Shown here: positions 1 through 64,000 of the stretch, one piece after another
How the letters are laid out: the number at the start of each line of letters is the position of its first letter
Numbering within the stretch: the first letter of the stretch is position 1
Program-made: the position numbers and the translations under genes
Notes under the pieces: generated by a model
What the model was told of the DNA's origin: nothing
Databases searched by the model: none
Seen by the model: the letters and a program-made list of their open reading frames with translations, nothing else
Assembly: GCF_003387075.1 (NCBI RefSeq)
Contig: NZ_QUMQ01000001.1
Coordinates: forward strand, 5,952,001 to 6,016,000
Length of the DNA: 64,000 nucleotides
Direction: 5' to 3'
Source of the DNA: Asanoa ferruginea
GTDB lineage: Bacteria > Actinomycetota > Actinomycetes > Mycobacteriales > Micromonosporaceae

Positions 1-73
1 ACACGCTGTGCCGTCGTTGATTGGGCTTCATCGAGACTTCTCCCTCGGGTCCGGTCCGCGGTCGTTGCGGACA

Positions 74-168
74 GACCGTCGCGGTACGGGCTATCCAAGG
101 ACTGGACGCCGACGCCGGGAGTACGGGCGCGGGCGTCCAGCGTTCGGATAGCCCGTACCGCGAAGGTC
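74..168. repeat. Long imperfect inverted repeat (hairpin) upstream of the lysozyme gene
   Basis: Arms at 74-96 and 146-168 are complementary at 22 of 23 positions (17 consecutive perfect pairs, 80-96 with 146-162). Inside them a second stem pairs 102-110 with 132-140 (9 bp perfect). The structure ends 47 bases before the lysozyme start codon. It could be a strong terminator for a gene to the left, a leader structure of the lysozyme mRNA, or a small mobile palindromic element. No T-run follows it, so a classical intrinsic terminator is not certain. Confidence 0.75.
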
Positions 169-215
169 CCGGTGTTGGCGCGCGTGCGCCGAGATCACCT
201 GACCCGAGGAGTTCG

Positions 216-1931
216 ATGCGCATCAGGACAGACCTGACCCATCGCCGACTACGGTTGGCCGTCGCGTTCTCGGCGGCCATCGTGACGGCCGTGTTGGCGC
301 CCGGCGGGGCCATGGCAAGCGGACCGTCGATCACACCGTCCAACAGCGACAACGGCTGGGCCGGCAGCGGCACGCCAACGAGCGTGTCCGGCACGTCGAC
401 AGCCCTGGCCACGATCGTGCCGCCGCCGGCCGGCTACCCGATCAACGGCCGCGACGTGTCCAGCCACGATCACAACGGCGGCAAGACCGTCAGTTGGCCG
501 GCCCAGAAAGCAGCCGGAGACGAGTTCGCCTACGTCAAGGCGACCGAGGGCACCACGTACACGAATGAGTACTTCACCCAGGACTACCGCGGCGCGAAAG
601 CCGCCGGCCTCTATGTCGGCGCGTATGCCTGGGGGCGGCCCGACAAGGGCAACCCGGTCGGCCAGGCGAACTACTTCGTCGACCACATGGAGTGGTCACG
701 GGACGGCCGGACGCTGCCGCCGTTCCTGGACATCGAGTGGCCCTACAACGACCTGCCCGCATGCTACGGCCTCAACCAGAGCCAGATGCGTTCGTGGATC
801 AGCTCGTTCCTGAGCCAGGTGCAGGCCCGCATCGGCGTCACGCCGATGATCTACACCAACGTCAACTGGTGGAATCCGTGCACCGGCAACAGCACCGCGT
901 TCGCCGGCTACCTGCTCGACGTCGCGAGCTGCAACTCCTCGCCACCATCGGTGCCGGGCTGGGGCAACCATTGGACCTTCTGGCAGTACGACATCCCGGA
1001 CTGCCAGCGCGGCGGCGACCGCGATTCCAACGTCTTCAACGGAAGCCTCGCCCAGCTGGCCCAACTCGCCGGCGCACACGCGGGGTCAGGCGCGGACGTC
1101 GCGTGGATGCAAGGCTCGGGCCTGTTCACGTTCTCCGGGGCCGGGTTCCCGACGATCGGTTCCGTCGACGGGATCGGCACTCCGGACTGGGCCGGTGTCG
1201 GTGACTACAACCACGACGGCCGCGACGACCTGTTCTGGTACTACGCCGGTGACGGGACCATCCACACCTGCGACGCGAACGGGACCACGTTCACCAACTG
1301 CACCATGCGGCGCGGACCAGGAGTCGGCAAACCCGACTGGGCCGGAGTCGGTGACTTCGACGGTGACGGCTACCGCGACGACATCGCCTGGCACCAAGGC
1401 TCAACCATCTTCACCCTCTCGGGCAGCGGCCTAGCCACGACCGGCTCCGTTGACGGGCCCGGGACACCAACCTGGGCCGGTGTCGGGGACTACACCCACG
1501 ACGGCCGCGACGACCTGTTCTGGTTCTACCCCGACGGAACGATCCACACCTGCGAATCGAACGGCAGCACCTTCGCCAACTGCACCATGCGCCGCGGACC
1601 CGGGATCGGGACCCCGGACTGGGCCGGCGTCGGCGACTTCGACGCAGACGGCTACCGCGACGACATCGCCTGGCACCAAGGATCAGCCGTGTTCACCTTC
1701 TCCGGAACCGGCCTGGCCACCATCGGGTCCGTCGATGGGATCGGGACACCCACCTGGGCCGGGGTCGGGGACTACAACCACGACGGCCGCGACGACCTGA
1801 TCTGGTACTACGGCGCCGACGGCACCCTCCACACCGGAGAGTCAACCGGCACCACCTTCAGCAACTGGACCATGCGCCGCGGACCTGGGATCGGCGTCCC
1901 TGCCTGGGCCGGCACCGGCACCTTCCACTAA
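216..1931 (+). CDS. Secreted GH25 lysozyme-like muramidase with C-terminal VCBS/FG-GAP-like repeats
   Basis: The 571-residue protein has a Sec-type signal peptide (about residues 1-35, charged N-terminus then a hydrophobic stretch ending in AMASG). A glycoside hydrolase family 25 domain follows (about 75-285). Family catalytic features are visible: NGRDVSSHD with Asp80 and the FLDIEW motif with Asp172/Glu174; GH25 enzymes cleave the MurNAc-GlcNAc bond of peptidoglycan. The C-terminal half is three near-identical units of about 95 residues containing WAGVGDYNHDGRDDL and DFDGDGYRDD, typical of calcium-binding VCBS/FG-GAP beta-propeller repeats. The ATG at 216 was chosen because GAGGAG lies 4-5 bases upstream and the signal peptide begins there; the frame is open further upstream but runs through a hairpin. 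It probably acts outside the cell on wall material, either self-remodelling or predatory. Confidence 0.88.
   Translation: MRIRTDLTHRRLRLAVAFSAAIVTAVLAPGGAMASGPSITPSNSDNGWAGSGTPTSVSGTSTALATIVPPPAGYPINGRDVSSHDHNGGKTVSWPAQKAAGDEFAYVKATEGTTYTNEYFTQDYRGAKAAGLYVGAYAWGRPDKGNPVGQANYFVDHMEWSRDGRTLPPFLDIEWPYNDLPACYGLNQSQMRSWISSFLSQVQARIGVTPMIYTNVNWWNPCTGNSTAFAGYLLDVASCNSSPPSVPGWGNHWTFWQYDIPDCQRGGDRDSNVFNGSLAQLAQLAGAHAGSGADVAWMQGSGLFTFSGAGFPTIGSVDGIGTPDWAGVGDYNHDGRDDLFWYYAGDGTIHTCDANGTTFTNCTMRRGPGVGKPDWAGVGDFDGDGYRDDIAWHQGSTIFTLSGSGLATTGSVDGPGTPTWAGVGDYTHDGRDDLFWFYPDGTIHTCESNGSTFANCTMRRGPGIGTPDWAGVGDFDADGYRDDIAWHQGSAVFTFSGTGLATIGSVDGIGTPTWAGVGDYNHDGRDDLIWYYGADGTLHTGESTGTTFSNWTMRRGPGIGVPAWAGTGTFH
1095..1928 (+). 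repeat. Three tandem ~285-bp coding repeats
   Basis: The WAGVGDY segment recurs with its Trp codon at 1188, 1473 and 1755, giving periods of 285 and 282 bp. The units are highly similar at DNA level, including the CACGACGGCCGCGACGACCTG core. This indicates recent duplication or ongoing homogenisation of the VCBS-like units of the lysozyme. Confidence 0.85.
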
Positions 1932-1935
1932 CCCC

Positions 1936-3942
1936 TCACCCCGTCCGGGCGGTCAACCCGACCGCCCGGACGCGAAGGGCACCGGCCAGTTCGATGGCGT
2001 ACAAGCGGAGAAGGTTGTGGAATGTGAAGCGGTCACCCGGCAGCCACTGGAGCAGGTTGACGGAGACCAGCGAGTCGAGCCCGTGCTCCGCGGCGGCCGG
2101 GTCGATGCCCAGCAGAGCAGCCGCGGCCTGAAGCCCGATCTGCACGCCCGGCGCCAACGCGAGCAGCCGAAAGGTCCGTGCCTCGGGCGGCGCCAACTGG
2201 GCGTAGCTGCGCTCGAACGTCGCACGCACGTCGAGGTCGCCGGCGCGCAACTCGTCGAGCCGGTGACGCTCGTCGGCGAGACGCTCGACGAACGCGTGCA
2301 GGCTCCACCCGGGCCGGCTCGCCAGCCGCACGCCCGCGATGCGGACGGCGAGCGGCAACCGTCCACACGCGACAACCAGCGCCGTGGCGGCGCGCGGCTC
2401 GGCCTCGACGCGGGCTCTGCCGGCCACCGCCGCCAGAAGCTCGACCGCCTCGCCGGCGGAGAGCAGGTCCAGATCCACCAGCCGTGCGCCCGCGAGGTCG
2501 ACCAGGCGCCGGCGGCTGGTGACCAGTGCGGTGCACCGGCCCGGGCCGGGCAGCAGTTGCCGGACCTGAGCCGCGTCGCGCGCGTCGTCGAGCACCACGA
2601 GCACCCGACGGTCGGCCAGAATGCTGCGGTAGAGCCCGGCCCGCTCGGTTACGTCGGCCGGCAGGTCGCGCTCTACCCCGAGAGCGCGCAGCAGCGACCC
2701 GAGCGCCTCGACCGGGTGCAGCGGCGCCGGCCCGGAGCCCCGCAGGTCGACGAAGAGCTGCCCGTCGGGGTAGGCGGCGCGTAGCCCGGACGCGACCATG
2801 GCGGCTACGGCGGTCTTGCCCACACCGCCGACCCCGCAGATCGCGCAGACCACCGCGGCCGTCGGCTGATCCAGCAGGCGGTGCACCTCGCGGAGCGGCG
2901 CGGCCCGGCCGGTGAAGTCGGCGGGAGCGGCGGGCACCTGGAACGGGACGGTTGCCCGGACGGGTCGGGCGGCGGCGGGCCGCCATTGTTGGCGCAGCAC
3001 CCGTTGCCGGTAGCCGGCCAGCTCGGGGCCGGGGTCGACGCCGAGTTGCTCGAGCAACCGCTGCCGGATCCCGTCGTAGAGCTCCAGCGCCTCGAACTGC
3101 CGTCCCGTCGCCGCCAAAGCCAGCATGAGCCGGGCGTGCAGCGGCTCGTGCAGCGGATGCCGGTCGGTCAGCGGCCGCAGCATCCGCACTGCCACGTCGT
3201 GCTCACCGCAGGCGTCCGCGACATCGGCGCGCAGCAGCCCGGCCCGGACCCGTTCCTCGCGCAACGTCACGACGGACGGGTGTTCGGCCAGGGCGACCAG
3301 GTCGGCGAGCGGGTCGCCCCGCCACAGCGCCAGGGCCCGGTCGAGCAGCTCGCCGGCTCGGGCCGGATCACGGGTCGCCACCTCACGAGCCTCGTCGACC
3401 AGGTCGCCGAACCGCAGCGCGTCGAGGTGGTCGGCGGAGACCGCCAGCGCGTAGCCGCCGGGCACCAGGCTCAGCAGCCCCGCCGGGGCCAGCACGCGCC
3501 GGAGGCGGGAGACATAGGTCTGGACCAGGTTGACCGCCGACGCGGGTGGTTGCTCGGCCGGCCACAGCAGGTCGATCAGCTCCGCCCGTGGCACGGCCTG
3601 GCCGGGAGTCAACGCCAACCGGCCCAGCACGGTGCGCGGTCCAGGACCGAAACCCGCGCCCCAGCCGGCGAACCGGAGGGTGAGCGGTCCCAGGATCTGG
3701 ATCACCGGTTGGCTCGCAGTCTCGATGCGCTGTGGCGGTGCCGGCCGGGCCGGGGGAGCGGGGCGCAGCCGCAAGGCGCCGGCGAGCGCCTCGATCGAGC
3801 GGGGCTGCGGCTGCTTGGTTCGGCCCTGCTCCAGGTCACGGATGACGGCGACGCTGAGCCCCGACCGGGTGGCCAGTTCGCGTTGGGTCAAACCCGCATC
3901 CTGGCGCTTCAGGCGCAACTGACTGCCGAAGTTCAGATCCAC
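1936..3942 (-). CDS. XRE-HTH/SARP (BTAD)/NB-ARC STAND regulator, AfsR-like
   Basis: This 668-residue regulator starts with an XRE-type helix-turn-helix (about 5-60; GLTQRELATRSGLS). It is followed by an OmpR-type winged helix and a bacterial transcriptional activation domain (about 85-310) as in SARP/AfsR proteins. Next comes an NB-ARC ATPase with P-loop GVGGVGKT near residue 370 and a Walker-B-like LVVLDDARD. It ends soon after the ATPase with no TPR sensor, so it is shorter than AfsR. The start is GTG. It lies 49 bases downstream of another AfsR-like gene on the same strand, probably in one transcript. SARP-STAND proteins usually switch on secondary-metabolism or stress genes after ATP-dependent oligomerisation; the target here is unknown, and its convergent neighbour is the lysozyme. 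Confidence 0.85.
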   Translation of the reverse strand: MDLNFGSQLRLKRQDAGLTQRELATRSGLSVAVIRDLEQGRTKQPQPRSIEALAGALRLRPAPPARPAPPQRIETASQPVIQILGPLTLRFAGWGAGFGPGPRTVLGRLALTPGQAVPRAELIDLLWPAEQPPASAVNLVQTYVSRLRRVLAPAGLLSLVPGGYALAVSADHLDALRFGDLVDEAREVATRDPARAGELLDRALALWRGDPLADLVALAEHPSVVTLREERVRAGLLRADVADACGEHDVAVRMLRPLTDRHPLHEPLHARLMLALAATGRQFEALELYDGIRQRLLEQLGVDPGPELAGYRQRVLRQQWRPAAARPVRATVPFQVPAAPADFTGRAAPLREVHRLLDQPTAAVVCAICGVGGVGKTAVAAMVASGLRAAYPDGQLFVDLRGSGPAPLHPVEALGSLLRALGVERDLPADVTERAGLYRSILADRRVLVVLDDARDAAQVRQLLPGPGRCTALVTSRRRLVDLAGARLVDLDLLSAGEAVELLAAVAGRARVEAEPRAATALVVACGRLPLAVRIAGVRLASRPGWSLHAFVERLADERHRLDELRAGDLDVRATFERSYAQLAPPEARTFRLLALAPGVQIGLQAAAALLGIDPAAAEHGLDSLVSVNLLQWLPGDRFTFHNLLRLYAIELAGALRVRAVGLTARTG

Positions 3943-3991
3943 GAGACGAAGCTTCGGGCGTACGACATGAACGATTCTTGATTGTTCTTGA

Positions 3992-6745
3992 CTACACCAC
4001 CTCGCCGAACACGGAGTTGGCGTTCCGGACGGCCGGGCGGTCGAGGTCGGCCAGCCGCCGCCGCACCTCCGCCACCCGGTCGTGCTCCAGATCGGAGAGC
4101 AGCCGCTCGGCCCGTTGCCACTCGGTGCGGGCGCCTTCGCGGTCGTCGCCGTCGAGCAGGGCGGAGCCGAGATGGATGTGCGAGGCGGCGAGATAGTAGG
4201 GGTCGTCGCCGCGGGTGAAATAGGCGATGGCGCGCCGGAAGGCGTCGACCGCGGTGTCGAGCCGGCCCAGGTGTTGGTAGGCGGCGCCGAGTGTGTCCCA
4301 GGTGGCGGCGCGGACGAGCAGGTAGTCGTGATCGGCCAGGGCCGCCAGGGCCTGGTGCCCGTAGTCGACAGCCTCCTGGAAGTTTCCGACCGTGCAGGCC
4401 AGGAAGGCCAGGGAGTTGAGCGCGGCGCCCTCGCCCAGGCGGTTTCCCGCGATCTGGTTGAGCAGCAACGAGCGCTCGTAGTAGTGCCTGGCCAGCGCCG
4501 GATCGCCGGTGCGATGGACCATGATGGCCAAGGTGGTCAGGGTGAGCGCCTCGCCCGACGGGTCGCCGATCTCCTCGTGGATCCGCCGCGCTTCCTCGGC
4601 TGTGCTCCGGGCCAGTTGGGCCTGGCCCATCCGGCTGTAGGCGACCGCCAGGCCGTGCCGCACGTGCGCCTCACCGACCCGGTCGCCGGCGCGCACGACG
4701 GCGTCGAGCACGAGCCGGCCACCGTCGATCCGGTCGCGCCAGTTGCCCTGTTGCTGCTGGAACTTGCTGAACGTCCAGCTCAGCCGCCACGCGACCGAGG
4801 GCAGCCCGACAGCGAGTGCGCGCCGGACCGCCGCGGTGAGCACCGGATATTCGGCGGCGAACCAGATGTGGGCGGCCTCGTAGTCGGCCATCGGCACGAT
4901 CTGCACGCCCGGCGCGGCGTCGGGGAGCGTCAGGTAGCTGTAGATGGGCGTCATCCGGAGCCGGGCCGCATGGCTGACGTGCAGGTAGTGGTCGAGCAGG
5001 CGAACCTCCGCCGGCCCGCGGTCCGAATCCTCGACGAGCTCCTGCGCGTATTCCCGGAGCAGGTCGTGCATCGCGTAGCGGCCCGGGCGCGCCTCGGCGA
5101 GCAACTGTGCGCCGAGCAGCTCCTGGATCAGCCGCCGGGTCTGCGCCACCGGCAGCGCCGCGAGGCTGGCCGCCGCCGGCACGCTGATGTCGTTGCCGAA
5201 CTGCACGCCCAGCAGCCGGAAGAGGCGCCCGCCGGCGGGGCTGAGCCGCCGCAGCGACCAGGAGAACACGGTGCGCGCGTCGATCGCCGTGTCGTCGCTG
5301 GCCAGCGCGTCGAGGGTGTTGCCGTCTTCACGCAGCTCGGCGGCCAGCACCGCCAGCGGCACGTCGGGGCGCATCTCGATGCGGCTGGCCAGCACCGCGA
5401 GCCCGAGCGGCAGCCCGGCGCAGCGGCCGATCATCTCGCGCAGCGCGTCGGGCTCGCGGGCCCCTCGCTCGTGGCCGATGCGGGCGACGACCAGCCGCTC
5501 CGCCTCGGCCTCGTCGAGCAGGTCGAGGGCGACGGTGCGGGCGGCGTAGGCGACCTGGAGGCCGGTGAGCCGGCTGCGGCTGGTCACCACGGTCTGCGCG
5601 GTGGGGGTGCCGGGCAGCAGCGGCCGCACCTGGTCGGCGTCGCGGGCGTTGTCGAGCACGACCAGCACGCGCCGGCCCGCGAGCAGGCTGCGGTAGAGCG
5701 CCGCCCGGTCGTCGAGGTCGACGGGAATGCGTTGTCGCGGCACCCCGAGGGCCTCGAGGAAGCCGCGCAGGGCCGCGGCGGGCGCGGTCACCGCGTCGCT
5801 GGCCGAGAAGCCGTGCAGGTCGACGTAGAGCTGCCCGTCGGGGAACAGTTCGGCGGCGCCGCGCGCCCACCGCACGGCCAGGGAGGTCTTCCCGACGCCG
5901 GCCGTGCCGTGCAGGATCGTGATCTCGGACGGCTCGTCGAGGCGTTGGAGCTGCTCGCGCCGGCCGACGAAACCGGCAACGCCGACCGGGATCTGTGCGG
6001 CCGGCGTGATGAGCGGTGAGCCGAGCTCGCCGCGCAGGATCGACTGGTGGAGCTGTTGCAGGCCGTTGCCCGGGTCGACGCCCAGCTCGTCGGCGAGCGT
6101 GCGGCGCAGCAGCTCGTAGCGCTCGAGCGCCTCGGGATCGCGCTGCGCGGCGTGCAGGGCCCGCATCAGCGCGTCGATGACCGGCTCGACCAACGGATAG
6201 CGGTCGGCGAGCCGCTCCAGCGGCCCGAGCGTGTCGGCGCTCCGGCCGAGGCCGAGCTCCAGGCCGGCCCAGCGGACGGTGGCGTCGCGGTGCTCGGCCA
6301 GCCAGCGGGTCCGGCACTCGTCGGCCCAGGCGCCGCCGACGCCGTCGAGCGGCTCGCCGGTCCACAGCTCGAGGGCCTCGCGCAGCAGCCGGGCCTGCTC
6401 GTCGGGGGAGCCGGTCGACGTGCTCAGGGTGTGGAAGCGGTGCAGGTCGACGGCCGCGCCGCCGGGGTCGAGGCGGTAGCCGGCCGGCTGTTTCACCAGC
6501 CGAGGCGGGTCGTCACCGAGGCGGCCGAGCAGCCCGCGCAGCCGTGCGATGTAGGTGTGCAGCGCGTTTCGCACCTGTGCGGGCGGGTGGTCGCCCCACA
6601 CCCGGTCGATCAGCGTGTCTGGGCCGACCGCGCGGCCGGCGTCGGCGAGCAGGACCGCCAGCACCGTGCGTTGCTTCATCGGGCCCAGATCGACCCGCCG
6701 GTCGCCGTCCCACAACTCGACCGGACCCAGTAGACGAAACTGCAT
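3992..6745 (-). CDS. AfsR-type SARP regulator: BTAD, NB-ARC and TPR domains
   Basis: The 917-residue protein has the classic AfsR order: N-terminal winged helix (FRLLGPVELWDG, about 1-95), BTAD (about 95-245), NB-ARC ATPase with P-loop GTAGVGKTS near 277-286 and LVVLDNARD, then C-terminal tetratricopeptide repeats (about 650-880). AfsR proteins integrate serine/threonine-kinase signals and activate secondary metabolism in Streptomyces. The ATG at 6745 was preferred over upstream in-frame starts because the conserved domain begins at MQFRLLGPV, with a purine-rich GGGGTCGAG upstream. The ECF sigma gene ends 82 bases upstream on the same strand, so the three genes may be co-transcribed. The ligand sensed by the TPR part is unknown. 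Confidence 0.88.
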   Translation of the reverse strand: MQFRLLGPVELWDGDRRVDLGPMKQRTVLAVLLADAGRAVGPDTLIDRVWGDHPPAQVRNALHTYIARLRGLLGRLGDDPPRLVKQPAGYRLDPGGAAVDLHRFHTLSTSTGSPDEQARLLREALELWTGEPLDGVGGAWADECRTRWLAEHRDATVRWAGLELGLGRSADTLGPLERLADRYPLVEPVIDALMRALHAAQRDPEALERYELLRRTLADELGVDPGNGLQQLHQSILRGELGSPLITPAAQIPVGVAGFVGRREQLQRLDEPSEITILHGTAGVGKTSLAVRWARGAAELFPDGQLYVDLHGFSASDAVTAPAAALRGFLEALGVPRQRIPVDLDDRAALYRSLLAGRRVLVVLDNARDADQVRPLLPGTPTAQTVVTSRSRLTGLQVAYAARTVALDLLDEAEAERLVVARIGHERGAREPDALREMIGRCAGLPLGLAVLASRIEMRPDVPLAVLAAELREDGNTLDALASDDTAIDARTVFSWSLRRLSPAGGRLFRLLGVQFGNDISVPAAASLAALPVAQTRRLIQELLGAQLLAEARPGRYAMHDLLREYAQELVEDSDRGPAEVRLLDHYLHVSHAARLRMTPIYSYLTLPDAAPGVQIVPMADYEAAHIWFAAEYPVLTAAVRRALAVGLPSVAWRLSWTFSKFQQQQGNWRDRIDGGRLVLDAVVRAGDRVGEAHVRHGLAVAYSRMGQAQLARSTAEEARRIHEEIGDPSGEALTLTTLAIMVHRTGDPALARHYYERSLLLNQIAGNRLGEGAALNSLAFLACTVGNFQEAVDYGHQALAALADHDYLLVRAATWDTLGAAYQHLGRLDTAVDAFRRAIAYFTRGDDPYYLAASHIHLGSALLDGDDREGARTEWQRAERLLSDLEHDRVAEVRRRLADLDRPAVRNANSVFGEVV

Positions 6746-6827
6746 AGACCACTCGACCCCCGCCCCCGCCCCCCGGCGCGTCCCGTCCGGTCCACCGTAG
6801 AGCAAGGCAGGTTTCGATCTCGTCCCC

Positions 6828-7739
6828 TTATTGATAGACAGCCGGCAGGCCGAACGCGGCGAAGTGGGTTACCCCGATGAACGAGGTGATGGCGCAGACC
6901 CGGTCGTCGCGGAAGCTGAACACGTCGATCGACCAGGCGCCGAACGCGTCGCCGCCGTCGGGGCACGAATACGATGCCACGGCCGGTTGGCCGTTGGCCC
7001 GCGTGAGCAGGTGCTGCCACTGGCCGCACGATCCCATCGGTATCCGTTCGGCGAAGTCGCGCACTGCCGCCAGCCCCGCGTACCAGCCGCGCAGCGGCGG
7101 CATCGACCAGGTGACGTCCTCGGTCAGCATCGCGACCAGCGCGCCGACGTCGCCGCGGCGCAGGGCGTCGGCGTACGTCGCGGCCAGCGCCCGCGCTCGC
7201 GCGTCGTCGACCCGTTGGACCGGGGTCGGCGCCTTCGACGCGATCAGGGCCCGGGCGCGCTGGAGCGCACTGTTCACCGACGCCACCGTGGTGCTCATCA
7301 TGTGTGCGACCTCGGCTGGCGTGAACCCGAGCACCTCGACCAGGAGGAGCGCGGCACGCTGGTTGCCGGGCAGGTGCTGCAACGCCGCGACGAACGCGAG
7401 CTCGACCGATTCGCGATGCTCGTAGGCCGGGTAGGGGGTGAGCCAGGCGACCTCGTCGTCCGGCACGTCGGCGGTCAACGCGAAGGTGCTGGCCGGTCCG
7501 AGATCGACGGGGAGGGCCCGCTTGCCGCGGCGCTGGATGACGTCGAGGCAGGTGCGGGTGGCCACCGTGTAGATCCAGGAGCGGACCGCATCGGGCGACC
7601 GGACCGCCCCGAGGCCACGCCAGGCTCGCAGCATGGCCTCCTGCAAAGCGTCGTCGGCGTCGTGGCTGGAACCGAGCATGCGGTAGCAGTGCGCGTGCAG
7701 CTCGTCACGCAGCGGTGCGACCAGCTCGGTGAACTCCAC
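6828..7739 (-). CDS. ECF sigma factor of the SigG-like family with C-terminal SnoaL-like domain
   Basis: The 303-residue protein has sigma-70 region 2 at the N-terminus (ELHAHCYRMLGSSHDADDALQ, written here in part; about 12-80) and region 4 (about 140-195; LVEVLGFTPAEVAHMMSTTVASV). A C-terminal NTF2/SnoaL-like domain (about 205-300; MLTEDVTWSMPP, then GSWSIDVFSF-like beta strands) follows. This architecture matches actinobacterial SigG/SigJ-type ECF sigma factors, whose fused C-terminal domain is thought to regulate activity in place of a separate anti-sigma factor. The start is GTG. It is divergent from the VOC gene across a 63-base gap. No anti-sigma gene is adjacent, consistent with the fused-domain class. 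Confidence 0.88.
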   Translation of the reverse strand: MEFTELVAPLRDELHAHCYRMLGSSHDADDALQEAMLRAWRGLGAVRSPDAVRSWIYTVATRTCLDVIQRRGKRALPVDLGPASTFALTADVPDDEVAWLTPYPAYEHRESVELAFVAALQHLPGNQRAALLLVEVLGFTPAEVAHMMSTTVASVNSALQRARALIASKAPTPVQRVDDARARALAATYADALRRGDVGALVAMLTEDVTWSMPPLRGWYAGLAAVRDFAERIPMGSCGQWQHLLTRANGQPAVASYSCPDGGDAFGAWSIDVFSFRDDRVCAITSFIGVTHFAAFGLPAVYQ

Positions 7740-7802
7740 GACCGATGATTCTGCCCCGCCGCGCCGGTCTTATCTCCTGACGACCAGTGAAGGAGCGAGT
7801 TG

Positions 7803-8189
7803 GTGGACCATAACGAGAGGCCGAGCATCCGCTACAGCGGGACGACCGTCGACTGCGCGGATGCCGGCGCGCTCGCCGACTTCTACGCGGCATTGACCGG
7901 CGGAGCGGTGATCGTACGACAGGATCATTGGGCATTGATCCGGACCGGCGACGGAGAGATCGCCTTCCAGGCGACACCCGGATATCAACCACCGGTGTGG
8001 CCCGACCCGGCCGCGTCGATCCAGATGCACCTCGACTTCTACGTCACCGATCGCCCTGCGGCCGAACGGTTCGCGCTCGACCTCGGTGCGGTCAAGTTCG
8101 ACCACCAGCCGAACGACGACCACTGCACCGTCTTCGCCGATCCGGCCGGGCACGCCTTCTGCCTGTCGACGTGGGGGGAACCGAGCTGA
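7803..8189 (+). CDS. VOC (glyoxalase/bleomycin-resistance fold) family protein
   Basis: This 128-residue protein has the beta-alpha-beta-beta-beta pattern of the vicinal oxygen chelate superfamily. It has an N-terminal half ending in a metal-ligand-like region and a C-terminal half with MHLDFYVTDRPAAERF and TVFADPAGHAFCL, the usual end of glyoxalase-like domains. GTG at 7803 was chosen over TTG at 7800 because AGGAG at 7791-7795 then has a 7-base spacer. The stop overlaps the next ATG by one base (TGATG), so it is translationally coupled to the SRPBCC gene. The substrate is unknown; many such actinobacterial pairs are small stress or detoxification proteins. Confidence 0.85.
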   Translation: MDHNERPSIRYSGTTVDCADAGALADFYAALTGGAVIVRQDHWALIRTGDGEIAFQATPGYQPPVWPDPAASIQMHLDFYVTDRPAAERFALDLGAVKFDHQPNDDHCTVFADPAGHAFCLSTWGEPS

Positions 8190-8704
8190 TGCGGATCCTG
8201 GGCAGTCTCGGATCGGCGGGCGGCAGAGGTGTCGTCCGCATGGAGGAGCGCTACGGCACCGATATCGACGACCTGTGGTCAGCGATCACTGATCCGCCGC
8301 GGCTGGCCCGCTGGCTCGGCGACATCGTCAGGGATGGCGGCAGCTACCACGCGCGCTACCACGCCAGTGGCTGGGAGGGCGACGTGCGGATCGACGTGTG
8401 TGAGCCGCCGCGGCGCCTGCGCGTGGTCGACGCCGGTGATCATGTCACCGAGGTCACGCTGACCGCCGACGGTGACCAGACCATGCTGGTCTGGGAGGCG
8501 CGCGGCATGCCGCTGCACCTGCTGCCCGCCTACGGTGCCGGGAACCAGATCCATGTCGAAGACCTCACCGCCTACCTCGCCGGACGCGACCGGTGCGATG
8601 CCGCCGCGCGGTTTCGCGAACTCGAACCCGCCTACAAAGTTTGCGCTACCCGAGCCCCATCGATATGCCCGCTAGGTCCGAAGATCGGCCGTAGCCTGGG
8701 TCGG
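8189..8704 (+). CDS. SRPBCC (AHSA1/START-like) domain protein, open in frame into the next gene
   Basis: From ATG 8189 (a one-base overlap with the VOC stop) the frame encodes a typical Bet v1/START-like AHSA1 domain. It has MEERYGTDIDDLWSAITDP, LARWLGDI, a DGDQTMLVWEARG strand and the C-terminal helix ending in RFRELEPAY. The domain is complete by about 8640, where relatives usually stop. No stop codon occurs; the frame continues through a linker into the GH3 lipoprotein and ends at 9874. Either the two are really fused, giving a protein with a buried Tat lipoprotein signal (unlikely to work), or the stop was lost by mutation or sequencing error. TAG triplets exist in both other frames just downstream, so a single-base indel would restore termination. 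The end coordinate given is the boundary with the GTG at 8705. Confidence 0.6.
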
Positions 8705-9874
8705 GTGAAGAATGCATCCGTGACCCGCCGGCGGCTACTCGCGGGCGTCGGCTCGGCCGTGGTCGCGGGTCTGGCAGGCTGTGGTGCCAGCACGGCCGAG
8801 ACGCCACCGCGGCAGCCGGCGAGTCCGACGCCCTCACCCCGCGTCACCGACGAGGCCGCACTCCGCCGCAAGATCGCTAGCCTGCTCGTGGTCGGTTTCC
8901 GCGGCGAGACGGTCAACAGCAACGACTGGATCGTGAAGGCGATTCGAAACGGCCTCGGCGGCGTCATCCTCTTCGACAAGGAACTGGCGACCAACGGCCC
9001 GCGCAACATCAGCTCGCCGGCACAGGTCACGGCGCTCGTGAAGAGCCTGCGGCAGGCCTCACCCGGCCGGCTCATCGTGTCGATCGACCAGGAAGGCGGC
9101 CAGGTCGCCCGCCTCAACCCGAGCAACGGCTTCCCGGCGACGAAATCGGAGGCCGAGATCGGGGCCGAGAACTCGCCGGCCGCGACGCGGGCCTGGGCCC
9201 AGCAGATCGCCAGCAGCCTGACGTCGATCGGCGCCAACCTCAACTACGCGCCGGTCGTCGACCTGAACCTGAACCCGAACAACCCCGCGATCGGCCAGCT
9301 CGGCCGCAGCTTCTCGGCCAACGTCGACGTCGTCGTCACGAACGCGACCGAGGAGATCCAGGTCCACCGGGCCAGCAAGGTCAAGACGTCGCTCAAGCAC
9401 TTCCCCGGCTTCGGCACCGCGACCGGCAACACGGACTTCGACGTCGTCGACGTCAGCGCCACCTGGCGGCCCATCGAACTCGAACCGTTCCAGCGCCTGA
9501 TCGCCAGCGGCAACGCCGACTCCGTCCTGGTCGCCCACCTGCTGATCAAGCAACTCGACCCGAACCTGCCGGCCTCGCTGTCCCCGGCGGTCGTCACGAA
9601 CCTGCTCCGCGGCCAACTGGGCTTCAAGGGCCCCACCGTCAGCGACGACATGCAGGCGGCCGCCATCACCCGGCGCTACGGCCGCGACGAATCGGTCGCG
9701 CTGGCCCTCAAGGCAGGCCTTGACCTGCTCGTATTCGCCAACCAGCAGGTGTACGACCCGAACGTCGTCGACGAGACCCTCGACAACGTCGTCAACCTGG
9801 TCCGCACCGGACAGCTCACCGAGGCCCAGATCGACCAGGCCGTGACCCGCGTCGACACCCTCCGCCCCCGCTAA
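8705..9874 (+). CDS. GH3 beta-N-acetylhexosaminidase-like (NagZ-type) Tat lipoprotein
   Basis: From GTG 8705 the product is 389 residues. It begins with a twin-arginine signal (TRRRLLAGVG) and lipobox LAGC with Cys26, so a membrane-anchored extracytoplasmic enzyme is expected. A Pro/Ser/Thr-rich linker precedes a glycoside hydrolase family 3 N-terminal domain with GGVILFDKE, SIDQEGG, KHFPGFG (about 231) and the nucleophile motif SDDMQ (about 313-317). Such enzymes remove GlcNAc from wall fragments or chitin. The Asp-x-His dyad that serves as acid/base in NagZ is replaced by GNTDF, as seen from the sequence. The same frame is open upstream through the SRPBCC domain. A possible -35 TTGCGC (8641-8646) with TATGCC 17 bases later could give it its own promoter, but this is weak. 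Confidence 0.85.
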   Translation: MKNASVTRRRLLAGVGSAVVAGLAGCGASTAETPPRQPASPTPSPRVTDEAALRRKIASLLVVGFRGETVNSNDWIVKAIRNGLGGVILFDKELATNGPRNISSPAQVTALVKSLRQASPGRLIVSIDQEGGQVARLNPSNGFPATKSEAEIGAENSPAATRAWAQQIASSLTSIGANLNYAPVVDLNLNPNNPAIGQLGRSFSANVDVVVTNATEEIQVHRASKVKTSLKHFPGFGTATGNTDFDVVDVSATWRPIELEPFQRLIASGNADSVLVAHLLIKQLDPNLPASLSPAVVTNLLRGQLGFKGPTVSDDMQAAAITRRYGRDESVALALKAGLDLLVFANQQVYDPNVVDETLDNVVNLVRTGQLTEAQIDQAVTRVDTLRPR

Positions 9875-9936
9875 CGGAGCGATCTGCCCCAACCGAAAGG
9901 CGTCGCCACTCGTCTAAGTTGCTGAAGGAGGCATCG

Positions 9937-10440
9937 ATGGCGACGTGGGAGTCCGCGCTGGCAGACCTGGTCGCCATGCGCGGAGCGGCACTGAAGCGCT
10001 ATGCCTTCCTGCTGTGCGGCAGCGACACCGAGGCGGATGACCTGGTCCAGGACGCCCTGGTCAAGGCATTCACCCGGCGGCGGCGCCACGAGGTGGCGCA
10101 CCTGGAGCAATACGTGCGCAAATCAATGCTCAACCTCTTTCTCGACCAGGCCCGACGGCGCGCGATCTGGCGCCGCCTGATGCCGGTGGTCGCGGCGCCG
10201 GCATCAGCGCCCGACGAATCAGCTGGCGCCGATGCCCGCCATGACCTCCGGGCCGCTCTGCTGACGTTGACGCCGCAACAGCGCGCCTGCGTGGTGCTCT
10301 ATTACCACCTCGACCTGCCGGTTTCTGACATCGCCGCCCAGCTCGGCTGTGGTGCCGGCACGGTCAAACGGCACCTGCATGACGGGCGGCGCCGGCTGGT
10401 GGGGCTCTTGGACGAGGAGGACGATCATGCGTTCCGATGA
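9937..10440 (+). CDS. SigE-family ECF RNA polymerase sigma factor
   Basis: The 167-residue protein contains region 2 (ALKRYAFLLCGSDTEADDLVQ, quoted in part; about 17-75), followed by a short linker and region 4 (LTPQQRACVVLYYHLDLPVSD, quoted in part; about 105-160) ending in an HTH with GAGTVKRHL. This fits the actinobacterial 'SigE family' of small ECF sigma factors. ATG 9937 has GAAGGAGG at the right distance. The downstream gene starts 14 bases before this stop codon and encodes a single-pass membrane protein, the usual position of a cognate anti-sigma or sensory partner. Confidence 0.9.
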   Translation: MATWESALADLVAMRGAALKRYAFLLCGSDTEADDLVQDALVKAFTRRRRHEVAHLEQYVRKSMLNLFLDQARRRAIWRRLMPVVAAPASAPDESAGADARHDLRAALLTLTPQQRACVVLYYHLDLPVSDIAAQLGCGAGTVKRHLHDGRRRLVGLLDEEDDHAFR

Positions 10441-11179
10441 CCTGCTCCGGGCCCGGCTCGACGACACGGCCAACCGGGCCGCCCCGCTGCGGGTGACGAC
10501 CGACCAGGTCAGGTCGCGGGTGAAACGCCGTCGGCGGCTTGTCGCAGCCGGGACGGGTATCGCCTCGATCGCGGTGATCTCCGCGGTGGCCTTCGCCGTG
10601 GGTGGCTTGACCGGAGGCACACCTTTGATGGTCGCGACGCCAGGTCCGTCTTACTCGCCGCGTCCGCAACAGCCACCCGCGCTGTTCATCTGTGGCGCGC
10701 CCTACGACGTGCCCGACTCGCCCACGGTCGACGCGCTGACGGTCACCGTGACCTCGCAGAAGGTTTCCGACCAGGCGGCACCCGCCCTCACCGCAACGTT
10801 CGAGACGACGCGCCAGGTCTTCGTGGCGGCCGGTCGTCCGTCGGGTATGCAAGTGCTCTACCTCAAAGACGGCATCATCGTCGGCGGCGGCCCCATGCTC
10901 AACCAGCCCGGCGACACCCGAGGGCAGGGCGTCGACCCGGTGCGTGAGGGATTCGACGTGGCTCCTGGCAGCCCTCACGTGCAGAATCTGGGTCCGCGTA
11001 CGACGCTTTGCGGCTCGCAGACCTGGCCCGAGGTCTGGTCCTCGGCCGGCGAATACGACGTGGCGCTCGTCCTCGGCCCCGTCGACGTCGATGCCCACGA
11101 ACTGCGCTTCCAAGTCCCGTCTTCGGCGCGGGCAGAGAACCTGATCGTCACCCGGGCGCGGCTGTCCCCGGCCGACTGA
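10427..11179 (+). CDS. Single-pass membrane protein, candidate anti-sigma partner of the SigE-family factor
   Basis: This 250-residue protein has a short N-terminal cytosolic segment (MRSDDLLRARLDDTANRA, basic RVKRRRR) and one transmembrane helix (about 40-65; AAGTGIASIAVISAVAFAVGG). A large extracytoplasmic domain without a motif I recognise follows. Its start overlaps the sigma gene by 14 bases, so the two are translationally coupled. The topology is that of membrane anti-sigma factors, but the cytosolic part is only about 40 residues and lacks a ZAS zinc motif (no HxxxCxxC). The anti-sigma role is inferred from position only. Confidence 0.75.
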   Translation: MRSDDLLRARLDDTANRAAPLRVTTDQVRSRVKRRRRLVAAGTGIASIAVISAVAFAVGGLTGGTPLMVATPGPSYSPRPQQPPALFICGAPYDVPDSPTVDALTVTVTSQKVSDQAAPALTATFETTRQVFVAAGRPSGMQVLYLKDGIIVGGGPMLNQPGDTRGQGVDPVREGFDVAPGSPHVQNLGPRTTLCGSQTWPEVWSSAGEYDVALVLGPVDVDAHELRFQVPSSARAENLIVTRARLSPAD

Positions 11180-11300
11180 GCGGGTTGGCCTCTCGTCACA
11201 CCCGGCATGTCCACGAAGTAGGACGGCACGTTGCCGGACGTGGGCCCGTCGCGAGATCATCGACGCCAGGTGATGGCTGGCTTACCGGGACCGGAGGTAC

Positions 11301-13577
11301 ATGCAGGCGCTCGATCCACGCGGAGTGACGACCGCAGAGGAGTTCGTCGTCCTGCTGCGCCGCGTACGGGACCGGTCGGGCCTGTCCTACCGGACGATCG
11401 CGAAACGGGCCGAGCTGGCCGGCGCCGTGTTGCCCGCCAGCACGCTCGCCACCATGCTCGCCCGGCAGACCCTTCCGCGCCGGGAGCTGGTCACCGCCGT
11501 CCTGACCGCGTGTGAGGTCCCGCCCGCGGCGGTCCGGCAATGGATCGCCGTGTGGGAACGGCTGGCCGAGGGGACGAAACCGGCCACCGTAGAGGATCCG
11601 GAGCCCGTCGAGCGGCCGTTCCAGTTGCCACCAGCGCCGCCCGTGCTGGTGGGTCGCGACGACGAGCTCGACCGGCTCGCCGAGGGGTTGGCCCAGCCGC
11701 CGGGCGTGTGGCTGCTCACCGGCGCCGGCGGTGTCGGCAAGTCCGCCCTCGCGGTGCTGGCCGCCCACCGCGCGGCCGGCCGGCATCCGGGCGGCTGCCT
11801 CTACGTCGACCTGCGTGGGGCCAGCGCCGACGCCGCGCCGAGCGAGCCGCACGACGTGCTTCTCGGCTTCCTGCGGGCGCTCGGCGTGCGCACGGCACCC
11901 GCCACCGTCGACGAGGCGAGCGCGCTTTTCCGGAGTACGACGGCCGACCGCGCCATGTTGGTCGTGCTCGACAACGCCGGGTCGGCTGCGCAGGTGCGGC
12001 CGCTGCTGCCCAGTGGTCCACGGTCGACCACGCTGGTCACCAGCCGCTGGCGGTTGCCCGACCTCGACGTGACCCGGCGGCTCGCGGTGGAGCCGCTGCC
12101 GGCCCCGGCCGGGCGGGAGTTGCTCGCGCACCTCTGCGGGCCGGAGCGGGTGGCCGCCGAGGCCGCGGCCGCCGGTGACATCGTCCGGCTCTGCGGCGGG
12201 TCTCCGCTCGCGCTGCGGATCGTGGGCGCCCGGGCCGCGGGCCGGCAGGCGCCGGGCATCCTCGGCGCCCTCGCCGCCCACCTCGGCGACCATGCCCGCC
12301 ACCTCGACGAGCTCGAGGTCGGCGACCTGTCCGTGCGCGCGGGCCTGCGGGTGGGATATCGGAGCCTGCAAGCCGACATCGCCGCGTCCGTGTTCCGCCT
12401 TGCCGCGGTGCCCGAGTGGATCGAGCTGGGTGCGGCTGCCTGCGCCGCGATGCTCGACACGCCTCCGGTGGCCGTCGAGCGCGCCCTCGACCTGCTCGTC
12501 GATGCCCATCTGGTCGAGTGCCCCGCGCCGGGACGGTTCCGCTACCACGACAGTGTGCGGATCTTCGCGCGTGAGCAGGCCGAGGCCGTGGATCCGCCGG
12601 CCGTCCGGCTCGCGGTGCGGGAGCGGCTGGCGGCGGTGATGTTCAGTGCCGCCGCGAGCGCCGCGCGCTCGCTCTTCCCGCATGATCCGCTGCCGTACGC
12701 GGAGCTCGGCGGCACCGCGCAGCGTCTGATCGCACCCGACGCCACCACCGCGCAGGCCTGGCAGTGGCTCGAACAGGAGCGGGTCAACCTGCGGATGCTC
12801 GCCGGCCAGGAGTTCGCGGCCGGCCGGGCGCTGCCGGCGATCCGCGACCTGGGCGTCGCCGTCGCCAAATACCTGGACTATGCCGGCCACTTCGTCGACC
12901 AGGCCCGCCTCGGCCAGCTCGCGATCGCGGCCGCGCGGCGGCTCGGCGACCAGCGCGGCACGGCGCAGGCGCTCAACACCCTGGCCATCGCGATGCTGCG
13001 GCACGAGCGGCGGCGCGAGGGCATCGAGCTGCTCGACCAGGCGTTGGCGATCAGGCGGGAGCTCGGCGACCGGGCGGGGGAGGCCGCGTGCCTCAACAAC
13101 CTGGGCAACGCCCACCGCGACAACGGCGACCTCGACGCCGCGCTGCGGTGCCTGGAGCGGAGCCTGGCGCTGCGCAAGGAGCTGAGCGACCAATACAAGA
13201 CCGGGTCCACACTGGACAACATCGGGATCGTGCTGCGCCGGATGGGCCGGTTCGAGGAGGCGCTCGACCATCACCGCGCCGGCCTCGCGATCACCCGTGA
13301 GCTGGACGACCGGCTCCGGGAGGCGCTGGTGCTGACCAACCTCGCCGAGACCGAGCAGCTCGCCGGTCAGCGGCGCGAGGCGCTGGGCCACGCCGAGCGG
13401 GCCCTGGCCATCAGCCGGGAGCTGCGCCACGACCGCGGGTGCGGTCTGGCCCTGCAATTGCTGGGCGACATCTACACGAGCCTCGGCCAGTCCGCGCGGG
13501 CGCGGGCGTGCCAGGACGAGGCGGCGGAACTGCTGCACGAGCCGGCGATCGGCGCGCCCACGCCGATCGCCGGCTGA
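11301..13577 (+). CDS. XRE-HTH/NB-ARC/TPR STAND regulator
   Basis: This 758-residue protein begins with a divergent HTH of the type common in actinobacterial STAND proteins (about 8-85; SYRTIAKRAELAGAVLPAST). It then has an NB-ARC ATPase with P-loop GAGGVGKSAL (about 143-152), LVVLDNAG and TLVTSR sensor-like motifs. C-terminal TPR repeats (about 530-745) have recurrent ALNTLAIAM, CLNNLGNAHRDNGDLDAALR and TLDNIGIVLRRMG units. It has no BTAD domain, unlike the two leftward neighbours. It probably binds DNA through the HTH and senses a partner through the TPRs. ATG 11301 is preceded by a CCGGAGG ribosome-binding site. Confidence 0.87.
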   Translation: MQALDPRGVTTAEEFVVLLRRVRDRSGLSYRTIAKRAELAGAVLPASTLATMLARQTLPRRELVTAVLTACEVPPAAVRQWIAVWERLAEGTKPATVEDPEPVERPFQLPPAPPVLVGRDDELDRLAEGLAQPPGVWLLTGAGGVGKSALAVLAAHRAAGRHPGGCLYVDLRGASADAAPSEPHDVLLGFLRALGVRTAPATVDEASALFRSTTADRAMLVVLDNAGSAAQVRPLLPSGPRSTTLVTSRWRLPDLDVTRRLAVEPLPAPAGRELLAHLCGPERVAAEAAAAGDIVRLCGGSPLALRIVGARAAGRQAPGILGALAAHLGDHARHLDELEVGDLSVRAGLRVGYRSLQADIAASVFRLAAVPEWIELGAAACAAMLDTPPVAVERALDLLVDAHLVECPAPGRFRYHDSVRIFAREQAEAVDPPAVRLAVRERLAAVMFSAAASAARSLFPHDPLPYAELGGTAQRLIAPDATTAQAWQWLEQERVNLRMLAGQEFAAGRALPAIRDLGVAVAKYLDYAGHFVDQARLGQLAIAAARRLGDQRGTAQALNTLAIAMLRHERRREGIELLDQALAIRRELGDRAGEAACLNNLGNAHRDNGDLDAALRCLERSLALRKELSDQYKTGSTLDNIGIVLRRMGRFEEALDHHRAGLAITRELDDRLREALVLTNLAETEQLAGQRREALGHAERALAISRELRHDRGCGLALQLLGDIYTSLGQSARARACQDEAAELLHEPAIGAPTPIAG

Positions 13578-13758
13578 CATGCGCGCCGGACGGCCCCCGA
13601 ACTCATTGCCCATCCGGCGAGTCGCTCACCAGGGAAGCGTCTTGCGGGCTCCTCCTGCTGTCTCGGAAACTGCCTCGGAAACACTGACGCGGCAATCGTC
13701 GGTGCCCCGGACACCCGGAGGAAGGATCTCGAACACCCTCGAACGGATCCGAACGCGG
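13578..13758. other. 181-base convergent intergenic region
   Basis: This lies between the STAND regulator stop and the tetR stop. I see a short imperfect direct repeat (CTCGGAAACTG and CTCGGAAACACTG, 13663-13689) but no clear terminator hairpin, RNA gene or ORF with family features. Confidence 0.5.
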
Positions 13759-14355
13759 TCAGGCCGGCCGGCGCGACTCGTGCAGCGCGACCAGCCCGTC
13801 GACACCGCGGAGGAAGGTCGCGCAGATCGCGGCCGGGTCGAACAGACATCCGGCCGCCATGGCGCCGTCGCGGAGCATGACGAACTGCTGCGCGGCCGCT
13901 TCGGCCCCGGCCGCCTCGATGCGCGCCATCAGCGTGGTGACCGTGTCGAGGAACCACTCCCGATGGGCGAGGACGGCCTGGTGCACGGGATGGGCGAGAT
14001 CGGGATATTCGGCCACGGCGTTCAGGAACGCGCACCCGCGAAAGCCGGGCGACTGGATGCCCTGTGCGATCGCCGCCGCGATGGCCCGGAGGCCCTCACC
14101 CGGTGATACGCCAGCGGTGAGGGCCGTTTCCACCTGGCCGCGGATGCCTTGGTCGGCGCTCTGGAGATAGGCGAGAACGAGGTCTTCCTTGCCTGGGAAG
14201 TGCCGGTAGAACGTGGCCCGGGTCACTTTCGCCTCGCCGATGATCCGGTCGACGCCGACCGAATGGATGCCTTCCGCGTAGAAAACCCGGGTCGCCGTGG
14301 TCAGGAGCCGCAGGCGCGCCTCGGATGGCCGGGTCTCGGGTTCGGTGCGATCCAT
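13759..14355 (-). CDS. TetR/AcrR family repressor
   Basis: The 198-residue protein has an N-terminal TetR HTH (about 14-60; LLTTATRVFYAEGIHSVGVD, then VTRATFYRHFPGKEDL) and a variable all-helical ligand domain. It faces the DUF308-like/EthD genes across a 101-base intergenic region that carries two copies of a TetR-type palindrome. It most likely represses itself and that pair until a ligand binds. The ligand is unknown; similar regulators often sense small hydrophobic or antibiotic-like molecules. ATG 14355. Confidence 0.92.
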   Translation of the reverse strand: MDRTEPETRPSEARLRLLTTATRVFYAEGIHSVGVDRIIGEAKVTRATFYRHFPGKEDLVLAYLQSADQGIRGQVETALTAGVSPGEGLRAIAAAIAQGIQSPGFRGCAFLNAVAEYPDLAHPVHQAVLAHREWFLDTVTTLMARIEAAGAEAAAQQFVMLRDGAMAAGCLFDPAAICATFLRGVDGLVALHESRRPA

Positions 14356-14373
14356 GTGCCCAGCGTAGCGGAT

Positions 14374-14387
14374 AGAACGTTCGGTCT
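14374..14387. promoter_or_regulatory. TetR operator copy 1
   Basis: AGAACG-TT-CGGTCT is a palindrome with 6-base arms matching at 5 of 6 positions. It lies 19 bases upstream of the tetR start and immediately precedes a TTGACA (14387-14392) that could be the -35 of the rightward promoter. Confidence 0.7.
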
Positions 14388-14426
14388 TGACAGCGCGAAC
14401 TGAGCCGCGTCATCCTGAGCCCAGAC

Positions 14427-14440
14427 AGAACGTTCGTTCT
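14427..14440. promoter_or_regulatory. TetR operator copy 2
   Basis: AGAACG-TT-CGTTCT is a perfect palindrome with 6-base arms, 53 bases from copy 1 and 16 bases before the DUF308-like gene. The paired, near-identical sites between divergent genes are the normal layout for a TetR repressor controlling both directions. Confidence 0.78.
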
Positions 14441-14456
14441 TCCAGAAGGGCCGATC

Positions 14457-15014
14457 ATGACCACCCTCACCGCACCCGGCTTCTCGACGACGGCGACCGC
14501 GCTCCGGCGGCTCTACTTCGCCCGCTTCGCGTTCGCCGTCGTCTGGGCGGCCGTGACGTTCGCGATCGCCGACGAGCTCACCGTGCTCACCACCACGCTC
14601 CTGGTGATCTACCCGCTGGTCGACGCGGCTGCCGCGGTCATCGACCTCCGCTCGTCGCGCACCACCGGCTCGCCCACTCTGCTGCGCGTCAACATCGTGG
14701 TCAGCGTGCTCGCCGCCGTCGGTCTGGCCGTCGCCGGCGCGTCCGGCATTCCGGCAGTCCTGCGCGTGTGGGGTGTCTGGGCGGTGGTGGCCGGGCTGGT
14801 CCAACTGGTCGTGGGCGTCACCCGCCGCGGCATGGGCGGCCAGTGGCCGATGATCATCAGCGGCGGCCTCTCCGTGCTCGCCGGTGGGGCGTTCGTCGCC
14901 GCTGCCTCCGCCGACGATCCGGCGCTGACCAACGCGATCGGCTACGCCATCCCCGGCGCCATCTTCTTCCTCATCGCGGCCATCCGGCTGCGCCGCACGC
15001 CGAAGACCAACTGA
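14457..15014 (+). CDS. Polytopic membrane protein, DUF308/HdeD-like
   Basis: This 185-residue protein has about six predicted membrane helices (for example AFAVVWAAVTFAIADELTVL in part, NIVVSVLAAVGLAVAG, GVWAVVAGLVQLVVGV, IISGGLSVLAGGAFVAAASA). Its spacing and glycine pattern resemble DUF308 (HdeD-like) proteins. A recognisable SGGLSVLAGG motif is typical of that family. It is the first gene under the TetR-type operators, followed 48 bases later by an EthD-domain gene. The function is unknown; related proteins are linked to acid or envelope stress. Confidence 0.8.
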   Translation: MTTLTAPGFSTTATALRRLYFARFAFAVVWAAVTFAIADELTVLTTTLLVIYPLVDAAAAVIDLRSSRTTGSPTLLRVNIVVSVLAAVGLAVAGASGIPAVLRVWGVWAVVAGLVQLVVGVTRRGMGGQWPMIISGGLSVLAGGAFVAAASADDPALTNAIGYAIPGAIFFLIAAIRLRRTPKTN

Positions 15015-15062
15015 GATGGACTGGTGGCAACCCGGCCACCCCAACGAGAGAACGAGGGCGTC

Positions 15063-15365
15063 ATGCCAACCAAGATCACGTTGATCGTTGACAATCCCGC
15101 GAACCCGGACGAGTTCGAGAAGGCCTACGCGGAGGTGCGGCAGGCCGCGGACACGCTGCCGAAGGTCCAGCGGGTCGAGTCGGCCAAGGTGTGGCCGAAG
15201 GAGGACGGCTCGCCCACGCCCGCCTACCGGACGCTCGACCTCTATTTCGACAGCTACGAGGACGCTTCGGCCGCGGTGACCACGCCTGCCGACGCAGCCC
15301 TGTTCGGTGGGCTCGTAGGAACGAAGGTGACCTTCACGGGGCTGTTCTCCGATATCGAGCAGTAG
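15063..15365 (+). CDS. EthD-domain protein
   Basis: The 100-residue protein belongs by eye to the EthD dimeric alpha-beta barrel family. It has a first strand MPTKITLIVDNP followed by DEFEKAYAEV, a TLDLYFDSYEDASAAV segment and a C-terminal TKVTFTGLFSDIE. EthD proteins are small ferredoxin-like-fold proteins that act beside oxygenases or in decarboxylation. No oxygenase is adjacent here. ATG 15063 is preceded by GAGGG. Its last 32 bases overlap the end of the convergent oxidoreductase gene. Confidence 0.85.
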   Translation: MPTKITLIVDNPANPDEFEKAYAEVRQAADTLPKVQRVESAKVWPKEDGSPTPAYRTLDLYFDSYEDASAAVTTPADAALFGGLVGTKVTFTGLFSDIEQ

Positions 15366-16461
15366 CGGCCGGCAACTGCGCGAGCCCCGGTCGGTCCCAT
15401 TCCTCGTCGAGCCCGAGGCCGCGCAGGTCGGCGACGACGCCTTCCTGCTCGGCCTCGTAGAGCCGCCAGATCACCCGCAGACCCTGGAGGCTGCCGGGGC
15501 CGTCGGTCAGCGGTGGGGACGAATTGTCGAGGCAGTCGACGAAGTGGACGAGTTCGGCTCCGAGGTGCTTCGAGTCGGCCGACACGGTCATCAGGACCTC
15601 GGCATCGGCGGGGTCGGGGGAGAGCCGGCCGGAGAGCCCACCGCGCGGTGCGTCACCGGGCCACGGCTTGTGCGCGTAGAGCACCCCACCCGTCAGGTCG
15701 GCCTCCAGCATGCCGCCGGCGCAGTGCACGTGGATCGCGTACCCGTGGCGCGTCGCGCGGGCACCCCAGGTGCCGAAGTGGTAGCCGAGCGCGCCGCCCT
15801 CGAACTCGATCGTCGCGTTGCTCGTGCCCTCCCGCTCCATCCACGGCGTGCCGGCGCGGGTGCCCAGGTGGGTGCCGCGCACCGGACGCCCGAGCAGCCA
15901 CAGGAGCAGGTCGACGTAGTGGCAGCCGTGGCTGAAGAACTGCCCGCCACCGAGCCGCGCCGCCGACCGGATCCAGTGCCCTTCGGGGTGCTCGGTGTGC
16001 TGCTCGGTAAAAATCGAAACCTGGAAGACCTCGCCGTAGGCGCGGGCCGCGACCAGCTCACGGACGCGGGCGACAAGCGGATGGAAGCGCATCGGGTACG
16101 CGGTCATCAGGGTCGTCCCGGCCACGGCGGCGGTGTGGATGAGGTCGAGGCACTGCGCTTCGGTCACCGCCATCGGCTTTTCCATGAGCACGTGCTTGCC
16201 GGCGCGCAGGCAGGTGACGCCGATCTCGTGGTGGAGGTCGTGCGGCGTGACGACCAGACAGGCGTCGACGTCGTCGAGCAGCTTGCGGTAGTCGGTGACG
16301 GCCCGCCGGGCGCCCAGCAGGGCGGCGGCCCGGCGCGCCCGCTCCGGGACCACGTCAGCGGTGCCGACGACCTCCACTCGGTCGCCGAGCTCCGCGAAGA
16401 CCTGCCGGTGGGCGTCTTCCATGTCGCCACAGCCGATGACCGCGAGCCGGTGAGGTGCCAT
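15334..16461 (-). CDS. Gfo/Idh/MocA family NAD(P)-dependent oxidoreductase
   Basis: The 375-residue enzyme has an N-terminal Rossmann fold (RLAVIGCGDMEDAH, about 5-20) and the family catalytic EKP motif (KHVLMEKPMAVTEAQ, about 93-107). A C-terminal Gfo/Idh/MocA alpha/beta domain includes FFSHGCHYVDLLLWLLGRPV. These enzymes oxidise sugar or inositol hydroxyls, sometimes on amino-sugar substrates. ATG 16461 has AAAGGAA upstream. It is the third gene of the leftward operon headed by iclR, 11 bases after the deaminase gene, which ties it to the D-amino-acid enzymes of the island. Confidence 0.88.
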   Translation of the reverse strand: MAPHRLAVIGCGDMEDAHRQVFAELGDRVEVVGTADVVPERARRAAALLGARRAVTDYRKLLDDVDACLVVTPHDLHHEIGVTCLRAGKHVLMEKPMAVTEAQCLDLIHTAAVAGTTLMTAYPMRFHPLVARVRELVAARAYGEVFQVSIFTEQHTEHPEGHWIRSAARLGGGQFFSHGCHYVDLLLWLLGRPVRGTHLGTRAGTPWMEREGTSNATIEFEGGALGYHFGTWGARATRHGYAIHVHCAGGMLEADLTGGVLYAHKPWPGDAPRGGLSGRLSPDPADAEVLMTVSADSKHLGAELVHFVDCLDNSSPPLTDGPGSLQGLRVIWRLYEAEQEGVVADLRGLGLDEEWDRPGLAQLPAATARYRRTAP

Positions 16462-16472
16462 GCCGGTTCCTT

Positions 16473-17669
16473 TCAGAAATACGTGTACGCGATCTCGGCG
16501 AAGGTCCCGTCGGGCTCGACGATCGGGATGCCCGTCCACTTGTCGAACGTGGTGCAGGGGTGGGAGATCCCGAACGCGACGAGGTCACCGACCTCGACCG
16601 TCGATCCCGGCGGGAGCCGCAGGTAGGCGTGCTGGTCGTTGACCGCGAACACGGTCGCGTCGAACGGTTCGACGGTGGTGCCGCGGCGCCGCCAGCGGGG
16701 CACCGGCAGGCCGGAGTCGGCCGACGCGTCGCGGCGGCCCAGCCCGGCCAGCGCCAGGCCCGGCTCCGGCGTCGAGAGCACCACTGCCCAGACGAGCAGC
16801 GCCTCGCGTAGGCGGTGTGCGGCGCGGGGATGGTCGCCGAAGGGGGAGAGCTCCGCGTAGGTGCCGGCATCGTGCGTGACGTAGCAACCGCTGCGCAGCA
16901 CGGTGCGGTAGCCGAGCGGCCCGACGGCCGCCGGCACCAGCTCCACGACCCGGTCGAAGTAGGCGCTGCCGCCGACCGTGACGATCGGGTCCGGCCCCGC
17001 CAGCCCCTCGCCGGCCACCGCGCGGGCCAGCGTGACCATCCGGTCGAGGAGGCGGTCGACCTCCTCGACCGCGCTATCCCCGGCGACGATGCCCTCGAAC
17101 GCGGCGATGCCGGCCAACGTCGCCGGCCCCTTCGCCACGGCGCGGGCCAATGCGAGTGCCGCGTCGTCGTCGCGCAGGCCGGTGCGGCCACCCGGCATGC
17201 CCAGCTCGACCAGCACCCGCAGTCGCGGCAGCCGGTCGGCGGCGATGCCGTTCTCCAGCGCGGCCAGTGCGGCGGGGGAGTCGGCGTAGCAGTAGAGTTC
17301 GAGGTCGTCGTGGCTCGCGAGCAGCGTGTCCACGGTGGACAGCGAGCCCGCGTCGACGACCTCGTTGGCCAGCAGCAGCCGGCGGAAGCCGAGGGCGGCG
17401 AGCGTGCGCGCCTGCCAGGCGGTCGCCACCGTCACCGCCCACGCGCCGGCGTCGAGCTGGCGCCGGATGAGCTGCGGCGACATCGTCGTCTTGCCGTGCG
17501 GCGCGAGCAGCACGCCGTTGTCGGCGCAATAGCGGGCCATCGTGGCGATGTTGTGCTCGAGTGCGTCGCGCAGCAACACCGCCGTCGGCAGTGCGACGGT
17601 GCCGTCGAAGACGTCGCCGGGCGCGGACGGGTCGTCGGGCAGCCCTTTGAGGGGTAAGTCAGCGCGCAC
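16473..17669 (-). CDS. D-serine deaminase/D-threonine aldolase-like PLP enzyme (alanine racemase N-terminal fold)
   Basis: This 398-residue protein has the type III PLP fold. The LAPHGKTTM motif (about 52-60) contains the Lys that would bind PLP. Near the C-terminus AFGISHPCTTFDKW carries the His-x-Cys pair that binds zinc in eukaryotic-type D-serine dehydratases (DSD1). The family deaminates or cleaves beta-hydroxy D-amino acids. GTG 17669 overlaps the upstream gene's stop by 11 bases, so it is coupled to the D-aminoacylase. Together they would release a D-amino acid from an N-acyl compound and then degrade it to a keto acid. The exact substrate is not determinable from sequence. Confidence 0.85.
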   Translation of the reverse strand: MRADLPLKGLPDDPSAPGDVFDGTVALPTAVLLRDALEHNIATMARYCADNGVLLAPHGKTTMSPQLIRRQLDAGAWAVTVATAWQARTLAALGFRRLLLANEVVDAGSLSTVDTLLASHDDLELYCYADSPAALAALENGIAADRLPRLRVLVELGMPGGRTGLRDDDAALALARAVAKGPATLAGIAAFEGIVAGDSAVEEVDRLLDRMVTLARAVAGEGLAGPDPIVTVGGSAYFDRVVELVPAAVGPLGYRTVLRSGCYVTHDAGTYAELSPFGDHPRAAHRLREALLVWAVVLSTPEPGLALAGLGRRDASADSGLPVPRWRRRGTTVEPFDATVFAVNDQHAYLRLPPGSTVEVGDLVAFGISHPCTTFDKWTGIPIVEPDGTFAEIAYTYF

Positions 17670-19248
17670 GGCGGAGCACCTTTCCTGGTCGGGCGGGGCC
17701 GAGGACCCCGTCTCGGACGACGATCTGCCCCGCGACGACGGTGAGCGCGACGCCGACCGGTGCCTGTCGCGGCGCCTCGAACGTCGCACGGTCGGCGACC
17801 GTCGCGGGGTCGAATGCGGTCAGGTCGGCGACGAAGCCGGGCCGGATCTCGCCCCGGTCGGTGAGACCGAGCCGGCGTGCGGGGCCCGTCGACATCTTGT
17901 GCACGGCGTCGGTGAGCCCGAGGACGCCGCGGTCGCGGACGTAGCGGCCGAGCACGCGCGGGAACGTGCCGAAGGCGCGCGGATGCGGCTTGTCGGTGGC
18001 GGCCGGGTCGAGCGGCAGTGCGTTGCCGTCGGAGCCCACCAGCGCGAGGGGGTGGGCGAGGAACGCGGTCATGTCGGCCTCGGTGCGGTAGTGGAGCACC
18101 ACCTGGGCGGCGCTGCCCAGCTCGACGCAGAGGTCGAGCAACACCTCCTCGGCCGGCTGGCCGAGGCGGGCCGCGACCTCGGCCAGCGACAGTCCACACA
18201 GGTCGGTGCGCGGGCCGGCCGCGGTGAGCACGATCCGGTCCCAATGCCAGGGGATCCCACCGAAGAAGCCGGGGCGGATGTCGGCGAGCGCGCGCCGCCG
18301 CCAGTCGGGGTCGCCGGCGTGCGCGCGCAGGCCGGCGCTGCCGCCCTCCTGCACCCACTCGGGCAGGTATTGCACCATCGCCGACGAGGAGGCGTCGTAG
18401 GGATAGACGTCGAAGGCGACGTCGAGTCCCTCGTCGCGGGCCGCGTCGAAGCGGGCCAGCGCGGCGTCCGCGCGGCCCCACCAGGCCGGGTCGTTCAAAG
18501 CCAGATGCGAGAACTGCAACCGTCCCCGGGTACGCCGGACGGCGTCGAGCGCCTCGTCGATCGCGTCGAGCTCCCGCCCGGCCGCGGCCCGCGCGTGGGT
18601 CGCGTAGAGCGCGCCGTGCCGGGCGCAGACCGCGACCAGTGCGGCGACCTCGTCGGCGTCGCCGAGCGCCGAGGGGGTGTGGGTCAGGCCGGTCGACATC
18701 CCGTAGGCACCGGCGCGCAGAGCCGCGTCGAGCAGCGACCGCATCCGGTCGAGGTCGCCGTCGCGCAGCGGTCCGTAGGGCTCGGCCATGGCGGCGATGC
18801 GCAGCGCGCTGTGGCCGACCAGCGGCGCGACGTTGACCGATGGCCCGGCGGCGTCGACCGCCGCGGCGTAGCCGTCGAGGTCGGACCAGTCGATCGCGGC
18901 CGGCGGGTCGCCGAGGCGGGCGACCTGGTCGATGAGGGCCGCGCGCCGGTCGGGGTGGACCGGGAACGCCGAGTAGCCGCAGTTGCCGACGACCTCGGTG
19001 GTCACGCCCTGCAGCGCCTTGCTCTCCCCGGCCGGGTCGTGGATCAGGCTGACGTCGGAGTGGGTGTGTATGTCGACGAAGCCGGGGGTGAGCACGAGCC
19101 CGTCGAGGTCGACGGTCTCCCGAGCAGGGCCGGCGTCGGGCCCGACGTGCACGATCCGGTCGGCGCGCACGCCCACGTCTGCCCGTCGCGGCGGCGATCC
19201 GGATCCATCATGGATGGTCGCGCCGGTCAGAACCAGGTCGAGAGCCAA
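17659..19248 (-). CDS. N-acyl-D-amino-acid deacylase (D-aminoacylase), amidohydrolase superfamily
   Basis: The roughly 529-residue enzyme shows metal-binding FVDIHTHSD (after LTPGF), the signature VTTEVVGNCGYS, later FSHLAL and YATHAR segments, and the C-terminal LVGSDGNAL and HKMSTGPARRLGL. This order is that of D-aminoacylases/N-acyl-D-amino-acid deacylases. It would hydrolyse the amide bond of N-acyl-D-amino acids in the cytosol. TTG 19248 is preferred because GGGGAGGG sits about 9 bases upstream and the family begins near LDLVLTGATIHDG; an ATG at 19275 (9 residues longer) is possible but lacks a good ribosome-binding site. It follows iclR and overlaps the deaminase gene. Confidence 0.87.
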   Translation of the reverse strand: MALDLVLTGATIHDGSGSPPRRADVGVRADRIVHVGPDAGPARETVDLDGLVLTPGFVDIHTHSDVSLIHDPAGESKALQGVTTEVVGNCGYSAFPVHPDRRAALIDQVARLGDPPAAIDWSDLDGYAAAVDAAGPSVNVAPLVGHSALRIAAMAEPYGPLRDGDLDRMRSLLDAALRAGAYGMSTGLTHTPSALGDADEVAALVAVCARHGALYATHARAAAGRELDAIDEALDAVRRTRGRLQFSHLALNDPAWWGRADAALARFDAARDEGLDVAFDVYPYDASSSAMVQYLPEWVQEGGSAGLRAHAGDPDWRRRALADIRPGFFGGIPWHWDRIVLTAAGPRTDLCGLSLAEVAARLGQPAEEVLLDLCVELGSAAQVVLHYRTEADMTAFLAHPLALVGSDGNALPLDPAATDKPHPRAFGTFPRVLGRYVRDRGVLGLTDAVHKMSTGPARRLGLTDRGEIRPGFVADLTAFDPATVADRATFEAPRQAPVGVALTVVAGQIVVRDGVLGPARPGKVLRRAR

Positions 19249-19284
19249 TCGATCGTCCCTCCCCAGGGATCGCATCAGCCAGGG

Positions 19285-20073
19285 TTAGCTCAGCACGCTC
19301 CCGAGCTGCACACACACGTCGACCAACCGCCGGCCGACGGCCGCCACCTTCTCCTCGGTCATCCGGTAGGCCGGCGCGGAGATGCTGATCGCCGCGATCG
19401 GCCGGTCGGTGCCGTCGAGGATCGGTGCGGCCACGCAGCGGGAGCCGAGCTCGTTCTCCTCGTCGTCGACCGCGTAGCCGGCGTCGCGGCGCGCGATGTC
19501 GGCGAGCAGGTCCTCGATCGACGTGATGGTCCGGGGCGTGCTGGCCCGCGTTAAGTCCACTTCGGACAGCAGCTCGCGCGCCTCCTTCTCCGGGAGCGCG
19601 CGCAGAATCGCCTTACCCAGCGCCGTGGAGTGCACGTTGTCGCGGAGCGCGATCGTGACCGTGGTGCGCAGGCGCTGCTCACTCTCGATCGCGTCGAGGT
19701 AGACGACCTGGCCGTGGCTGACCACTCCGAGGTTGACCGTCTCGCCGAACTCCTCGTGGAGCTGGTGCATGGACGGCCGGGCGAGCCGGACCAGATCGGT
19801 GGAGTTGCGGGCCGCACGGCTGAGGCCGTAGAGGGCCGGGCCGAGCGAGTATTCGCGGCGGACCTCGTCACGCACGACGTAGCCGCGCTGGTCGAGGGTC
19901 TTGAGGATGCGGTAGGCGGCGGGCTTGGTCACACCGGTCTGCTGGCAGAGGTGCGCCACGGTGCAGGGCGCGTCCGCCGCCAGCGCGTCGAGGATTTCGA
20001 GCGCCTTGACGAGGACGCCGACCTCGTCGGTCCGTCGTTCGTTGGCCACTGGCTGGCTCTTCCCTTGGTCCAC
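19285..20073 (-). CDS. IclR family transcriptional regulator
   Basis: The 262-residue protein has an N-terminal winged HTH (about 18-75; VLVKALEILDALA, CQQTGVTKPAAYRILKTLDQ) and a C-terminal IclR effector domain (about 90-258). The latter has VYLDAIESEQRLR, HSTALGKAILRALP and a final ISISAPAYRM. IclR regulators sense catabolic intermediates. It starts with GTG and lies between the leftward D-amino-acid genes and the long rightward operon, so it is the likely controller of both. A palindrome covering 20075-20095 lies directly at its start. Confidence 0.92.
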   Translation of the reverse strand: MDQGKSQPVANERRTDEVGVLVKALEILDALAADAPCTVAHLCQQTGVTKPAAYRILKTLDQRGYVVRDEVRREYSLGPALYGLSRAARNSTDLVRLARPSMHQLHEEFGETVNLGVVSHGQVVYLDAIESEQRLRTTVTIALRDNVHSTALGKAILRALPEKEARELLSEVDLTRASTPRTITSIEDLLADIARRDAGYAVDDEENELGSRCVAAPILDGTDRPIAAISISAPAYRMTEEKVAAVGRRLVDVCVQLGSVLS

Positions 20074-20074
20074 A

Positions 20075-20095
20075 TACCGGAACTAGATTTCGGTA
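20075..20095. promoter_or_regulatory. Palindrome at the iclR/M81 divergent promoter
   Basis: Arms TACCGGAA (20075-20082) and TTTCGGTA (20088-20095) match at 7 of 8 positions across a 5-base spacer in the 62-base gap between iclR and the rightward operon. It is a candidate operator for the IclR protein, since position and symmetry fit. Confidence 0.6.
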
Positions 20096-20135
20096 AGCGT
20101 ACACACCGTTGGCTTGGAAGGGCCGGGTGGGAAGC

Positions 20136-21635
20136 ATGCGGATCGGTCTCGGCGGCATCTGGCAGGAAACCAACACCTTCGCACCGCAACCAACGAGTCT
20201 GACCGACTTCCAGCGCTACCAGTATTTCGAGGGCCCGGACCTGGTGGCCGGGCTGCGCGGCACCGGCACCGAGCTGGGCGGTGCGATCGCAGCGGCGCAG
20301 GAACGCCGGGTCGAGCCGGTCGGGCTGCTGTTCGGCGCCGCGCTTCCGGCCGGGACCGTCGACCGGGCGGCCTTCGAGACGATGCTGCACGCGTTGGTCG
20401 AGCGGACCCGGGCGGCACCGCCGCTCGACGGGCTGATGCTCTCGCTGCACGGCGCGATGGTCGTCGACGGGCATCCCGACCCGGAGGCCGAACTGGTCGC
20501 CGCGTTGCGCGCGGTCGTCGGCGAGCTGCCGATCGGCGTGAGCCTCGACTACCACGCGAACGTCGGCCCTGCGCTGCCGCGGCTGGCGGACGTGCTGGTC
20601 GGCTACCGCACCTACCCGCACACCGACATGGCCGAGCGCGGCGCCGAGACGATGGAACTGGTGATCCGGATGGCCCGCGGCCGCGACCGGCCACAACGGC
20701 ACGCCGTCAAGCTGCCGCTGCTGACGGTCCCGCCGGCCCAGGAAGACGCGTCGGAGCCGATGACGTCGATCCTCGCGGCCGCCGACGCGATCACCCGGGA
20801 GAGCGGAGTCTGGACGGCGAGCGCGTTGCCGGGCTTCGCCTACGCGGAGAGCGACCGGCTCGGCTTCACCGTGTATGTCGCCGGCGACCGGCACGCCGCC
20901 GACCGGGCCAACGAGCTCGCCGCGCACGTCTGGGACCAGCGCGCCGCGTTCGACGCGCCGCTGGTCAGCCCCGACCGGGCCGTCGCGCTCGCGCGCTCCG
21001 GGCCGGCGCCGACCGTGCTCGTCGACGTGGCCGACAACGTCGGCGGCGGCTCGCCCGGCGACGGCACCGCGCTGCTGCACGCCCTCTCCAGGGCCGGCGC
21101 CCGCGCCGCGGTCGCGGTCCTTTGGGACCCGGCGGCCGTCGACACCGCGCACGCCGCTGACGGCGACCGGCTGACGCTCGACGTCGGCGGCCACAGCGAC
21201 CCCATGATGGGTCCGCCGTTGCGGGCGACCGGGCGGGTCCGCCGCTACGGGCCGGTCACCTACCTGCGCAGCGGCTCCTACATGCGCCGCCAGCGGGTCG
21301 ACATGGGCCGGGTCGTGGTGCTCGAAGCCGACATCGGGCAGATCGTGCTCACCGAGCGCCGGGTGGTGCCGTTCGACGACGACCACCTGCGCGCGGTCGA
21401 CGTGGTCGCCCGCGACGCGCGGGCGATCGTCGCGAAGGGGGCGATCGCGTGGAAGGCCGCGTTCGGGGGCTACGCCGCACAGACCGTCTACGTGCGGACG
21501 CCGGGCTACTGCCCGGCCGGGCTCGACCAACTCGCCTACCGCTCCCGACCGGCGCCGCTCTACCCCCTCGAACGCGGCGCGGAGTGGGAAGCCGCCGTCG
21601 CGGGCCGCCAAATTCCCAGGTCTTCGAACGATTGA
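20136..21635 (+). CDS. M81 family metallopeptidase (MlrC-like)
   Basis: The 499-residue protein begins with RIGLGGIWQETNTFAPQPT, the hallmark start of the M81/DUF1485 family. It has the family zinc-site segments SLHGAM, DYHANVG and TYPHTDM, and the MlrC C-terminal motif DVADNVGGGSPGDGT. MlrC of sphingomonads hydrolyses the linearised tetrapeptide of microcystin; most relatives have unknown substrates and sit in catabolic operons. ATG 20136 was chosen because the conserved domain starts there. It is the first gene of the rightward operon, divergent from iclR. A second, diverged M81 gene lies at 28893. It may cleave an amide or amino-acid-like bond in the imported compound. Confidence 0.88.
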   Translation: MRIGLGGIWQETNTFAPQPTSLTDFQRYQYFEGPDLVAGLRGTGTELGGAIAAAQERRVEPVGLLFGAALPAGTVDRAAFETMLHALVERTRAAPPLDGLMLSLHGAMVVDGHPDPEAELVAALRAVVGELPIGVSLDYHANVGPALPRLADVLVGYRTYPHTDMAERGAETMELVIRMARGRDRPQRHAVKLPLLTVPPAQEDASEPMTSILAAADAITRESGVWTASALPGFAYAESDRLGFTVYVAGDRHAADRANELAAHVWDQRAAFDAPLVSPDRAVALARSGPAPTVLVDVADNVGGGSPGDGTALLHALSRAGARAAVAVLWDPAAVDTAHAADGDRLTLDVGGHSDPMMGPPLRATGRVRRYGPVTYLRSGSYMRRQRVDMGRVVVLEADIGQIVLTERRVVPFDDDHLRAVDVVARDARAIVAKGAIAWKAAFGGYAAQTVYVRTPGYCPAGLDQLAYRSRPAPLYPLERGAEWEAAVAGRQIPRSSND

Positions 21636-21662
21636 CAGCGGCCACCTCACGTTTCTACCGTG

Positions 21663-21697
21663 GTCCGCATAGCAGAATCGGAGTCCGCATAGCGGAC
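21663..21697. promoter_or_regulatory. Two IclR-type operator-like palindromes before the ABC transporter genes
   Basis: A perfect palindrome GTCCGC-ATA-GCGGAC lies at 21683-21697. A degenerate copy, GTCCGC-ATA-GCAGAA, lies 20 bases upstream at 21663-21677. TCCGC...GCGGA symmetry is common for IclR-family sites. Both lie between the M81 stop and the ribosome-binding site AGGAG (21707-21711) of the binding-protein gene, suggesting an internal regulated promoter. Confidence 0.65.
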
Positions 21698-21716
21698 CCG
21701 ACCCATAGGAGTCCCA

Positions 21717-22928
21717 ATGTCTGAAGACACAGCACGGGGTCGGGGGCACAACTTCAATCGGCGCGATCTGTTGCGCCTCAGCGCGCTGGCCGGAGCGGGA
21801 GCCATCTTCGCTCCGGTGTTGAGTGCGTGTTCGGTCGACAGCGGCACCGGTTCGGGCTCCGGCTCCGGATCCGGCGGCGCGAGCCCGAAGGTGATCGGCA
21901 ACGGGCTGACCGAGAAGAAGCAGTTGACGCCGTTCCAGTTCGGCGGCGCCGCCGGTGAGGTGCCCGCCGGCGTTCCGAAGCGCATCGCGTGGGCCAACAC
22001 GTCCGACGCGGAGTTCTTCCTTCAGATCACCCGTTCGATCGAGACGGCCGCCAAGGCCCGCGGCCTCGAGTTCGTCACCGCGATCGCCAACGACGACTCG
22101 GCCAAGAACGTCGAGCAGATCGAGACGTTCCTCCAACGCGGCATCGGCGCGCTGTGCATCCAGCCACTGGACGCCAACGCGCAGGCCCCGCTGATGAAGC
22201 GGGCCATCGAAGCCGGTGCGGCGGTGCTGTCGCTGGTCACCCCGCCCAGCACCTCGCAGGCGGTCGCCGACCAGTACAAGGTCGGCAACGCACAGGGGAT
22301 GGCCGCGGCGAAATACATCACCGAGAAGATGGGCGGCAACGCCAACGTCGTCTACTTCAACACCGACACGATCGAGGTGCTCAAGGCGCGGCACCAGGGC
22401 GCGCTCGACGGCATCAAGACCGCCGGCGCCGGTGCGAAGATCGTCAGCGACATCCAGCCGGCCGCCATCACGCAGGACGGCGGCTTCAAGGCGATGAACA
22501 CCATCCTCCAGCAGCACCCCGACGTCAACGTGATCGTCGGCGGCGACACCTACTGCCTCGGTGCGCTCTCCGCGCTCCAGGCCGCAGGCAAGGCCCGGCC
22601 CGACATGTATCTGTCGGGCATCGACGGCGACGAGCAGGCGCTCGCCGAGATCCGCAAGGGCGGCGCCTACAAGGCCAGCTTCGCGTTCGCCTACCCGCTC
22701 ATGGGCTACGCGTGGGGCCAGTTCGCGGCCGACTGGCTCGAGGGCAAGCCCATCCCGCAGGTCATGCAGTTCAACGCGATCGAGCTCAACTCGGCCGAGA
22801 CCATCGACAAATACCAGGCCGACATGAAGGCCGTCGACGAGACCTGGAAGAACTCGGCCACCTACTTCACCATGCTCGGTTCGATCCGCTACCAGGATCG
22901 CGAGCAGTTCATCAACTACGCCGCCTGA
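21717..22928 (+). CDS. Sugar-type ABC transporter substrate-binding lipoprotein (RbsB-like, Tat)
   Basis: The 403-residue protein has a twin-arginine signal (NRRDLLRLSALAG) with lipobox LSAC (Cys38) and a Ser/Gly linker. A periplasmic-binding-protein type 1 fold of the ribose/autoinducer-2 class follows: RIAWANTSDAEFFLQITRSI, QIETFLQRGIGALCIQPLDA, VIVGGDTYCLGALSALQAAG. It would capture a sugar-like substrate outside the cell and hand it to the fused permease/ATPase encoded 9 bases downstream. Ligand specificity cannot be read; the family binds pentoses, polyols, amino sugars and nucleosides. Confidence 0.9.
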   Translation: MSEDTARGRGHNFNRRDLLRLSALAGAGAIFAPVLSACSVDSGTGSGSGSGSGGASPKVIGNGLTEKKQLTPFQFGGAAGEVPAGVPKRIAWANTSDAEFFLQITRSIETAAKARGLEFVTAIANDDSAKNVEQIETFLQRGIGALCIQPLDANAQAPLMKRAIEAGAAVLSLVTPPSTSQAVADQYKVGNAQGMAAAKYITEKMGGNANVVYFNTDTIEVLKARHQGALDGIKTAGAGAKIVSDIQPAAITQDGGFKAMNTILQQHPDVNVIVGGDTYCLGALSALQAAGKARPDMYLSGIDGDEQALAEIRKGGAYKASFAFAYPLMGYAWGQFAADWLEGKPIPQVMQFNAIELNSAETIDKYQADMKAVDETWKNSATYFTMLGSIRYQDREQFINYAA

Positions 22929-22937
22929 GGGGTTCCG

Positions 22938-24821
22938 TTGACACGCCGTTACCTGGTTCCCGGGGAGCCCAGCCGCCGCACCGGTCTCGCACTGCTCTGC
23001 GTCGTCCTCGTCGCCTACTTCGGACTGTCGTACGACAACTTCTTCACCGTCTCCAACGGCCTGACGATTCTCATGAACGTCTCGGCGATCGCGATCGCGG
23101 CGATCGGCGCGATGTTCCTGGTCGTCTCGGGCAACGTCGACCTCTCGATCGGTGGCCAGTACGCGCTCATCTCCGTGGTCACCGCCCAGTTCGCCAAGAA
23201 CTCGGGCAACGTCTGGCTCGCGGTGTTCATCGGCCTGCTCACCGGCACGATCCTCGGGTTGGTCAACGGCATCCTCGTCAAATACATGAAGATCTCGCCG
23301 CTCATCGTGACGCTGGGCACGATGGCGGTCTTCAAAGGGCTGGCCTATCTGGTCAGCAGCGGCAAGTCCGTGTTCGGCTTCTCGGACGCGTTCATCTTCC
23401 TGGGCCGCGCGCGGATCAACACCGTGCCGCTGCCGGTCATCATCGCCGCGGTGCTGTTCGTGATCGGCGGCTTCTGGCTGCTGCGCTCCGCGACCGGGCT
23501 GCGGCTGTTCGCGATCGGTGGCAACCAGCAGGCGGCCCGGCTGACCGGCGTCGACGTCGACTGGCTGGTCGTCAAGCTCTACGTGGTCAACGGGCTGCTG
23601 ATGGGCGTGGTGGCCGTGCTGACCACCGCGCGCCTCGGCAGCGGCACGCCGCAGATCGGCACCTCGTTCGAACTCGACGTGCTCACCGCCGTGATTCTCG
23701 GCGGAGTCGGGTTCGCCGGCGGCAGCGGCCATCCCGCCGGGGTGTTCGTCGGCGTGGCGACGATCGGCATCCTCAGTTCCGGCCTGATCTTCGCCGGGCT
23801 CGAAGACTGGTGGCAGCAGATCAGCAAGGGGCTCGTGCTGCTGCTGGCGCTCGGCGCCGACCAGATCGCGGAACACCGGCGGGCCCGGTCGGTGCGCAAG
23901 GACGCACCGATCGAGGCCGCCGACCCGACGCCGGTGGCCGCGGGACCGCCATCGGCGTCGGGTTCGGCCGAAGACGAATACGGACTCGGCGACGCCGCGC
24001 GGCGTACCCCCGGAGAAGTGGTCCTGAGAGCAAGCGGGTTGGCACGCCGTTTCGGGTCGGTGTTCGCCCTGCGCAACGGCACGTTCGAGGTGCGCGCCGG
24101 GCAGGTGGTGTGCATCGTCGGCGACAACGGCGCCGGCAAGTCGACGCTCATCAAGCTCATCTCGGGGGTGCACCGCCCCGACGCCGGCACCATCGCGCTC
24201 GACGGCGAGCCGGTCGAGTTCGGCGGGCCGATCGACGCGCGCCGTGCCGGGATCGAGACTGTGCACCAGGACCTCGCGGTCTGCCCCAACCTCGGGGTGG
24301 CGCACAACCTCATCCTCGGCGACGAGCCGCGCCGCCGGATGTTCGGCGTCATCCCCGTCCGCGACGACGCGGCGGCCATCGCCCGCACCCGGGACCGGCT
24401 GGCGTCGCTGGGCATCGCGCTGACCGACATGAACCGATCGGTCGGCCGGCTCTCCGGTGGGCAGCGCCAGTCGGTGTCGATCGCCCGTGCCATGAAGGAA
24501 GGCGTGAAGCTCGTCATCCTCGACGAGCCGACCGCGGCGCTGGGCGTCACGCAGACCCGCAACGTGCTGCGGATCGCCCGGCAGGCGGCCGACAACGGCG
24601 CCGGCGTGATCCTCATCAGCCACGACATCCGCACCGTCTTCGCGACCGCCGACCGGGTCGTGGTGCTGCGGCTGGGCGAGGTCGTCTACGACGACGAGAT
24701 CGGCAACGTGACACACACCCGGCTGCTGCACCTGATGGCCGGCCTGGAAGACGTCCGCGGCCCGTCGGGACCGGTCGGCGACGAGGCGGCCCTGGACGCC
24801 GCCGCGGCGAAGGGAAACTGA
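22938..24821 (+). CDS. Fused ABC transporter permease-ATPase (RbsC-RbsA-like)
   Basis: The 627-residue protein fuses two usually separate subunits. Residues about 15-310 are an RbsC-type permease with 8-10 hydrophobic helices and the conserved GNVDLSIGG and GGVGFAGGSG loops. After a charged linker, residues about 355-600 form one ABC ATPase with Walker A GDNGAGKST (about 395), signature LSGGQRQ (about 505) and Walker B LVILDEP. Standard RbsA-like ATPases of this class carry two tandem ABC domains; here there is one per chain, so a homodimer would supply two of each. TTG start with GAGGGG upstream. It imports the ligand captured by the upstream lipoprotein. Confidence 0.9.
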   Translation: MTRRYLVPGEPSRRTGLALLCVVLVAYFGLSYDNFFTVSNGLTILMNVSAIAIAAIGAMFLVVSGNVDLSIGGQYALISVVTAQFAKNSGNVWLAVFIGLLTGTILGLVNGILVKYMKISPLIVTLGTMAVFKGLAYLVSSGKSVFGFSDAFIFLGRARINTVPLPVIIAAVLFVIGGFWLLRSATGLRLFAIGGNQQAARLTGVDVDWLVVKLYVVNGLLMGVVAVLTTARLGSGTPQIGTSFELDVLTAVILGGVGFAGGSGHPAGVFVGVATIGILSSGLIFAGLEDWWQQISKGLVLLLALGADQIAEHRRARSVRKDAPIEAADPTPVAAGPPSASGSAEDEYGLGDAARRTPGEVVLRASGLARRFGSVFALRNGTFEVRAGQVVCIVGDNGAGKSTLIKLISGVHRPDAGTIALDGEPVEFGGPIDARRAGIETVHQDLAVCPNLGVAHNLILGDEPRRRMFGVIPVRDDAAAIARTRDRLASLGIALTDMNRSVGRLSGGQRQSVSIARAMKEGVKLVILDEPTAALGVTQTRNVLRIARQAADNGAGVILISHDIRTVFATADRVVVLRLGEVVYDDEIGNVTHTRLLHLMAGLEDVRGPSGPVGDEAALDAAAAKGN

Positions 24822-24825
24822 CGCG

Positions 24826-25590
24826 ATGGCCCTCGACGACTTCGACCTCACCGGCAAGCGGGTGCTGGTCACCGGCGGCGGCGACGGCCTGGGCCGGCAG
24901 ATGACCGAGGCGTTCGTCGACGCCGGCGCGACCGTGGTCATCTGCGGCCGGCGGCCGGCGCCGCTGGAGGCGACGGCCGCCGCCCTGCCCGGCGTGATAC
25001 CGATCCAGGCCGACGTGACCATCGTGTCCGATGTGGACCGACTGGTGGCCGAGGCCGGTGCGATCGACGTGCTGGTCAACAACGCCGGCCTGTCGCACCG
25101 CGCGCCCTGGCCCGAGGCCGGCTCCGACGACTGGCGCTTCATCATGACGCTCAACGTCGAGTCGCCGTTCTGGCTCTTCCAGCGGCTCGTCCCGGGGATG
25201 ATCGAGCGCGGCTGGGGCCGGGTCATCAACGTCGCGTCGGTCTACGGCCTCGTGGGCGGCGACGCCTCGCGCTATCCCGGGATCGACCTCGACATCGCGT
25301 CCTACTTCGCCAGCAAGCACGGCATCATCGGGCTCACCAAGTTTCTGGCGGCGCAGGTCGCGCCGACCGGCGTGACGGTCAACGCGCTGTGCCCGGGCAT
25401 GTTCCCGAGCCCGGCCAACGACGACGCGCTCCAGCCCGAGGTCATCGCCGCGCTCGAGGCCGGCACCCCGATGCACCGGCTGGGCACCGATCGCGAGCTG
25501 CGCTCGGCCGTGCTGTTCCTGGCCGCGCCGGCGTCGTCGTTCGTGACCGGCCACAGCCTCGTGGTCGACGGCGGATGGACCGTGTGGTGA
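24826..25590 (+). CDS. SDR family NAD(P)-dependent oxidoreductase
   Basis: The 254-residue classical short-chain dehydrogenase has the cofactor motif TGGGDGLGRQ (about 17-26), NNAG (about 86-89), a catalytic Ser in NVASVYG and YFASK (Tyr-x-x-x-Lys, about 162-166). It ends in the usual VVDGGW. It follows the transporter by 4 bases and probably oxidises a hydroxyl of the imported sugar-like substrate. There is an insertion of several residues between Ser and Tyr (GGDASRYPGIDLDIA), as in some sugar-acid dehydrogenases. Confidence 0.9.
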   Translation: MALDDFDLTGKRVLVTGGGDGLGRQMTEAFVDAGATVVICGRRPAPLEATAAALPGVIPIQADVTIVSDVDRLVAEAGAIDVLVNNAGLSHRAPWPEAGSDDWRFIMTLNVESPFWLFQRLVPGMIERGWGRVINVASVYGLVGGDASRYPGIDLDIASYFASKHGIIGLTKFLAAQVAPTGVTVNALCPGMFPSPANDDALQPEVIAALEAGTPMHRLGTDRELRSAVLFLAAPASSFVTGHSLVVDGGWTVW

Positions 25591-25655
25591 GCGGCGGCCC
25601 GTGATCCGGCCCCGCTGCCGCTACCCGTCCCGGCCTTAGCTTTAGGAGCCACCCC

Positions 25656-26926
<1,271 letters not shown>

Positions 26927-26930
<4 letters not shown>

Positions 26931-28135
26931 AGATCGTCGACATCCGGGCCACCCCGGTCACCGTGCCGTTGAAGCGCCCGCTGCGCTGGTCGTTCGGCGT
27001 CGAAGTGTCGACCACCCGGGTCATCGTGGAGCTGATCACCGACGAGGGCCTGGTCGGCATCGGCGAGACCCGCGGCGGCGACGAAGTGGTCCGCGCCCTG
27101 GAGCTGCACCGCGACCTCTACATCGGGCTCGACCCGCTGGAGGTCGGCCGGATCACCCGCCGGTTCTCCGTGTTCCGGATGACCAGCGAGCAGCTCGCGC
27201 TGGTCGGCGCGGCCAAGCTCGCCGGGGCGGCGCTGGAGATGGCGTGCTGGGACCTGACCGGCAAGGCGCTCGGCAAGCGCTGCGGCGACCTGTGGGGCGG
27301 GATCGAGAACGAGCGCGTCGAGTTCGCGGCGTATGTCTTCTACCGCTACGCCTCGCCGACCGACATCGGCCGCGGCGACCTGGCCGAGGACGCGGCCGAC
27401 CACGCCGAGGAGCTCTTCGAGACACACGGGTTCCGCGACATCAAGTTCAAGAACGGCGTGCTCGAACCGGTGCAGGAGATCCGCTCCGTCCGGCTGATGC
27501 GGGAGCGGCTCGGCGACCGGCTCCGCAACCTGCGGCTCGACCCCAACGCGGTGTGGTCGGTGGAGACCAGCGTCCGGGTGCTCAACGAGATCAACGACTT
27601 CGGGCTCGAGTTTTGCGAGGACCCGACCTGGGGCATCGAGGGCATGTCGCTGGTCCGCGAGCGCACACCCGTGCCGCTGGCGACCAATATGTGCTGTGTC
27701 ACCTTCGAGCAGATCCCGTTGGCCGTACGCGCCCGCGCGGTCGACGTGATCCTCGGTGACATCCACTTCTGGGGCGGCCCGAGCGCGGTGCTCCAGCTCG
27801 CCAAGATCTGCGAGACGTTCAACCTGGGCCTGAGCCTGCACAGCGACCGCGAGTTGGGCATCTCCACGGCGGCCGTGCTCCACCTGGCCGGCGCGGAGAC
27901 GATGGTCAGCCACGCGATCGACTCGCACCTGCCGGAGCAGGCCGACGACATCATCACCACGCCGTTCGTGTTTCGCGAGGGCTGCCTCCAGGTGCCGACC
28001 GGGCCCGGTCTCGGTGTCGAGATCGACCAGGAGAAGCTGCGCTTCTACGCCGCGCACCACCGCAAGGTCGGCGAGGGCAGCGAGTTCGCCGACGCCGCGC
28101 AGACCTCGTTCCGCGCGAAGTTCCCGAGGTTCTGA
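26927..28135 (+). CDS. Enolase-superfamily dehydratase (mandelate racemase/glucarate dehydratase-like)
   Basis: The 402-residue protein has the N-terminal capping domain (MKIVDIRATPVTVPLKRPLR) and TIM-barrel motifs. These are DIKFKNG (the K-x-K-like base, about 171-174), metal ligands in RLDPNAVW and EFCEDPTW, and SLHSDRELGIS (about 302-312), matching the His-containing HSNNHLGIS segment of glucarate dehydratases. It would dehydrate an acid sugar, which fits the adjacent dehydrogenases and SMP-30 lactonase. It starts inside the aminotransferase stop and overlaps the next SDR by one base (TGATG), indicating tight coupling. Confidence 0.88.
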
Positions 28136-28896
28136 TGCGTCTGTCGGGCCGGGTCGCCCTGGTCACCGGCGCCACCGGTGGGATCGGGCCGCGGATCGCC
28201 GCCCGGCTCGCCGCCGACGGTGCCGCCGTCGCCGTCCACCACCTGCCCGAAGACGCGGATGAGGCCGCCGAGGTCGCCGACGGGATCACGGCGACCGGCG
28301 GCACCGCGATCGCTGTCGCGGCCGACATCTCGGACCCCGCCGCGGTCGCGGCGTGTGTCGGCGAGGTCCGCGCGCGCCTCGGCCCGATCTCCGGGCTGGT
28401 CTGCAACGCGGCGACCGCCGTGGCCGGGCAGCGCGACTGGCGCACGCTGACCGCCGCCGACTGGTCGGCCACGCTGGCGGTCAACGTCACCGGCACGTTC
28501 CTCTGCGTCCAGGCCGCCTACGACGACCTGGTCGCGACCGGGCACGGTGCCGTCGTGGTCATGTCGTCGGTCACGCCCTTGCTGGGCCGGACCGGAAACC
28601 TCGCCTACGTCACCTCCAAGGCGGCCCTGATCGGCCTGACCCGCTCGCTGGCCCGCGAGGTCGGTCCCGAAGGGGTACGCGTCAACGCGATCGCCCCCGG
28701 CGCCATCCGCACCCCGTCCGAGGCGGTCTACGGCGACCCGGCCGACATCGAAGCCATGATGGCCGGCCTCCAGTCGCTGCGCCGGCGCGGCGAGCCCGAC
28801 GACGTGGCCGGGGCGACCGGCTTCCTGCTCAGCGACGACGCCGCGTTCGTCACCGGCCAGGTGCTGGTGGTCGACGGCGGCTGGGTGATGCCATGA
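28135..28896 (+). CDS. SDR family oxidoreductase
   Basis: The 253-residue classical SDR has TGATGGIGPR (about 12-21), VCNAATA in place of NNAG, VVMSSVTPL (Ser) and YVTSK (Tyr-x-x-x-Lys, about 155-159). The C-terminal QVLVVDGGW is the usual end. It is the second SDR of the operon and shares only family-level similarity with the others, so it likely handles a different intermediate. It is coupled on both sides: one-base overlap with the dehydratase and ATGA overlap with the second M81 gene. Confidence 0.9.
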   Translation: MRLSGRVALVTGATGGIGPRIAARLAADGAAVAVHHLPEDADEAAEVADGITATGGTAIAVAADISDPAAVAACVGEVRARLGPISGLVCNAATAVAGQRDWRTLTAADWSATLAVNVTGTFLCVQAAYDDLVATGHGAVVVMSSVTPLLGRTGNLAYVTSKAALIGLTRSLAREVGPEGVRVNAIAPGAIRTPSEAVYGDPADIEAMMAGLQSLRRRGEPDDVAGATGFLLSDDAAFVTGQVLVVDGGWVMP

Positions 28897-30362
28897 CGCT
28901 GCGGGTCGCGGTGGCGAGCATCATCCAGGAGACCAACACGTTCTCCCCACAACCGTCCGCCATGGACGACTTCACCTCGCAGGGCCTCTGGGTCGGCGCC
29001 GCGGCGGCCGGGCGCAGCGAGGGCACCAACACCGAGATCGCCGGCGCCCTCGCCCGCCTCGCGGAGGAGGGCGTCGAGGGCGTCGCCATCGTGCGCGCGT
29101 GGGCGATGTCGGGCGGCGTGCTCGAGGAAGCCGCGCTCCGGCACCTGCGCGCGCTGCTGGTCGACAACCTCGTCGCCGCCGGCCCCGTCGACGCGCTCGT
29201 GCTGTGCCTGCACGGCGCGCTCACCGCCGCCGGCGAGTTCGACGCCGACGCCCACCTGGTCGAGGCGGCCCGGGCCGCGCTGCCGCCCGGCGTGCCGGTC
29301 GTGGTCACACACGACCTGCACGCCAACGTCACCGCGCGCGTCGTGGCCGCCGCCGACGCGCTGATCGGGTTCCACACCTACCCCCATGTCGACCAGGGCG
29401 ACACGGGCCGGCGCGGCGCGGACCTCGCCCTGCGCCTGCTGCGCGGCGGTGAGCGCATCGGGACCGTGCTCGCGAAGCGGCCCATGCTCGTGCCGGCCGA
29501 GTCGATGGCGATCGCCGACCAGCCGATGCGGCGCTTGCGGGCACTCGCGGACGCGGCGACCGCCGGGCCGATCCTCGACGTGTCGCTGTTCCCGGTCCAG
29601 CCCTGGCTCGACGTACCCGAACTCGGATTCGGTGTGACGGTCACCCACGCGGGCGCCCCAGCCGCGGCGGCCGCACTCGCGGACCGGCTGGTCGGCGAGG
29701 CGTGGGCGGTCCGGGCGGAGTTCGCCGTCGACCCCGTTCCGGTGCCCGACGCGATTGCCGGCATCGAGCCGGGCGGCGGCCCGGTGCTGCTCGTGCAGTC
29801 CGCCGACTCGCCGACCTCCGGCGCGACCGCCGACAGCGCGACGGTCGTGGCGGCACTGCTGGCGAGCCGGCTGCGCAGCCTGGCGACGGTCGTCGACGCG
29901 CCGGCCGTCGCGGCCTGCTTCGCCAGCGGCGCCGGCGGCCGGGTCGTGACCAGCGTCGGCGCGACCCTGGACCCGCGCTGGTCGGCGTCCGCTCGCCTGA
30001 GCGGAGTCGTCACGCGCACCGGTGACAGCCCGGTCGTGCTCACCGGCGACTCGATGACCGGGCAGCCGATCGCGATGGGCCGCTGGGCCACCGTCGATAC
30101 GGGCACCGGCCTGACCGTACTCGTCACCGAGCGGCCGGCACCCACCTTCGACCCGGCCGGCTATCGCCACGTCGGCCTCGAGCCGGCCGACGCCGACGTG
30201 GTCGTCGTGCGCTCCGCGACCATGTACCGCGCGGGTTTCCGGGGGCTCTACCGCCGCGCCGTGCTGCTCGACCTGCCCGGGGCCAGCACCCCCCGTTTCG
30301 ACTACCTCACCTTCGCCCACGCGCCCCGGCCGCTCTATCCCCTCGACGGAGGCGACACATGA
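28893..30362 (+). CDS. Second M81 family (MlrC-like) metallopeptidase
   Basis: The 489-residue protein has the family start RVAVASIIQETNTFSPQPS and the metal-site segments CLHGALTAAG, THDLHANVTA and TYPHVDQGDTG. The C-terminal MlrC motif is altered: where the paralogue at 20136 has DNVGGGSPGDGT, this one has DSPTSGATADSA. The N-terminal metal site therefore looks intact while the C-terminal domain has diverged, pointing to a different substrate rather than a redundant copy. It begins inside the SDR stop (ATGA) and ends inside the next gene's start (ATGA). Confidence 0.86.
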   Translation: MTLRVAVASIIQETNTFSPQPSAMDDFTSQGLWVGAAAAGRSEGTNTEIAGALARLAEEGVEGVAIVRAWAMSGGVLEEAALRHLRALLVDNLVAAGPVDALVLCLHGALTAAGEFDADAHLVEAARAALPPGVPVVVTHDLHANVTARVVAAADALIGFHTYPHVDQGDTGRRGADLALRLLRGGERIGTVLAKRPMLVPAESMAIADQPMRRLRALADAATAGPILDVSLFPVQPWLDVPELGFGVTVTHAGAPAAAAALADRLVGEAWAVRAEFAVDPVPVPDAIAGIEPGGGPVLLVQSADSPTSGATADSATVVAALLASRLRSLATVVDAPAVAACFASGAGGRVVTSVGATLDPRWSASARLSGVVTRTGDSPVVLTGDSMTGQPIAMGRWATVDTGTGLTVLVTERPAPTFDPAGYRHVGLEPADADVVVVRSATMYRAGFRGLYRRAVLLDLPGASTPRFDYLTFAHAPRPLYPLDGGDT

Positions 30363-31369
30363 CCGCGCCGCTGCGGGTTTACGACAACCGTGTCCCGGTC
30401 TACTACGACGGCGGCGCGCGGATCAGCGCGTTCCGCGGCGTTCCGCCGGCACCCGGCCCCGAAGACTGGGTGGCGTCGCTCTCCCGGCTGCCGGCCGCGA
30501 TTCTGCCCGCCGGCTTCCCGCCCGACACCGGCGTCTCGCGGACCGACGAAGGCTCGCTCGCCGACCTGGTCGCGGCCGACCCCGAAGGTTGGCTCGGCCC
30601 GCGACTGGCGGCCGCCTACGGCGGCGACCCGGCCCTGCTCGTCAAGCTCCTCGACGCGGGCGTCCGGCTCCCGGTGCACTGCCACCCGACCCGCGACTTC
30701 GCCCAGCGGCACCTCGGCAGCCTGTTCGGCAAGACCGAGGGCTGGATCGTCGTGGACGCCGCACCCGGCGCGCAGGTCTGGCTCGGCATGCGCGACGCCG
30801 TCGACCGCGGCGATCTGTCGCGCTGGATCGAGGATCAGGACACCGCCGCGATGATCGCCGCGATGAACGCGCTGACGGTCGCGCCGGGCCAGGTGTTCTA
30901 CGTGCCCGCGGGCCTGCCGCACGCGATCGGCCCCGGCGTCTTCGTGGTCGAACTCCAGGAGCCGACCTCGTTCTCGGTGCTCGCCGACTATTCCGCGTTC
31001 GGCGTCGACGCCGACGCGGCCACTCTCGGGCTCGGCTGGGACCTCGCGCTGTCCTGCTTCGACCTTGACGGCTACGCCGACCGCCTGGACGCCCTCATGC
31101 CGGCCGCCCGGTCGCTCGGGCCGGGCCTGCGCAGCTTGTTCGACGCCGACAGCTTCTTTCGGGCCTGGCAGGTGCGCGGTGACGTGACGTTGCCGGTCGC
31201 CAGCTTCGCGGTCGTCGTCGTGACGGGCGGCGCCGGAGCCATCGTTGCCGGAGCCGAGCCGATGCCGATCGCCCGGGGCGACACGCTGGTCGTCCCCGCG
31301 TCGGCCGGCCCGCTGACGTTTACGGGGAACGCCGAGGCGATCGTCTGCCTGCCACCGGAGCTGCCGTGA
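30359..31369 (+). CDS. Class I mannose-6-phosphate isomerase-like cupin
   Basis: This 336-residue protein resembles type I phosphomannose isomerases. It has PVHCHPTRDFAQRHLGSLFG (metal-binding His residues and Gln/Glu), the GKTEGWIVVDA strand and VFYVPAGLPHAIGPGVFVVELQ with the second conserved His. The C-terminal part is a cupin-like jelly roll. These enzymes interconvert aldose and ketose phosphates, but operon members may isomerise free sugars. It follows the second M81 gene with ATGA overlap and precedes the lactonase gene with GTGA overlap. Confidence 0.82.
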   Translation: MTAPLRVYDNRVPVYYDGGARISAFRGVPPAPGPEDWVASLSRLPAAILPAGFPPDTGVSRTDEGSLADLVAADPEGWLGPRLAAAYGGDPALLVKLLDAGVRLPVHCHPTRDFAQRHLGSLFGKTEGWIVVDAAPGAQVWLGMRDAVDRGDLSRWIEDQDTAAMIAAMNALTVAPGQVFYVPAGLPHAIGPGVFVVELQEPTSFSVLADYSAFGVDADAATLGLGWDLALSCFDLDGYADRLDALMPAARSLGPGLRSLFDADSFFRAWQVRGDVTLPVASFAVVVVTGGAGAIVAGAEPMPIARGDTLVVPASAGPLTFTGNAEAIVCLPPELP

Positions 31370-32217
31370 ACGTGCCGTCCCGATCGGTCGCGACCATCGA
31401 GGTCGTCGACGCCGGCTGCGACCTGGCCGAGAGCCCGCTCTGGCTCGACTCGCAGCGGGGCATCCGCTGGGTCGACGCCGGCCGAGGGGACCTGCACGCC
31501 CTGCGCGACGGCCGGCACGAGTCGTGGTCGGTCACCGACGGTCTGGTCTCGGCGGTCGCCGAAGGCGCTGGCGGCGACCTGCTCCTGGCCGTCGGCCGCG
31601 AGCTCTGGCGCGTCCCGGACGGCCCTTTCACGGGTACGGCCACCGTGGTGGCGCAGGTCCCGCCCGGCGCCGTGCTCAACGACGCCAAGGTTGGTCCCGA
31701 CGGGCGGCTCTGGGCCGGCACGGTCGATCGCTCACAGCCGGCAGCGGCGGCGCTCTGGTCTTTTGGGGCCGGCGGTGACGTCCGGCGGCACTGGACCGGG
31801 GTCACGCACGGCAACGGGCTGGCCTGGAACGCGTCGGGCTCGCTGTTCTACTTCGTCGACAGCGGTGCGGGAACGCTGTCCTGCGGCCCCTTCGACCCGT
31901 TCGGGCAACCAACGGTCCTGCTCACGCTGGACCGCGAGGTGGATGGCATTCCCGACGGCCTGGCCGTGGACAGCACGGGCGACCTGTGGCTCGCGGTCTG
32001 GGGCGGGCACTGCGTGCTGCACCTCGACGCGTCCGGCAACCCGATCGACCGGATCGCACTGCCCGAACGCAACGTGACGTCGTGCGCGTTCGTCTCGGCC
32101 GGGCTCGACGTGCTGGCCGTCACCACCGCCGCGGACCCCGGCGGCCCGGGTGGCGCGGTGCACCTGCTCGACGTCGGCCGCACCGGCCTGCCCGGCTACG
32201 CCTTTCCGGAGGGATGA
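31366..32217 (+). CDS. SMP-30/gluconolactonase/LRE family protein
   Basis: The 283-residue six-bladed beta-propeller shows the metal-binding Glu in CDLAESPLWLDSQRGIRWVD, NDAKVGPDGRLWAGT (Asn and Asp ligands), THGNGLAWN and PDGLAVDSTGDLWLAVWGG. These match SMP-30/gluconolactonases, which open sugar lactones with a divalent metal. In the operon it would act on a lactone made by one of the alcohol dehydrogenases or SDRs. GTG start, overlapping the preceding stop. Confidence 0.88.
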   Translation: MNVPSRSVATIEVVDAGCDLAESPLWLDSQRGIRWVDAGRGDLHALRDGRHESWSVTDGLVSAVAEGAGGDLLLAVGRELWRVPDGPFTGTATVVAQVPPGAVLNDAKVGPDGRLWAGTVDRSQPAAAALWSFGAGGDVRRHWTGVTHGNGLAWNASGSLFYFVDSGAGTLSCGPFDPFGQPTVLLTLDREVDGIPDGLAVDSTGDLWLAVWGGHCVLHLDASGNPIDRIALPERNVTSCAFVSAGLDVLAVTTAADPGGPGGAVHLLDVGRTGLPGYAFPEG

Positions 32218-32219
32218 CG

Positions 32220-33203
32220 ATGCATCAGGTGTGGATCACGGGACCCGAGGCCGTCGAGGTCCGCACGGTCGCGACGCCGTCGGCCGGGCCGGGGGAGGTG
32301 CTGGTGCACACGGCGTACGCCGGCATCTGCGGCTCCGATCTGCACACCCTCCATCGTGGACACCCCTGGTTGCCCTATCCGATCGCACCGGGCCACGAGG
32401 CCTCCGGCGTGCTCGACAGCGGCGAGCGGGTCTACCTGCGGCCGGCGATCGCGTGCGGGGTCTGCTTCTACTGCAAGCGCGGCAAGCCCAACCTGTGCGA
32501 CGCCCTGATCGGGGTCGGCTCGCACACGCCGGGTGCCTTCGCCGAGGCGTTCGTCGTGCCGGCCGCCGCGCTCGCGCCGGTGCCCGACGGCGTCTCGCTG
32601 GCGGCGGCCGCGATGATCGAACCGCTCGCGACGGCCGTGCACGCGGTCGCCGCGGCCGGCGACGTGGCCGGCTCCACCGTCGCGGTCCTCGGCGGCGGCT
32701 CGATCGGCCAGTCGGTGCTGCTGGCGGCCCGCGCCGCCGGGGCCGAGCAGGTCGTGGTCACCGATCCGGTGGCGAGCAAGCGCGCGCTGGCCCTATCGCT
32801 CGGCGCGGCGGCCGCGCTGCCGCCCGATGCCGTGCCGGACGCCGTCCGCGCCGCGCTCGACGGCCGTCCGGACGTGGTCTTCGACTGCGTGGCCAGCGCC
32901 GGCTCGCTCGGCTCGGCCATCGACCTGGCGGTCAAGGGCGGCACGGTCGTCGTGGTCGGCGTCGGCCACGGCCCGCTGACGGTCGCGATCGAGACGGTGC
33001 AGGACCAGGAAGTGCGGATCGCGGGCTCGGCGATGTATACGCCGGCCGACTTCGCGCGCGCCGAGTCGCTGATCGCCGGGGGAGTGCCGGTAGAGCGGCT
33101 GATCACGGCCGTCCACCCGCTGTCGGAGGCGGTCGCCGCGCTGCGCGCGGCGACGACCGGCGACGAGGTCAAGATCCACCTGGCCGGCCCGGCCGCTGTC
33201 TGA
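32220..33203 (+). CDS. Zinc-dependent medium-chain alcohol dehydrogenase 1
   Basis: The 327-residue MDR enzyme has catalytic zinc motifs GICGSDLHTLH and GHEASG, the structural zinc Cys4 cluster in CGVCFYCKRGKPNLC and the NAD-binding VLGGGSIGQ. The family includes sorbitol, threonine and sugar dehydrogenases. ATG 32220 was selected because GGAGGG lies 6 bases before it; an ATG at 32214 would sit right on that ribosome-binding site. First of three MDR dehydrogenases in the operon. Confidence 0.88.
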   Translation: MHQVWITGPEAVEVRTVATPSAGPGEVLVHTAYAGICGSDLHTLHRGHPWLPYPIAPGHEASGVLDSGERVYLRPAIACGVCFYCKRGKPNLCDALIGVGSHTPGAFAEAFVVPAAALAPVPDGVSLAAAAMIEPLATAVHAVAAAGDVAGSTVAVLGGGSIGQSVLLAARAAGAEQVVVTDPVASKRALALSLGAAAALPPDAVPDAVRAALDGRPDVVFDCVASAGSLGSAIDLAVKGGTVVVVGVGHGPLTVAIETVQDQEVRIAGSAMYTPADFARAESLIAGGVPVERLITAVHPLSEAVAALRAATTGDEVKIHLAGPAAV

Positions 33204-33214
33204 GAGGAAGCGCG

Positions 33215-34309
33215 ATGCGAGTGAACACCCCCGTGTTGTTCGGGGCCCGGACTCCACATCGGATGGTTGACGTCGATGTCGCCGAGCCGCGCGAGGGCGA
33301 GGTGCGGGTGAAGATGGCGGCCTCCGGCGTGTGCCATAGCTGCCTCTACGCGATCGACGGCGAGCACGCCGCCATCCCGATGCCGATCATCCTGGGCGAC
33401 GAGGGTGCCGGCGTGGTCGAGTCGGTCGGGCCGGGCGTCACCACCGTCGCCGCCGGAGACCACGTCGTCGTGTCGTGGGCACCCGGCTGCGACGCGTGCC
33501 GCACCTGCCACCAGGGCCTGCCCGCGCTCTGCCAGCGTCAACCGCCGCTGGGCCGGATGGCCGACGGCGAGACACGGTTCCACCACGGCGGCCGGGAAGT
33601 GTTCCACTATGGACCGGCCACGAACGCGCCGTTCACCGTCCTCCGCGCACGCGCCGTCGTACCCGTGAACAAGGACATGCCTCTTGATCTTGCCGCGCTG
33701 ATCGGGTGTGCGGCGGCCACCGGGGTGGGTGCGGTCCGCAACACCGCACGGGTACGCACCGGCGACAGCATGGCCGTGGTCGGCTGCGGTGGCGTCGGCA
33801 TCAGCGCGCTGCACGCCGGGTCGCTCGCCGGGGCCTTTCCCATCGTCGCCGTCGACGTCGAGCCGACCAAGTTCGACGCCCTGATCAGGATGGGCGCCAC
33901 TCACTGCGTCGACGCGCGCGAGCCCGACGCGCTCGACCGGATTCGCGACCTGACCGGCGGGGGAGTCGACCACGCGTTCGTGACGACCAGTGCCGCCACG
34001 GCGTTTCCGCTCGCGGTCGGCGTGCTCGCGCCGCGGGGGACCTGCGTGCTGATCGCCGGCTACCCCGACGGCGCCACGGTCACCTTCGACCCCGGGCACC
34101 TGCTCAACGGCGAACGCCGGATCATCGCCTCCAAATATGGCTCCTCGAACCCGCCGGTCGACTTCCCCGACCTCGTCGACCTCTACCTCGCCGGCCGGCT
34201 CGATCTGGCCGCGATGGTCTCGCAGCGGTGGCGTCCGGAGCAGATGGACGCCGCCTACGACGCGCTGCGCTCCGGCACCACCACCCGCGGCCTGATCGTC
34301 TTCGACTGA
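33215..34309 (+). CDS. Zinc-type medium-chain alcohol dehydrogenase 2 (class III ADH-like, altered GHE motif)
   Basis: This 364-residue MDR protein resembles the class III/mycothiol-type alcohol dehydrogenase group: SGVCHSC, ESVGPGVTTVAAGDHVVVSW, the four-Cys segment CDACRTCHQGLPALC and VVGCGGVGISALHAG. The usual catalytic zinc ligand motif GHE is GDE here (ILGDEGAG), so His is replaced by Asp. Asp can still bind zinc, but activity may be altered. GAGAGGAAG precedes ATG 33215; the stop overlaps the next start (TGATG). Confidence 0.85.
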   Translation: MRVNTPVLFGARTPHRMVDVDVAEPREGEVRVKMAASGVCHSCLYAIDGEHAAIPMPIILGDEGAGVVESVGPGVTTVAAGDHVVVSWAPGCDACRTCHQGLPALCQRQPPLGRMADGETRFHHGGREVFHYGPATNAPFTVLRARAVVPVNKDMPLDLAALIGCAAATGVGAVRNTARVRTGDSMAVVGCGGVGISALHAGSLAGAFPIVAVDVEPTKFDALIRMGATHCVDAREPDALDRIRDLTGGGVDHAFVTTSAATAFPLAVGVLAPRGTCVLIAGYPDGATVTFDPGHLLNGERRIIASKYGSSNPPVDFPDLVDLYLAGRLDLAAMVSQRWRPEQMDAAYDALRSGTTTRGLIVFD

Positions 34310-35289
34310 TGCGCGCCGCCCTGGTCACCGCGCCCGGTCGGCTGGCGGTCGAGACCGTCGCCGACCCGTCCCCGGCCGCCGACGGTGTGGTCGTCAAGGT
34401 GCGCTCCTGCGGCATCTGCGGCACCGACCTGCACCTGGTCGACGGCGAGCTGGGCACCGACCGCTTCCCGCTCGTCCCGGGCCACGAGCCGTGGGGCGAG
34501 ATCGTCGCCGTCGGCCGTTCGGCGACCGGGTTCGCCGTCGGCGAGCTGGTCGCCGTCGATCCCTCGCTGCACTGCGGCGCCTGCGACCCCTGCCGACGCG
34601 GCCAGGGCAACATGTGCCAGCGGTGGGGTGCGATCGGCGCCACGCGGCCAGGCGCCTGGGCTGAGTTCACCGCCGTGCCGGTCGCCAACCTGCACCGCCT
34701 CGGCGACGACTTCCCGCTCGACGCGGTGGCGCTGGCCGAGCCGGTGGCGTGCGCGGTGCGCGGCCTGCGCCGGCTCAACCCGCGGGCCGACGAGCCGGCC
34801 GTGATCTTCGGCGCCGGCACGATGGGCCTGGTGCTGGCGATCCTGCTCGACCTCCAGGGCGTCGGGCCGGTCACGGTGGTCGACATCAACCCGGCCCGCC
34901 GCGAACTCGCCGCGCGGTTGACGGGCGCCGCGGTGTGCGGGTCGGCCGAGGGCTTGCGTGCGCGTTGGGTGATCGAGGCGACCGGCAACCCGGCCGCCTT
35001 CGAGGCGGCGCTGGCCTGCGTCGACCGGGCCGGCACGCTGCTCGTCTTCGGCGTCGCAAACCCGCTCGCGACCGCGGCGATCTCGCCCTACCGCGTCTAC
35101 GCCGACGAGCTCACGATCGTCGGCTCGATGGCGATCCTGCACAGCTTCCCGCCGGCGATCGCGACGATCCGCAGGCACGCGGACCGGTTCGCCCCGCTGG
35201 TGACCGACGCCTTCGGGCTCGACGACATCGAGGCGGCGTTGACGCTGGTCCGGTCGGGTAAGACCATCAAGACGCTCATCACACCGTAG
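34309..35289 (+). CDS. Zinc-dependent medium-chain alcohol dehydrogenase 3 (sorbitol/threonine dehydrogenase-like)
   Basis: The 326-residue protein has CGICGTDLH, VPGHEPWGE, structural zinc motif CGACDPCRRGQGNMC, and IFGAGTMGLVLA as the dinucleotide-binding loop. It is closest in pattern to L-threonine/L-iditol dehydrogenases. It overlaps the stop of the previous dehydrogenase by one base. Having three MDR enzymes and three SDRs in one operon suggests several successive oxidations or reductions of one polyhydroxy substrate and its breakdown products. Confidence 0.88.
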   Translation: MRAALVTAPGRLAVETVADPSPAADGVVVKVRSCGICGTDLHLVDGELGTDRFPLVPGHEPWGEIVAVGRSATGFAVGELVAVDPSLHCGACDPCRRGQGNMCQRWGAIGATRPGAWAEFTAVPVANLHRLGDDFPLDAVALAEPVACAVRGLRRLNPRADEPAVIFGAGTMGLVLAILLDLQGVGPVTVVDINPARRELAARLTGAAVCGSAEGLRARWVIEATGNPAAFEAALACVDRAGTLLVFGVANPLATAAISPYRVYADELTIVGSMAILHSFPPAIATIRRHADRFAPLVTDAFGLDDIEAALTLVRSGKTIKTLITP

Positions 35290-35302
35290 GCGGGGGAGCA
35301 CC

Positions 35303-36049
35303 GTGCCGAAACGCATCCTGATCACCGGTGCCCGGCGCGGCATCGGCGCGGCCATCGCGGTGGGCCTGGCCGCGGACGACACCGAACTGCTGCTGCACCA
35401 CCTCGCCGCACCGGACGAGATCGCCGCGGTCGCCGCCCGCTGCCGGGCCGCGGGGGCCAAGGTCGAGGTGCTGGAGGCCGACCTGTCCGACGCGGCCGAC
35501 GTCGTCGCGCTCGGCGAACGGGCGGGAGCGGCCGACATCCTCGTCAACAACGCCGCGCGCGCTTCCGACGTACGCCTGGACGGGCTTTCCCTGCACGAGT
35601 GGCAGGCGACCTTCGCGGTCAACGTGACCGCGCCGATGCTGCTCGCACAGGCTTTCGCGCCGGGCATGCGGGAGCGGGGCTGGGGCCGGATCGTCAACGT
35701 CACGTCGGCGACCGTGCGGCTCGGCGGGCCATCGGGACCGTCGTACGTGTCGAGCAAAGCCGCCCTGGTCGGACTGACCAGGTCGTTGGCGCGGACGTTG
35801 GGTCCCGACGGGATCACCGTCAACGCCGTGTCGCCCGGCGCCATCAAGACCGAGAGTGAGGCCGAACTGGCGGTGACCCGTGGCGAGACCGACGTCGACA
35901 TCGACGCGATCACCGAGGCGGCGCAGGCGATCCCGCGGCGGCTGGTGCCTGACGACCTCGTCGCCGCCGTGCGCTTCCTGATCTCCGCCGGCGCCGGTGG
36001 GATGACCGGCCAGGTCATCGAGGTCGGCGCGGGCCTCGTCTACCGATAG
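35303..36049 (+). CDS. SDR family oxidoreductase
   Basis: The 248-residue classical SDR has TGARRGIGAA (about 8-17), VNNAAR, INVTSATV (Ser) and YVSSK (Tyr-x-x-x-Lys), and a C-terminal GQVIEVGAG. GTG 35303 has GGGGAG upstream. It is the last gene of the rightward catabolic operon; the next gene is convergent, only 11 bases away, with no room for a terminator between them. Confidence 0.9.
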   Translation: MPKRILITGARRGIGAAIAVGLAADDTELLLHHLAAPDEIAAVAARCRAAGAKVEVLEADLSDAADVVALGERAGAADILVNNAARASDVRLDGLSLHEWQATFAVNVTAPMLLAQAFAPGMRERGWGRIVNVTSATVRLGGPSGPSYVSSKAALVGLTRSLARTLGPDGITVNAVSPGAIKTESEAELAVTRGETDVDIDAITEAAQAIPRRLVPDDLVAAVRFLISAGAGGMTGQVIEVGAGLVYR

Positions 36050-36060
36050 GAACGGCAGGC

Positions 36061-37245
36061 TCACGGTTTGAGGACGACCTTGACGCAGCCGTCCTGCTTC
36101 TCCTTGAAGATCTCGTAGCCGTGCGGGCCCTCGGTCAGCGGGAGCTGGTGGGTGGTGAGGTCCTCGGTGCCCAACGGGTCGTCGTCGCCGGTCAGGGCGG
36201 GCATGATCTCGTCGACCCAGCGTTTGACGTGCGCCTGGCCCATCCGGAGGGTCACGCCCTTGTCGAACAGGTCCATCATGGGCAGCGGGTTGGCCTGGCC
36301 GCCATACACGCCGATGATCGAGACGGTGCCGCCCCGGCGGACGCTGTCGAAGGCCGTGTTGAGTGCCGCCATGCGGTCGACGCCGAACCTCTCGATGGCG
36401 GCGCGGGCCACGCTGTCGGGCAGCTTGCCGGCGGCGCGTTGCGCCAGGTGCTGGAGGGGTGAGCCGTGTGCCTCCATGCCGACGGCGTCGACGACGCCGT
36501 CCGCACCGCGCCCGTCGGTGAAATTCATGATCGCATCGGGTACGTCGTCGACGGCTCTGGTGTCGATCACCTCGATGTCGTGCCGGCGTGCCATCTCGAG
36601 CCGTTCCGGGACGTTGTCGACGGCGATGACCCGCTCGGCACCGAGGTGGCGGGCGACGCGGGCGGTCAGCTGTCCGATCGGACCGAGGCCGATGACGGCG
36701 CAGGTGCCGCCGGGCGGGACGTCGGTGAAACGGAACGCCTGCCACGAGGTGGTGAGCACGTCGGAGAGGAAGAGGAACCGCTCGTCGGGGTGTTCGGCCG
36801 GAACCTTGATGGGTCCGAACTGGGCCTGTGGCACCCGCAGATACTCCGCCTGGGCGCCGGGGACGTGGCCGTAGAGCTTGGTGTAGCCGAACAGCGCCGC
36901 GCCCTTGCCCTCGTCGCGGACCTGGGTCGTCTCGCACTGCGCGAAATAGCCCCGTTCGCACATCCAGCAGTGGCCACAGGAGATGTTGAACGGCACCACC
37001 ACCCGATCGCCGGGCGCGATGTGGGTGACCTCTGGGCCGACCTCCTCGACGATGCCCATCGGTTCGTGGCCGAGGATGTCACCGGGGTCGAGATACATCC
37101 CGAGGACGTCGTAGAGGTGCAGGTCCGAGCCGCAGATGGCGGTCGACGTGATGCGTACGATCGCGTCGGTCGGCTCCTGGATCCGCGGGTCCGGAGCCGA
37201 CTCGACCGAGACCTTCTCCGTGCCCTGCCACGTCAGCGCCTTCAC
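36061..37245 (-). CDS. Zinc-dependent alcohol dehydrogenase, glutathione-independent formaldehyde dehydrogenase-like
   Basis: The 394-residue MDR protein begins MKALTWQGTEKVSVE (GTG start with GGGAGG 7 bases upstream). It has STAICGSDLHLYD, GHEPMGIVEEVG, the four-Cys SCGHCWMCERGYFAQC and VIGLGPIGQLTARVARHLGAE. A long loop before the C-terminus resembles the glutathione-independent formaldehyde dehydrogenase/threonine-dehydrogenase-like group. It faces the catabolic operon and is not part of it. Such proteins are common in actinobacterial stress clusters. It may protect against reactive aldehydes. Confidence 0.85.
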   Translation of the reverse strand: MKALTWQGTEKVSVESAPDPRIQEPTDAIVRITSTAICGSDLHLYDVLGMYLDPGDILGHEPMGIVEEVGPEVTHIAPGDRVVVPFNISCGHCWMCERGYFAQCETTQVRDEGKGAALFGYTKLYGHVPGAQAEYLRVPQAQFGPIKVPAEHPDERFLFLSDVLTTSWQAFRFTDVPPGGTCAVIGLGPIGQLTARVARHLGAERVIAVDNVPERLEMARRHDIEVIDTRAVDDVPDAIMNFTDGRGADGVVDAVGMEAHGSPLQHLAQRAAGKLPDSVARAAIERFGVDRMAALNTAFDSVRRGGTVSIIGVYGGQANPLPMMDLFDKGVTLRMGQAHVKRWVDEIMPALTGDDDPLGTEDLTTHQLPLTEGPHGYEIFKEKQDGCVKVVLKP

Positions 37246-37418
37246 GGGCGCGCCTCCCGTCGTCACGGCGACCCTTGCCGGCCGCGTCCCAGGAAAAGGG
37301 TGCCCATCGGCGGCGCGGCTAATCCCGGCCAGCCCCTCCATCTCCGCCCGTAACGGTCAAACCTCCCTGGGCTGCGCCGAAATGGGTAACATCCGGCGAC
37401 ACGGGTAGCCCCTCTTGC

Positions 37419-38423
37419 ATGGGAACCCGCACACAGCACTCCCGCGTCGTCGTGGTGACCGGAGCCTCGAGCGGGATCGGCCGTGCCACCGCGTTGGCGT
37501 TCGCCGACCGTGGCGATCATCTGGTCCTGGCCGCGCGGTCGGACTCCGCCTTGCAGACGGTCGCCGCCGAGTGCGCGGCGCGCGGCGCGCGGGTCATCGT
37601 GGAAGCCGTCGACGTCAACGACGCGAGGGCGGTCCGTGATCTCGGCGGTCTGGCCGTCGGCGCGTTCGGCCGGATCGACGTCTGGGTGCACACCGCGGCC
37701 GTCATGGCCTACGGGCGTTTCGAAGACGTCCCCGCCGACGTCTTCGACCGTGTCGTGCGGACCGACCTGCTCGGTTCGGCGGCGGTGGCGCGCGTGGCGC
37801 TGGCCCGTTTCCGGGCGCAGGACTCCGGCGTGCTGGTCCTGGGTGGTTCGTTGCTCGGCAGCATCACCGCGCCTTATATGAGCGCGTACATCACCAGCAA
37901 ATGGGGCCTGCGCGGCCTCGCACGGGTGCTCCGGCAGGAGACCCGGGACGCCCCGGCGATCGAGGTGTGCCTGGTCGATCCCGGTGGCGTCAACACTCCG
38001 ATCTATCGCACCGCCGCCAACTATGCCGGCCGGGTCGGCCGGCCGCCGCCGCCGGTCGACCGCCCCGAGAAGGTCGCCGCCGCCATCCTCAAGGTGGCTG
38101 ATCATCCTCGGCGCTCGGTTTCGGTCGGCTGGGCGAATCCGTTGATCCGGGTGGGGTTCTCCACGATGCCGGCGGTCTACGACGCGTTGGTCGGCCCGCT
38201 CATGCGCCGGGGCGGACTGTCCCGCGAACCGGTCGCCGCGCACACCGGCAACGTCTTCGCACCGCTGCCCGGACAGGCGGCGACCACCGCGTCGTGGGGC
38301 CGGCAGTGGCTCAGGCCCGTCGCGGCCTCGGCCGCCGCCGTGGCGCTGGTCGCGGGTGCGGCCGCGGGCCGGCGGCTGCACGCGCCACGGCGGCGCGGAG
38401 GCGCTGTCAGCCGCGCCTCATAG
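37419..38423 (+). CDS. SDR family oxidoreductase with C-terminal hydrophobic segment
   Basis: The 334-residue protein has an N-terminal SDR domain with VTGASSGIGRA, VHTAAV instead of NNAG, GGSLLGS (Ser) and YITSK (Tyr-x-x-x-Lys, about 157-161). The extra C-terminal 80 residues include a weak hydrophobic segment (PVAASAAAVALVAGAAAG) followed by basic residues, perhaps a membrane tail. Similar SDRs occur in stress-response neighbourhoods with SigB-type sigma factors, as here. The upstream region has GGGTAA and GGGTAG hexamers but no convincing -35, so SigB-type control is only possible. Confidence 0.85.
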   Translation: MGTRTQHSRVVVVTGASSGIGRATALAFADRGDHLVLAARSDSALQTVAAECAARGARVIVEAVDVNDARAVRDLGGLAVGAFGRIDVWVHTAAVMAYGRFEDVPADVFDRVVRTDLLGSAAVARVALARFRAQDSGVLVLGGSLLGSITAPYMSAYITSKWGLRGLARVLRQETRDAPAIEVCLVDPGGVNTPIYRTAANYAGRVGRPPPPVDRPEKVAAAILKVADHPRRSVSVGWANPLIRVGFSTMPAVYDALVGPLMRRGGLSREPVAAHTGNVFAPLPGQAATTASWGRQWLRPVAASAAAVALVAGAAAGRRLHAPRRRGGAVSRAS

Positions 38424-38451
38424 TTTCGGGTAGCTATCGGCTGGCCGTTCG

Positions 38452-38547
38452 GCTATGGTTGCCCCGGAACAACTAATGCTCTTTGGCGCGTTCGCCTCCG
38501 GACCCCGGGTGGACTGGCTCCCCCGTCGCACCGGGCTCAGGAGAACG
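38452..38547 (+). promoter_or_regulatory. Conserved promoter/leader shared with the second SigB-type sigma gene
   Basis: GCTATGGTTGCC (38452-38463) is identical to 47302-47313. A 30-base block at 38490-38519 matches 47342-47371 at 28 of 30 positions. TATGGT could be a -10 element, giving a leader of about 80 bases that ends in CAGGAGAACG before the start codon. The conserved block contains an imperfect ACCC/GGGT symmetry. It is a candidate RNA element or DNA-binding site controlling both paralogues. Confidence 0.6.
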
Positions 38548-39342
38548 ATGGCCATCACCGCTGCCGATCTGGTCGCTGACGCCGGTCACGCGTCGACGGC
38601 GACCGCGCTTCTCGCCACCCTGACCGCCATGCCGGCCGACCATCCGGGCCGGGCCAGAGCGCGGGAGCGGGCGATCGAGGCCTGGCTTCCGCTGGCGCGC
38701 CACCTCGCCAAGCGCTACACGGGTCGCGGCGAACCCGCCGACGACCTCGTCCAGACCGCGTCGCTCGGGCTGGTGAAGGCCGTCGACCGCTTCGATGCCG
38801 AACGCGGCACAGACTTTCCCGGCTTCGCGATCCCGACCATCGTCGGTGAGCTCAAGCGCCATTTCCGTGACCGGACCTGGTCGGTCCGGGTGCCGCGGCG
38901 GCTCCAGGAGCTGCGCTTGGCGATCACCAAGGCCGACGCCACCCTGACCCAGACGCTCGGTCGCTCGCCGACCGTGGCCGACATCGCCGGTTACCTCGGC
39001 CTGGGTGAGGAAAGCGTCCTCGACGGGCTCGACGGCATCCGCGCCTACCGGGCGGTGTCACTGTCCACGCCGGTCGGTGACGGCAGCGACGCCACCGAGC
39101 TCGGTGACCTGCTCGGCGCGGTCGATCCTTCCCTCGAGCACATCCTGAACCGCCTGGTCCTGTGGCCGGCGTTCGGGCTGCTCGATGACCGGGACCGCCG
39201 GATCCTGATCCTGCGGTTCTACGGCAGCCGCACCCAGACGCAGATCGCCGAGGAGATCGGCATTTCGCAGATGCACGTCTCCCGCCTGATCGCCCGGGCC
39301 CTCGCCACGCTGCGCGACCACCTCCACCCGTCCGACGGGTAG
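38548..39342 (+). CDS. SigB/SigF-family alternative RNA polymerase sigma factor (copy 1)
   Basis: The 264-residue protein has regions 2-4 of group 3 sigma factors: ERAIEAWLPLARHLAKRY and DDLVQTASLGLVKAVDRFD (region 2), FPGFAIPTIVGELKRHFRDR, VPRRLQELRLAI (region 3) and QIAEEIGISQMHVSRLI (region 4 HTH). This is the SigF/SigB general-stress family of Actinobacteria. ATG 38548 follows AGGAG. No anti-sigma (RsbW-like) gene is adjacent, which is unusual for the family. A paralogue lies at 47399. Neighbouring genes with SigB-like promoters are likely targets. Confidence 0.92.
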   Translation: MAITAADLVADAGHASTATALLATLTAMPADHPGRARARERAIEAWLPLARHLAKRYTGRGEPADDLVQTASLGLVKAVDRFDAERGTDFPGFAIPTIVGELKRHFRDRTWSVRVPRRLQELRLAITKADATLTQTLGRSPTVADIAGYLGLGEESVLDGLDGIRAYRAVSLSTPVGDGSDATELGDLLGAVDPSLEHILNRLVLWPAFGLLDDRDRRILILRFYGSRTQTQIAEEIGISQMHVSRLIARALATLRDHLHPSDG

Positions 39343-39480
39343 CCGCCCGGCGGTATCCGGCACCAAAGTTGTCTGTCGGCAATTATCTTCTTCGGACTCG
39401 CATGACCTGCCGCCCCTCGGGTACCGCTCTTCCCATCGGCACCGTTAGCGAGGGTGCTCCACGTCAAAGAAGGGTCCGCG

Positions 39481-40032
39481 ATGACGGGCACCGTCAACTC
39501 CTGGCCGCCGTCCGACGGCCAGCAATCAACGACCGACAAGGCGAGGTCCGAAGCCGCGGACGTCGGTCGCGTAGCGGCCGCCGCGGGCGGCGATGTCGTC
39601 TCGACCGCCAAGGACCAGGTAGGCCAGGTCGCACACGAGACCGCCCGTCAGGCCCGGGACCTCTACGGGACGACCCGCGCACAGCTACGCGACCAGGCCG
39701 GCGCACAGCAGAAGCGGGCCGCCGGTGGCATCCGTTCGCTCGGCGACGAGATCAGGTCGATGGCGGACAAGGGCGGCCAGGACGGTCCGGCCAGCGAGTT
39801 GGCCCGCCAGGCATCCGGCCGCATCTCCGATGTCGCTGACTGGATCGAGGCCCGCGAGCCGGGTCAGGTCGTCGACGAGGTCAAGCAGTTCGCCCGCCGG
39901 CACCCCGGTGCCTTCCTCGCCGGCGCCGCCGTCCTCGGCGTGCTCGCCGGCCGGCTGACCCGCGGCGTCACGGCCGATGCGCCCGACAACGGCGGTTACG
40001 CCCCGGCCATGGGTGCCGGGACCCGGGCGTGA
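39481..40032 (+). CDS. Small amphipathic envelope-associated protein
   Basis: This 183-residue protein has a long Ala/Gln/Arg/Glu-rich amphipathic helical stretch (about 25-145). A single hydrophobic segment near the C-terminus (HPGAFLAGAAVLGVLAGRL) follows. I do not recognise a named domain. Such proteins regularly precede holin-like and DUF3618 genes in actinobacterial stress loci. The next gene begins inside its stop (GTGA). GGGTAC at 39419-39424 could be a SigB-type -10 but lacks a good -35. It is probably a peripheral or single-pass membrane protein. Confidence 0.8.
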   Translation: MTGTVNSWPPSDGQQSTTDKARSEAADVGRVAAAAGGDVVSTAKDQVGQVAHETARQARDLYGTTRAQLRDQAGAQQKRAAGGIRSLGDEIRSMADKGGQDGPASELARQASGRISDVADWIEAREPGQVVDEVKQFARRHPGAFLAGAAVLGVLAGRLTRGVTADAPDNGGYAPAMGAGTRA

Positions 40033-40436
40033 CCACCACCGAATCCAGCACACCCGCGGACCGTTCGTTCGGCGACCTCATGGGCGAGGTCACCCGCGAC
40101 ATGTCCACGCTCGTCCGCCAAGAGGTCGAGCTGGCCAAGGCCGAACTACGCGACGAAGCGAAGAAGGCCGGCAAGGCCGCCGGAATGTTCGGCGGCGCTG
40201 GCTTCGCCGGCTACATGGTCCTGCTGTTCTCGTCCATCGCACTGTGGTGGGGGTTGTCCAACGTCATGGACCAAGGCTGGGCCGCGCTGATCGTGGCTGT
40301 CCTGTGGGCAGTTGTCGCCGTTGCCATGTTCGTGGTCGCCCGCGGCCAGCTGCGCGAGGTGCGGGGACTTTCCCGCACCGCGGAGACCGTCAAAGACATT
40401 CCCCCGGCCCTCAAGCCGGACACAGGAGGCTACTGA
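40029..40436 (+). CDS. Actinobacterial holin-X-like (phage holin superfamily III) membrane protein
   Basis: The 135-residue protein has an amphipathic N-terminal helix (FGDLMGEVTRDMSTLVRQEV) and two transmembrane helices (GFAGYMVLLFSSIALWWGL and AALIVAVLWAVVAVAMFVV). This matches the 'putative actinobacterial holin-X' family. Despite the name, these genes are chromosomal housekeeping or stress genes, and no other phage genes are near. It is encoded in a three-gene cassette with GTGA and TGATG overlaps. Confidence 0.87.
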   Translation: MTTTESSTPADRSFGDLMGEVTRDMSTLVRQEVELAKAELRDEAKKAGKAAGMFGGAGFAGYMVLLFSSIALWWGLSNVMDQGWAALIVAVLWAVVAVAMFVVARGQLREVRGLSRTAETVKDIPPALKPDTGGY

Positions 40437-41020
40437 TGAGCACCGATCCGGATCAGATCCGGCGCGAGATCGAACAGACTCGCTCCAGCCTCAGCGAGGA
40501 CGTCGACGCCCTGGCCTACAAGGCGAGCCCGCGTCGCATGGTCAATGACCGGAAGCGGCGGGCCGGCGACGCGCTCCGCAACGTCCGTCACTCCGTCATG
40601 GGTACGGCGAGCGATGTCGCCGATCGTGGTGGCAGCGCCGCATCCACCGTCACGGACGCGGTGCACGACGCCCCCGCGGCGATCCGCCGCAAGGCGCAGG
40701 GCAACCCGCTGGCCGCCGGCATCGTCGCGTTCGGTCTCGGCTGGCTCGTGTCGTCGATGTTGCCGGCCAGCGAGCGGGAGCAACGGGCGGCCGGTGCCCT
40801 GAAGGACAAGGTCGCCGACCACGCCGACACGTTGAAGGCGGAGGCGAAGGATCTCGTCGACGAGGCGAAGACCAACCTCGAGGGGCCGGCCCACGACGCG
40901 GTCGACTCGGTGCGGTCAACAGCCCAGGACGCGACGGCCACCGTCAAGGACGAAGGCCGTTCGGCCGCGAGCGACGTCAGGGTTCGGGCCGAGGAAGCGC
41001 GCGACGAAGTTCGCCGCTAG
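40436..41020 (+). CDS. DUF3618 domain protein
   Basis: The 194-residue protein starts with the DUF3618 signature (DPDQIRREIEQTRSSLSEDV). It has a short hydrophobic anchor (GNPLAAGIVAFGLGWLVSSML, in part) and then a long charged coiled-coil-like tail rich in Lys/Asp/Glu/Ala (about 125-194) resembling LEA-type stress proteins. Function unknown. It is coupled to the holin-like gene by TGATG and precedes the catalase gene. Confidence 0.88.
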   Translation: MSTDPDQIRREIEQTRSSLSEDVDALAYKASPRRMVNDRKRRAGDALRNVRHSVMGTASDVADRGGSAASTVTDAVHDAPAAIRRKAQGNPLAAGIVAFGLGWLVSSMLPASEREQRAAGALKDKVADHADTLKAEAKDLVDEAKTNLEGPAHDAVDSVRSTAQDATATVKDEGRSAASDVRVRAEEARDEVRR

Positions 41021-41104
41021 GTCCATGGAGGGGCGTGGTGCGGTGGCATCACGTCCTCCGACCCGTTGTCAGCAGTCTCATCCGCGATGGAGGAACTCCG
41101 CCCG

Positions 41105-43345
<2,241 letters not shown>

Positions 43346-43410
43346 TGGCAAGCCCCATTGGACTCCTTCGCACTCGGCTGTCTCAGCAGCCACGCTGGCG
43401 GACCGCTGGT

Positions 43411-43435
43411 GTTTGATCTCCATCGCTCCGGGAAC
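43411..43435 (+). promoter_or_regulatory. SigB/SigF-type promoter for the haem-oxygenase-like/CDGSH operon
   Basis: GTTT (43411-43414), 15-base spacer, GGGAAC (43430-43435) fits the actinobacterial SigB/SigF consensus GTTT-N(14-16)-GGGWAY. The start codon at 43444 is 8 bases downstream of the -10, so the mRNA may be nearly leaderless. Confidence 0.65.
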
Positions 43436-43443
43436 CCACAAAC

Positions 43444-44424
43444 ATGAGGCTGCCAGAACCCCGCGGACCGGTGTCGGCGATGCTGATCGACAGCTTGCGC
43501 CGGCCGCCGCACGTCGTGCCGATCGTCCAGACCGCAGACGAGGAAGACCTGCAGTTGGCGCTGTTCGTCTGCTACGAACTGCACTATCAAGGCTGGGACG
43601 AGGTCGACGAGGCCTGGGAATGGAACCCGTCGCTCCTGGCCCTGCGGGCCGGTCTCGAGAAGCGCTTCGAGGCCGACCTGCGCGACCGGATCCCCGAGCA
43701 CGAGCCGGTGACCGAGGTGCCGCAGGCCCTTGCCGCACTGGTGGGCGCCGACGACCGGGTTCCGAGCGCGACCGCGTCCGGGTTCCTGCAACGTCGCGCC
43801 ACCCGCGACCAGTTCCTCGAGTTCGTCATCCACCGCTCGGTCTACCACCTCAAGGAAGCCGACCCACACACGTGGGGGATCCCACGGCTGACCGGGCGCG
43901 CGAAGGCGGCATTGGTCGAGATCCAGGTCGACGAGTACGGCGGCGGCCGGCCGGAGCGGATGCACGCCGAACTCTTCCGCTCCATGATGGACAGTGTCGG
44001 CGTCGACAGCACGTATGGCGCGCATGTCAACGCCGTTCCGGCGGTGACGCTTTCGACCAGCAACGTGATCTCACTCTTCGGTTTACACCGGCGGCTGCGG
44101 GGAGCGCTCGTGGGCCACCTGGCCGCGTTCGAGATGACCTCGTCGATCCCGAATCGGCGCTACGGCGACGGGCTGCGCCGGCTCGGCGGCGACCGCACGG
44201 CGACCCGCTTCTTCGACGAGCATGTCGAGGCCGACGCCGTGCACGAACAGATCGCGGCCGTCGACCTGTGCGGTGGCTACGTCTCCTCCGCGGCGGACCA
44301 GAAGGCGGCCGCCGCGGAGGTGCTGTTCGGAGCCGCGTGCTGTCTGGCGGTCGACGCGGCGGCATCCGACCACATGCTCGACGCGTGGCACGCCGGGCAC
44401 AGCTCGTTGCGGACGCTGCGATGA
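43444..44424 (+). CDS. Iron-containing redox enzyme family protein (haem-oxygenase-like fold)
   Basis: The 326-residue all-helical protein has features of the haem-oxygenase-like diiron family: CYELHYQGWDEVDEAWEWNP near the N-terminus with Glu/His candidate ligands, FVIHRSVYHLKEADPH, IQVDEYGGGRPERMHAELF (Glu-His ligands) and FFDEHVEADAVHEQIA. Members of this fold perform oxidative C-C or N-oxygenation, and many are uncharacterised. Its stop overlaps the ATG of a CDGSH iron-sulfur protein, a pairing common in actinobacteria that suggests an electron partner. The promoter is SigB-like. Confidence 0.85.
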   Translation: MRLPEPRGPVSAMLIDSLRRPPHVVPIVQTADEEDLQLALFVCYELHYQGWDEVDEAWEWNPSLLALRAGLEKRFEADLRDRIPEHEPVTEVPQALAALVGADDRVPSATASGFLQRRATRDQFLEFVIHRSVYHLKEADPHTWGIPRLTGRAKAALVEIQVDEYGGGRPERMHAELFRSMMDSVGVDSTYGAHVNAVPAVTLSTSNVISLFGLHRRLRGALVGHLAAFEMTSSIPNRRYGDGLRRLGGDRTATRFFDEHVEADAVHEQIAAVDLCGGYVSSAADQKAAAAEVLFGAACCLAVDAAASDHMLDAWHAGHSSLRTLR

Positions 44425-44630
44425 GTGAGCCGGGTGCGACGGTCACCCCGTACGAGGACGGTCCGTTGTTGATCCGCGGTGACTTCGCGATCCTCACGCC
44501 GGACGGCGAGCGGATCGAGCCGGGCCGCGGCACCGTGGCACTGTGCCGATGCGGCAAGTCGGCCAGCAAGCCCTTCTGCGACGGCAGCCACAAGCTGGTC
44601 GGCTTCCGGGCACCGACTCGCGAGCGGTGA
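44421..44630 (+). CDS. CDGSH iron-sulfur (mitoNEET-like) protein
   Basis: This 69-residue protein carries the complete CDGSH cluster-binding motif CRCGKSASKPFCDGSH, with Cys42, Cys44, Cys53 and His57 as predicted [2Fe-2S] ligands. The start lies within the stop of the haem-oxygenase-like gene (ATGA). It likely carries electrons or iron-sulfur clusters for that enzyme during stress. Confidence 0.93.
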   Translation: MSEPGATVTPYEDGPLLIRGDFAILTPDGERIEPGRGTVALCRCGKSASKPFCDGSHKLVGFRAPTRER

Positions 44631-44714
44631 CCCATCTAGATCAGGAGGATCCGCGCCGCGGTCGGCGACGCGGATGACCTCGCCGTCTACGTCATGCTTG
44701 TCCGCGCGGTCGGC

Positions 44715-45191
44715 TCACTTCGCTGCCGACATCAGCTTGAGCGGGTCGCTCGGTGCCTTGGCCTTGGCCGCGGCCATCTGCTCACCGAGCTCGACCAGCC
44801 GGTTGCGGCCGAGCGCCTTGCGCACGTCGGGGAACCAGTCCTTCTCTTCCTCCTCGACGTGATGCCGCACATTCTCGATCAACACGGTCACCTTGGCGTC
44901 GAAGCTCTCGTCGCTGGGGTCGGCGCTGCCCAGCTCGGAGAGCAGCCAGGCCACCACGTGATGCTCTTCGACCGACTCCAGCACATGGTCGGTGGTGTCG
45001 GGGGCACCTGCGCGGGCGGCCGGGTAGAAGATCGTTTCTTCGATGTAGGCGTGCGTCACCAGTTCCTTGATGATTTTGTTGACGAGCGCGCGCTTGGTCG
45101 ACGGATCCGCCGACTCGTGTGTCTTCTCGAACTCCTTGAACAGGGCGTTGACCGTCTTGTGGTCGTCTTTCAGCAGCACGATGCCGTCCAT
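44715..45191 (-). CDS. Hemerythrin HHE domain protein
   Basis: This 158-residue four-helix protein has LLKDDHKTVNALFKEFEKT, HAYIEETIFYP (His-x-x-x-Glu), VEEHHVVAWLLSEL (Glu-His) and HHVEEEEKDWFP. This is the spaced His/Glu pattern that binds a diiron centre. Such proteins sense or scavenge O2, NO or peroxide in Actinobacteria. It is transcribed opposite to its neighbours. A weak SigB-like element on the minus strand (GTTT at 45268-45271, 16-base spacer, GGGCAA at 45246-45251) and a TCCTGGCCAGGA palindrome (45213-45224) lie upstream. Confidence 0.92.
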   Translation of the reverse strand: MDGIVLLKDDHKTVNALFKEFEKTHESADPSTKRALVNKIIKELVTHAYIEETIFYPAARAGAPDTTDHVLESVEEHHVVAWLLSELGSADPSDESFDAKVTVLIENVRHHVEEEEKDWFPDVRKALGRNRLVELGEQMAAAKAKAPSDPLKLMSAAK

Positions 45192-45212
45192 GGTGACCCT
45201 TTCATCAGCTCA

Positions 45213-45224
45213 TCCTGGCCAGGA
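45213..45224. promoter_or_regulatory. 12-base perfect palindrome upstream of the hemerythrin gene
   Basis: TCCTGGCCAGGA is perfectly self-complementary and lies 22 bases before the hemerythrin start, in its 5' untranslated or promoter region. It could bind a dimeric regulator. In GC-rich DNA a 12-base palindrome also arises by chance. Confidence 0.4.
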
Positions 45225-45450
45225 CGTGCGCCAGCACAGGGTCAGTTGCCCCACGTCAACCAAAGCCAAACGGCCGGCTCGGGTGGTAGCGCCCGATTGC
45301 CGAGATTGCCGGTCGGCTGGGCTGGTGATGACGTTGGTTGCGGGGTCCCCGCCGGAGTCTTACGCTCGCAACAACGCATCTACAAATGCCCCGGACCCCG
45401 GCATTCATTCATGCATCGAAGACGCATGCTCGAATGCGAGGGCAGGGCAC

Positions 45451-46119
45451 ATGGCGATCTTGCGGCACGACTTCGAGTTCTTCTCCCTCTGCCTGGGCAC
45501 CGACGGTGTCGAGGCTTTCCTGCGTCTGGACGGCGACATCGACGGTGACTGCGTCGAAGCCCTGAACGATGCCGTCGGACACCTCCGCCGATACGCGCCA
45601 CAGCGGCTCTTCATCGATCTCGGCGGCGTCGCGTTCGCCGGTGCCACCTTGGTCAACTTCTTGGTCCGGGTTGTGCACGCACTCCCGACCAGGTCGACCA
45701 CCACGTTGTGCCGCCCCGGCGCCGAAACGGTCCGGCTGCTCCGCCTGACCTCGGCGGAGGGCATTGCCGAGATGAGGCACGACCTGCCGGCGGCGTGGCC
45801 CGCTCTCCCGGCCCGCGCGCCGGCGGAAGGCCGTGCGATCGACGAAGCGGTCTCCGCTGGGATGGCTGTCATCGACGCCGACGGCCTCTACCTAGGACTC
45901 CTGACGTTGCCGGCGTCGACAGGGGCGTCGTCGCACGACCGGCCCAGCGACTTCGAGATTGAGTGCGAGGCCCGCAATCGCCGGTGGCACGGCGACTGGG
46001 CGCAGGTCATGTGGGTCGTCGATTACGCCGTGCGACTCAACGTGACCGAGCAGGCGTTGGCCAGCTTCCAGCCGATGCTTTCCCGGGTGACGGGTTCGTC
46101 GAAGGCGACCGCTGCGTGA
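45451..46119 (+). CDS. STAS-domain protein with C-terminal extension
   Basis: The N-terminal 100 residues of this 222-residue protein form a STAS (anti-anti-sigma) domain: VEAFLRLDGDIDGDCVEALNDAV and the core strand RLFIDLGGVAFAGATLVNFL. Where SpoIIAA-type proteins have the phosphorylatable DSSG, this one has AGAT, so classical Ser phosphorylation may be lost, though Thr is possible. The last 110 residues are not recognised (DFEIECEARNRRWHGDWAQV). Position beside SigB-type sigma genes suggests a role in the partner-switching network, but no RsbW-like kinase is in the window. ATG 45451 has GAGGG upstream; the frame is open further upstream without family features. Confidence 0.75.
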   Translation: MAILRHDFEFFSLCLGTDGVEAFLRLDGDIDGDCVEALNDAVGHLRRYAPQRLFIDLGGVAFAGATLVNFLVRVVHALPTRSTTTLCRPGAETVRLLRLTSAEGIAEMRHDLPAAWPALPARAPAEGRAIDEAVSAGMAVIDADGLYLGLLTLPASTGASSHDRPSDFEIECEARNRRWHGDWAQVMWVVDYAVRLNVTEQALASFQPMLSRVTGSSKATAA

Positions 46120-46180
46120 GTTCGGCTCGTCATTGAGCCTCGAACGTCTCGGCGGCGTCGTCTCCGCAGGTTCCATCGCG

Positions 46181-46206
46181 GTTTGGGTTCCGTGGGCGGC
46201 GGGAAC
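46181..46206 (+). promoter_or_regulatory. SigB/SigF-type promoter of the GlsB/YeaQ-like gene
   Basis: GTTT (46181-46184), 16-base spacer, GGGAAC (46201-46206) agrees with GTTT-N(14-16)-GGGWAY. It lies 48 bases upstream of the start codon, with GAGGAGGAA as the ribosome-binding site in between. Confidence 0.65.
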
Positions 46207-46254
46207 TTGGCCGCCGTCACGCAGTGACAATGAACCCCCCGAGGAGGAACGGCC

Positions 46255-46539
46255 ATGACCGCAGGTGGAATCATCACCGCACTGATTATCGGTTTGATCA
46301 TTGGTGCGCTGGGGCGTCTGGTCGTGCCCGGCCGCCAGAACATCCCGTTGTGGCTGACGCTGGTTATCGGCGTCGTCGCGGCGCTGATCGGTTCCGCGAT
46401 CGCGCGGGCCGGTGGCTTCGCCGACACGGACGGCTGGATCGACTGGCGTGAGCTGCTTCTGCAGATCGTGCTCGCGGCTGTCGGTGTCGCGCTGGTCGTG
46501 GGCTTCGCCGGCCGTGGTCGGCGCAGCGTCACCCGCTGA
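46255..46539 (+). CDS. GlsB/YeaQ/YmgE family stress-response membrane protein
   Basis: This 94-residue three-helix membrane protein has GGIITALIIGLIIGALGRLVVPGRQ and WLTLVIGVVAALIGSAIA, the typical GlsB/YeaQ/YmgE (transglycosylase-associated) pattern. Orthologues are induced by general stress. The SigB-like promoter upstream supports that. A terminator hairpin follows at 46553-46575. Confidence 0.92.
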   Translation: MTAGGIITALIIGLIIGALGRLVVPGRQNIPLWLTLVIGVVAALIGSAIARAGGFADTDGWIDWRELLLQIVLAAVGVALVVGFAGRGRRSVTR

Positions 46540-46552
46540 TCGGTTCTATCGA

Positions 46553-46575
46553 TGCCCCGGCCAACGGCCGGGGCA
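46553..46575. terminator. Bidirectional terminator-like hairpin
   Basis: TGCCCCGGCC / GGCCGGGGCA form a perfect 10-bp stem with a 3-base loop between the convergent GlsB-like gene and the sigma-like gene. There is no long T-run, but its placement between two stop codons is typical of actinobacterial terminators. Confidence 0.75.
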
Positions 46576-46597
46576 CCATCTTGCCGGGGCCACGTTG

Positions 46598-47158
46598 TCA
46601 GATGGCCGGCGGGACGAGGGTGAGGATCGGCCTCGGCGGAGCCAGCGCATCCGTGCCGTTGCCGCGGTCGAACAACGACATGAGCTCTCCTAGCTGGCGC
46701 ATGACAATCGGTCTGGGGATCTGCAGGGTGTTGGCCAGTTGCCGCGGGTCGTGGCCGCCGAACACTGTCAAAGCCAGCACCGACCGCTGGACCGAAGAGA
46801 GCACCTTGACGTCGGGCTCAGCGTCTTCCGATGTGCTCCCACCAGGGTCGGGCGGTGACTGCGGCGGCGCGGTGCCGAACCGCTCGATGGCTGCCAACCG
46901 GCCGATGCAGCGCCAGTAGACGGACCGGGCCAGGCCCACCCGGGTGTGCCTGCTCGACGCTTGCGGGTAGTGGATGGGCCGGGAAGCGGCCGCGAACGTC
47001 GCCGCGACGATGTCGCTCGCGGCGTCGACGTCGTCGAGCAGCATTGACGCCAGGCAGAGCAGCGGGGCGGCGTGGTAGCGGCACAGCATGCGCGCGTATC
47101 CGCGGCGCCGGCGCTCGATGGTCGTCATGCGGGCAGGCGGCAGGGCTTGGATGGTCAT
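46598..47158 (-). CDS. Degenerate ECF sigma-like protein
   Basis: The 186-residue protein keeps an ECF-like layout: a helical N-terminal part (RMLCRYHAAPLLCLASMLLD, then DIVAATFAAA) resembling region 2, and a C-terminal part (SSVQRSVLALTVFGGHDPRQ, then LANTLQIPRPIVMRQLGELM) resembling region 4. The aromatic/basic promoter-melting residues of region 2 are missing, and the region 4 HTH is weak. It could be a sigma-like regulator, an anti-sigma decoy or an evolving remnant. ATG 47158 has GAGGTG upstream. Confidence 0.65.
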   Translation of the reverse strand: MTIQALPPARMTTIERRRRGYARMLCRYHAAPLLCLASMLLDDVDAASDIVAATFAAASRPIHYPQASSRHTRVGLARSVYWRCIGRLAAIERFGTAPPQSPPDPGGSTSEDAEPDVKVLSSVQRSVLALTVFGGHDPRQLANTLQIPRPIVMRQLGELMSLFDRGNGTDALAPPRPILTLVPPAI

Positions 47159-47301
47159 CGCGCACCTCGGCGGGTCAGCGTTCGTCGGACTGACACGCCG
47201 CCGGGGTCTGGGGCAGCTCTTCGGAGAATAGACGTCGAACCGCCCCCGACGCACATTTCGACGCACGACCCATACAGCGACTGGTCGATGGATGGGACCG
47301 A

Positions 47302-47398
47302 GCTATGGTTGCCTTAGCGCAAGCACCGCCGTAGTCGGCGGGTTCGCCTCCAGACCCTGGGTGGACTGGCTTGGAATCGAACCCCGCCGAGGAGAGCG
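47302..47398 (+). promoter_or_regulatory. Conserved promoter/leader of the second SigB-type sigma gene
   Basis: GCTATGGTTGCC (47302-47313) and a 30-base block (47342-47371) repeat the leader of the paralogue at 38452-38547 at 12/12 and 28/30 positions, with similar spacing. The frame through the block ends in a stop overlapping the start codon here, while it is open in copy 1. This argues for conservation as nucleic acid rather than as a leader peptide. Confidence 0.6.
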
Positions 47399-48196
47399 AT
47401 GACCACCACCGTCGCGCGGCGACGCGGCACAGACGCCGATGACGCGTCGACCGCGACCGCACTACTTACCGTCCTGACCACCATGCCCACCGACCACCCG
47501 GGTCGCGCCCGTGCGCGGGAGAGGGCGATCGAGGCGTGGCTCCCGCTGGCCCGCCGCCTCGCCCATCGCTACGCCGGCCGCGGCGAGCCGACCGACGACC
47601 TGGTGCAGACCGCGTCGCTGGGGCTGGTGATGGCCATCGACCGGTTCGAGGCCGATCGTGGCATCGACTTCCCCGGGTTCGCCATTCCGACCATCGTCGG
47701 TGGGATCAAGCGCCACTTCCGTGACCTCACGTGGGCGGTGCGGGTGCCGCGCCGGCTCCAGGAACTGCGGATCGCGATCACCACGGCCGACGTGGCGCTG
47801 ACGCACACCCTGCATCGCTCGCCGACCGTGGCCGAAGTCGCCGCCTATCTGGATGTCAGCGAGGATGACGTCCTCGAGGGCCTCGACGGGATCCGCGCCT
47901 ATCGCGCCACCTCACTGTCCACACCGGTCGGTGTCGACGGCGGTGTGATGGAGCTTGGAGACGTGGTCGGTGGTGTCGATCCCGACTTCGAGCTCGCCGA
48001 GAACCGCCTGGCCCTGGGCCCGGCGCTGCAACGGCTCGACGACCGGGAACGCCGGATCCTGACCTTGCGGTTCTACGGCAACCTCAGCCAGATCGAGATC
48101 GCCGAGCAGGTGGGCATCTCCCAGATGCACGTCTCCCGCCTGATCACCCGCGCGTTGGCCACGCTGCGCCGCCACCTCGACGACAACGACGCGTGA
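47399..48196 (+). CDS. SigB/SigF-family alternative RNA polymerase sigma factor (copy 2)
   Basis: The 265-residue protein is a close paralogue of the sigma factor at 38548, aligning without large gaps: ERAIEAWLPLARRLAHRY, DDLVQTASLGLVMAIDRF, FPGFAIPTIVGGIKRHFRD, VPRRLQELRIAI and QIEIAEQVGISQMHVSRLI. The two copies are about 9 kb apart and share a leader. The differences (EL to GI after TIVG, VMAIDRFEADRGIDF) could change anti-sigma binding. GAGGAG precedes ATG 47399; its stop overlaps the start of a broken hydrolase gene (GTGA). Confidence 0.92.
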   Translation: MTTTVARRRGTDADDASTATALLTVLTTMPTDHPGRARARERAIEAWLPLARRLAHRYAGRGEPTDDLVQTASLGLVMAIDRFEADRGIDFPGFAIPTIVGGIKRHFRDLTWAVRVPRRLQELRIAITTADVALTHTLHRSPTVAEVAAYLDVSEDDVLEGLDGIRAYRATSLSTPVGVDGGVMELGDVVGGVDPDFELAENRLALGPALQRLDDRERRILTLRFYGNLSQIEIAEQVGISQMHVSRLITRALATLRRHLDDNDA

Positions 48197-48600
48197 GCGG
48201 CACGCTGGCCTATACGTTCGCCGGCAGGGGAGAGCCCCTGCTGCTCGTTCACGGCCTCGGCGGGAGCCGCCACACCTGGCGCCACCTCATCAGCACCCTG
48301 GCCCAGACGCACACCGTGATCGCACCGGACCTGCCCGGTCACGGCGATTCCGGCGCACCCGACGGGGACTACTCCCTCGGCGCCCACGCCACCGCCCTGC
48401 GTGACCTGCCGCCCCAGCTCACTCCGGCGTTACGCGCGGCCACCCTGCCGGCCGCGGAGACCGACAAGACCATCCCGCCACACCACCACGAAGCGAACGC
48501 GGCGGCGACACCCGCCTTCTACACCGCCGAGATAGCGGACGCCGGGCACTACCCGGAGGCCTCGTGGCGTGCGGTTATCGCAATCGGCCAGGATCACTGA
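48193..48600 (+). pseudogene. Alpha/beta hydrolase with central deletion (nucleophile elbow missing)
   Basis: The reading frame begins like an intact alpha/beta hydrolase: EPLLLVHGLGGSRHTWRHLI (oxyanion-hole HG) and VIAPDLPGHGDSGAPDGDYS. It then jumps at about residue 65-70 from SLGAHATAL to unrelated-looking sequence, and ends with FYTAEIADAGHYPEASWRAV, resembling the catalytic-His end of the fold. The GxSxG nucleophile and the acid residue are absent, and the length is 135 instead of about 270. This is best read as an internal in-frame deletion of a former hydrolase. It is translationally coupled to the sigma gene (GTGA) and to the next, intact hydrolase (TGATG). Confidence 0.7.
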
Positions 48601-49400
48601 TGTCGACGAGGAGCGGCCGCAAAGCGGCTCTCGCCGCGCCCGCCGATGGGGACGGCTTCAGCAGCAGTTGGGAGCGGGTAGGAGCCCGACGGCTGCACGT
48701 CCGTCAACGGCACAACGGCAACGCGACAACTCCCGTCGTGATGCTGCATGGCCTGGCCTGCTCGCACCGACACCTGATACCCACGGCGTACGCCATCCGG
48801 CGCCATCCGGTCTTCCTCCCCGATCTCCTTGGTTTCGGCCTGTCGGACAAGCCCGCCGCGGCTCTCGACGTCGGTGAGCACGCACAGGTCGTCGCCGCCC
48901 TGGTGGACCAGATGGCCATCTCGCCGGTCGCGGTGCTCGGCTGTTCGTTCGGTGCTCAGGTCGCGGCGGAGTTGACCGTCCGCCGGCCGGACCTCGTCAC
49001 GAGCCTGATCCTGGTCGGGCCGACCACCGACCCGACGGCCGCGAGCGTCCGGGGTCAACTCCGCCGGCTGCTGCTGGATCTCGTCGGTGAAGATCCACGG
49101 CAGGCCCGGATCCTGGCTGCGGACATCCGCGATGCCGGGGTGCGCCGGATCCTGGCGACGCTGCGGCATGCGGTCGGCCATCCGATGACCGACGCGTTGA
49201 GCGCGATCAATGTGCCCACCTTGCTGGTGCGGGGCAGCGCCGACCGGATCGCCCCGGACGCGTGGCTCGCCAAAGCCGCCGCGCTGATGCCGGACGCGCA
49301 ACGACTCACGATCGCCGGAGCCGCCCATAACGCTGTCACCACGGCCGGAATACAGCTCGGTGCGGCCGTTGAGGCATACCTGCGGCGTACGGTTGGGTGA
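48600..49400 (+). CDS. Alpha/beta hydrolase (intact)
   Basis: The 266-residue protein has the oxyanion-hole VVMLHGLACSHRHLIPT, VFLPDLLGFGLSDKP, the nucleophile elbow GCSFG (Ser), a late Asp in LLVRGSADRIAPD and a His in IAGAAHNAVT, forming a complete Ser-Asp-His triad. The substrate is unknown; close patterns occur in RsbQ-like and ester hydrolases near stress sigma factors. It starts inside the stop of the broken hydrolase, so the operon sigma - broken hydrolase - hydrolase is tightly coupled. Confidence 0.88.
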   Translation: MSTRSGRKAALAAPADGDGFSSSWERVGARRLHVRQRHNGNATTPVVMLHGLACSHRHLIPTAYAIRRHPVFLPDLLGFGLSDKPAAALDVGEHAQVVAALVDQMAISPVAVLGCSFGAQVAAELTVRRPDLVTSLILVGPTTDPTAASVRGQLRRLLLDLVGEDPRQARILAADIRDAGVRRILATLRHAVGHPMTDALSAINVPTLLVRGSADRIAPDAWLAKAAALMPDAQRLTIAGAAHNAVTTAGIQLGAAVEAYLRRTVG

Positions 49401-49461
49401 GCCAGACATCGCTGCCCCGGTCTTCGGCAGTGCCGACGACTCACAGAAGGTGCGGCCACCC

Positions 49462-50199
49462 ATGGCATCGATCAGCCGCTGGGCCCACGCTCACGAGTTG
49501 ATCGCCCGACAGGGCAGCCAGCTCGACCGGCCGGGCAATGTCGCGGACGCGCTGCGCAGGATCTGCGGTGCGACGGCGACGGCGCTCACCGCCTCCGGCG
49601 TCGGTGTCAGCGTGGTGACCAGCGACGGCGACTGGGGATTCGCGATCGCGTCCAACCCGGCCTGCCAAGTCTTGGAGGAGCTCCAGTTCACGCTCGGGGA
49701 GGGTCCGTGTGTGGACGCCCTCGCGACCGGCCGGCCGGTTCTCGTCGCCGATGTGGCCGACGATGTCGCCGGCCGCTGGCCGATCTACCGTTCGGCGGTG
49801 CGCGAGAAGGGCGTGCGGTCAGTGTTCGCGTTTCCGTTGCTGGCCGGTTCCGCGAGTGTGGGCGTGCTCGACGTCTTCCGCGGCCGGGCCGGGGCGATGA
49901 ACGAGGAGGAAGTCGCCCAGTCGCTGACGTTCGCGGACATCGCCCGCACCGCCATTCTCGACGGGCAGCACGAAGCGCCGGTCGACGAGGTGCCGGACGG
50001 CTTCGACGAGAGTCCGGGCTACCGCGCCGAGGTCTTCCAGGCCCAGGGGATGGTGATGGTGCAGCTCGGTGTCACGCTCGCGGAAGCGCTCCTGCGGCTC
50101 CGCGCCCACGCGTACGCGAATGACCGCACGCTCGCGGACGTCGCTCGGGATGTGGTCGGCCGCGCATTGCGGTTCGATAGGGAACGGAGGTTGCCGTGA
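49462..50199 (+). CDS. GAF-ANTAR RNA-binding regulator 1
   Basis: The 245-residue protein has a GAF sensor domain (about 15-165; FTLGEGPCVDALATGRPVL, then VFAFPLLAGSASVGVLDVFR). A C-terminal ANTAR domain (about 185-240; VFQAQGMVMVQLGVTLAEAL and ADVARDVVGRAL) follows. ANTAR proteins bind double-hairpin RNAs to stop transcription termination. ATG 49462 was chosen with AGAAGG upstream. The next GAF-ANTAR gene begins inside its stop (GTGA). The GAF ligand is unknown. Confidence 0.88.
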   Translation: MASISRWAHAHELIARQGSQLDRPGNVADALRRICGATATALTASGVGVSVVTSDGDWGFAIASNPACQVLEELQFTLGEGPCVDALATGRPVLVADVADDVAGRWPIYRSAVREKGVRSVFAFPLLAGSASVGVLDVFRGRAGAMNEEEVAQSLTFADIARTAILDGQHEAPVDEVPDGFDESPGYRAEVFQAQGMVMVQLGVTLAEALLRLRAHAYANDRTLADVARDVVGRALRFDRERRLP

Positions 50200-50927
50200 C
50201 TACCCTTTCCGCGCAGCGCCTGGCCGAGGTGTTCGTCGAGGTCTCCGACACCCTCGTCGACGAGTTCGACCTGGTCGACTTCCTGCACGTGCTCACCATG
50301 CGCACCGCGGAGATCGCGTCGGCCGGCGTCGTCGGGCTGGTTCTCGCCGACCGAAACGGTCACCTGCACTTCATGGCGGCCTCGCGCGAGGATGCCCGAA
50401 TGTTGGAGCTGTTCCAGCTCCAGAACGACGAGGGACCCTGCCTCGACGCGTTCCGCACCGGCACGGCGGTGATCAACACTGATTTGCGGAAGGACGGCGG
50501 ACGCTGGCCGCTGTTCGCGCCGCACGCCACCGCCGCTGGGTTCCGGTCCGTGCACGCATTCCCGCTGCGGCTGCGCGCGCAGACGATCGGCGCCCTCAAC
50601 GTCTTCGGCACCACGGCCAGCCAGAGCCTCGATCCCGAAGACGTGCCGCTGGTGCAGGCGTTGGCCGACCTGGCGTCGATCGCCCTCGTGCAGGAACGCA
50701 CCGTCCGGCAGGGGCAGGTGCTGGCCGAACAGCTTCAGGGCGCGCTCAACAGCCGGGTCGTCATCGAGCAGGCCAAGGGAGCGGTGGCGCAACACCGCGG
50801 CGTCAGCGTCGATGAGGCGTTCGAGCTCATCCGTGGGTACGCGCGGAGCAACAACCGTAGGCTCGGCGACGTCGCCCGCTCGGTCATCGCCGACGCGGAC
50901 GGCGTCGCTGGTCTCACCCGTCCGTGA
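50196..50927 (+). CDS. GAF-ANTAR RNA-binding regulator 2
   Basis: The 243-residue paralogous architecture has a GAF domain (about 20-165; EGPCLDAFRTGTAVINTDL, HAFPLRLRAQTIGALNVFG). An ANTAR domain (about 175-235; VVIEQAKGAVAQHRGVSVDEA, quoted in part, and GDVARSVI) follows. Its ANTAR matches the family consensus (IEQAKG) better than the first copy's. The two coupled proteins may form a heterodimer, since ANTAR proteins act as dimers. Confidence 0.9.
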   Translation: MTTLSAQRLAEVFVEVSDTLVDEFDLVDFLHVLTMRTAEIASAGVVGLVLADRNGHLHFMAASREDARMLELFQLQNDEGPCLDAFRTGTAVINTDLRKDGGRWPLFAPHATAAGFRSVHAFPLRLRAQTIGALNVFGTTASQSLDPEDVPLVQALADLASIALVQERTVRQGQVLAEQLQGALNSRVVIEQAKGAVAQHRGVSVDEAFELIRGYARSNNRRLGDVARSVIADADGVAGLTRP

Positions 50928-50936
50928 TCGGATCCG

Positions 50937-51458
50937 CTAGAGCTGACTCGTCGCCTGATTGAGCAGGCTCTGGTGCTCCTCGATGACCGGAGCGGCCGCG
51001 GCGGCATCCTGCTTGACCGCGGCGTCCGAGCCCTTGGTGGTCTCGCGCTGGCAGTTTGCCGTTGCCGCCGTGTTGGCCGCCTGCTGCACCGGAATCCAGA
51101 CCCGGTCATATTGGCTGTCCGGCACCTTGTCCAGCCGCGTCGTCGCCTGGCGTGCGGCGTCCGCCGGGCCCAGCGCCACGCCGACTGACGATGCGGTTTT
51201 CTGGAGGGACTGGTCCAGCCGGGTGTTGTCGGTGACGAGCCGCCCACCGAGGTCCTTGACCTGCTGGCTCTGCCCCTTCTGCTGAGCCTGTTGGCCGGTG
51301 GCGATCTCCAACAGGTTGAACTGATGTGCGGCCTGGAGATAGGCGACGTCCTGCGCGGACGGCGCCGCGGTGGGTGAGCTTGCCGCCCCGGCCACGGCAG
51401 GACCGGCGCCGAGCGCGGCCACGAGAGCGGCGGCTACCCCGAGTGTTCGCAATGCCAT
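50937..51458 (-). CDS. Secreted DUF4142 (ferritin-like four-helix) protein
   Basis: The 173-residue protein starts with a signal peptide (MALRTLGVAAALVAALGAGPAVAGA). A DUF4142 domain follows: SAQDVAYLQAAHQFNLLEIA, GGRLVTDNTRLDQSLQK, DRVWIPVQQA and the C-terminal EEHQSLLNQA. DUF4142 proteins have a ferritin-like fold and unknown function, often in stress neighbourhoods. ATG 51458 has GAGGGGG upstream. A SigB-like promoter lies upstream. Confidence 0.88.
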   Translation of the reverse strand: MALRTLGVAAALVAALGAGPAVAGAASSPTAAPSAQDVAYLQAAHQFNLLEIATGQQAQQKGQSQQVKDLGGRLVTDNTRLDQSLQKTASSVGVALGPADAARQATTRLDKVPDSQYDRVWIPVQQAANTAATANCQRETTKGSDAAVKQDAAAAAPVIEEHQSLLNQATSQL

Positions 51459-51490
51459 GGCCGTGGTCCCCCTCACTGCACGAGGGTTGA

Positions 51491-51514
51491 CTACCCGGGC
51501 ATCTCAGCGCTAAC
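51491..51514 (-). promoter_or_regulatory. SigB/SigF-like promoter of the DUF4142 gene
   Basis: On the minus strand, GTTA (complement of 51511-51514), 14-base spacer, GGGTAG (complement of 51491-51496). It differs from GTTT-N(14-16)-GGGTAY at one -35 and one -10 base. The start codon is 33 bases downstream. Confidence 0.5.
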
Positions 51515-51526
51515 CGCTCGTCGTGC

Positions 51527-52075
51527 CTATTGCGCGGTCTCCCGGACGGGCGGTGGCCAGGAGCGCTGCGGATCGACCTGTTCGGCGATCTGGCGGCCGA
51601 TGTCGCGCAGCTCGGCTACTTGTTCGGGGCGGATCGCGTCGAACACGGCTCGCCGGACCGCTTCGACGTGCCCGGGCGCGGCCTGCACGACGACGGCCCA
51701 GCCGGCCTCGGTGAGGGTCGCCTCGACGAAGCGGCCGTTCTCGGCGGAGGGCTCGCGGGAGATCCAACCGCGCTCCTCCAGGCGCTTGACCACGTTTGAC
51801 AGCCGGGAGAGCGAGGCGTTGGTGAACTGGGCCAGGTCGCTCATCCGCATCCGCCGGTCGGGCGACATCGACAGCCCACCGAGGACCAGGTATTCGAAGA
51901 ACGAGATGCCGCTGTCGCGCTGCAACTGGGCGTCGAACGCGCCCGGCAGTTTGATCATGAGCCAGGACAGGGCGAGCCAGGCGTCGCGCTCGTCTGGCGA
52001 CAGCCATCGCGGTTCGGTCTGGCCCTCCACGGCGTACAGCCTACCGGCCCACGGCATGCCTTTGACGTAGATCAC
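51527..52075 (-). CDS. MarR family transcriptional regulator
   Basis: The 182-residue protein has a MarR winged HTH (about 55-130; GISFFEYLVLGGLSMSPDRR, MSDLAQFTNASLSRLSNVVK, RLEERGWISREP with the wing). It is divergent from an azoreductase-like gene. The intergenic region contains three copies of one palindrome, one of them covering the gene start. Starts at GTG 52075, ATG 52057 or GTG 52030 are all possible; the domain is intact in each case. It is probably a quinone/electrophile-responsive autorepressor, by analogy to MarR-azoreductase pairs. Confidence 0.88.
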   Translation of the reverse strand: MIYVKGMPWAGRLYAVEGQTEPRWLSPDERDAWLALSWLMIKLPGAFDAQLQRDSGISFFEYLVLGGLSMSPDRRMRMSDLAQFTNASLSRLSNVVKRLEERGWISREPSAENGRFVEATLTEAGWAVVVQAAPGHVEAVRRAVFDAIRPEQVAELRDIGRQIAEQVDPQRSWPPPVRETAQ

Positions 52076-52132
52076 TTCAACGTTGACTTCATTCTTGAAG
52101 TAAGCTTACGGTGACTTCAAGCGTGAAGTCAC
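52074..52132. promoter_or_regulatory. Array of three MarR operator sites, ACTTCA-N4-TGAAGT
   Basis: Site 1 at 52074-52089 (ACTTCA-ACGT-TGACTT, imperfect), site 2 at 52086-52101 (perfect arms) and site 3 at 52114-52129 (perfect, extending to 9-base arms GTGACTTCA/TGAAGTCAC at 52111-52132). Sites 1 and 2 share four bases; sites 2 and 3 start 28 bases apart. They span the whole marR/azoreductase promoter region. Confidence 0.85.
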
Positions 52133-52143
52133 ACGAGCGAAGG

Positions 52144-52821
52144 ATGGCCACCGTGACGCTTTTCCGGCTGGACGCCAGCATCCGGGCCGAAGGCTCCGCG
52201 AGCCGCGAGATCGCCGACATCGTCGAGCAGGAGTGGCTGGCGGCCCACCCGGGCGAGACGGTCGAGCGCCGGCACATCGGCGTCGAGGTGCTACCCGCCG
52301 ACGCGTGGGGACACGCGGTCAGTGCCGGCTACGTGCAGGCCGAGGACCGAACGGCCGAGCAGACCGCCGCCCTCAAGCTGGCCACCACGCTGACCGATGA
52401 GCTGGTCAGCGCCGACGCCGTGTTGCTGGCCGTGCCGCTCTACAACTGGGGCGTTTCGCAGCACGTCAAGGTCTGGTTCGACCTGATCATGACCGATCCG
52501 CGGGTGCGCGCACCCGAGCCGCTGCTGCGAGGAAAGCCGGTGGTGCTGGCCACGGTCCGCGGCGGCGGATACGCCCCGGGCATGCCCAAGCACGGCTGGG
52601 ACCACTCCACGCCGTACCTGCGCCGGATGCTCGGCGACCTCTGGGGCGCCGACCTGACCGTGGTCGAGCGGGAACTGACCCTGGCGGAGGTGAACCCCGC
52701 GATGGAGCCGCTACGCCCGCTTGCCGCCCAGCTGCACGCCGAGGCCCTGGACGCGGCCCTGGCCGTGGGCCGGGCGTTCGGGATCGTGCCCGTCGGGGAA
52801 ACGCCTCGGGCCGCTGGGTAG
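52144..52821 (+). CDS. FMN-dependent NADH-azoreductase/NAD(P)H dehydrogenase (quinone) family
   Basis: The 225-residue flavodoxin-like protein has the phosphate-binding LDASIRAEGSASREIADIV, the FMN-contact VPLYNWGVSQHVKVWFD and VLATVRGGGYAP, as in AzoR-type FMN NADH:quinone oxidoreductases. It would reduce quinones or azo compounds by two electrons, avoiding semiquinone stress. ATG 52144 has GAAGG upstream. The gene is under the three-site MarR operator array. Its last 111 bases are antisense to the tail of the next gene. Confidence 0.88.
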   Translation: MATVTLFRLDASIRAEGSASREIADIVEQEWLAAHPGETVERRHIGVEVLPADAWGHAVSAGYVQAEDRTAEQTAALKLATTLTDELVSADAVLLAVPLYNWGVSQHVKVWFDLIMTDPRVRAPEPLLRGKPVVLATVRGGGYAPGMPKHGWDHSTPYLRRMLGDLWGADLTVVERELTLAEVNPAMEPLRPLAAQLHAEALDAALAVGRAFGIVPVGETPRAAG

Positions 52822-53652
52822 CCAGGGGCCGACCAGGTCCTCCGCGAGGGTCCAGAGCGCGGCGCGGCGGGCGGGGTCGGCGGCGCGAGCCGGGATGCGG
52901 AGGCGGCGTGGGCCCGGGCCGAAGAAGCCGCCCGTCATCGCCGGGTCGGTGGCCAGGGTGACCGGGCCACGGGCCGCGACCGACGGTGCCGCGCCGAGCA
53001 GGCGTTGCACCAGCGCTGCCGCCGCGCGGACCGGGCGCGGCACGCCGCGGGCCTGGGCGAACACGTCGGTCGCGACCAGGCCGGGGTAGACGCAGCTGAC
53101 CTCGACGCGGGTGTCGCCCAGCCGGTCGGCCAGCTCGACGGCGAGCAGGTCGTTGGCGAACTGGGTGCGGCCCGAGACGACGCCCAGACCGCGGCCACCC
53201 TGGCGGAGGTGCGGGTCGGTCAGGTCGAGGGTGTCGCGGTAGCGGCCCGCGTTGGCGACCAGCACCACCCGGCCCGACGGCGCGACCGTGAGCAGCGGCA
53301 GCAGCCGGCGGACGAGCAGGTGGCGGGAGAGATAGTTCAGCGCCAACGTGCGTTCCATGCCCTCTTCCGTCCACTCCGGAGCGAGGGCGAGCACGCCGGC
53401 GCAGAGGAGCAGCGCGTCAAGGCGTGGTGCGCGAGCGGCGATCTCGTCGGCCGCCCGCGCGGTCTCGCGCATGCTGGCCAGGTCCGCACGGACGAAGGAG
53501 CCGTCCAGGTCGGCCAGCACCGCGGCGGCCCGCGCGGAGTCCCGGCCGACGATCAGCACCCGGTAGCCGCGCCGGCCCAGCTCCACCGCGCACGCCCGGC
53601 CGATCCCACCGGTGCCACCGGTCACGACCGCCGTCGGTTTGTCGTCTCTCAT
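52711..53652 (-). CDS. SDR-fold protein lacking the catalytic residues, with antisense tail
   Basis: The 313-residue protein has an intact Rossmann start (VVTGGTGGIGRACAVELGRR) and the overall layout of retinol-dehydrogenase-like SDRs (LLLCAGVLA, TLALNYLSRHLLVRRLLPLL). The active site is lost: the expected Ser region reads VANAGRY, and where the family has YxxSK it reads SGRTQFAN, so Tyr and Lys are replaced. It may be a regulator or pseudo-enzyme. The final 35-40 residues (after about 52830) are read from the antisense of the azoreductase gene and look non-native, suggesting loss of an earlier stop. Divergent from an AraC gene. Confidence 0.75.
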   Translation of the reverse strand: MRDDKPTAVVTGGTGGIGRACAVELGRRGYRVLIVGRDSARAAAVLADLDGSFVRADLASMRETARAADEIAARAPRLDALLLCAGVLALAPEWTEEGMERTLALNYLSRHLLVRRLLPLLTVAPSGRVVLVANAGRYRDTLDLTDPHLRQGGRGLGVVSGRTQFANDLLAVELADRLGDTRVEVSCVYPGLVATDVFAQARGVPRPVRAAAALVQRLLGAAPSVAARGPVTLATDPAMTGGFFGPGPRRLRIPARAADPARRAALWTLAEDLVGPWLPSGPRRFPDGHDPERPAHGQGRVQGLGVQLGGKRA

Positions 53653-53741
53653 GTGCTTGACGCTAGGGAGGATTCCGGCGGCGAACCATGCGTGCGCGTC
53701 CGGGGAACCCCAGCGGGCGTCTCGTACGGCACGCTGGTGGA

Positions 53742-54641
53742 ATGGACCTGTTGAGCGCCGTGCTGCGGGAGCTGCGATTCGAGAGCGCGGGCTACCGGTG
53801 GCTGGAGCTCGGTGCGCCCTACCGGGTCACGTTCGACCGGCCCGGGCTTCGCGGCGTGCACCTCGTGGCGCGCGGCGCGTGCGAGCTCGACGACGGCGCG
53901 ATCACCCGGCTCGAGGCCGGCGACCTGGTCATCTTCCCGCGCGGCCACGCACACACCCTGCGCTCGCCCGGTGCCGGCACTGTCCCGGCCGTGTCGGGCT
54001 TCGACCTGGCCACGCGTACGCCCGGCAACCGACTGCGGGCCGGCCACCCGACGGTGGACACCGTCGTCGTCTGCGGCGCGTTCCTCGTCGGCGAGCCCGA
54101 TCATCCGGCGCTGCGCGGCATCCCCCGCCGCCTGCACGTGCCCGGCACCGGCGGGCGCCCCGCAGCCTGGCTCGCGCCGCTGGTCGACGCGCTCGCGACC
54201 GAGGCCTTCGACGGCGGGCCCGGCAGCGACCTGGTGATGGCGCGGCTGTCCGACGCGCTGCTGATCCGTGCGATCCGCCACCACAGCAAGACCGTCGACA
54301 CTCCCGGGTGGCTGGCCGGGCTGCGCGACCCATACGTGGCCCCCGCCCTCGCCGCACTGCACGCCGACCCGGCCCGACCGTGGACGTTGGCCGCGCTGGC
54401 CACCACGGCCGGCCTGTCCCGGGCGGCGTTCGCGGCCCGGTTCACCGAGGCGGTCGGCGAGCCGGCGATGCGCTACCTGCTCGCGCTGCGCATGCAACGG
54501 GCGCGCGCCCTGCTCCGCGACGAGCGCGCCACTGTCGCGGCGGTCGCGACCCAGGTCGGCTACCGGTCCGAGATGGCGTTCGCCGCCGCCTTCAAGCGCG
54601 AGATCGGCATTCCGCCCGGTGCCTACCGCAGGACGCCGTAG
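53742..54641 (+). CDS. AraC family transcriptional regulator with cupin N-terminal domain
   Basis: The 299-residue protein has an AraC-binding cupin_6-type domain (about 1-165; MDLLSAVLRELRFES, RLEAGDLVIFPRGHAHTL). Two C-terminal HTHs (about 200-298) include LAALATTAGLSRAAFAARF and VATQVGYRSEMAFAAAFKRE, followed by IGIPPGAYR. This family usually regulates an adjacent oxidoreductase; here the divergent SDR-like gene is the obvious target. ATG 53742 is where the family domain begins. Confidence 0.9.
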   Translation: MDLLSAVLRELRFESAGYRWLELGAPYRVTFDRPGLRGVHLVARGACELDDGAITRLEAGDLVIFPRGHAHTLRSPGAGTVPAVSGFDLATRTPGNRLRAGHPTVDTVVVCGAFLVGEPDHPALRGIPRRLHVPGTGGRPAAWLAPLVDALATEAFDGGPGSDLVMARLSDALLIRAIRHHSKTVDTPGWLAGLRDPYVAPALAALHADPARPWTLAALATTAGLSRAAFAARFTEAVGEPAMRYLLALRMQRARALLRDERATVAAVATQVGYRSEMAFAAAFKREIGIPPGAYRRTP

Positions 54642-54676
54642 CGCCCGCTCTCGAGTCAAGGGGTCTCGCCCCGAAT

Positions 54677-54692
54677 CACCCGCGCCCGGGTG
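54677..54692 (+). terminator. Short hairpin after the AraC gene
   Basis: CACCCG / CGGGTG with a 4-base loop lies 36 bases after the AraC stop. It is weak and without a T-run, but is the only stem in the 167-base gap before the MFS gene. The rest of the gap shows no gene. Confidence 0.35.
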
Positions 54693-54808
54693 CCTTGCCT
54701 CACTCGCGCGCGGGGTTATCCACCCGCGGCCACGCCCAAGGCCACCGCACACCGTTGAGAGCGTGACGAACGCAGACGGGTCACCGAGGCAGATGGAAGC
54801 GGGCAGGC

Positions 54809-56113
54809 ATGGGTGGCCGACGTGGGCTGGGGTCGATCCTGCGGGCTCCGGCGCACGGGCGGCTGCGCCGGGCCAGAGTCGGCGTGACAGCGGCCTTCGC
54901 ACTCGGCGGCGCGCTGTGCGGCGTCCTCACCTCGCGCATCCCGGCGCTGATGGACGAGCTCGCGATCTCGCCGAGCCAGTTGGGTGGCGTGCTGTTCGTG
55001 TGGGGCCTGGGTGCGGTCGCCAGCACCCAGGCGCTGCGGTGGGTCATGGCGCGCACCGGCAGCGCACCGGTGCTGCGCGTGGCGGCGCCGCTGTACGCGT
55101 CGACCCTGGCGCTGGTCGCCTGCGCGCAGAGCTATGGGCTGCTGCTTGCCGCCGTCGCCGTGTTCGGCATGGGCCTGGGCGCGGTCGACGTCGCCGCCAA
55201 CTCGCAGGGGTCGGCCACCGAACGCGCGTACGGCCGGCCGCTTGTCGCCGGCATCCACGCGGGCTGGCCGGTCGGGGCAGGCGTCGGCGGGCTGGTCGCG
55301 GCCTTCTGCGCACATCTCGGTGTTCCCTATCGGTCGACTCTCGTCGGCGCGGCGGTGCTCGCGCTACCGGTGGCGTTGGCGCTGGGCCGCACCCTGCTCG
55401 ACACCCGGCATGGGGGCCACCCGCGTCGGCACGATCGTTCGCGCAGTCGGACCCGGCCGGTGGTGTACGGGTTCGGCGTCATAGCGTTCGCCGCGCTCGC
55501 GATCGAGGTCGCGGTCACCGACTGGACCGGCGTGCTGCTGCATGACGGCCTCGGCACGTCGCAAGCCGTCGCGGCGCTCGCCTATCCCTTGTTTCAGGCG
55601 GGCATTCTCACCGGGCGAGTCGTGGCCGACCGGCTGCGCACCTGGCTGGGAGCGCGAGTTGTGCTCGTGTCGGCCGGCGCCGCGACCGCGGGACTCCTCG
55701 CCCTGACCGCGGCTCCACAACCGCTCGTCGTGCTCGTCGGCATCTGCGGCGTCGGCGTCGCCATCAGCCCGGTTCTGCCGCTGGCGTTCTCCCTCGCCGG
55801 CACCAGCGACGCACAGAGCAGCGACGCCGCGATCGCGCAACTCGGCGTCATCGCCTATGCCGGTGTGCTCGCCAGCCCCGCGATGATCGGCGTGCTCGCC
55901 GATGCGGCGACTCTTCGGGTGGCCCTGGTGGTGGTCGCCATCGCGCTCGGGGCGGCCATCGTGCTGGCGGGTCTGCTACTGCCGATCGACTATGCCGACA
56001 TCCGGCTCCGGGTCGGCGCTCTCCCACAGCAGGCACGGCGAGGCAGCGAGGCCGCGGGGGACGTGGCCGGACCCCAGGCGCCGATGACACGGATGGACTC
56101 GGACGTCATTTGA
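54809..56113 (+). CDS. Major facilitator superfamily transporter
   Basis: The 434-residue protein has 12 predicted membrane helices in two halves (GVTAAFALGGALCGVLTSRI, LLAAVAVFGMGLGAVDVAAN ... VVYGFGVIAFAALAIEVAVT, LGVIAYAGVLASPAMIGVLA). The DVAANSQGS and GxHAGWPVGAGVGGL segments are typical of the YbjJ/fucose-permease-like MFS subgroup. Substrate unknown; export of sugars or drugs is possible. No regulator is directly attached. Confidence 0.85.
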   Translation: MGGRRGLGSILRAPAHGRLRRARVGVTAAFALGGALCGVLTSRIPALMDELAISPSQLGGVLFVWGLGAVASTQALRWVMARTGSAPVLRVAAPLYASTLALVACAQSYGLLLAAVAVFGMGLGAVDVAANSQGSATERAYGRPLVAGIHAGWPVGAGVGGLVAAFCAHLGVPYRSTLVGAAVLALPVALALGRTLLDTRHGGHPRRHDRSRSRTRPVVYGFGVIAFAALAIEVAVTDWTGVLLHDGLGTSQAVAALAYPLFQAGILTGRVVADRLRTWLGARVVLVSAGAATAGLLALTAAPQPLVVLVGICGVGVAISPVLPLAFSLAGTSDAQSSDAAIAQLGVIAYAGVLASPAMIGVLADAATLRVALVVVAIALGAAIVLAGLLLPIDYADIRLRVGALPQQARRGSEAAGDVAGPQAPMTRMDSDVI

Positions 56114-56240
56114 TACAGGTCATTTCTGTGCGGATCGCTATTTCATTCTTGCGAGTGAAGAATTGCGTTCGCGAGTCCTTGATCTGACTTGAAGGCCGGC
56201 TGTAAGTCGCCTTGACGATACCTTCGAGACGCGGCAACGA

Positions 56241-56266
56241 TTTCCAGGAAATTCTTTTCCTGGAAA
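56241..56266 (+). promoter_or_regulatory. Perfect 11-bp inverted repeat abutting the ribosome-binding site
   Basis: Arms TTTCCAGGAAA (56241-56251) and TTTCCTGGAAA (56256-56266), with a TTCT loop, are immediately followed by the GAGG ribosome-binding site (56267-56270) of the metallopeptidase gene. It may be an operator or a translation-control hairpin. The whole 56114-56279 gap is unusually AT-rich for this genome. Confidence 0.8.
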
Positions 56267-56279
56267 GAGGTGTACGCAA

Positions 56280-57959
56280 ATGAGCTTGGGCGTAAACCGA
56301 AATGCGCGACGGCTCGCCCTCCGGCGAATACGCGCAGGGCTCGTGGCCGTCGCCGTGACCGCGACGTGCCTGGTGGCCTGGGCGGCGCCGGCGCAGGCGC
56401 TGCCGTTGAGCGTGACCGTCACGATTGTCAGGGTGGCGGAATGCTGTCCGGGTGGCCCGATCGACCTGGATTCGGAAGCCGATTTCTATGGCCGCACGAC
56501 CATCGGCGGCTCGTCGACCGATTTCGGGGAGATCGAGGACAAATCGATTATCACGCCGGACGACTGGAAGGCCACCCAAACGGTCGACCACAGCAATGCC
56601 ACGACCGATGTGAAGATCGAGGTATTCGACGAGGACGACGGCCTGAATTTCCGCGACAACCAGATCGATCTCACCAACAACGATGCCGACCGCGCGGTGA
56701 ATTTCTCGATCGACCTGCATCCGGAGAACTCCCGCTGTTACTTCACCGGCGACGTCAGCGGACCGTGCGGTGTCGAGGTCACGACGGAGGGCAACGCCGA
56801 CGACGGCGATGTCGGCGACATGATCCTCATGGTCGAGGTCAACGAGCCGCCACAGGCGCCCGGCCGCCACGTCAGGTGCCTGCACTCGCCGCTGTGGCCG
56901 CAGCCCGGCGAGCCGGTCACCATCACCGCCGAAGCGTTCGGCGACCAACCCGACGGCGCTCCGCTTCCGCCGCTGATCTCCGACCAGTTGGACATCTTCT
57001 TCTCGACCGACGGCGGCGCGACCCGGCAGAAGATCGGTGGTTCGGGCCGGCAGACGACGTTGAGCGCCAGCCAGACGGCCGGAGCGGCGGGCTCGACCTT
57101 CTCCTACAGTTGCCTGGCGATCGATCGCCTCGAGCCGGTCGACTCCGGGTGGCACACGGTGCAGGTCGGTGATCCGCCGCAGGGCCGCGCCGTGCCGGTG
57201 CTGCTGACGGGCTCCCGTGAGCGGGCGCTCGACGTCGTGCTGTTCCCGGCGACCACCAACGTGCGCAGTCAACCGAACAACCCGTCGAACACCAGCCTGC
57301 TGACCTTCCCGGTCTACAGCGGGCCGAAAGACGCCAATTTCCTCAACCACGCCCACGACGCCGTCCTCGAGCTGATGCGAGAGCAACTCCTGCTCGACAA
57401 CCAGCGCGACATCAACGTCTGGATAGCCCGCGACCCCGCCGGGACAGGCGGTTACCGGGACACGAGCGGCGACGGCAACCCGGACCTGTGCCAGCACCAA
57501 CTGCCGGCCAACCTCGGCACCGACTACGGATTCGGCAATGTCCGCGCGATCCTGCATCCCGCGACACCGGCACCCGGTGACCTGAACACCTTGCGGGAAT
57601 GCGCCGTCGGCGGGGTGATGAGTGCCGAGTCCGGTGAGACCGGGGTGTTCATCCACGAGACCGGCCACGCCGGATTCGGCCTGGCCGACGAATACTGCTG
57701 CGACGGCGGCTACTTCCAGACCCCCGAGGTTCCCAACGTCTACAAGAGCCGCGACGCGTGCCTCAACGACGTCGGCAGCCTCAGCGGTGTGGCCGGCGAC
57801 TGCCGCGGCATGGACTCGGTCGACCCCGGCACCGATTTTGATTTCTGGGTCTCCGATCCCGCGTCCAACGACCTGATGAACGACAACAACTTCGCCCGGC
57901 GAGCCGACCGCCGACGCATAACCTTCGTCTTCGGTCAATGCGACCAGGGAAAGTGCTGA
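56280..57959 (+). CDS. Secreted M64-like (IgA-peptidase-type) zinc metallopeptidase
   Basis: The 559-residue protein has a signal peptide (about 1-39; basic RRLALRRIRAG then a hydrophobic stretch ending in APAQA). An N-terminal beta-rich Asp-laden region (EVFDEDDGLNFRDNQIDLTN) that may bind calcium follows. The catalytic segment HETGHAGFGLADEY (His459, Glu460, His463, then Asp470/Glu471) matches the HExGHxxxGLxDEY core of M64 peptidases. Several Cys pairs near it (YCCDGG, CLND, DCRG, QCDQGKC) suggest disulfides. It would act on extracellular protein. A perfect hairpin sits at the ribosome-binding site. The following gene starts 11 bases after its stop. Confidence 0.82.
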   Translation: MSLGVNRNARRLALRRIRAGLVAVAVTATCLVAWAAPAQALPLSVTVTIVRVAECCPGGPIDLDSEADFYGRTTIGGSSTDFGEIEDKSIITPDDWKATQTVDHSNATTDVKIEVFDEDDGLNFRDNQIDLTNNDADRAVNFSIDLHPENSRCYFTGDVSGPCGVEVTTEGNADDGDVGDMILMVEVNEPPQAPGRHVRCLHSPLWPQPGEPVTITAEAFGDQPDGAPLPPLISDQLDIFFSTDGGATRQKIGGSGRQTTLSASQTAGAAGSTFSYSCLAIDRLEPVDSGWHTVQVGDPPQGRAVPVLLTGSRERALDVVLFPATTNVRSQPNNPSNTSLLTFPVYSGPKDANFLNHAHDAVLELMREQLLLDNQRDINVWIARDPAGTGGYRDTSGDGNPDLCQHQLPANLGTDYGFGNVRAILHPATPAPGDLNTLRECAVGGVMSAESGETGVFIHETGHAGFGLADEYCCDGGYFQTPEVPNVYKSRDACLNDVGSLSGVAGDCRGMDSVDPGTDFDFWVSDPASNDLMNDNNFARRADRRRITFVFGQCDQGKC

Positions 57960-57970
57960 GGGGTCCTACG

Positions 57971-59275
57971 ATGCCGAATCTCGTTCCCCGCCGGCTGCGG
58001 CGGGCCCGCCTACCCATGCTGATAATCGGCGTCGTCGCCCTGACGATCGGCGCGCTCCACGCGACCGCACAGGCGGTCCCCAATGCCGCCAATCCGCTCA
58101 GCGACCCGGTTCCCCGGCCCGAATACGTCGATGACGCCCGCAGCTTCGTCGCCGCGATCGATTTCCAGTCCGCGCAGTCCGGCACGTCAGCCGGCGTTGT
58201 GGTGTCCAATGTGGCCACGCCCGGCACGGCGTTCCTGAAGCCGGACCTGACGGTGTCCAGCATCGCCGACGGCGCGGTGGTGCGCTCCACGACGATGCCG
58301 AACCCGGCTCTGGCGTACGCCGAGAATGTGGGCTTCACGAGCCAGGCCGGCCGCGCTTACGTGCTCGTGCCCTACGACAGTCGGGTCGAGCAGCTCCAGT
58401 TGGCCGGCCCGGCCGGTGCCACGGTGGCCACGGTCGACACCACGCAGGCGGTCCACGACTATTGCGTCGCTAACCCCAACGACCCGGACTGCCGCGAAAG
58501 CGACCTGTCGGTCGACGCCGTCGCAGCACCCGGGCCGCTGTTCGGCGTGCTCGGCCGGCCGGTGACCATCACCGTGGCCAGCACGGTCGCCAACGCCGGC
58601 CCCGACGGTCCGACCGAGGCCAAGGTCGAACGCAAGGTGCTGGCCGGTCCGGGCATCACCGTCACCCCCGACGCTCCGGCCACGACGCCGGCCACTCTCG
58701 CGGTCGGCACGCCGCAGCGGCTGGAGAAGGCGTACACGGTGACCTGTCTTCAGCCCGGACCCCGCACGCTCGACTTCACGACGGCCGTGACTCCGAGACG
58801 GGCGTCCGTCGTCGACGCGCGGGCCGACAACAACCGGCGGACCGCGCGGCTGACGCTCGACTGCGCGGTTCCGGTGACCATCAACATCCACCCCGGCAGC
58901 GCGCCGAACCCCGTCAACCTGCACGCCGCCAACGTGCCCACCGCGGTGCTCACCACCCGCGCCGGCGAATACGGCAACCCGCTCGCGTTCGACGCGACCA
59001 CCATCGTCGTCAGCGCGACCAGGTTCGGCTCGCCGGACCTCCTCCTGCGCGGCCTCGGCGTGACGGAGAAACACGACAAGATTCACAAGGAGGATTCGGT
59101 GGAGCGCGACGAGCGAACGCACGACCGAGACCTCGACGCGGTGCTCCACTTCGGACCGGCCGGCGACGCGTTCACGCCGACCGACACGATGGGCTGCGTC
59201 TTCGGCAAGTTCACCAGCGGCCCGTCGGCGCAGACGAGCTTCTACGGCTGCGACACGGTCACCATCGTCGGCTAG
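57971..59275 (+). CDS. Secreted beta-rich protein with CARDB-like and INIHPGS/PNPVNL domains
   Basis: The 434-residue protein has a signal peptide or N-terminal anchor (PMLIIGVVALTIGALHATAQA). It has a middle CARDB-like beta domain (VTITVASTVANAGPDGPTEA). A C-terminal domain with TINIHPGSAPNPVNLHAANV, VLTT and FDATTIVVSATRFGSPDLLL follows, the motif of an uncharacterised extracellular repeat domain (I/V-D-I-x-PGSxPNxxNL...). It ends in a Cys-containing beta strand (MGCVFGKF...YGCDTVTIV). It is downstream of the M64-like gene and probably co-expressed, perhaps as a partner, substrate or surface scaffold. ATG 57971 has GAGGGG upstream. Confidence 0.75.
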   Translation: MPNLVPRRLRRARLPMLIIGVVALTIGALHATAQAVPNAANPLSDPVPRPEYVDDARSFVAAIDFQSAQSGTSAGVVVSNVATPGTAFLKPDLTVSSIADGAVVRSTTMPNPALAYAENVGFTSQAGRAYVLVPYDSRVEQLQLAGPAGATVATVDTTQAVHDYCVANPNDPDCRESDLSVDAVAAPGPLFGVLGRPVTITVASTVANAGPDGPTEAKVERKVLAGPGITVTPDAPATTPATLAVGTPQRLEKAYTVTCLQPGPRTLDFTTAVTPRRASVVDARADNNRRTARLTLDCAVPVTINIHPGSAPNPVNLHAANVPTAVLTTRAGEYGNPLAFDATTIVVSATRFGSPDLLLRGLGVTEKHDKIHKEDSVERDERTHDRDLDAVLHFGPAGDAFTPTDTMGCVFGKFTSGPSAQTSFYGCDTVTIVG

Positions 59276-59283
59276 GTTCCGCG

Positions 59284-59318
59284 CGGTCGGCTGTCAGGTT
59301 GAACCTGACAGCCGACCG
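59284..59318. terminator. Strong bidirectional terminator hairpin
   Basis: Perfect 15-bp stem: arms 59284-59298 and 59304-59318 with loop TTGAA. It sits between the convergent secreted-protein gene and the GH20 gene. Confidence 0.88.
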
Positions 59319-59331
59319 TCGTGGCTACCCG

Positions 59332-61767
59332 TCACAGGCCCTTACATTGGCCGGTCGCGGGGCCTCGGATCGTGTTCGGCTGGCCGTTGTTGACCGGCGG
59401 GGGAGTGTTGCCGGTGCACGACAGCGGGCCGTTGACGACGTTGCCGGCGAGCACGGGTGCGGCGGCGACAGTCGAGCCGGTCAGGGTGAGCGGGCCGCTG
59501 ATCCGCACCCCTTCGATCTCGACCTCACCCGTTGTGCCGGTGAGGGTGACCGGTCCGCTGACCGACCCGCCGATCAGCTCGACCATTGCCGCGCCGGTGG
59601 CACTCACCGGGCCCTGGACCACGGCGTCCGTGGCGATCAGCGACCCGCCCGGCCGGACGGTCACCGGCCCGGAGACGGTGGCGCCGGCCAGGCAGGTGAC
59701 CCCGGCGCTGACCACCAGCGGGCCGCGGTGGGTGCCCGACACCGTCGAGGTGCAGGTGTCCACGACGACCGTGAAACGGGCGGTCGCGCTACCGGTCGGC
59801 CGGGTGGCCGTGATCGTCGCCTGATAGACACCATTGCGGGCGTACGTGTGACTCGCCGTTGCCGTGTAGATGCCGTTGGCGGTCTTGTTGGTGCCGGCCG
59901 TGCCGCTCAGCGTCGCCGGCGAACTGGTTCCATCGCCCCAGTCGACCGTCGCGGAAACCTGCTCCACCGTCGCGCCCGGAGTGGACACGGACGCGATGTC
60001 GCCCGCGACCGTCCGCTCGTCGGTGGCGATGTCCGGCGCCGCCACGTCGACCCGCCACGGCACCTGCGGCGAGGGGTAGAAGTTCTGACCCTGGAGCTGC
60101 CACCGCAGTCCGTGCCCGGCCACCCGGCTGACGAAGGAGGCGAGGTTACGGTCGGGGTGGACCTGCGGCGACCAGCCGAGCTCCGCGGTCGCCGGAAGCC
60201 GCGGGAACATCTGGAACCCGATATCGTCGAGGGTTCGCAACGTTTCGGACCACATCGCCGCCTCGACACCGAGGATGTCAGCGTCGGTCACCGCCGGTAG
60301 GGTGACACCGCCGGTGGTCCGCGCCGGGATGTAGGTGGCCGGGTCGCTGCTGGTGCCCGACCAGTTGTAGAACTGGGATACGTCGAGCCGGCCGGCCCAA
60401 CTGAGCCCGAGCGGGCTGCCGACGAACTGCTGCATGTCGAGGTAGCTGTGGTTGGCCGGCGACATCACGACCTTCATGCCCTTCTGCACAGCCCGCCTGG
60501 CGGTGTCGCCGCCGGAGCCGGCCGGGTTCCCGTTGTTCCAGAATTGGGCGACGGCTGCGGGCGAGCCGGGCTGGCCGAAGTTCGCCTGCGAGATCTCGGC
60601 CCAGCCCATGGCGATCTTGCCCTGCGCCTTGACGATCTGCGCTTCCTGGTCGACGAAGCTGACGTAGCGCGCGCTGGCCAGGGTGGACGCCGGCACCTCG
60701 TCACCACCGAGGTGGTAGTAGGGCCCGGCCGACATGGCACTGAGTTGGCTGATGATGTCGGTCAGGATCGCCCAGGTGTTCGGGCTCTCCGGGCACATCG
60801 CGCTGTAGCCGACCGCACCGGTCAGGTTCCATTGTGGAGGCGTGCGGGTCGTGCAGTTGACGTCGGGCAGCGCGGGGTTGGCCTCCGGCCCCGCGTAGGA
60901 CATGACGATCGCGTTGGTGTGCCCCGGCGAGTCGACCTCCGGGATGACGGTCATGAAGTGCGCCGCCGCGTAGTTGACGACGTCGACATACTCGGCCTGG
61001 GTCCAGAAGCCCCCCGGGTCATTGTTGATCGAAAATTGTCCACCGATGGCCGTGAGCTCGGGCCGGCCGTTGATCGCGATCCGGAAGCCCTGGTCGTCGC
61101 TGACGTGCAGATGCAACACATTCAGCTTGTACGCGGACGCCTGGTCGATCACGCGCTTGACCACGTCTGGCGGCTGGAAATGCCGGGCGATGTCGAGCAT
61201 CATGCCGCGATACGCGTACCGCGGGGTGTCGGTGATCCGCACGCCGGACACAGTCCAGGGGCCCGGCCGCACGGTCGGGCTCTCGATCCAGGGCGGGAGC
61301 AGTTGACGCAGGGTGTGCATGCCGTAGAAGAGCCCGGCCGGCCGCCGCGCCTCGAGGTGGATGCCGCTGCCCGAAACGTCGAGCCGGTAGCCCTCGTCGC
61401 CCAGGTCCGCGTCGTCGGTCAGGCCCAGCGCGATGTCACCCGGTTGCGGCGCGGCCGTCGACACCGGCAGGGGATAGCCGGTCGAGGACCGCATGGTCGC
61501 CGCGAGCGCGTCCGCCACCGCCCGCGTTTCCTCGGCTCCCACGATCCTGGTGGTCGGCCCGACCACGAAGGTCTCCCCGGGTATCGCCTCCATGGCGGCC
61601 GGGAGCGGCACGACCTGCGGTGCCGTGACCGGCGCGGTGTCCGCCAGCGCCGGCGTGGCCGCCGGACCGGTCAGTGCCACTGCCTGGATCGCGAGCATGA
61701 CGACCAGCGCCATCGGGCCGAGCCGCCGTCTGGCTCGCGTGCCCCGGGTCCTGTTCGACGTCTGCAT
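59332..61767 (-). CDS. Secreted GH20 beta-N-acetylhexosaminidase with PKD and beta-helix-like C-terminal repeats
   Basis: The 811-residue protein has a signal peptide (about 1-42), a GH20b-like N-terminal domain and a GH20 TIM barrel. Family segments are YRGMMLDIARHFQPPDVVKR, LNVLHLHVSDDQGFR, VIPEVDSPGHTNA and the catalytic HLGGDEVPAS (Asp-Glu near 354-355). A PKD-like domain (about 585-690) and a C-terminal repeated motif (SGPVTVRPGGSL, SGPVTLTG, SGPLTLTGS), probably a right-handed beta-helix, follow. GH20 enzymes release GlcNAc or GalNAc from chitin or glycans by substrate-assisted catalysis. ATG 61767 has GGGAGG upstream. Confidence 0.92.
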   Translation of the reverse strand: MQTSNRTRGTRARRRLGPMALVVMLAIQAVALTGPAATPALADTAPVTAPQVVPLPAAMEAIPGETFVVGPTTRIVGAEETRAVADALAATMRSSTGYPLPVSTAAPQPGDIALGLTDDADLGDEGYRLDVSGSGIHLEARRPAGLFYGMHTLRQLLPPWIESPTVRPGPWTVSGVRITDTPRYAYRGMMLDIARHFQPPDVVKRVIDQASAYKLNVLHLHVSDDQGFRIAINGRPELTAIGGQFSINNDPGGFWTQAEYVDVVNYAAAHFMTVIPEVDSPGHTNAIVMSYAGPEANPALPDVNCTTRTPPQWNLTGAVGYSAMCPESPNTWAILTDIISQLSAMSAGPYYHLGGDEVPASTLASARYVSFVDQEAQIVKAQGKIAMGWAEISQANFGQPGSPAAVAQFWNNGNPAGSGGDTARRAVQKGMKVVMSPANHSYLDMQQFVGSPLGLSWAGRLDVSQFYNWSGTSSDPATYIPARTTGGVTLPAVTDADILGVEAAMWSETLRTLDDIGFQMFPRLPATAELGWSPQVHPDRNLASFVSRVAGHGLRWQLQGQNFYPSPQVPWRVDVAAPDIATDERTVAGDIASVSTPGATVEQVSATVDWGDGTSSPATLSGTAGTNKTANGIYTATASHTYARNGVYQATITATRPTGSATARFTVVVDTCTSTVSGTHRGPLVVSAGVTCLAGATVSGPVTVRPGGSLIATDAVVQGPVSATGAAMVELIGGSVSGPVTLTGTTGEVEIEGVRISGPLTLTGSTVAAAPVLAGNVVNGPLSCTGNTPPPVNNGQPNTIRGPATGQCKGL

Positions 61768-61805
61768 GTCAGACCTCCCTGCTCCGGGGACCACGGGCTG
61801 AATCG

Positions 61806-61821
61806 ATCAACGCCCGTTGAT
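61806..61821. promoter_or_regulatory. 16-base palindrome between the GH20 and SUKH-like genes
   Basis: ATCAACG-CC-CGTTGAT has perfect 7-base arms, 38 bases upstream of the GH20 start, in the 148-base divergent gap. A looser repeat GGTAGG...CCTACC lies beside it. It is a candidate operator for the hexosaminidase; it does not match the DasR site. Confidence 0.55.
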
Positions 61822-61915
61822 GGTAGGCGCAGCGACCACCTACCGTAAAGAGTCCTTACAGAAAGTAACGACGACCGTCGACTGTGGAGTCCCTTCGCTG
61901 CGCTAGCTTTCATCT

Positions 61916-62515
61916 GTGCATGCGCTCAACGATCGGGTAGAAGCCTTGGCGGTGGCCATCTCATCCGAGTTGTTCGATGGTCCGCCGGGTTTGTTTCCGC
62001 CGGTCCGAGGATTGGTCGATCGCGTCTTCCGTGGCGCGGTGCGGCGGGCCCGGCCGGATGAGCTGGGGCCGATGGGCCTGCCGGACCAGGTGTGCCGGGT
62101 CGTGTCCGCGTTGGGCGCTCCGGTGAGCTGCGGCGACTACTTCGCCGCCGAGCCGTGGAGCTTCCTCGACGCCGGGCTCCGCCCGTCCGGGTCTTCGTCG
62201 CGGCTGCGGACGTTCGGCACCGGTTGGAACGACACGACGGCCTTCTGCCTCGACAGCGAGACACCCACGGTGCACGGCGTGGTCGTCCAGGACGGCCGGA
62301 TAGTCGACGAGCTCTACGTCAACCGCGATTACGCCACGTTCATGGCGTTCCTGTGCCATCTGCGGGTGCTCCTCGACGTCTACCAGCAGGTCAGCGTCGA
62401 GGCATACCTTCGCGAGGTGCCGGTCGTCCGGGATCATCTCGCGCGGCTCGACAAGGACGCGCTGGTGGACGGCGCGTGGTGGGTGGGTCTGGTCGAAGAG
62501 TTCGACATGGTGTGA
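61916..62515 (+). CDS. SUKH-4-like protein
   Basis: This 199-residue protein shows the pattern of SUKH-4 immunity-type proteins: PWSFLDAGLRPSG followed by LRTFGTGWNDTTAFCLDSET, a VVVQDGRIVDELYVNRDY beta region and a helical FMAFLCHLRVLLDVY. SUKH proteins often neutralise toxins, but many actinobacterial members stand alone with no toxin, as here. GTG 61916. The gene is divergent from GH20. Function is uncertain; no toxin gene is seen in the window. Confidence 0.6.
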   Translation: MHALNDRVEALAVAISSELFDGPPGLFPPVRGLVDRVFRGAVRRARPDELGPMGLPDQVCRVVSALGAPVSCGDYFAAEPWSFLDAGLRPSGSSSRLRTFGTGWNDTTAFCLDSETPTVHGVVVQDGRIVDELYVNRDYATFMAFLCHLRVLLDVYQQVSVEAYLREVPVVRDHLARLDKDALVDGAWWVGLVEEFDMV

Positions 62516-62656
62516 ACTGGTCTCCGCCGGCCGGCCTCAACGATGCGGCGAAGCTGGCCGGATCCGCCGCATGCTCCTCATCGTTCGGACGTTGGCCGGA
62601 GGCGAGTCATTGGTGGCGTTCGGGTCCGCCGTGATCACTATGCCGGGCGAGGGATA
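62516..62656 (+). other. Short intergenic region
   Basis: It contains GC-rich DNA with no clear promoter or hairpin. A reading frame through it continues into the next gene but shows no family features. Confidence 0.4.
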
Positions 62657-62968
62657 GTGGCGCTAACGATCTTCGTTGAGGACCAGGCTCATCGCCGGAT
62701 CCGCAGTCTGCACGACGATCCGGGCAACACCTTTCTGAACGTGTGCCGCAGGTTGACCGCCCGGGGCACAGCTGTCCTGGACGTCGTCGACCCGTATGCC
62801 GATACGATGCTCAACTTCATCCAGCTCGATCGGTTGATCGGCGAGCTCAACGCCGCGCTGGAAAGCGGAGCGCTGGCCGCCCACGAGTCAGCCATCACCC
62901 GCGCCGTCGTCGAGGCGGCGGTAGAGGCCCGTGAGTTGAGCGGATATCTGTACATCGAGGGCGACTAA
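62657..62968 (+). CDS. Small hypothetical protein
   Basis: This 103-residue soluble protein from GTG 62657 (GAGGGA just upstream) begins VALTIFVEDQAHRRIRSLHD and has two predicted helices (MLNFIQLDRLIGELNAAL and TRAVVEAAVEARELSGYLYI, in part). I do not recognise a family. It faces the next gene with 21 bases between stops. Confidence 0.65.
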   Translation: MALTIFVEDQAHRRIRSLHDDPGNTFLNVCRRLTARGTAVLDVVDPYADTMLNFIQLDRLIGELNAALESGALAAHESAITRAVVEAAVEARELSGYLYIEGD

Positions 62969-62989
62969 GAGTCACCCTGCCGCCTCGAC

Positions 62990-63985
62990 TCAGCGGAAGG
63001 CCTGGGCGACCGTCCAGATGAGTCTGATCACGAAGGCGTGCACGCGGTAGAGCGCGTAGCAGAGCCACACCGTGAACAGGAGCGTCGCCCCGATGAGGAT
63101 CGCGTACGCGACGAACGGTCCGCTTTCCAGCACCCACGCGCCGGCCATCGCCACGGTCGCGACCACCAGGGCCAGTGGCACGATCCGGATCAGGCCCTTG
63201 ACCGTTCGCCACAGGTCGTAGGCGAGGCGCGCCCGCGAGTGGGCCGGCCACGGTGGGCTGGGCTCGTCGGTGGACGACGTCCGCGTGGCCAGGTCGGCCA
63301 GGTCCCGGCTGGCGACGCGGTCCGGCTCGTGCGGTGAGGTGCGCAGGGCTTCGGTCAGCGCGGTGAGATCGGCCCGCTGGCGGGGACAGCCGGTGCGCGG
63401 ATCGGTCAGCAGCAGGTCGGGGATGGGATTGCCCTTCGGACCCCGGTGCGCGAGCACCCAGGCCCGGCCGGTTCCCTTCAGCGTTCCCGGTGGCAGCACG
63501 AGCGTCGTACCCGAATGCAGGTCGACCGATTCTCCTCGGCGTTCGGAGGTGACCCGCAGCGTCGACCCGTCAACCCGCGCGGCCCGGTCGCTCAGGGAGC
63601 GTCCATCGCCGTAGAGGTCCATGGCCGCGAAGAAGCCGAAGATCAACGCAGCCCCGCCGAGCATCAGGGCGACGAAACCCAGCGCCTGGTGCCATTGGGT
63701 CGCCAGCACCACCAGAACGAGGACGGGTAGGAGGACCAGCAGGTACCACCCGGTGAAGACCACGGCCTTGCGCCGGTCCAGCCGCAGATGCCACCGGGCG
63801 AGGTCGGACCCGGCGGGGAACTCGCTCAGGCGTAGCGCTCCCGCCGGTGGCTGGGCATTTCGCAGGTCGTGCAGCCGATCGCCGGTCAGGACCGCCAGTT
63901 GGTCGACGAAGCGATCCTCGTCGTCTGCCACCTCGTCGAGCCGGCACAGGTCAAGCGCCGGGGTCCCGTCGAGCGGGCTGGGCAC
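62990..63985 (-). CDS. Membrane protein of unknown function, possibly cut by the window edge
   Basis: This 331-residue protein from GTG 63985 has two hydrophobic helices near residue 75-125 (FTGWYLLVLLPVLVLVVLAT and LGFVALMLGGAALIFGFFAA). A cytosolic beta-rich domain (SDRAARVDGSTLRVTSERRG) follows, then two more helices near the C-terminus (IVPLALVVATVAMAGAWVL and FVAYAILIGATLLFTVWLCY). It resembles no family I can name. GGAGA lies 10 bases before the GTG, but the frame stays open to the window end, so an upstream start is possible. Confidence 0.65.
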   Translation of the reverse strand: MPSPLDGTPALDLCRLDEVADDEDRFVDQLAVLTGDRLHDLRNAQPPAGALRLSEFPAGSDLARWHLRLDRRKAVVFTGWYLLVLLPVLVLVVLATQWHQALGFVALMLGGAALIFGFFAAMDLYGDGRSLSDRAARVDGSTLRVTSERRGESVDLHSGTTLVLPPGTLKGTGRAWVLAHRGPKGNPIPDLLLTDPRTGCPRQRADLTALTEALRTSPHEPDRVASRDLADLATRTSSTDEPSPPWPAHSRARLAYDLWRTVKGLIRIVPLALVVATVAMAGAWVLESGPFVAYAILIGATLLFTVWLCYALYRVHAFVIRLIWTVAQAFR

Positions 63986-64000
63986 GGTGGTGGCGTCTCC

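What the first reader, a model, noticed from the sequence alone, without database searches (positions are those of the whole stretch)
15334..36049. IclR-controlled catabolic island combining M81/MlrC peptidases, D-amino-acid enzymes, a sugar ABC importer and sugar-acid enzymes
A divergent pair of operons (4 and 14 genes, most junctions overlapping) joins two M81 metallopeptidases, N-acyl-D-amino-acid deacylase, a D-serine-deaminase-like PLP enzyme and an aminotransferase with an RbsB-type lipoprotein, a fused ABC importer, an enolase-superfamily dehydratase, SMP-30 lactonase, a PMI-like cupin and seven dehydrogenases (three SDRs, three MDRs, one Gfo/Idh/MocA). I know of no described pathway with this set. 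It looks built to import and fully degrade one compound having both a polyhydroxy part and an amide-linked (D-)amino-acid-like part. The gene families are established knowledge; the compound is inference.
Basis: partly seen in the sequence, partly recalled or inferred. Interest (0 to 1): 0.8.

Follow-up and report, generated by a model that had tools for sequence, protein, structure and literature searches.

The report
Conserved sugar-amide degradation gene island
A block of 18 bacterial genes that looks built to import a sugar-like compound and break it down, including its amide and amino parts, is kept nearly intact in a few scattered actinomycetes, probably under one on/off switch; the gene families are known, but the compound is not.

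Summary
In detail: profile searches confirm all 18 genes and their families. Seven further copies were found: four Phytohabitans genomes, Paractinoplanes rishiriensis, Acrocarpospora catenulata (another family) and Micromonospora echinofusca (contig ends early). Where the contig allows, 16 core genes keep order and strand at 59-89% protein identity; the Gfo/Idh/MocA and SMP-30 genes are dispensable. The M81 gene E is in 6 of 300 family genomes, own included. A same-genus genome without the island has the genes right of it in order, so the right edge falls after gene R. A 13-bp palindrome, in tandem 20 bp apart, precedes the transporter operon in 8 of 8 copies; a related site lies in the divergent promoter. 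This supports, but does not prove, control of both arms by the IclR protein. The deaminase groups with OngC of the described N-acetylglucosaminate pathway; the deacylase is kin to OngB but forms its own M81-linked clade lacking two substrate-binding residues. Distant relatives carry the amide half and the sugar half apart. Best reading: a mobile catabolic unit for an N-acylated amino sugar (acid) or similar; compound unproved. New variant of a known kind.

The parts
15334..16461 (-). A: Gfo/Idh/MocA dehydrogenase (optional part)
   Evidence: PF01408 1.3e-23; in 5 of 5 complete Phytohabitans/Paractinoplanes copies; not found in the 8.8 kb and 6.4 kb left of B in Acrocarpospora and M. echinofusca
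16473..17669 (-). B: DSD1-type fold-III PLP deaminase, groups with OngC
   Evidence: PF14031 2.2e-17; 3gwq D-serine deaminase E 4.2e-81; tree
17659..19248 (-). C: D-aminoacylase/OngB-like amidohydrolase of an own M81-linked clade (start by homology; the gene caller gave 19176)
   Evidence: PF07969 2.4e-32; metal Cys/His/His and catalytic Asp kept, equivalents of PpOngB Lys254 and Glu226 replaced
19285..20049 (-). D: IclR-family regulator
   Evidence: PF01614 7.1e-41, PF09339 5.9e-14
20069..20081 (.). weak operator-like site (2 mismatches) in the divergent promoter; an exact palindrome aligns here in 5 of 8 copies
20136..21635 (+). E: M81/MlrC-type metallohydrolase a
   Evidence: PF07364 3.4e-89, PF07171 2.3e-42; E11, D138, H140, H162, aligned with the MlrC zinc ligands, are invariant in 6 of 6 aligned copies
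21632..21661 (+). promoter-like TTGACA, 18 bp, TACCGT before the transporter operon (read by eye)
   Evidence: block conserved in the alignment; position
21664..21696 (+). tandem operator-like palindrome TCCGCNNNGCGGA, two sites 20 bp apart
   Evidence: 8 of 8 copies; none in 60 first-order resamples of the 64-kb window; 14 of 14 exact single matches in the 8 copies lie in the D-E or E-F gaps
21717..22928 (+). F: RbsB-type sugar-binding lipoprotein with RR-type signal peptide
   Evidence: PF13407 3.5e-34; start from orthologues; signal type recalled
22938..24821 (+). G: fused CUT2-type permease + single ATPase
   Evidence: PF02653 residues 42-305 and PF00005 378-533
24826..25590 (+). H: SDR, gluconate-5-dehydrogenase-like
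   Evidence: PF00106 3.1e-46; NF006070 below cut-off
25656..26930 (+). I: class III aminotransferase, glutamate-1-semialdehyde-aminomutase type
   Evidence: PF00202 1.1e-55
26927..28135 (+). J: enolase-superfamily acid-sugar dehydratase, glucarate-dehydratase-like
   Evidence: PF13378 2e-54; shared KxK, Asp/Glu/Asn and Asp-His positions with the structures aligned; roles of the residues recalled
28135..28896 (+). K: SDR, FabG-like
   Evidence: PF13561 9e-59
28893..30362 (+). L: M81/MlrC-type metallohydrolase b
   Evidence: PF07364 3e-76; E13, D141, H143, H165 invariant in 7 of 7 aligned copies
30359..31369 (+). M: type I phosphomannose-isomerase-like cupin
   Evidence: PF21621 1.9e-7; 1qwr E 1.1e-15
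31366..32217 (+). N: SMP-30/gluconolactonase (optional part)
   Evidence: PF08450 2.2e-46; in Acrocarpospora (53%), not found in 5 of 5 complete Phytohabitans/Paractinoplanes copies
32214..33203 (+). O: MDR dehydrogenase 1
   Evidence: PF00107 7.8e-25
33263..34309 (+). P: MDR dehydrogenase 2, class-III/NDMA-dependent type
   Evidence: TIGR03989 1.2e-81, below cut-off
34309..35289 (+). Q: MDR dehydrogenase 3
   Evidence: PF08240 7.2e-28
35303..36049 (+). R: SDR 3; last gene of the island, next gene (36061-37245) is resident DNA
   Evidence: PF00106 1.7e-46; right edge by comparison with G001

Best explanation
The region is one catabolic unit that comes and goes as a block. Shown: an operator-like palindrome, conserved in all 8 copies, stands just downstream of a promoter-like block before the transporter operon, and a related site lies in the divergent promoter. 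Inferred: the IclR protein binds these sites and switches both arms. Shown by family: an RbsB-type lipoprotein and fused CUT2-type importer suited to a sugar-like ligand; two M81 enzymes with zinc ligands and a deacylase able to cut amides; an OngC-type PLP enzyme able to deaminate a beta-hydroxy D-amino acid; a class III aminotransferase; up to seven NAD(P)-type dehydrogenases; a PMI-like isomerase; an acid-sugar dehydratase; an optional lactonase. Inferred: the substrate is an N-acylated amino sugar, its aldonic or uronic acid, or a similar polyhydroxy amide. It is imported, oxidised, freed of acyl group(s), deaminated to a 2-keto-3-deoxy-type acid, and passed to central enzymes encoded elsewhere. 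The unit works like an enlarged relative of the ong (GlcNAc1A) module joined to a sugar-import module.
For: Colinear copies of the 16 core genes; 6 of 300 family genomes, own included, and none of the five other genomes of the genus; resident genes right of the island in order in island-free G001. Tandem palindromes in 8 of 8 copies, none in 60 resamples. B splits with 17 others plus L092 and L102 from three distant DSD1-type rows at 100/100; 8 of its 10 rows outside islands and M81 clusters come from loci with a KDG kinase match. C in a 100/99 clade whose 10 members, 8 islands plus L077 and L078, all lie beside an M81 gene and a B gene. IclR + deaminase + deacylase + KDG kinase + gluconate permease in five other actinobacterial loci. 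J aligned with glucarate-dehydratase-type proteins. L077 has IlvD/EDD and UxuA dehydratases and FAH near the same amide genes. L127 has F, G, H, M, Q homologues at 48-65% without the amide genes in 19.9 kb.
Against: No curated cut-off is met in the rows shown for the island proteins (best 25 each). C lacks two residues that bind GlcNAc1A in PpOngB, so its substrate need not be a 2-acylamino aldonic acid; but 9 of the 24 other rows in that alignment lack the Lys too, among them all five IclR/KdgK loci, so the residue is not decisive either way. No aldolase or kinase closes the route. The window's own divergent-promoter site has 2 mismatches, and a single exact palindrome in 64 kb is not unusual (0.59 expected). 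Binding-protein model too poor to use (mean pLDDT 50.4). No expression, binding or growth data.
Confidence: 0.5

Rival explanations
1. It is simply an actinobacterial version of the oxidative GlcNAc (GlcNAc1A) pathway: C = OngB, B = OngC.
For: C matches PpOngB structures at E 4.2e-68; B groups with ong-cluster deaminases; the pair is IclR-linked in five other actinobacterial loci.
Against: C is in another clade and lacks the Lys254 and Glu226 equivalents in 8 of 8 copies. KdgK, RidA, GH20, SSS symporter and KDPG aldolase are not among the 18 genes. Thirteen other enzymes would be superfluous.
Confidence: 0.12
2. It degrades an aminocyclitol or aminoglycoside-like compound: dehydrogenases and aminotransferase open the ring, amide hydrolases remove acyl or aminoacyl side chains.
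For: A matches the inositol dehydrogenase model IolG, and O, P and Q the inosose dehydrogenase model IolM, weakly; the aminotransferase is closest to 4zm3/4zm4, a natural-product aminotransferase by recall only (one search found no paper).
Against: All such matches are far below the curated cut-offs; no family of the other inositol enzymes was reported for the 18 genes.
Confidence: 0.15
3. It is a peptide or toxin-degrading cluster of the microcystin (mlr) kind, with two MlrC-like enzymes.
For: E matches MlrC (7ylq E 1.3e-47); both M81 proteins keep its zinc ligands.
Against: MlrC model scores are 159.6 and 152.2 bits against a cut-off of 999; no mlrA- or mlrB-type family among the 18 genes; the importer is sugar-type; MlrC's proposed base E70 is not matched by Glu in E (printed alignment).
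Confidence: 0.06
4. It makes rather than degrades a sugar-derived natural product.
For: An aminotransferase, many dehydrogenases and a dehydratase can also build amino sugars.
Against: Importer with binding protein, IclR regulator, three amide-type hydrolases; no synthetase, glycosyltransferase, carrier protein or exporter family among the 18 genes.
Confidence: 0.07
5. Two unrelated catabolic operons that happen to be neighbours.
For: Distant relatives hold the two halves apart.
Against: Both arms adjacent in 8 of 8 copies, amide and sugar genes interleaved inside one 14-gene arm, palindromes at both promoters.
Confidence: 0.1

Closest known systems
ong cluster / GlcNAc1A oxidative chitin pathway (PMC9537276, PMC12017989)
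   Same: D-aminoacylase-fold deacylase near a DSD1-type deaminase under a dedicated regulator; deacetylation then deamination without phosphorylation
   Different: IclR not RpiR, ABC importer not SSS, no KdgK, RidA or GH20; own deacylase clade lacking two substrate residues; M81, enolase-type dehydratase, aminotransferase, cupin and seven dehydrogenases added
Distant actinobacterial amide-half clusters L077 and L078
   Same: C (50-51%), B (43-44%), M81 (31-35%), a K-type SDR and SMP-30 together
   Different: No F/G-type fused importer found (an SBP_bac_5 fragment in L077); FAH in both; L077 also has IlvD/EDD and UxuA dehydratases and an FCD/GntR regulator
Sugar-import half in L127 (genome of 1.5 Mb)
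   Same: F 59%, G 64%, H 65%, M 49%, Q 48%
   Different: No deacylase, deaminase, M81, aminotransferase or enolase-type match in the 19.9 kb fetched
MlrC microcystinase (7ylq)
   Same: M81 family and zinc ligands
   Different: Not in an mlr context; far below the MlrC model cut-off
Glucarate dehydratase group of the enolase superfamily
   Same: Catalytic positions
   Different: Equivalog cut-off not met (145.4 of 828.7 bits)

Membership tests
ong (GlcNAc1A) pathway | Deacylase with subtype V metal site Cys/His/His and catalytic Asp | tested here: met
   C66, H194, H224, D383 (numbered from the 19176 start) in 8 of 8 copies
ong (GlcNAc1A) pathway | GlcNAc1A-binding Lys254 and Glu226 of PpOngB | tested here: not met
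   Ala and Ala/Ser/Thr in the 8 copies. PpOngB itself was not in the alignment; the deacylases of two Pseudoalteromonas loci, one an annotated ong cluster, show Lys and Glu there
ong (GlcNAc1A) pathway | OngC-type PLP deaminase | tested here: met
   20 rows against 3 at 100/100, unrooted split; activity not tested
ong (GlcNAc1A) pathway | KdgK, RidA, GH20 and SSS symporter in the cluster | tested here: not met
   None among the 18 genes
mlr microcystin degradation | M81 zinc site E, D, H, H | tested here: met
mlr microcystin degradation | MlrC curated score; mlrA and mlrB neighbours | tested here: not met
   159.6 and 152.2 of 999 bits; no such families among the 18 genes
beta-hydroxyaspartate (bhc) cycle | BhcC and BhcR curated scores | tested here: not met
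   87.7 of 690 and 197.8 of 350 bits
acid-sugar dehydratase (glucarate dehydratase group) | Catalytic KxK, Asp/Glu/Asn metal positions, Asp-His pair | tested here: met
   alignments; assignment of roles recalled
acid-sugar dehydratase (glucarate dehydratase group) | Dehydration of an acid sugar | not testable with these tools
   needs enzyme assay
IclR-controlled regulon | Conserved palindrome at the regulated promoters | tested here: met
   exact at the divergent promoter in 5 of 8 copies only
IclR-controlled regulon | Binding of D to the palindrome and co-regulation | not testable with these tools
   needs gel shift and RNA-seq

The most novel reading that the evidence does not exclude
A new type of amino-sugar(-acid) catabolism in which MlrC-type M81 enzymes, known mainly from microcystin breakdown, act as amidases on sugar-acid amides, paired with a deacylase clade of new specificity and an OngC-type deaminase: a natural role for M81 enzymes outside toxin degradation.
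Probability: 0.35. Interest if true: 0.65.

Novelty: new variant of a known kind. Interest (0 to 1): 0.45.

Why it matters
Conserved synteny, a candidate operator and a defined importer make the compound findable: one binding screen with F could name it. That would give a physiological role to M81 enzymes outside microcystin breakdown and could extend the ong-type chemistry, which treats an amino sugar as a D-amino acid, to soil and plant actinomycetes.

Tried and rejected
Bhc cycle (best model hits for B and D, far below cut-offs): rejected. Microcystin pathway: rejected. Plasmid searches with E, C, B and J: every matching record under 60% identity, so no close copy of the island there. M81 neighbourhoods on three plasmids: M81 beside ABC transporter genes, without the island set. 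L035's phylum (record titled Bryobacterales): best C-type hit 404 bits among 199 genomes, against 568-601 for L078/L077; neighbourhoods not examined. Orders of G633 and G546: only the centre genome itself at E<=1e-125, of 148 and 36. F profile: only the window's genome of 396 phylum genomes at E<=1e-60, 5 of 394 class genomes at E<=1e-80; of the four besides the window's, none has the amide genes in the stretch fetched, and L128 has F and G only, L129 and L130 F only. Flanks: a first comparison with called genes suffered from wrong-strand calls in G127 and G135, so it was repeated on six-frame pieces and by tblastn. Against a simple 'unrelated flanks' claim, G135 has the window's right-hand trio (39454-41020) at 54-67% on the other side of its island, plus a sigma-factor match. 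The sigma family has 11 members in G135, and the first trio gene has a second match there, so chance, a hot spot or an inversion cannot be told apart. Structure of F: mean pLDDT 50.4, not searched. The M paralogue of the window's genome lies among ordinary sugar genes. Haloarchaeal GlcNAc clusters with IclR (PMC12343721, passages) use other enzymes. Paper searches listed no pathway with this gene set; only listings were seen for these, and only open-licence papers are held. Row dropped: L092's deacylase (1045-aa reading) before the tree. In one search only the 5 best first-look candidates per genome were scored (3).
Full report
OBSERVATION. A codon-usage gene call on the window gave 18 genes between 15334 and 36049: four leftward (D, C, B, A) and fourteen rightward (E-R). 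In the rows shown (best 25 per protein) no NCBIfam cut-off is met, so family membership is firm but specific function is not. Eight of 16 junctions overlap.

DISTRIBUTION. The window lies in a 9.07-Mb single-contig genome whose only two M81 genes are the island's. Gene E occurs at E<=1e-100 in 6 of 300 sampled family genomes, own included, in 3 of 44 genera, and in none of the five other genomes of the window's genus. A scan of the GTDB contig set gave 32 pattern matches and 12 relatives: six close (72-77%) and six distant (30-35%). Five complete copies (four Phytohabitans, one Paractinoplanes) hold 17 of the 18 genes in the same order and strand; only SMP-30 was not found. Acrocarpospora, from another family, holds 17 with SMP-30 at 53%, and no A gene in the 8.8 kb left of B; Micromonospora echinofusca holds B-H up to its contig end, without A in the 6.4 kb left of B. 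The core is therefore B-M plus O-R.

EDGES. In G001, a same-genus genome without the island, the genes right of it (36061-37245 at 90%, 37419-38423 at 79%, the trio 39454-41020 at 71-78%) stand in the same order. So the island joins resident DNA between R and the gene at 36061, which is not part of it; no match to that gene was seen outside the island genes in the five complete copies. The window's left-hand neighbours were not found in the 38 kb fetched from G001, so the left edge is open. Flanks of the other copies (about 11-12 kb left, 3-5 kb right) share little: G135 has the window's trio on the opposite side of its island, and a sigma-factor match from a family with 11 members there. Presence and absence as a block, with horizontal spread, is the simplest reading; a transposase or integrase was not looked for in every copy, so the vehicle is unknown.

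REGULATION. Alignment of the gaps showed a conserved block with TTGACA and two copies of a palindrome in the E-F gap (six copies aligned). The core TCCGCNNNGCGGA occurs exactly 14 times in the eight copies (about 282 kb scanned) and all 14 lie in the D-E or E-F gaps. In the window alone there is one exact match against 0.59 expected, so conservation and position carry the weight. Tandem pairs 20 bp apart (one exact, one with up to 2 mismatches) stand in the E-F gap of 8 of 8 copies and in none of 60 first-order resamples of the window. In the D-E gap five of eight copies have an exact site; the window and Acrocarpospora have sites with 2 mismatches, M. echinofusca with 1-2. The palindrome was not found in L077 and only inside L078 at an unrelated place. 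That the IclR protein D binds these sites is inference.

THE AMIDE HALF. B is closest among solved structures to 3gwq, D-serine deaminase, E 4.2e-81, against 2.9e-21 for the next. In a 23-row tree it stands among 20 rows split at 100/100 from three distant ones (L081, L084, L093; 26-28% identity to B). Of the 10 rows that are neither islands nor M81 clusters, 8 come from loci with a KDG kinase match, including an annotated Pseudoalteromonas ong cluster; L092 and L102 do not. The finer order inside has moderate support (80-92). OngC deaminates glucosaminate, D-serine and D-threonine (PMC9537276, section 13 read, other passages). C matches PpOngB and D-aminoacylases. It keeps the metal site and catalytic Asp, and the Tyr and Arg positions of the carboxylate site, but the Lys equivalent to PpOngB Lys254 is Ala and the Glu226 equivalent is Ala/Ser/Thr in 8 of 8 copies (residue roles from PMC12017989, parts 1-3 of 8 read). 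The two distant relatives with M81 neighbours share the Lys loss, and the ten form one clade (100/99). But 9 of the 24 other rows also lack that Lys, among them the five IclR/KdgK/gluconate-permease loci (Thr), so its loss neither proves a new substrate nor excludes an amino-sugar acid. Both M81 proteins keep residues aligned with the zinc ligands described for MlrC (passages of PMC9982164).

THE SUGAR HALF. F/G is a CUT2-type importer with one permease and one ATPase fused. J aligns through the catalytic positions with glucarate-dehydratase-type proteins. M is a distant relative of type I PMI. The nearest solved relatives of F are ribose-type binding proteins at only E 4.8e-21 to 4.1e-17, so the ligand cannot be read off.

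MODULARITY. In 396 phylum genomes the C profile at E<=1e-90 hit 30, own included. The two best after the window's own, G633 (L077) and G546 (L078), carry C, B, M81, a K-type SDR and SMP-30, plus FAH hydrolases; L077 also has a second M81, IlvD/EDD and UxuA dehydratases. Of the 14 weaker places fetched with them, none showed an M81 match. In 394 class genomes the F profile at E<=1e-80 hit 5; the best after the window, G1260 (L127), carries F, G, H, M and Q homologues without the amide genes in 19.9 kb. So the two halves exist apart, and the island looks like their merger, though the direction (merger or split) was not tested.

VERDICT. A real, conserved, probably co-regulated catabolic island. 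The substrate is most likely an N-acylated amino sugar, its acid, or a similar polyhydroxy amide; this step is inference at about even odds. All enzyme families are known; the combination with M81 enzymes was not seen in the paper searches listed under Tried and rejected. New variant of a known kind; interest moderate.

Noticed in passing
L087, L089, L090, L097:10144-11745, L103: Five actinobacterial loci with IclR, KDG kinase, OngC-type deaminase, deacylase and gluconate permease look like a GlcNAc1A-type pathway; their deacylases have Asp aligned with the metal-binding Cys and Thr with the carboxylate-binding Lys.
   Followed up: partly
L131 (window's genome, 5660500-5677500): A paralogue of cupin M lies near PfkB and FGGY kinases, a DeoC/LacD-family aldolase and CUT2-type importer genes; the five genomes of the genus each have one cupin match at 44-45% to M.
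   Followed up: partly
L044 (Phytohabitans flavus copy), 5822-6864: The P dehydrogenase homologue matches in two overlapping pieces, as if frame-shifted.
   Followed up: no
window 39454-41020; G135:C3 near 445000: A holin-X/DUF3618 gene trio stands 3.4 kb right of the island in the window and about 5 kb from the opposite end of the island in G135; it may mark a hot spot or an inversion.
   Followed up: partly
window 48477-48571: ARAGORN calls a 95-base tRNA-Ala (cgc) inside a called coding gene 48193-48600; probably spurious.
   Followed up: no
L127:11380-15735: Next to the sugar-import half in G1260: amino-acid permease, glutamine-synthetase-like and aldehyde dehydrogenase genes resembling polyamine breakdown.
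   Followed up: no
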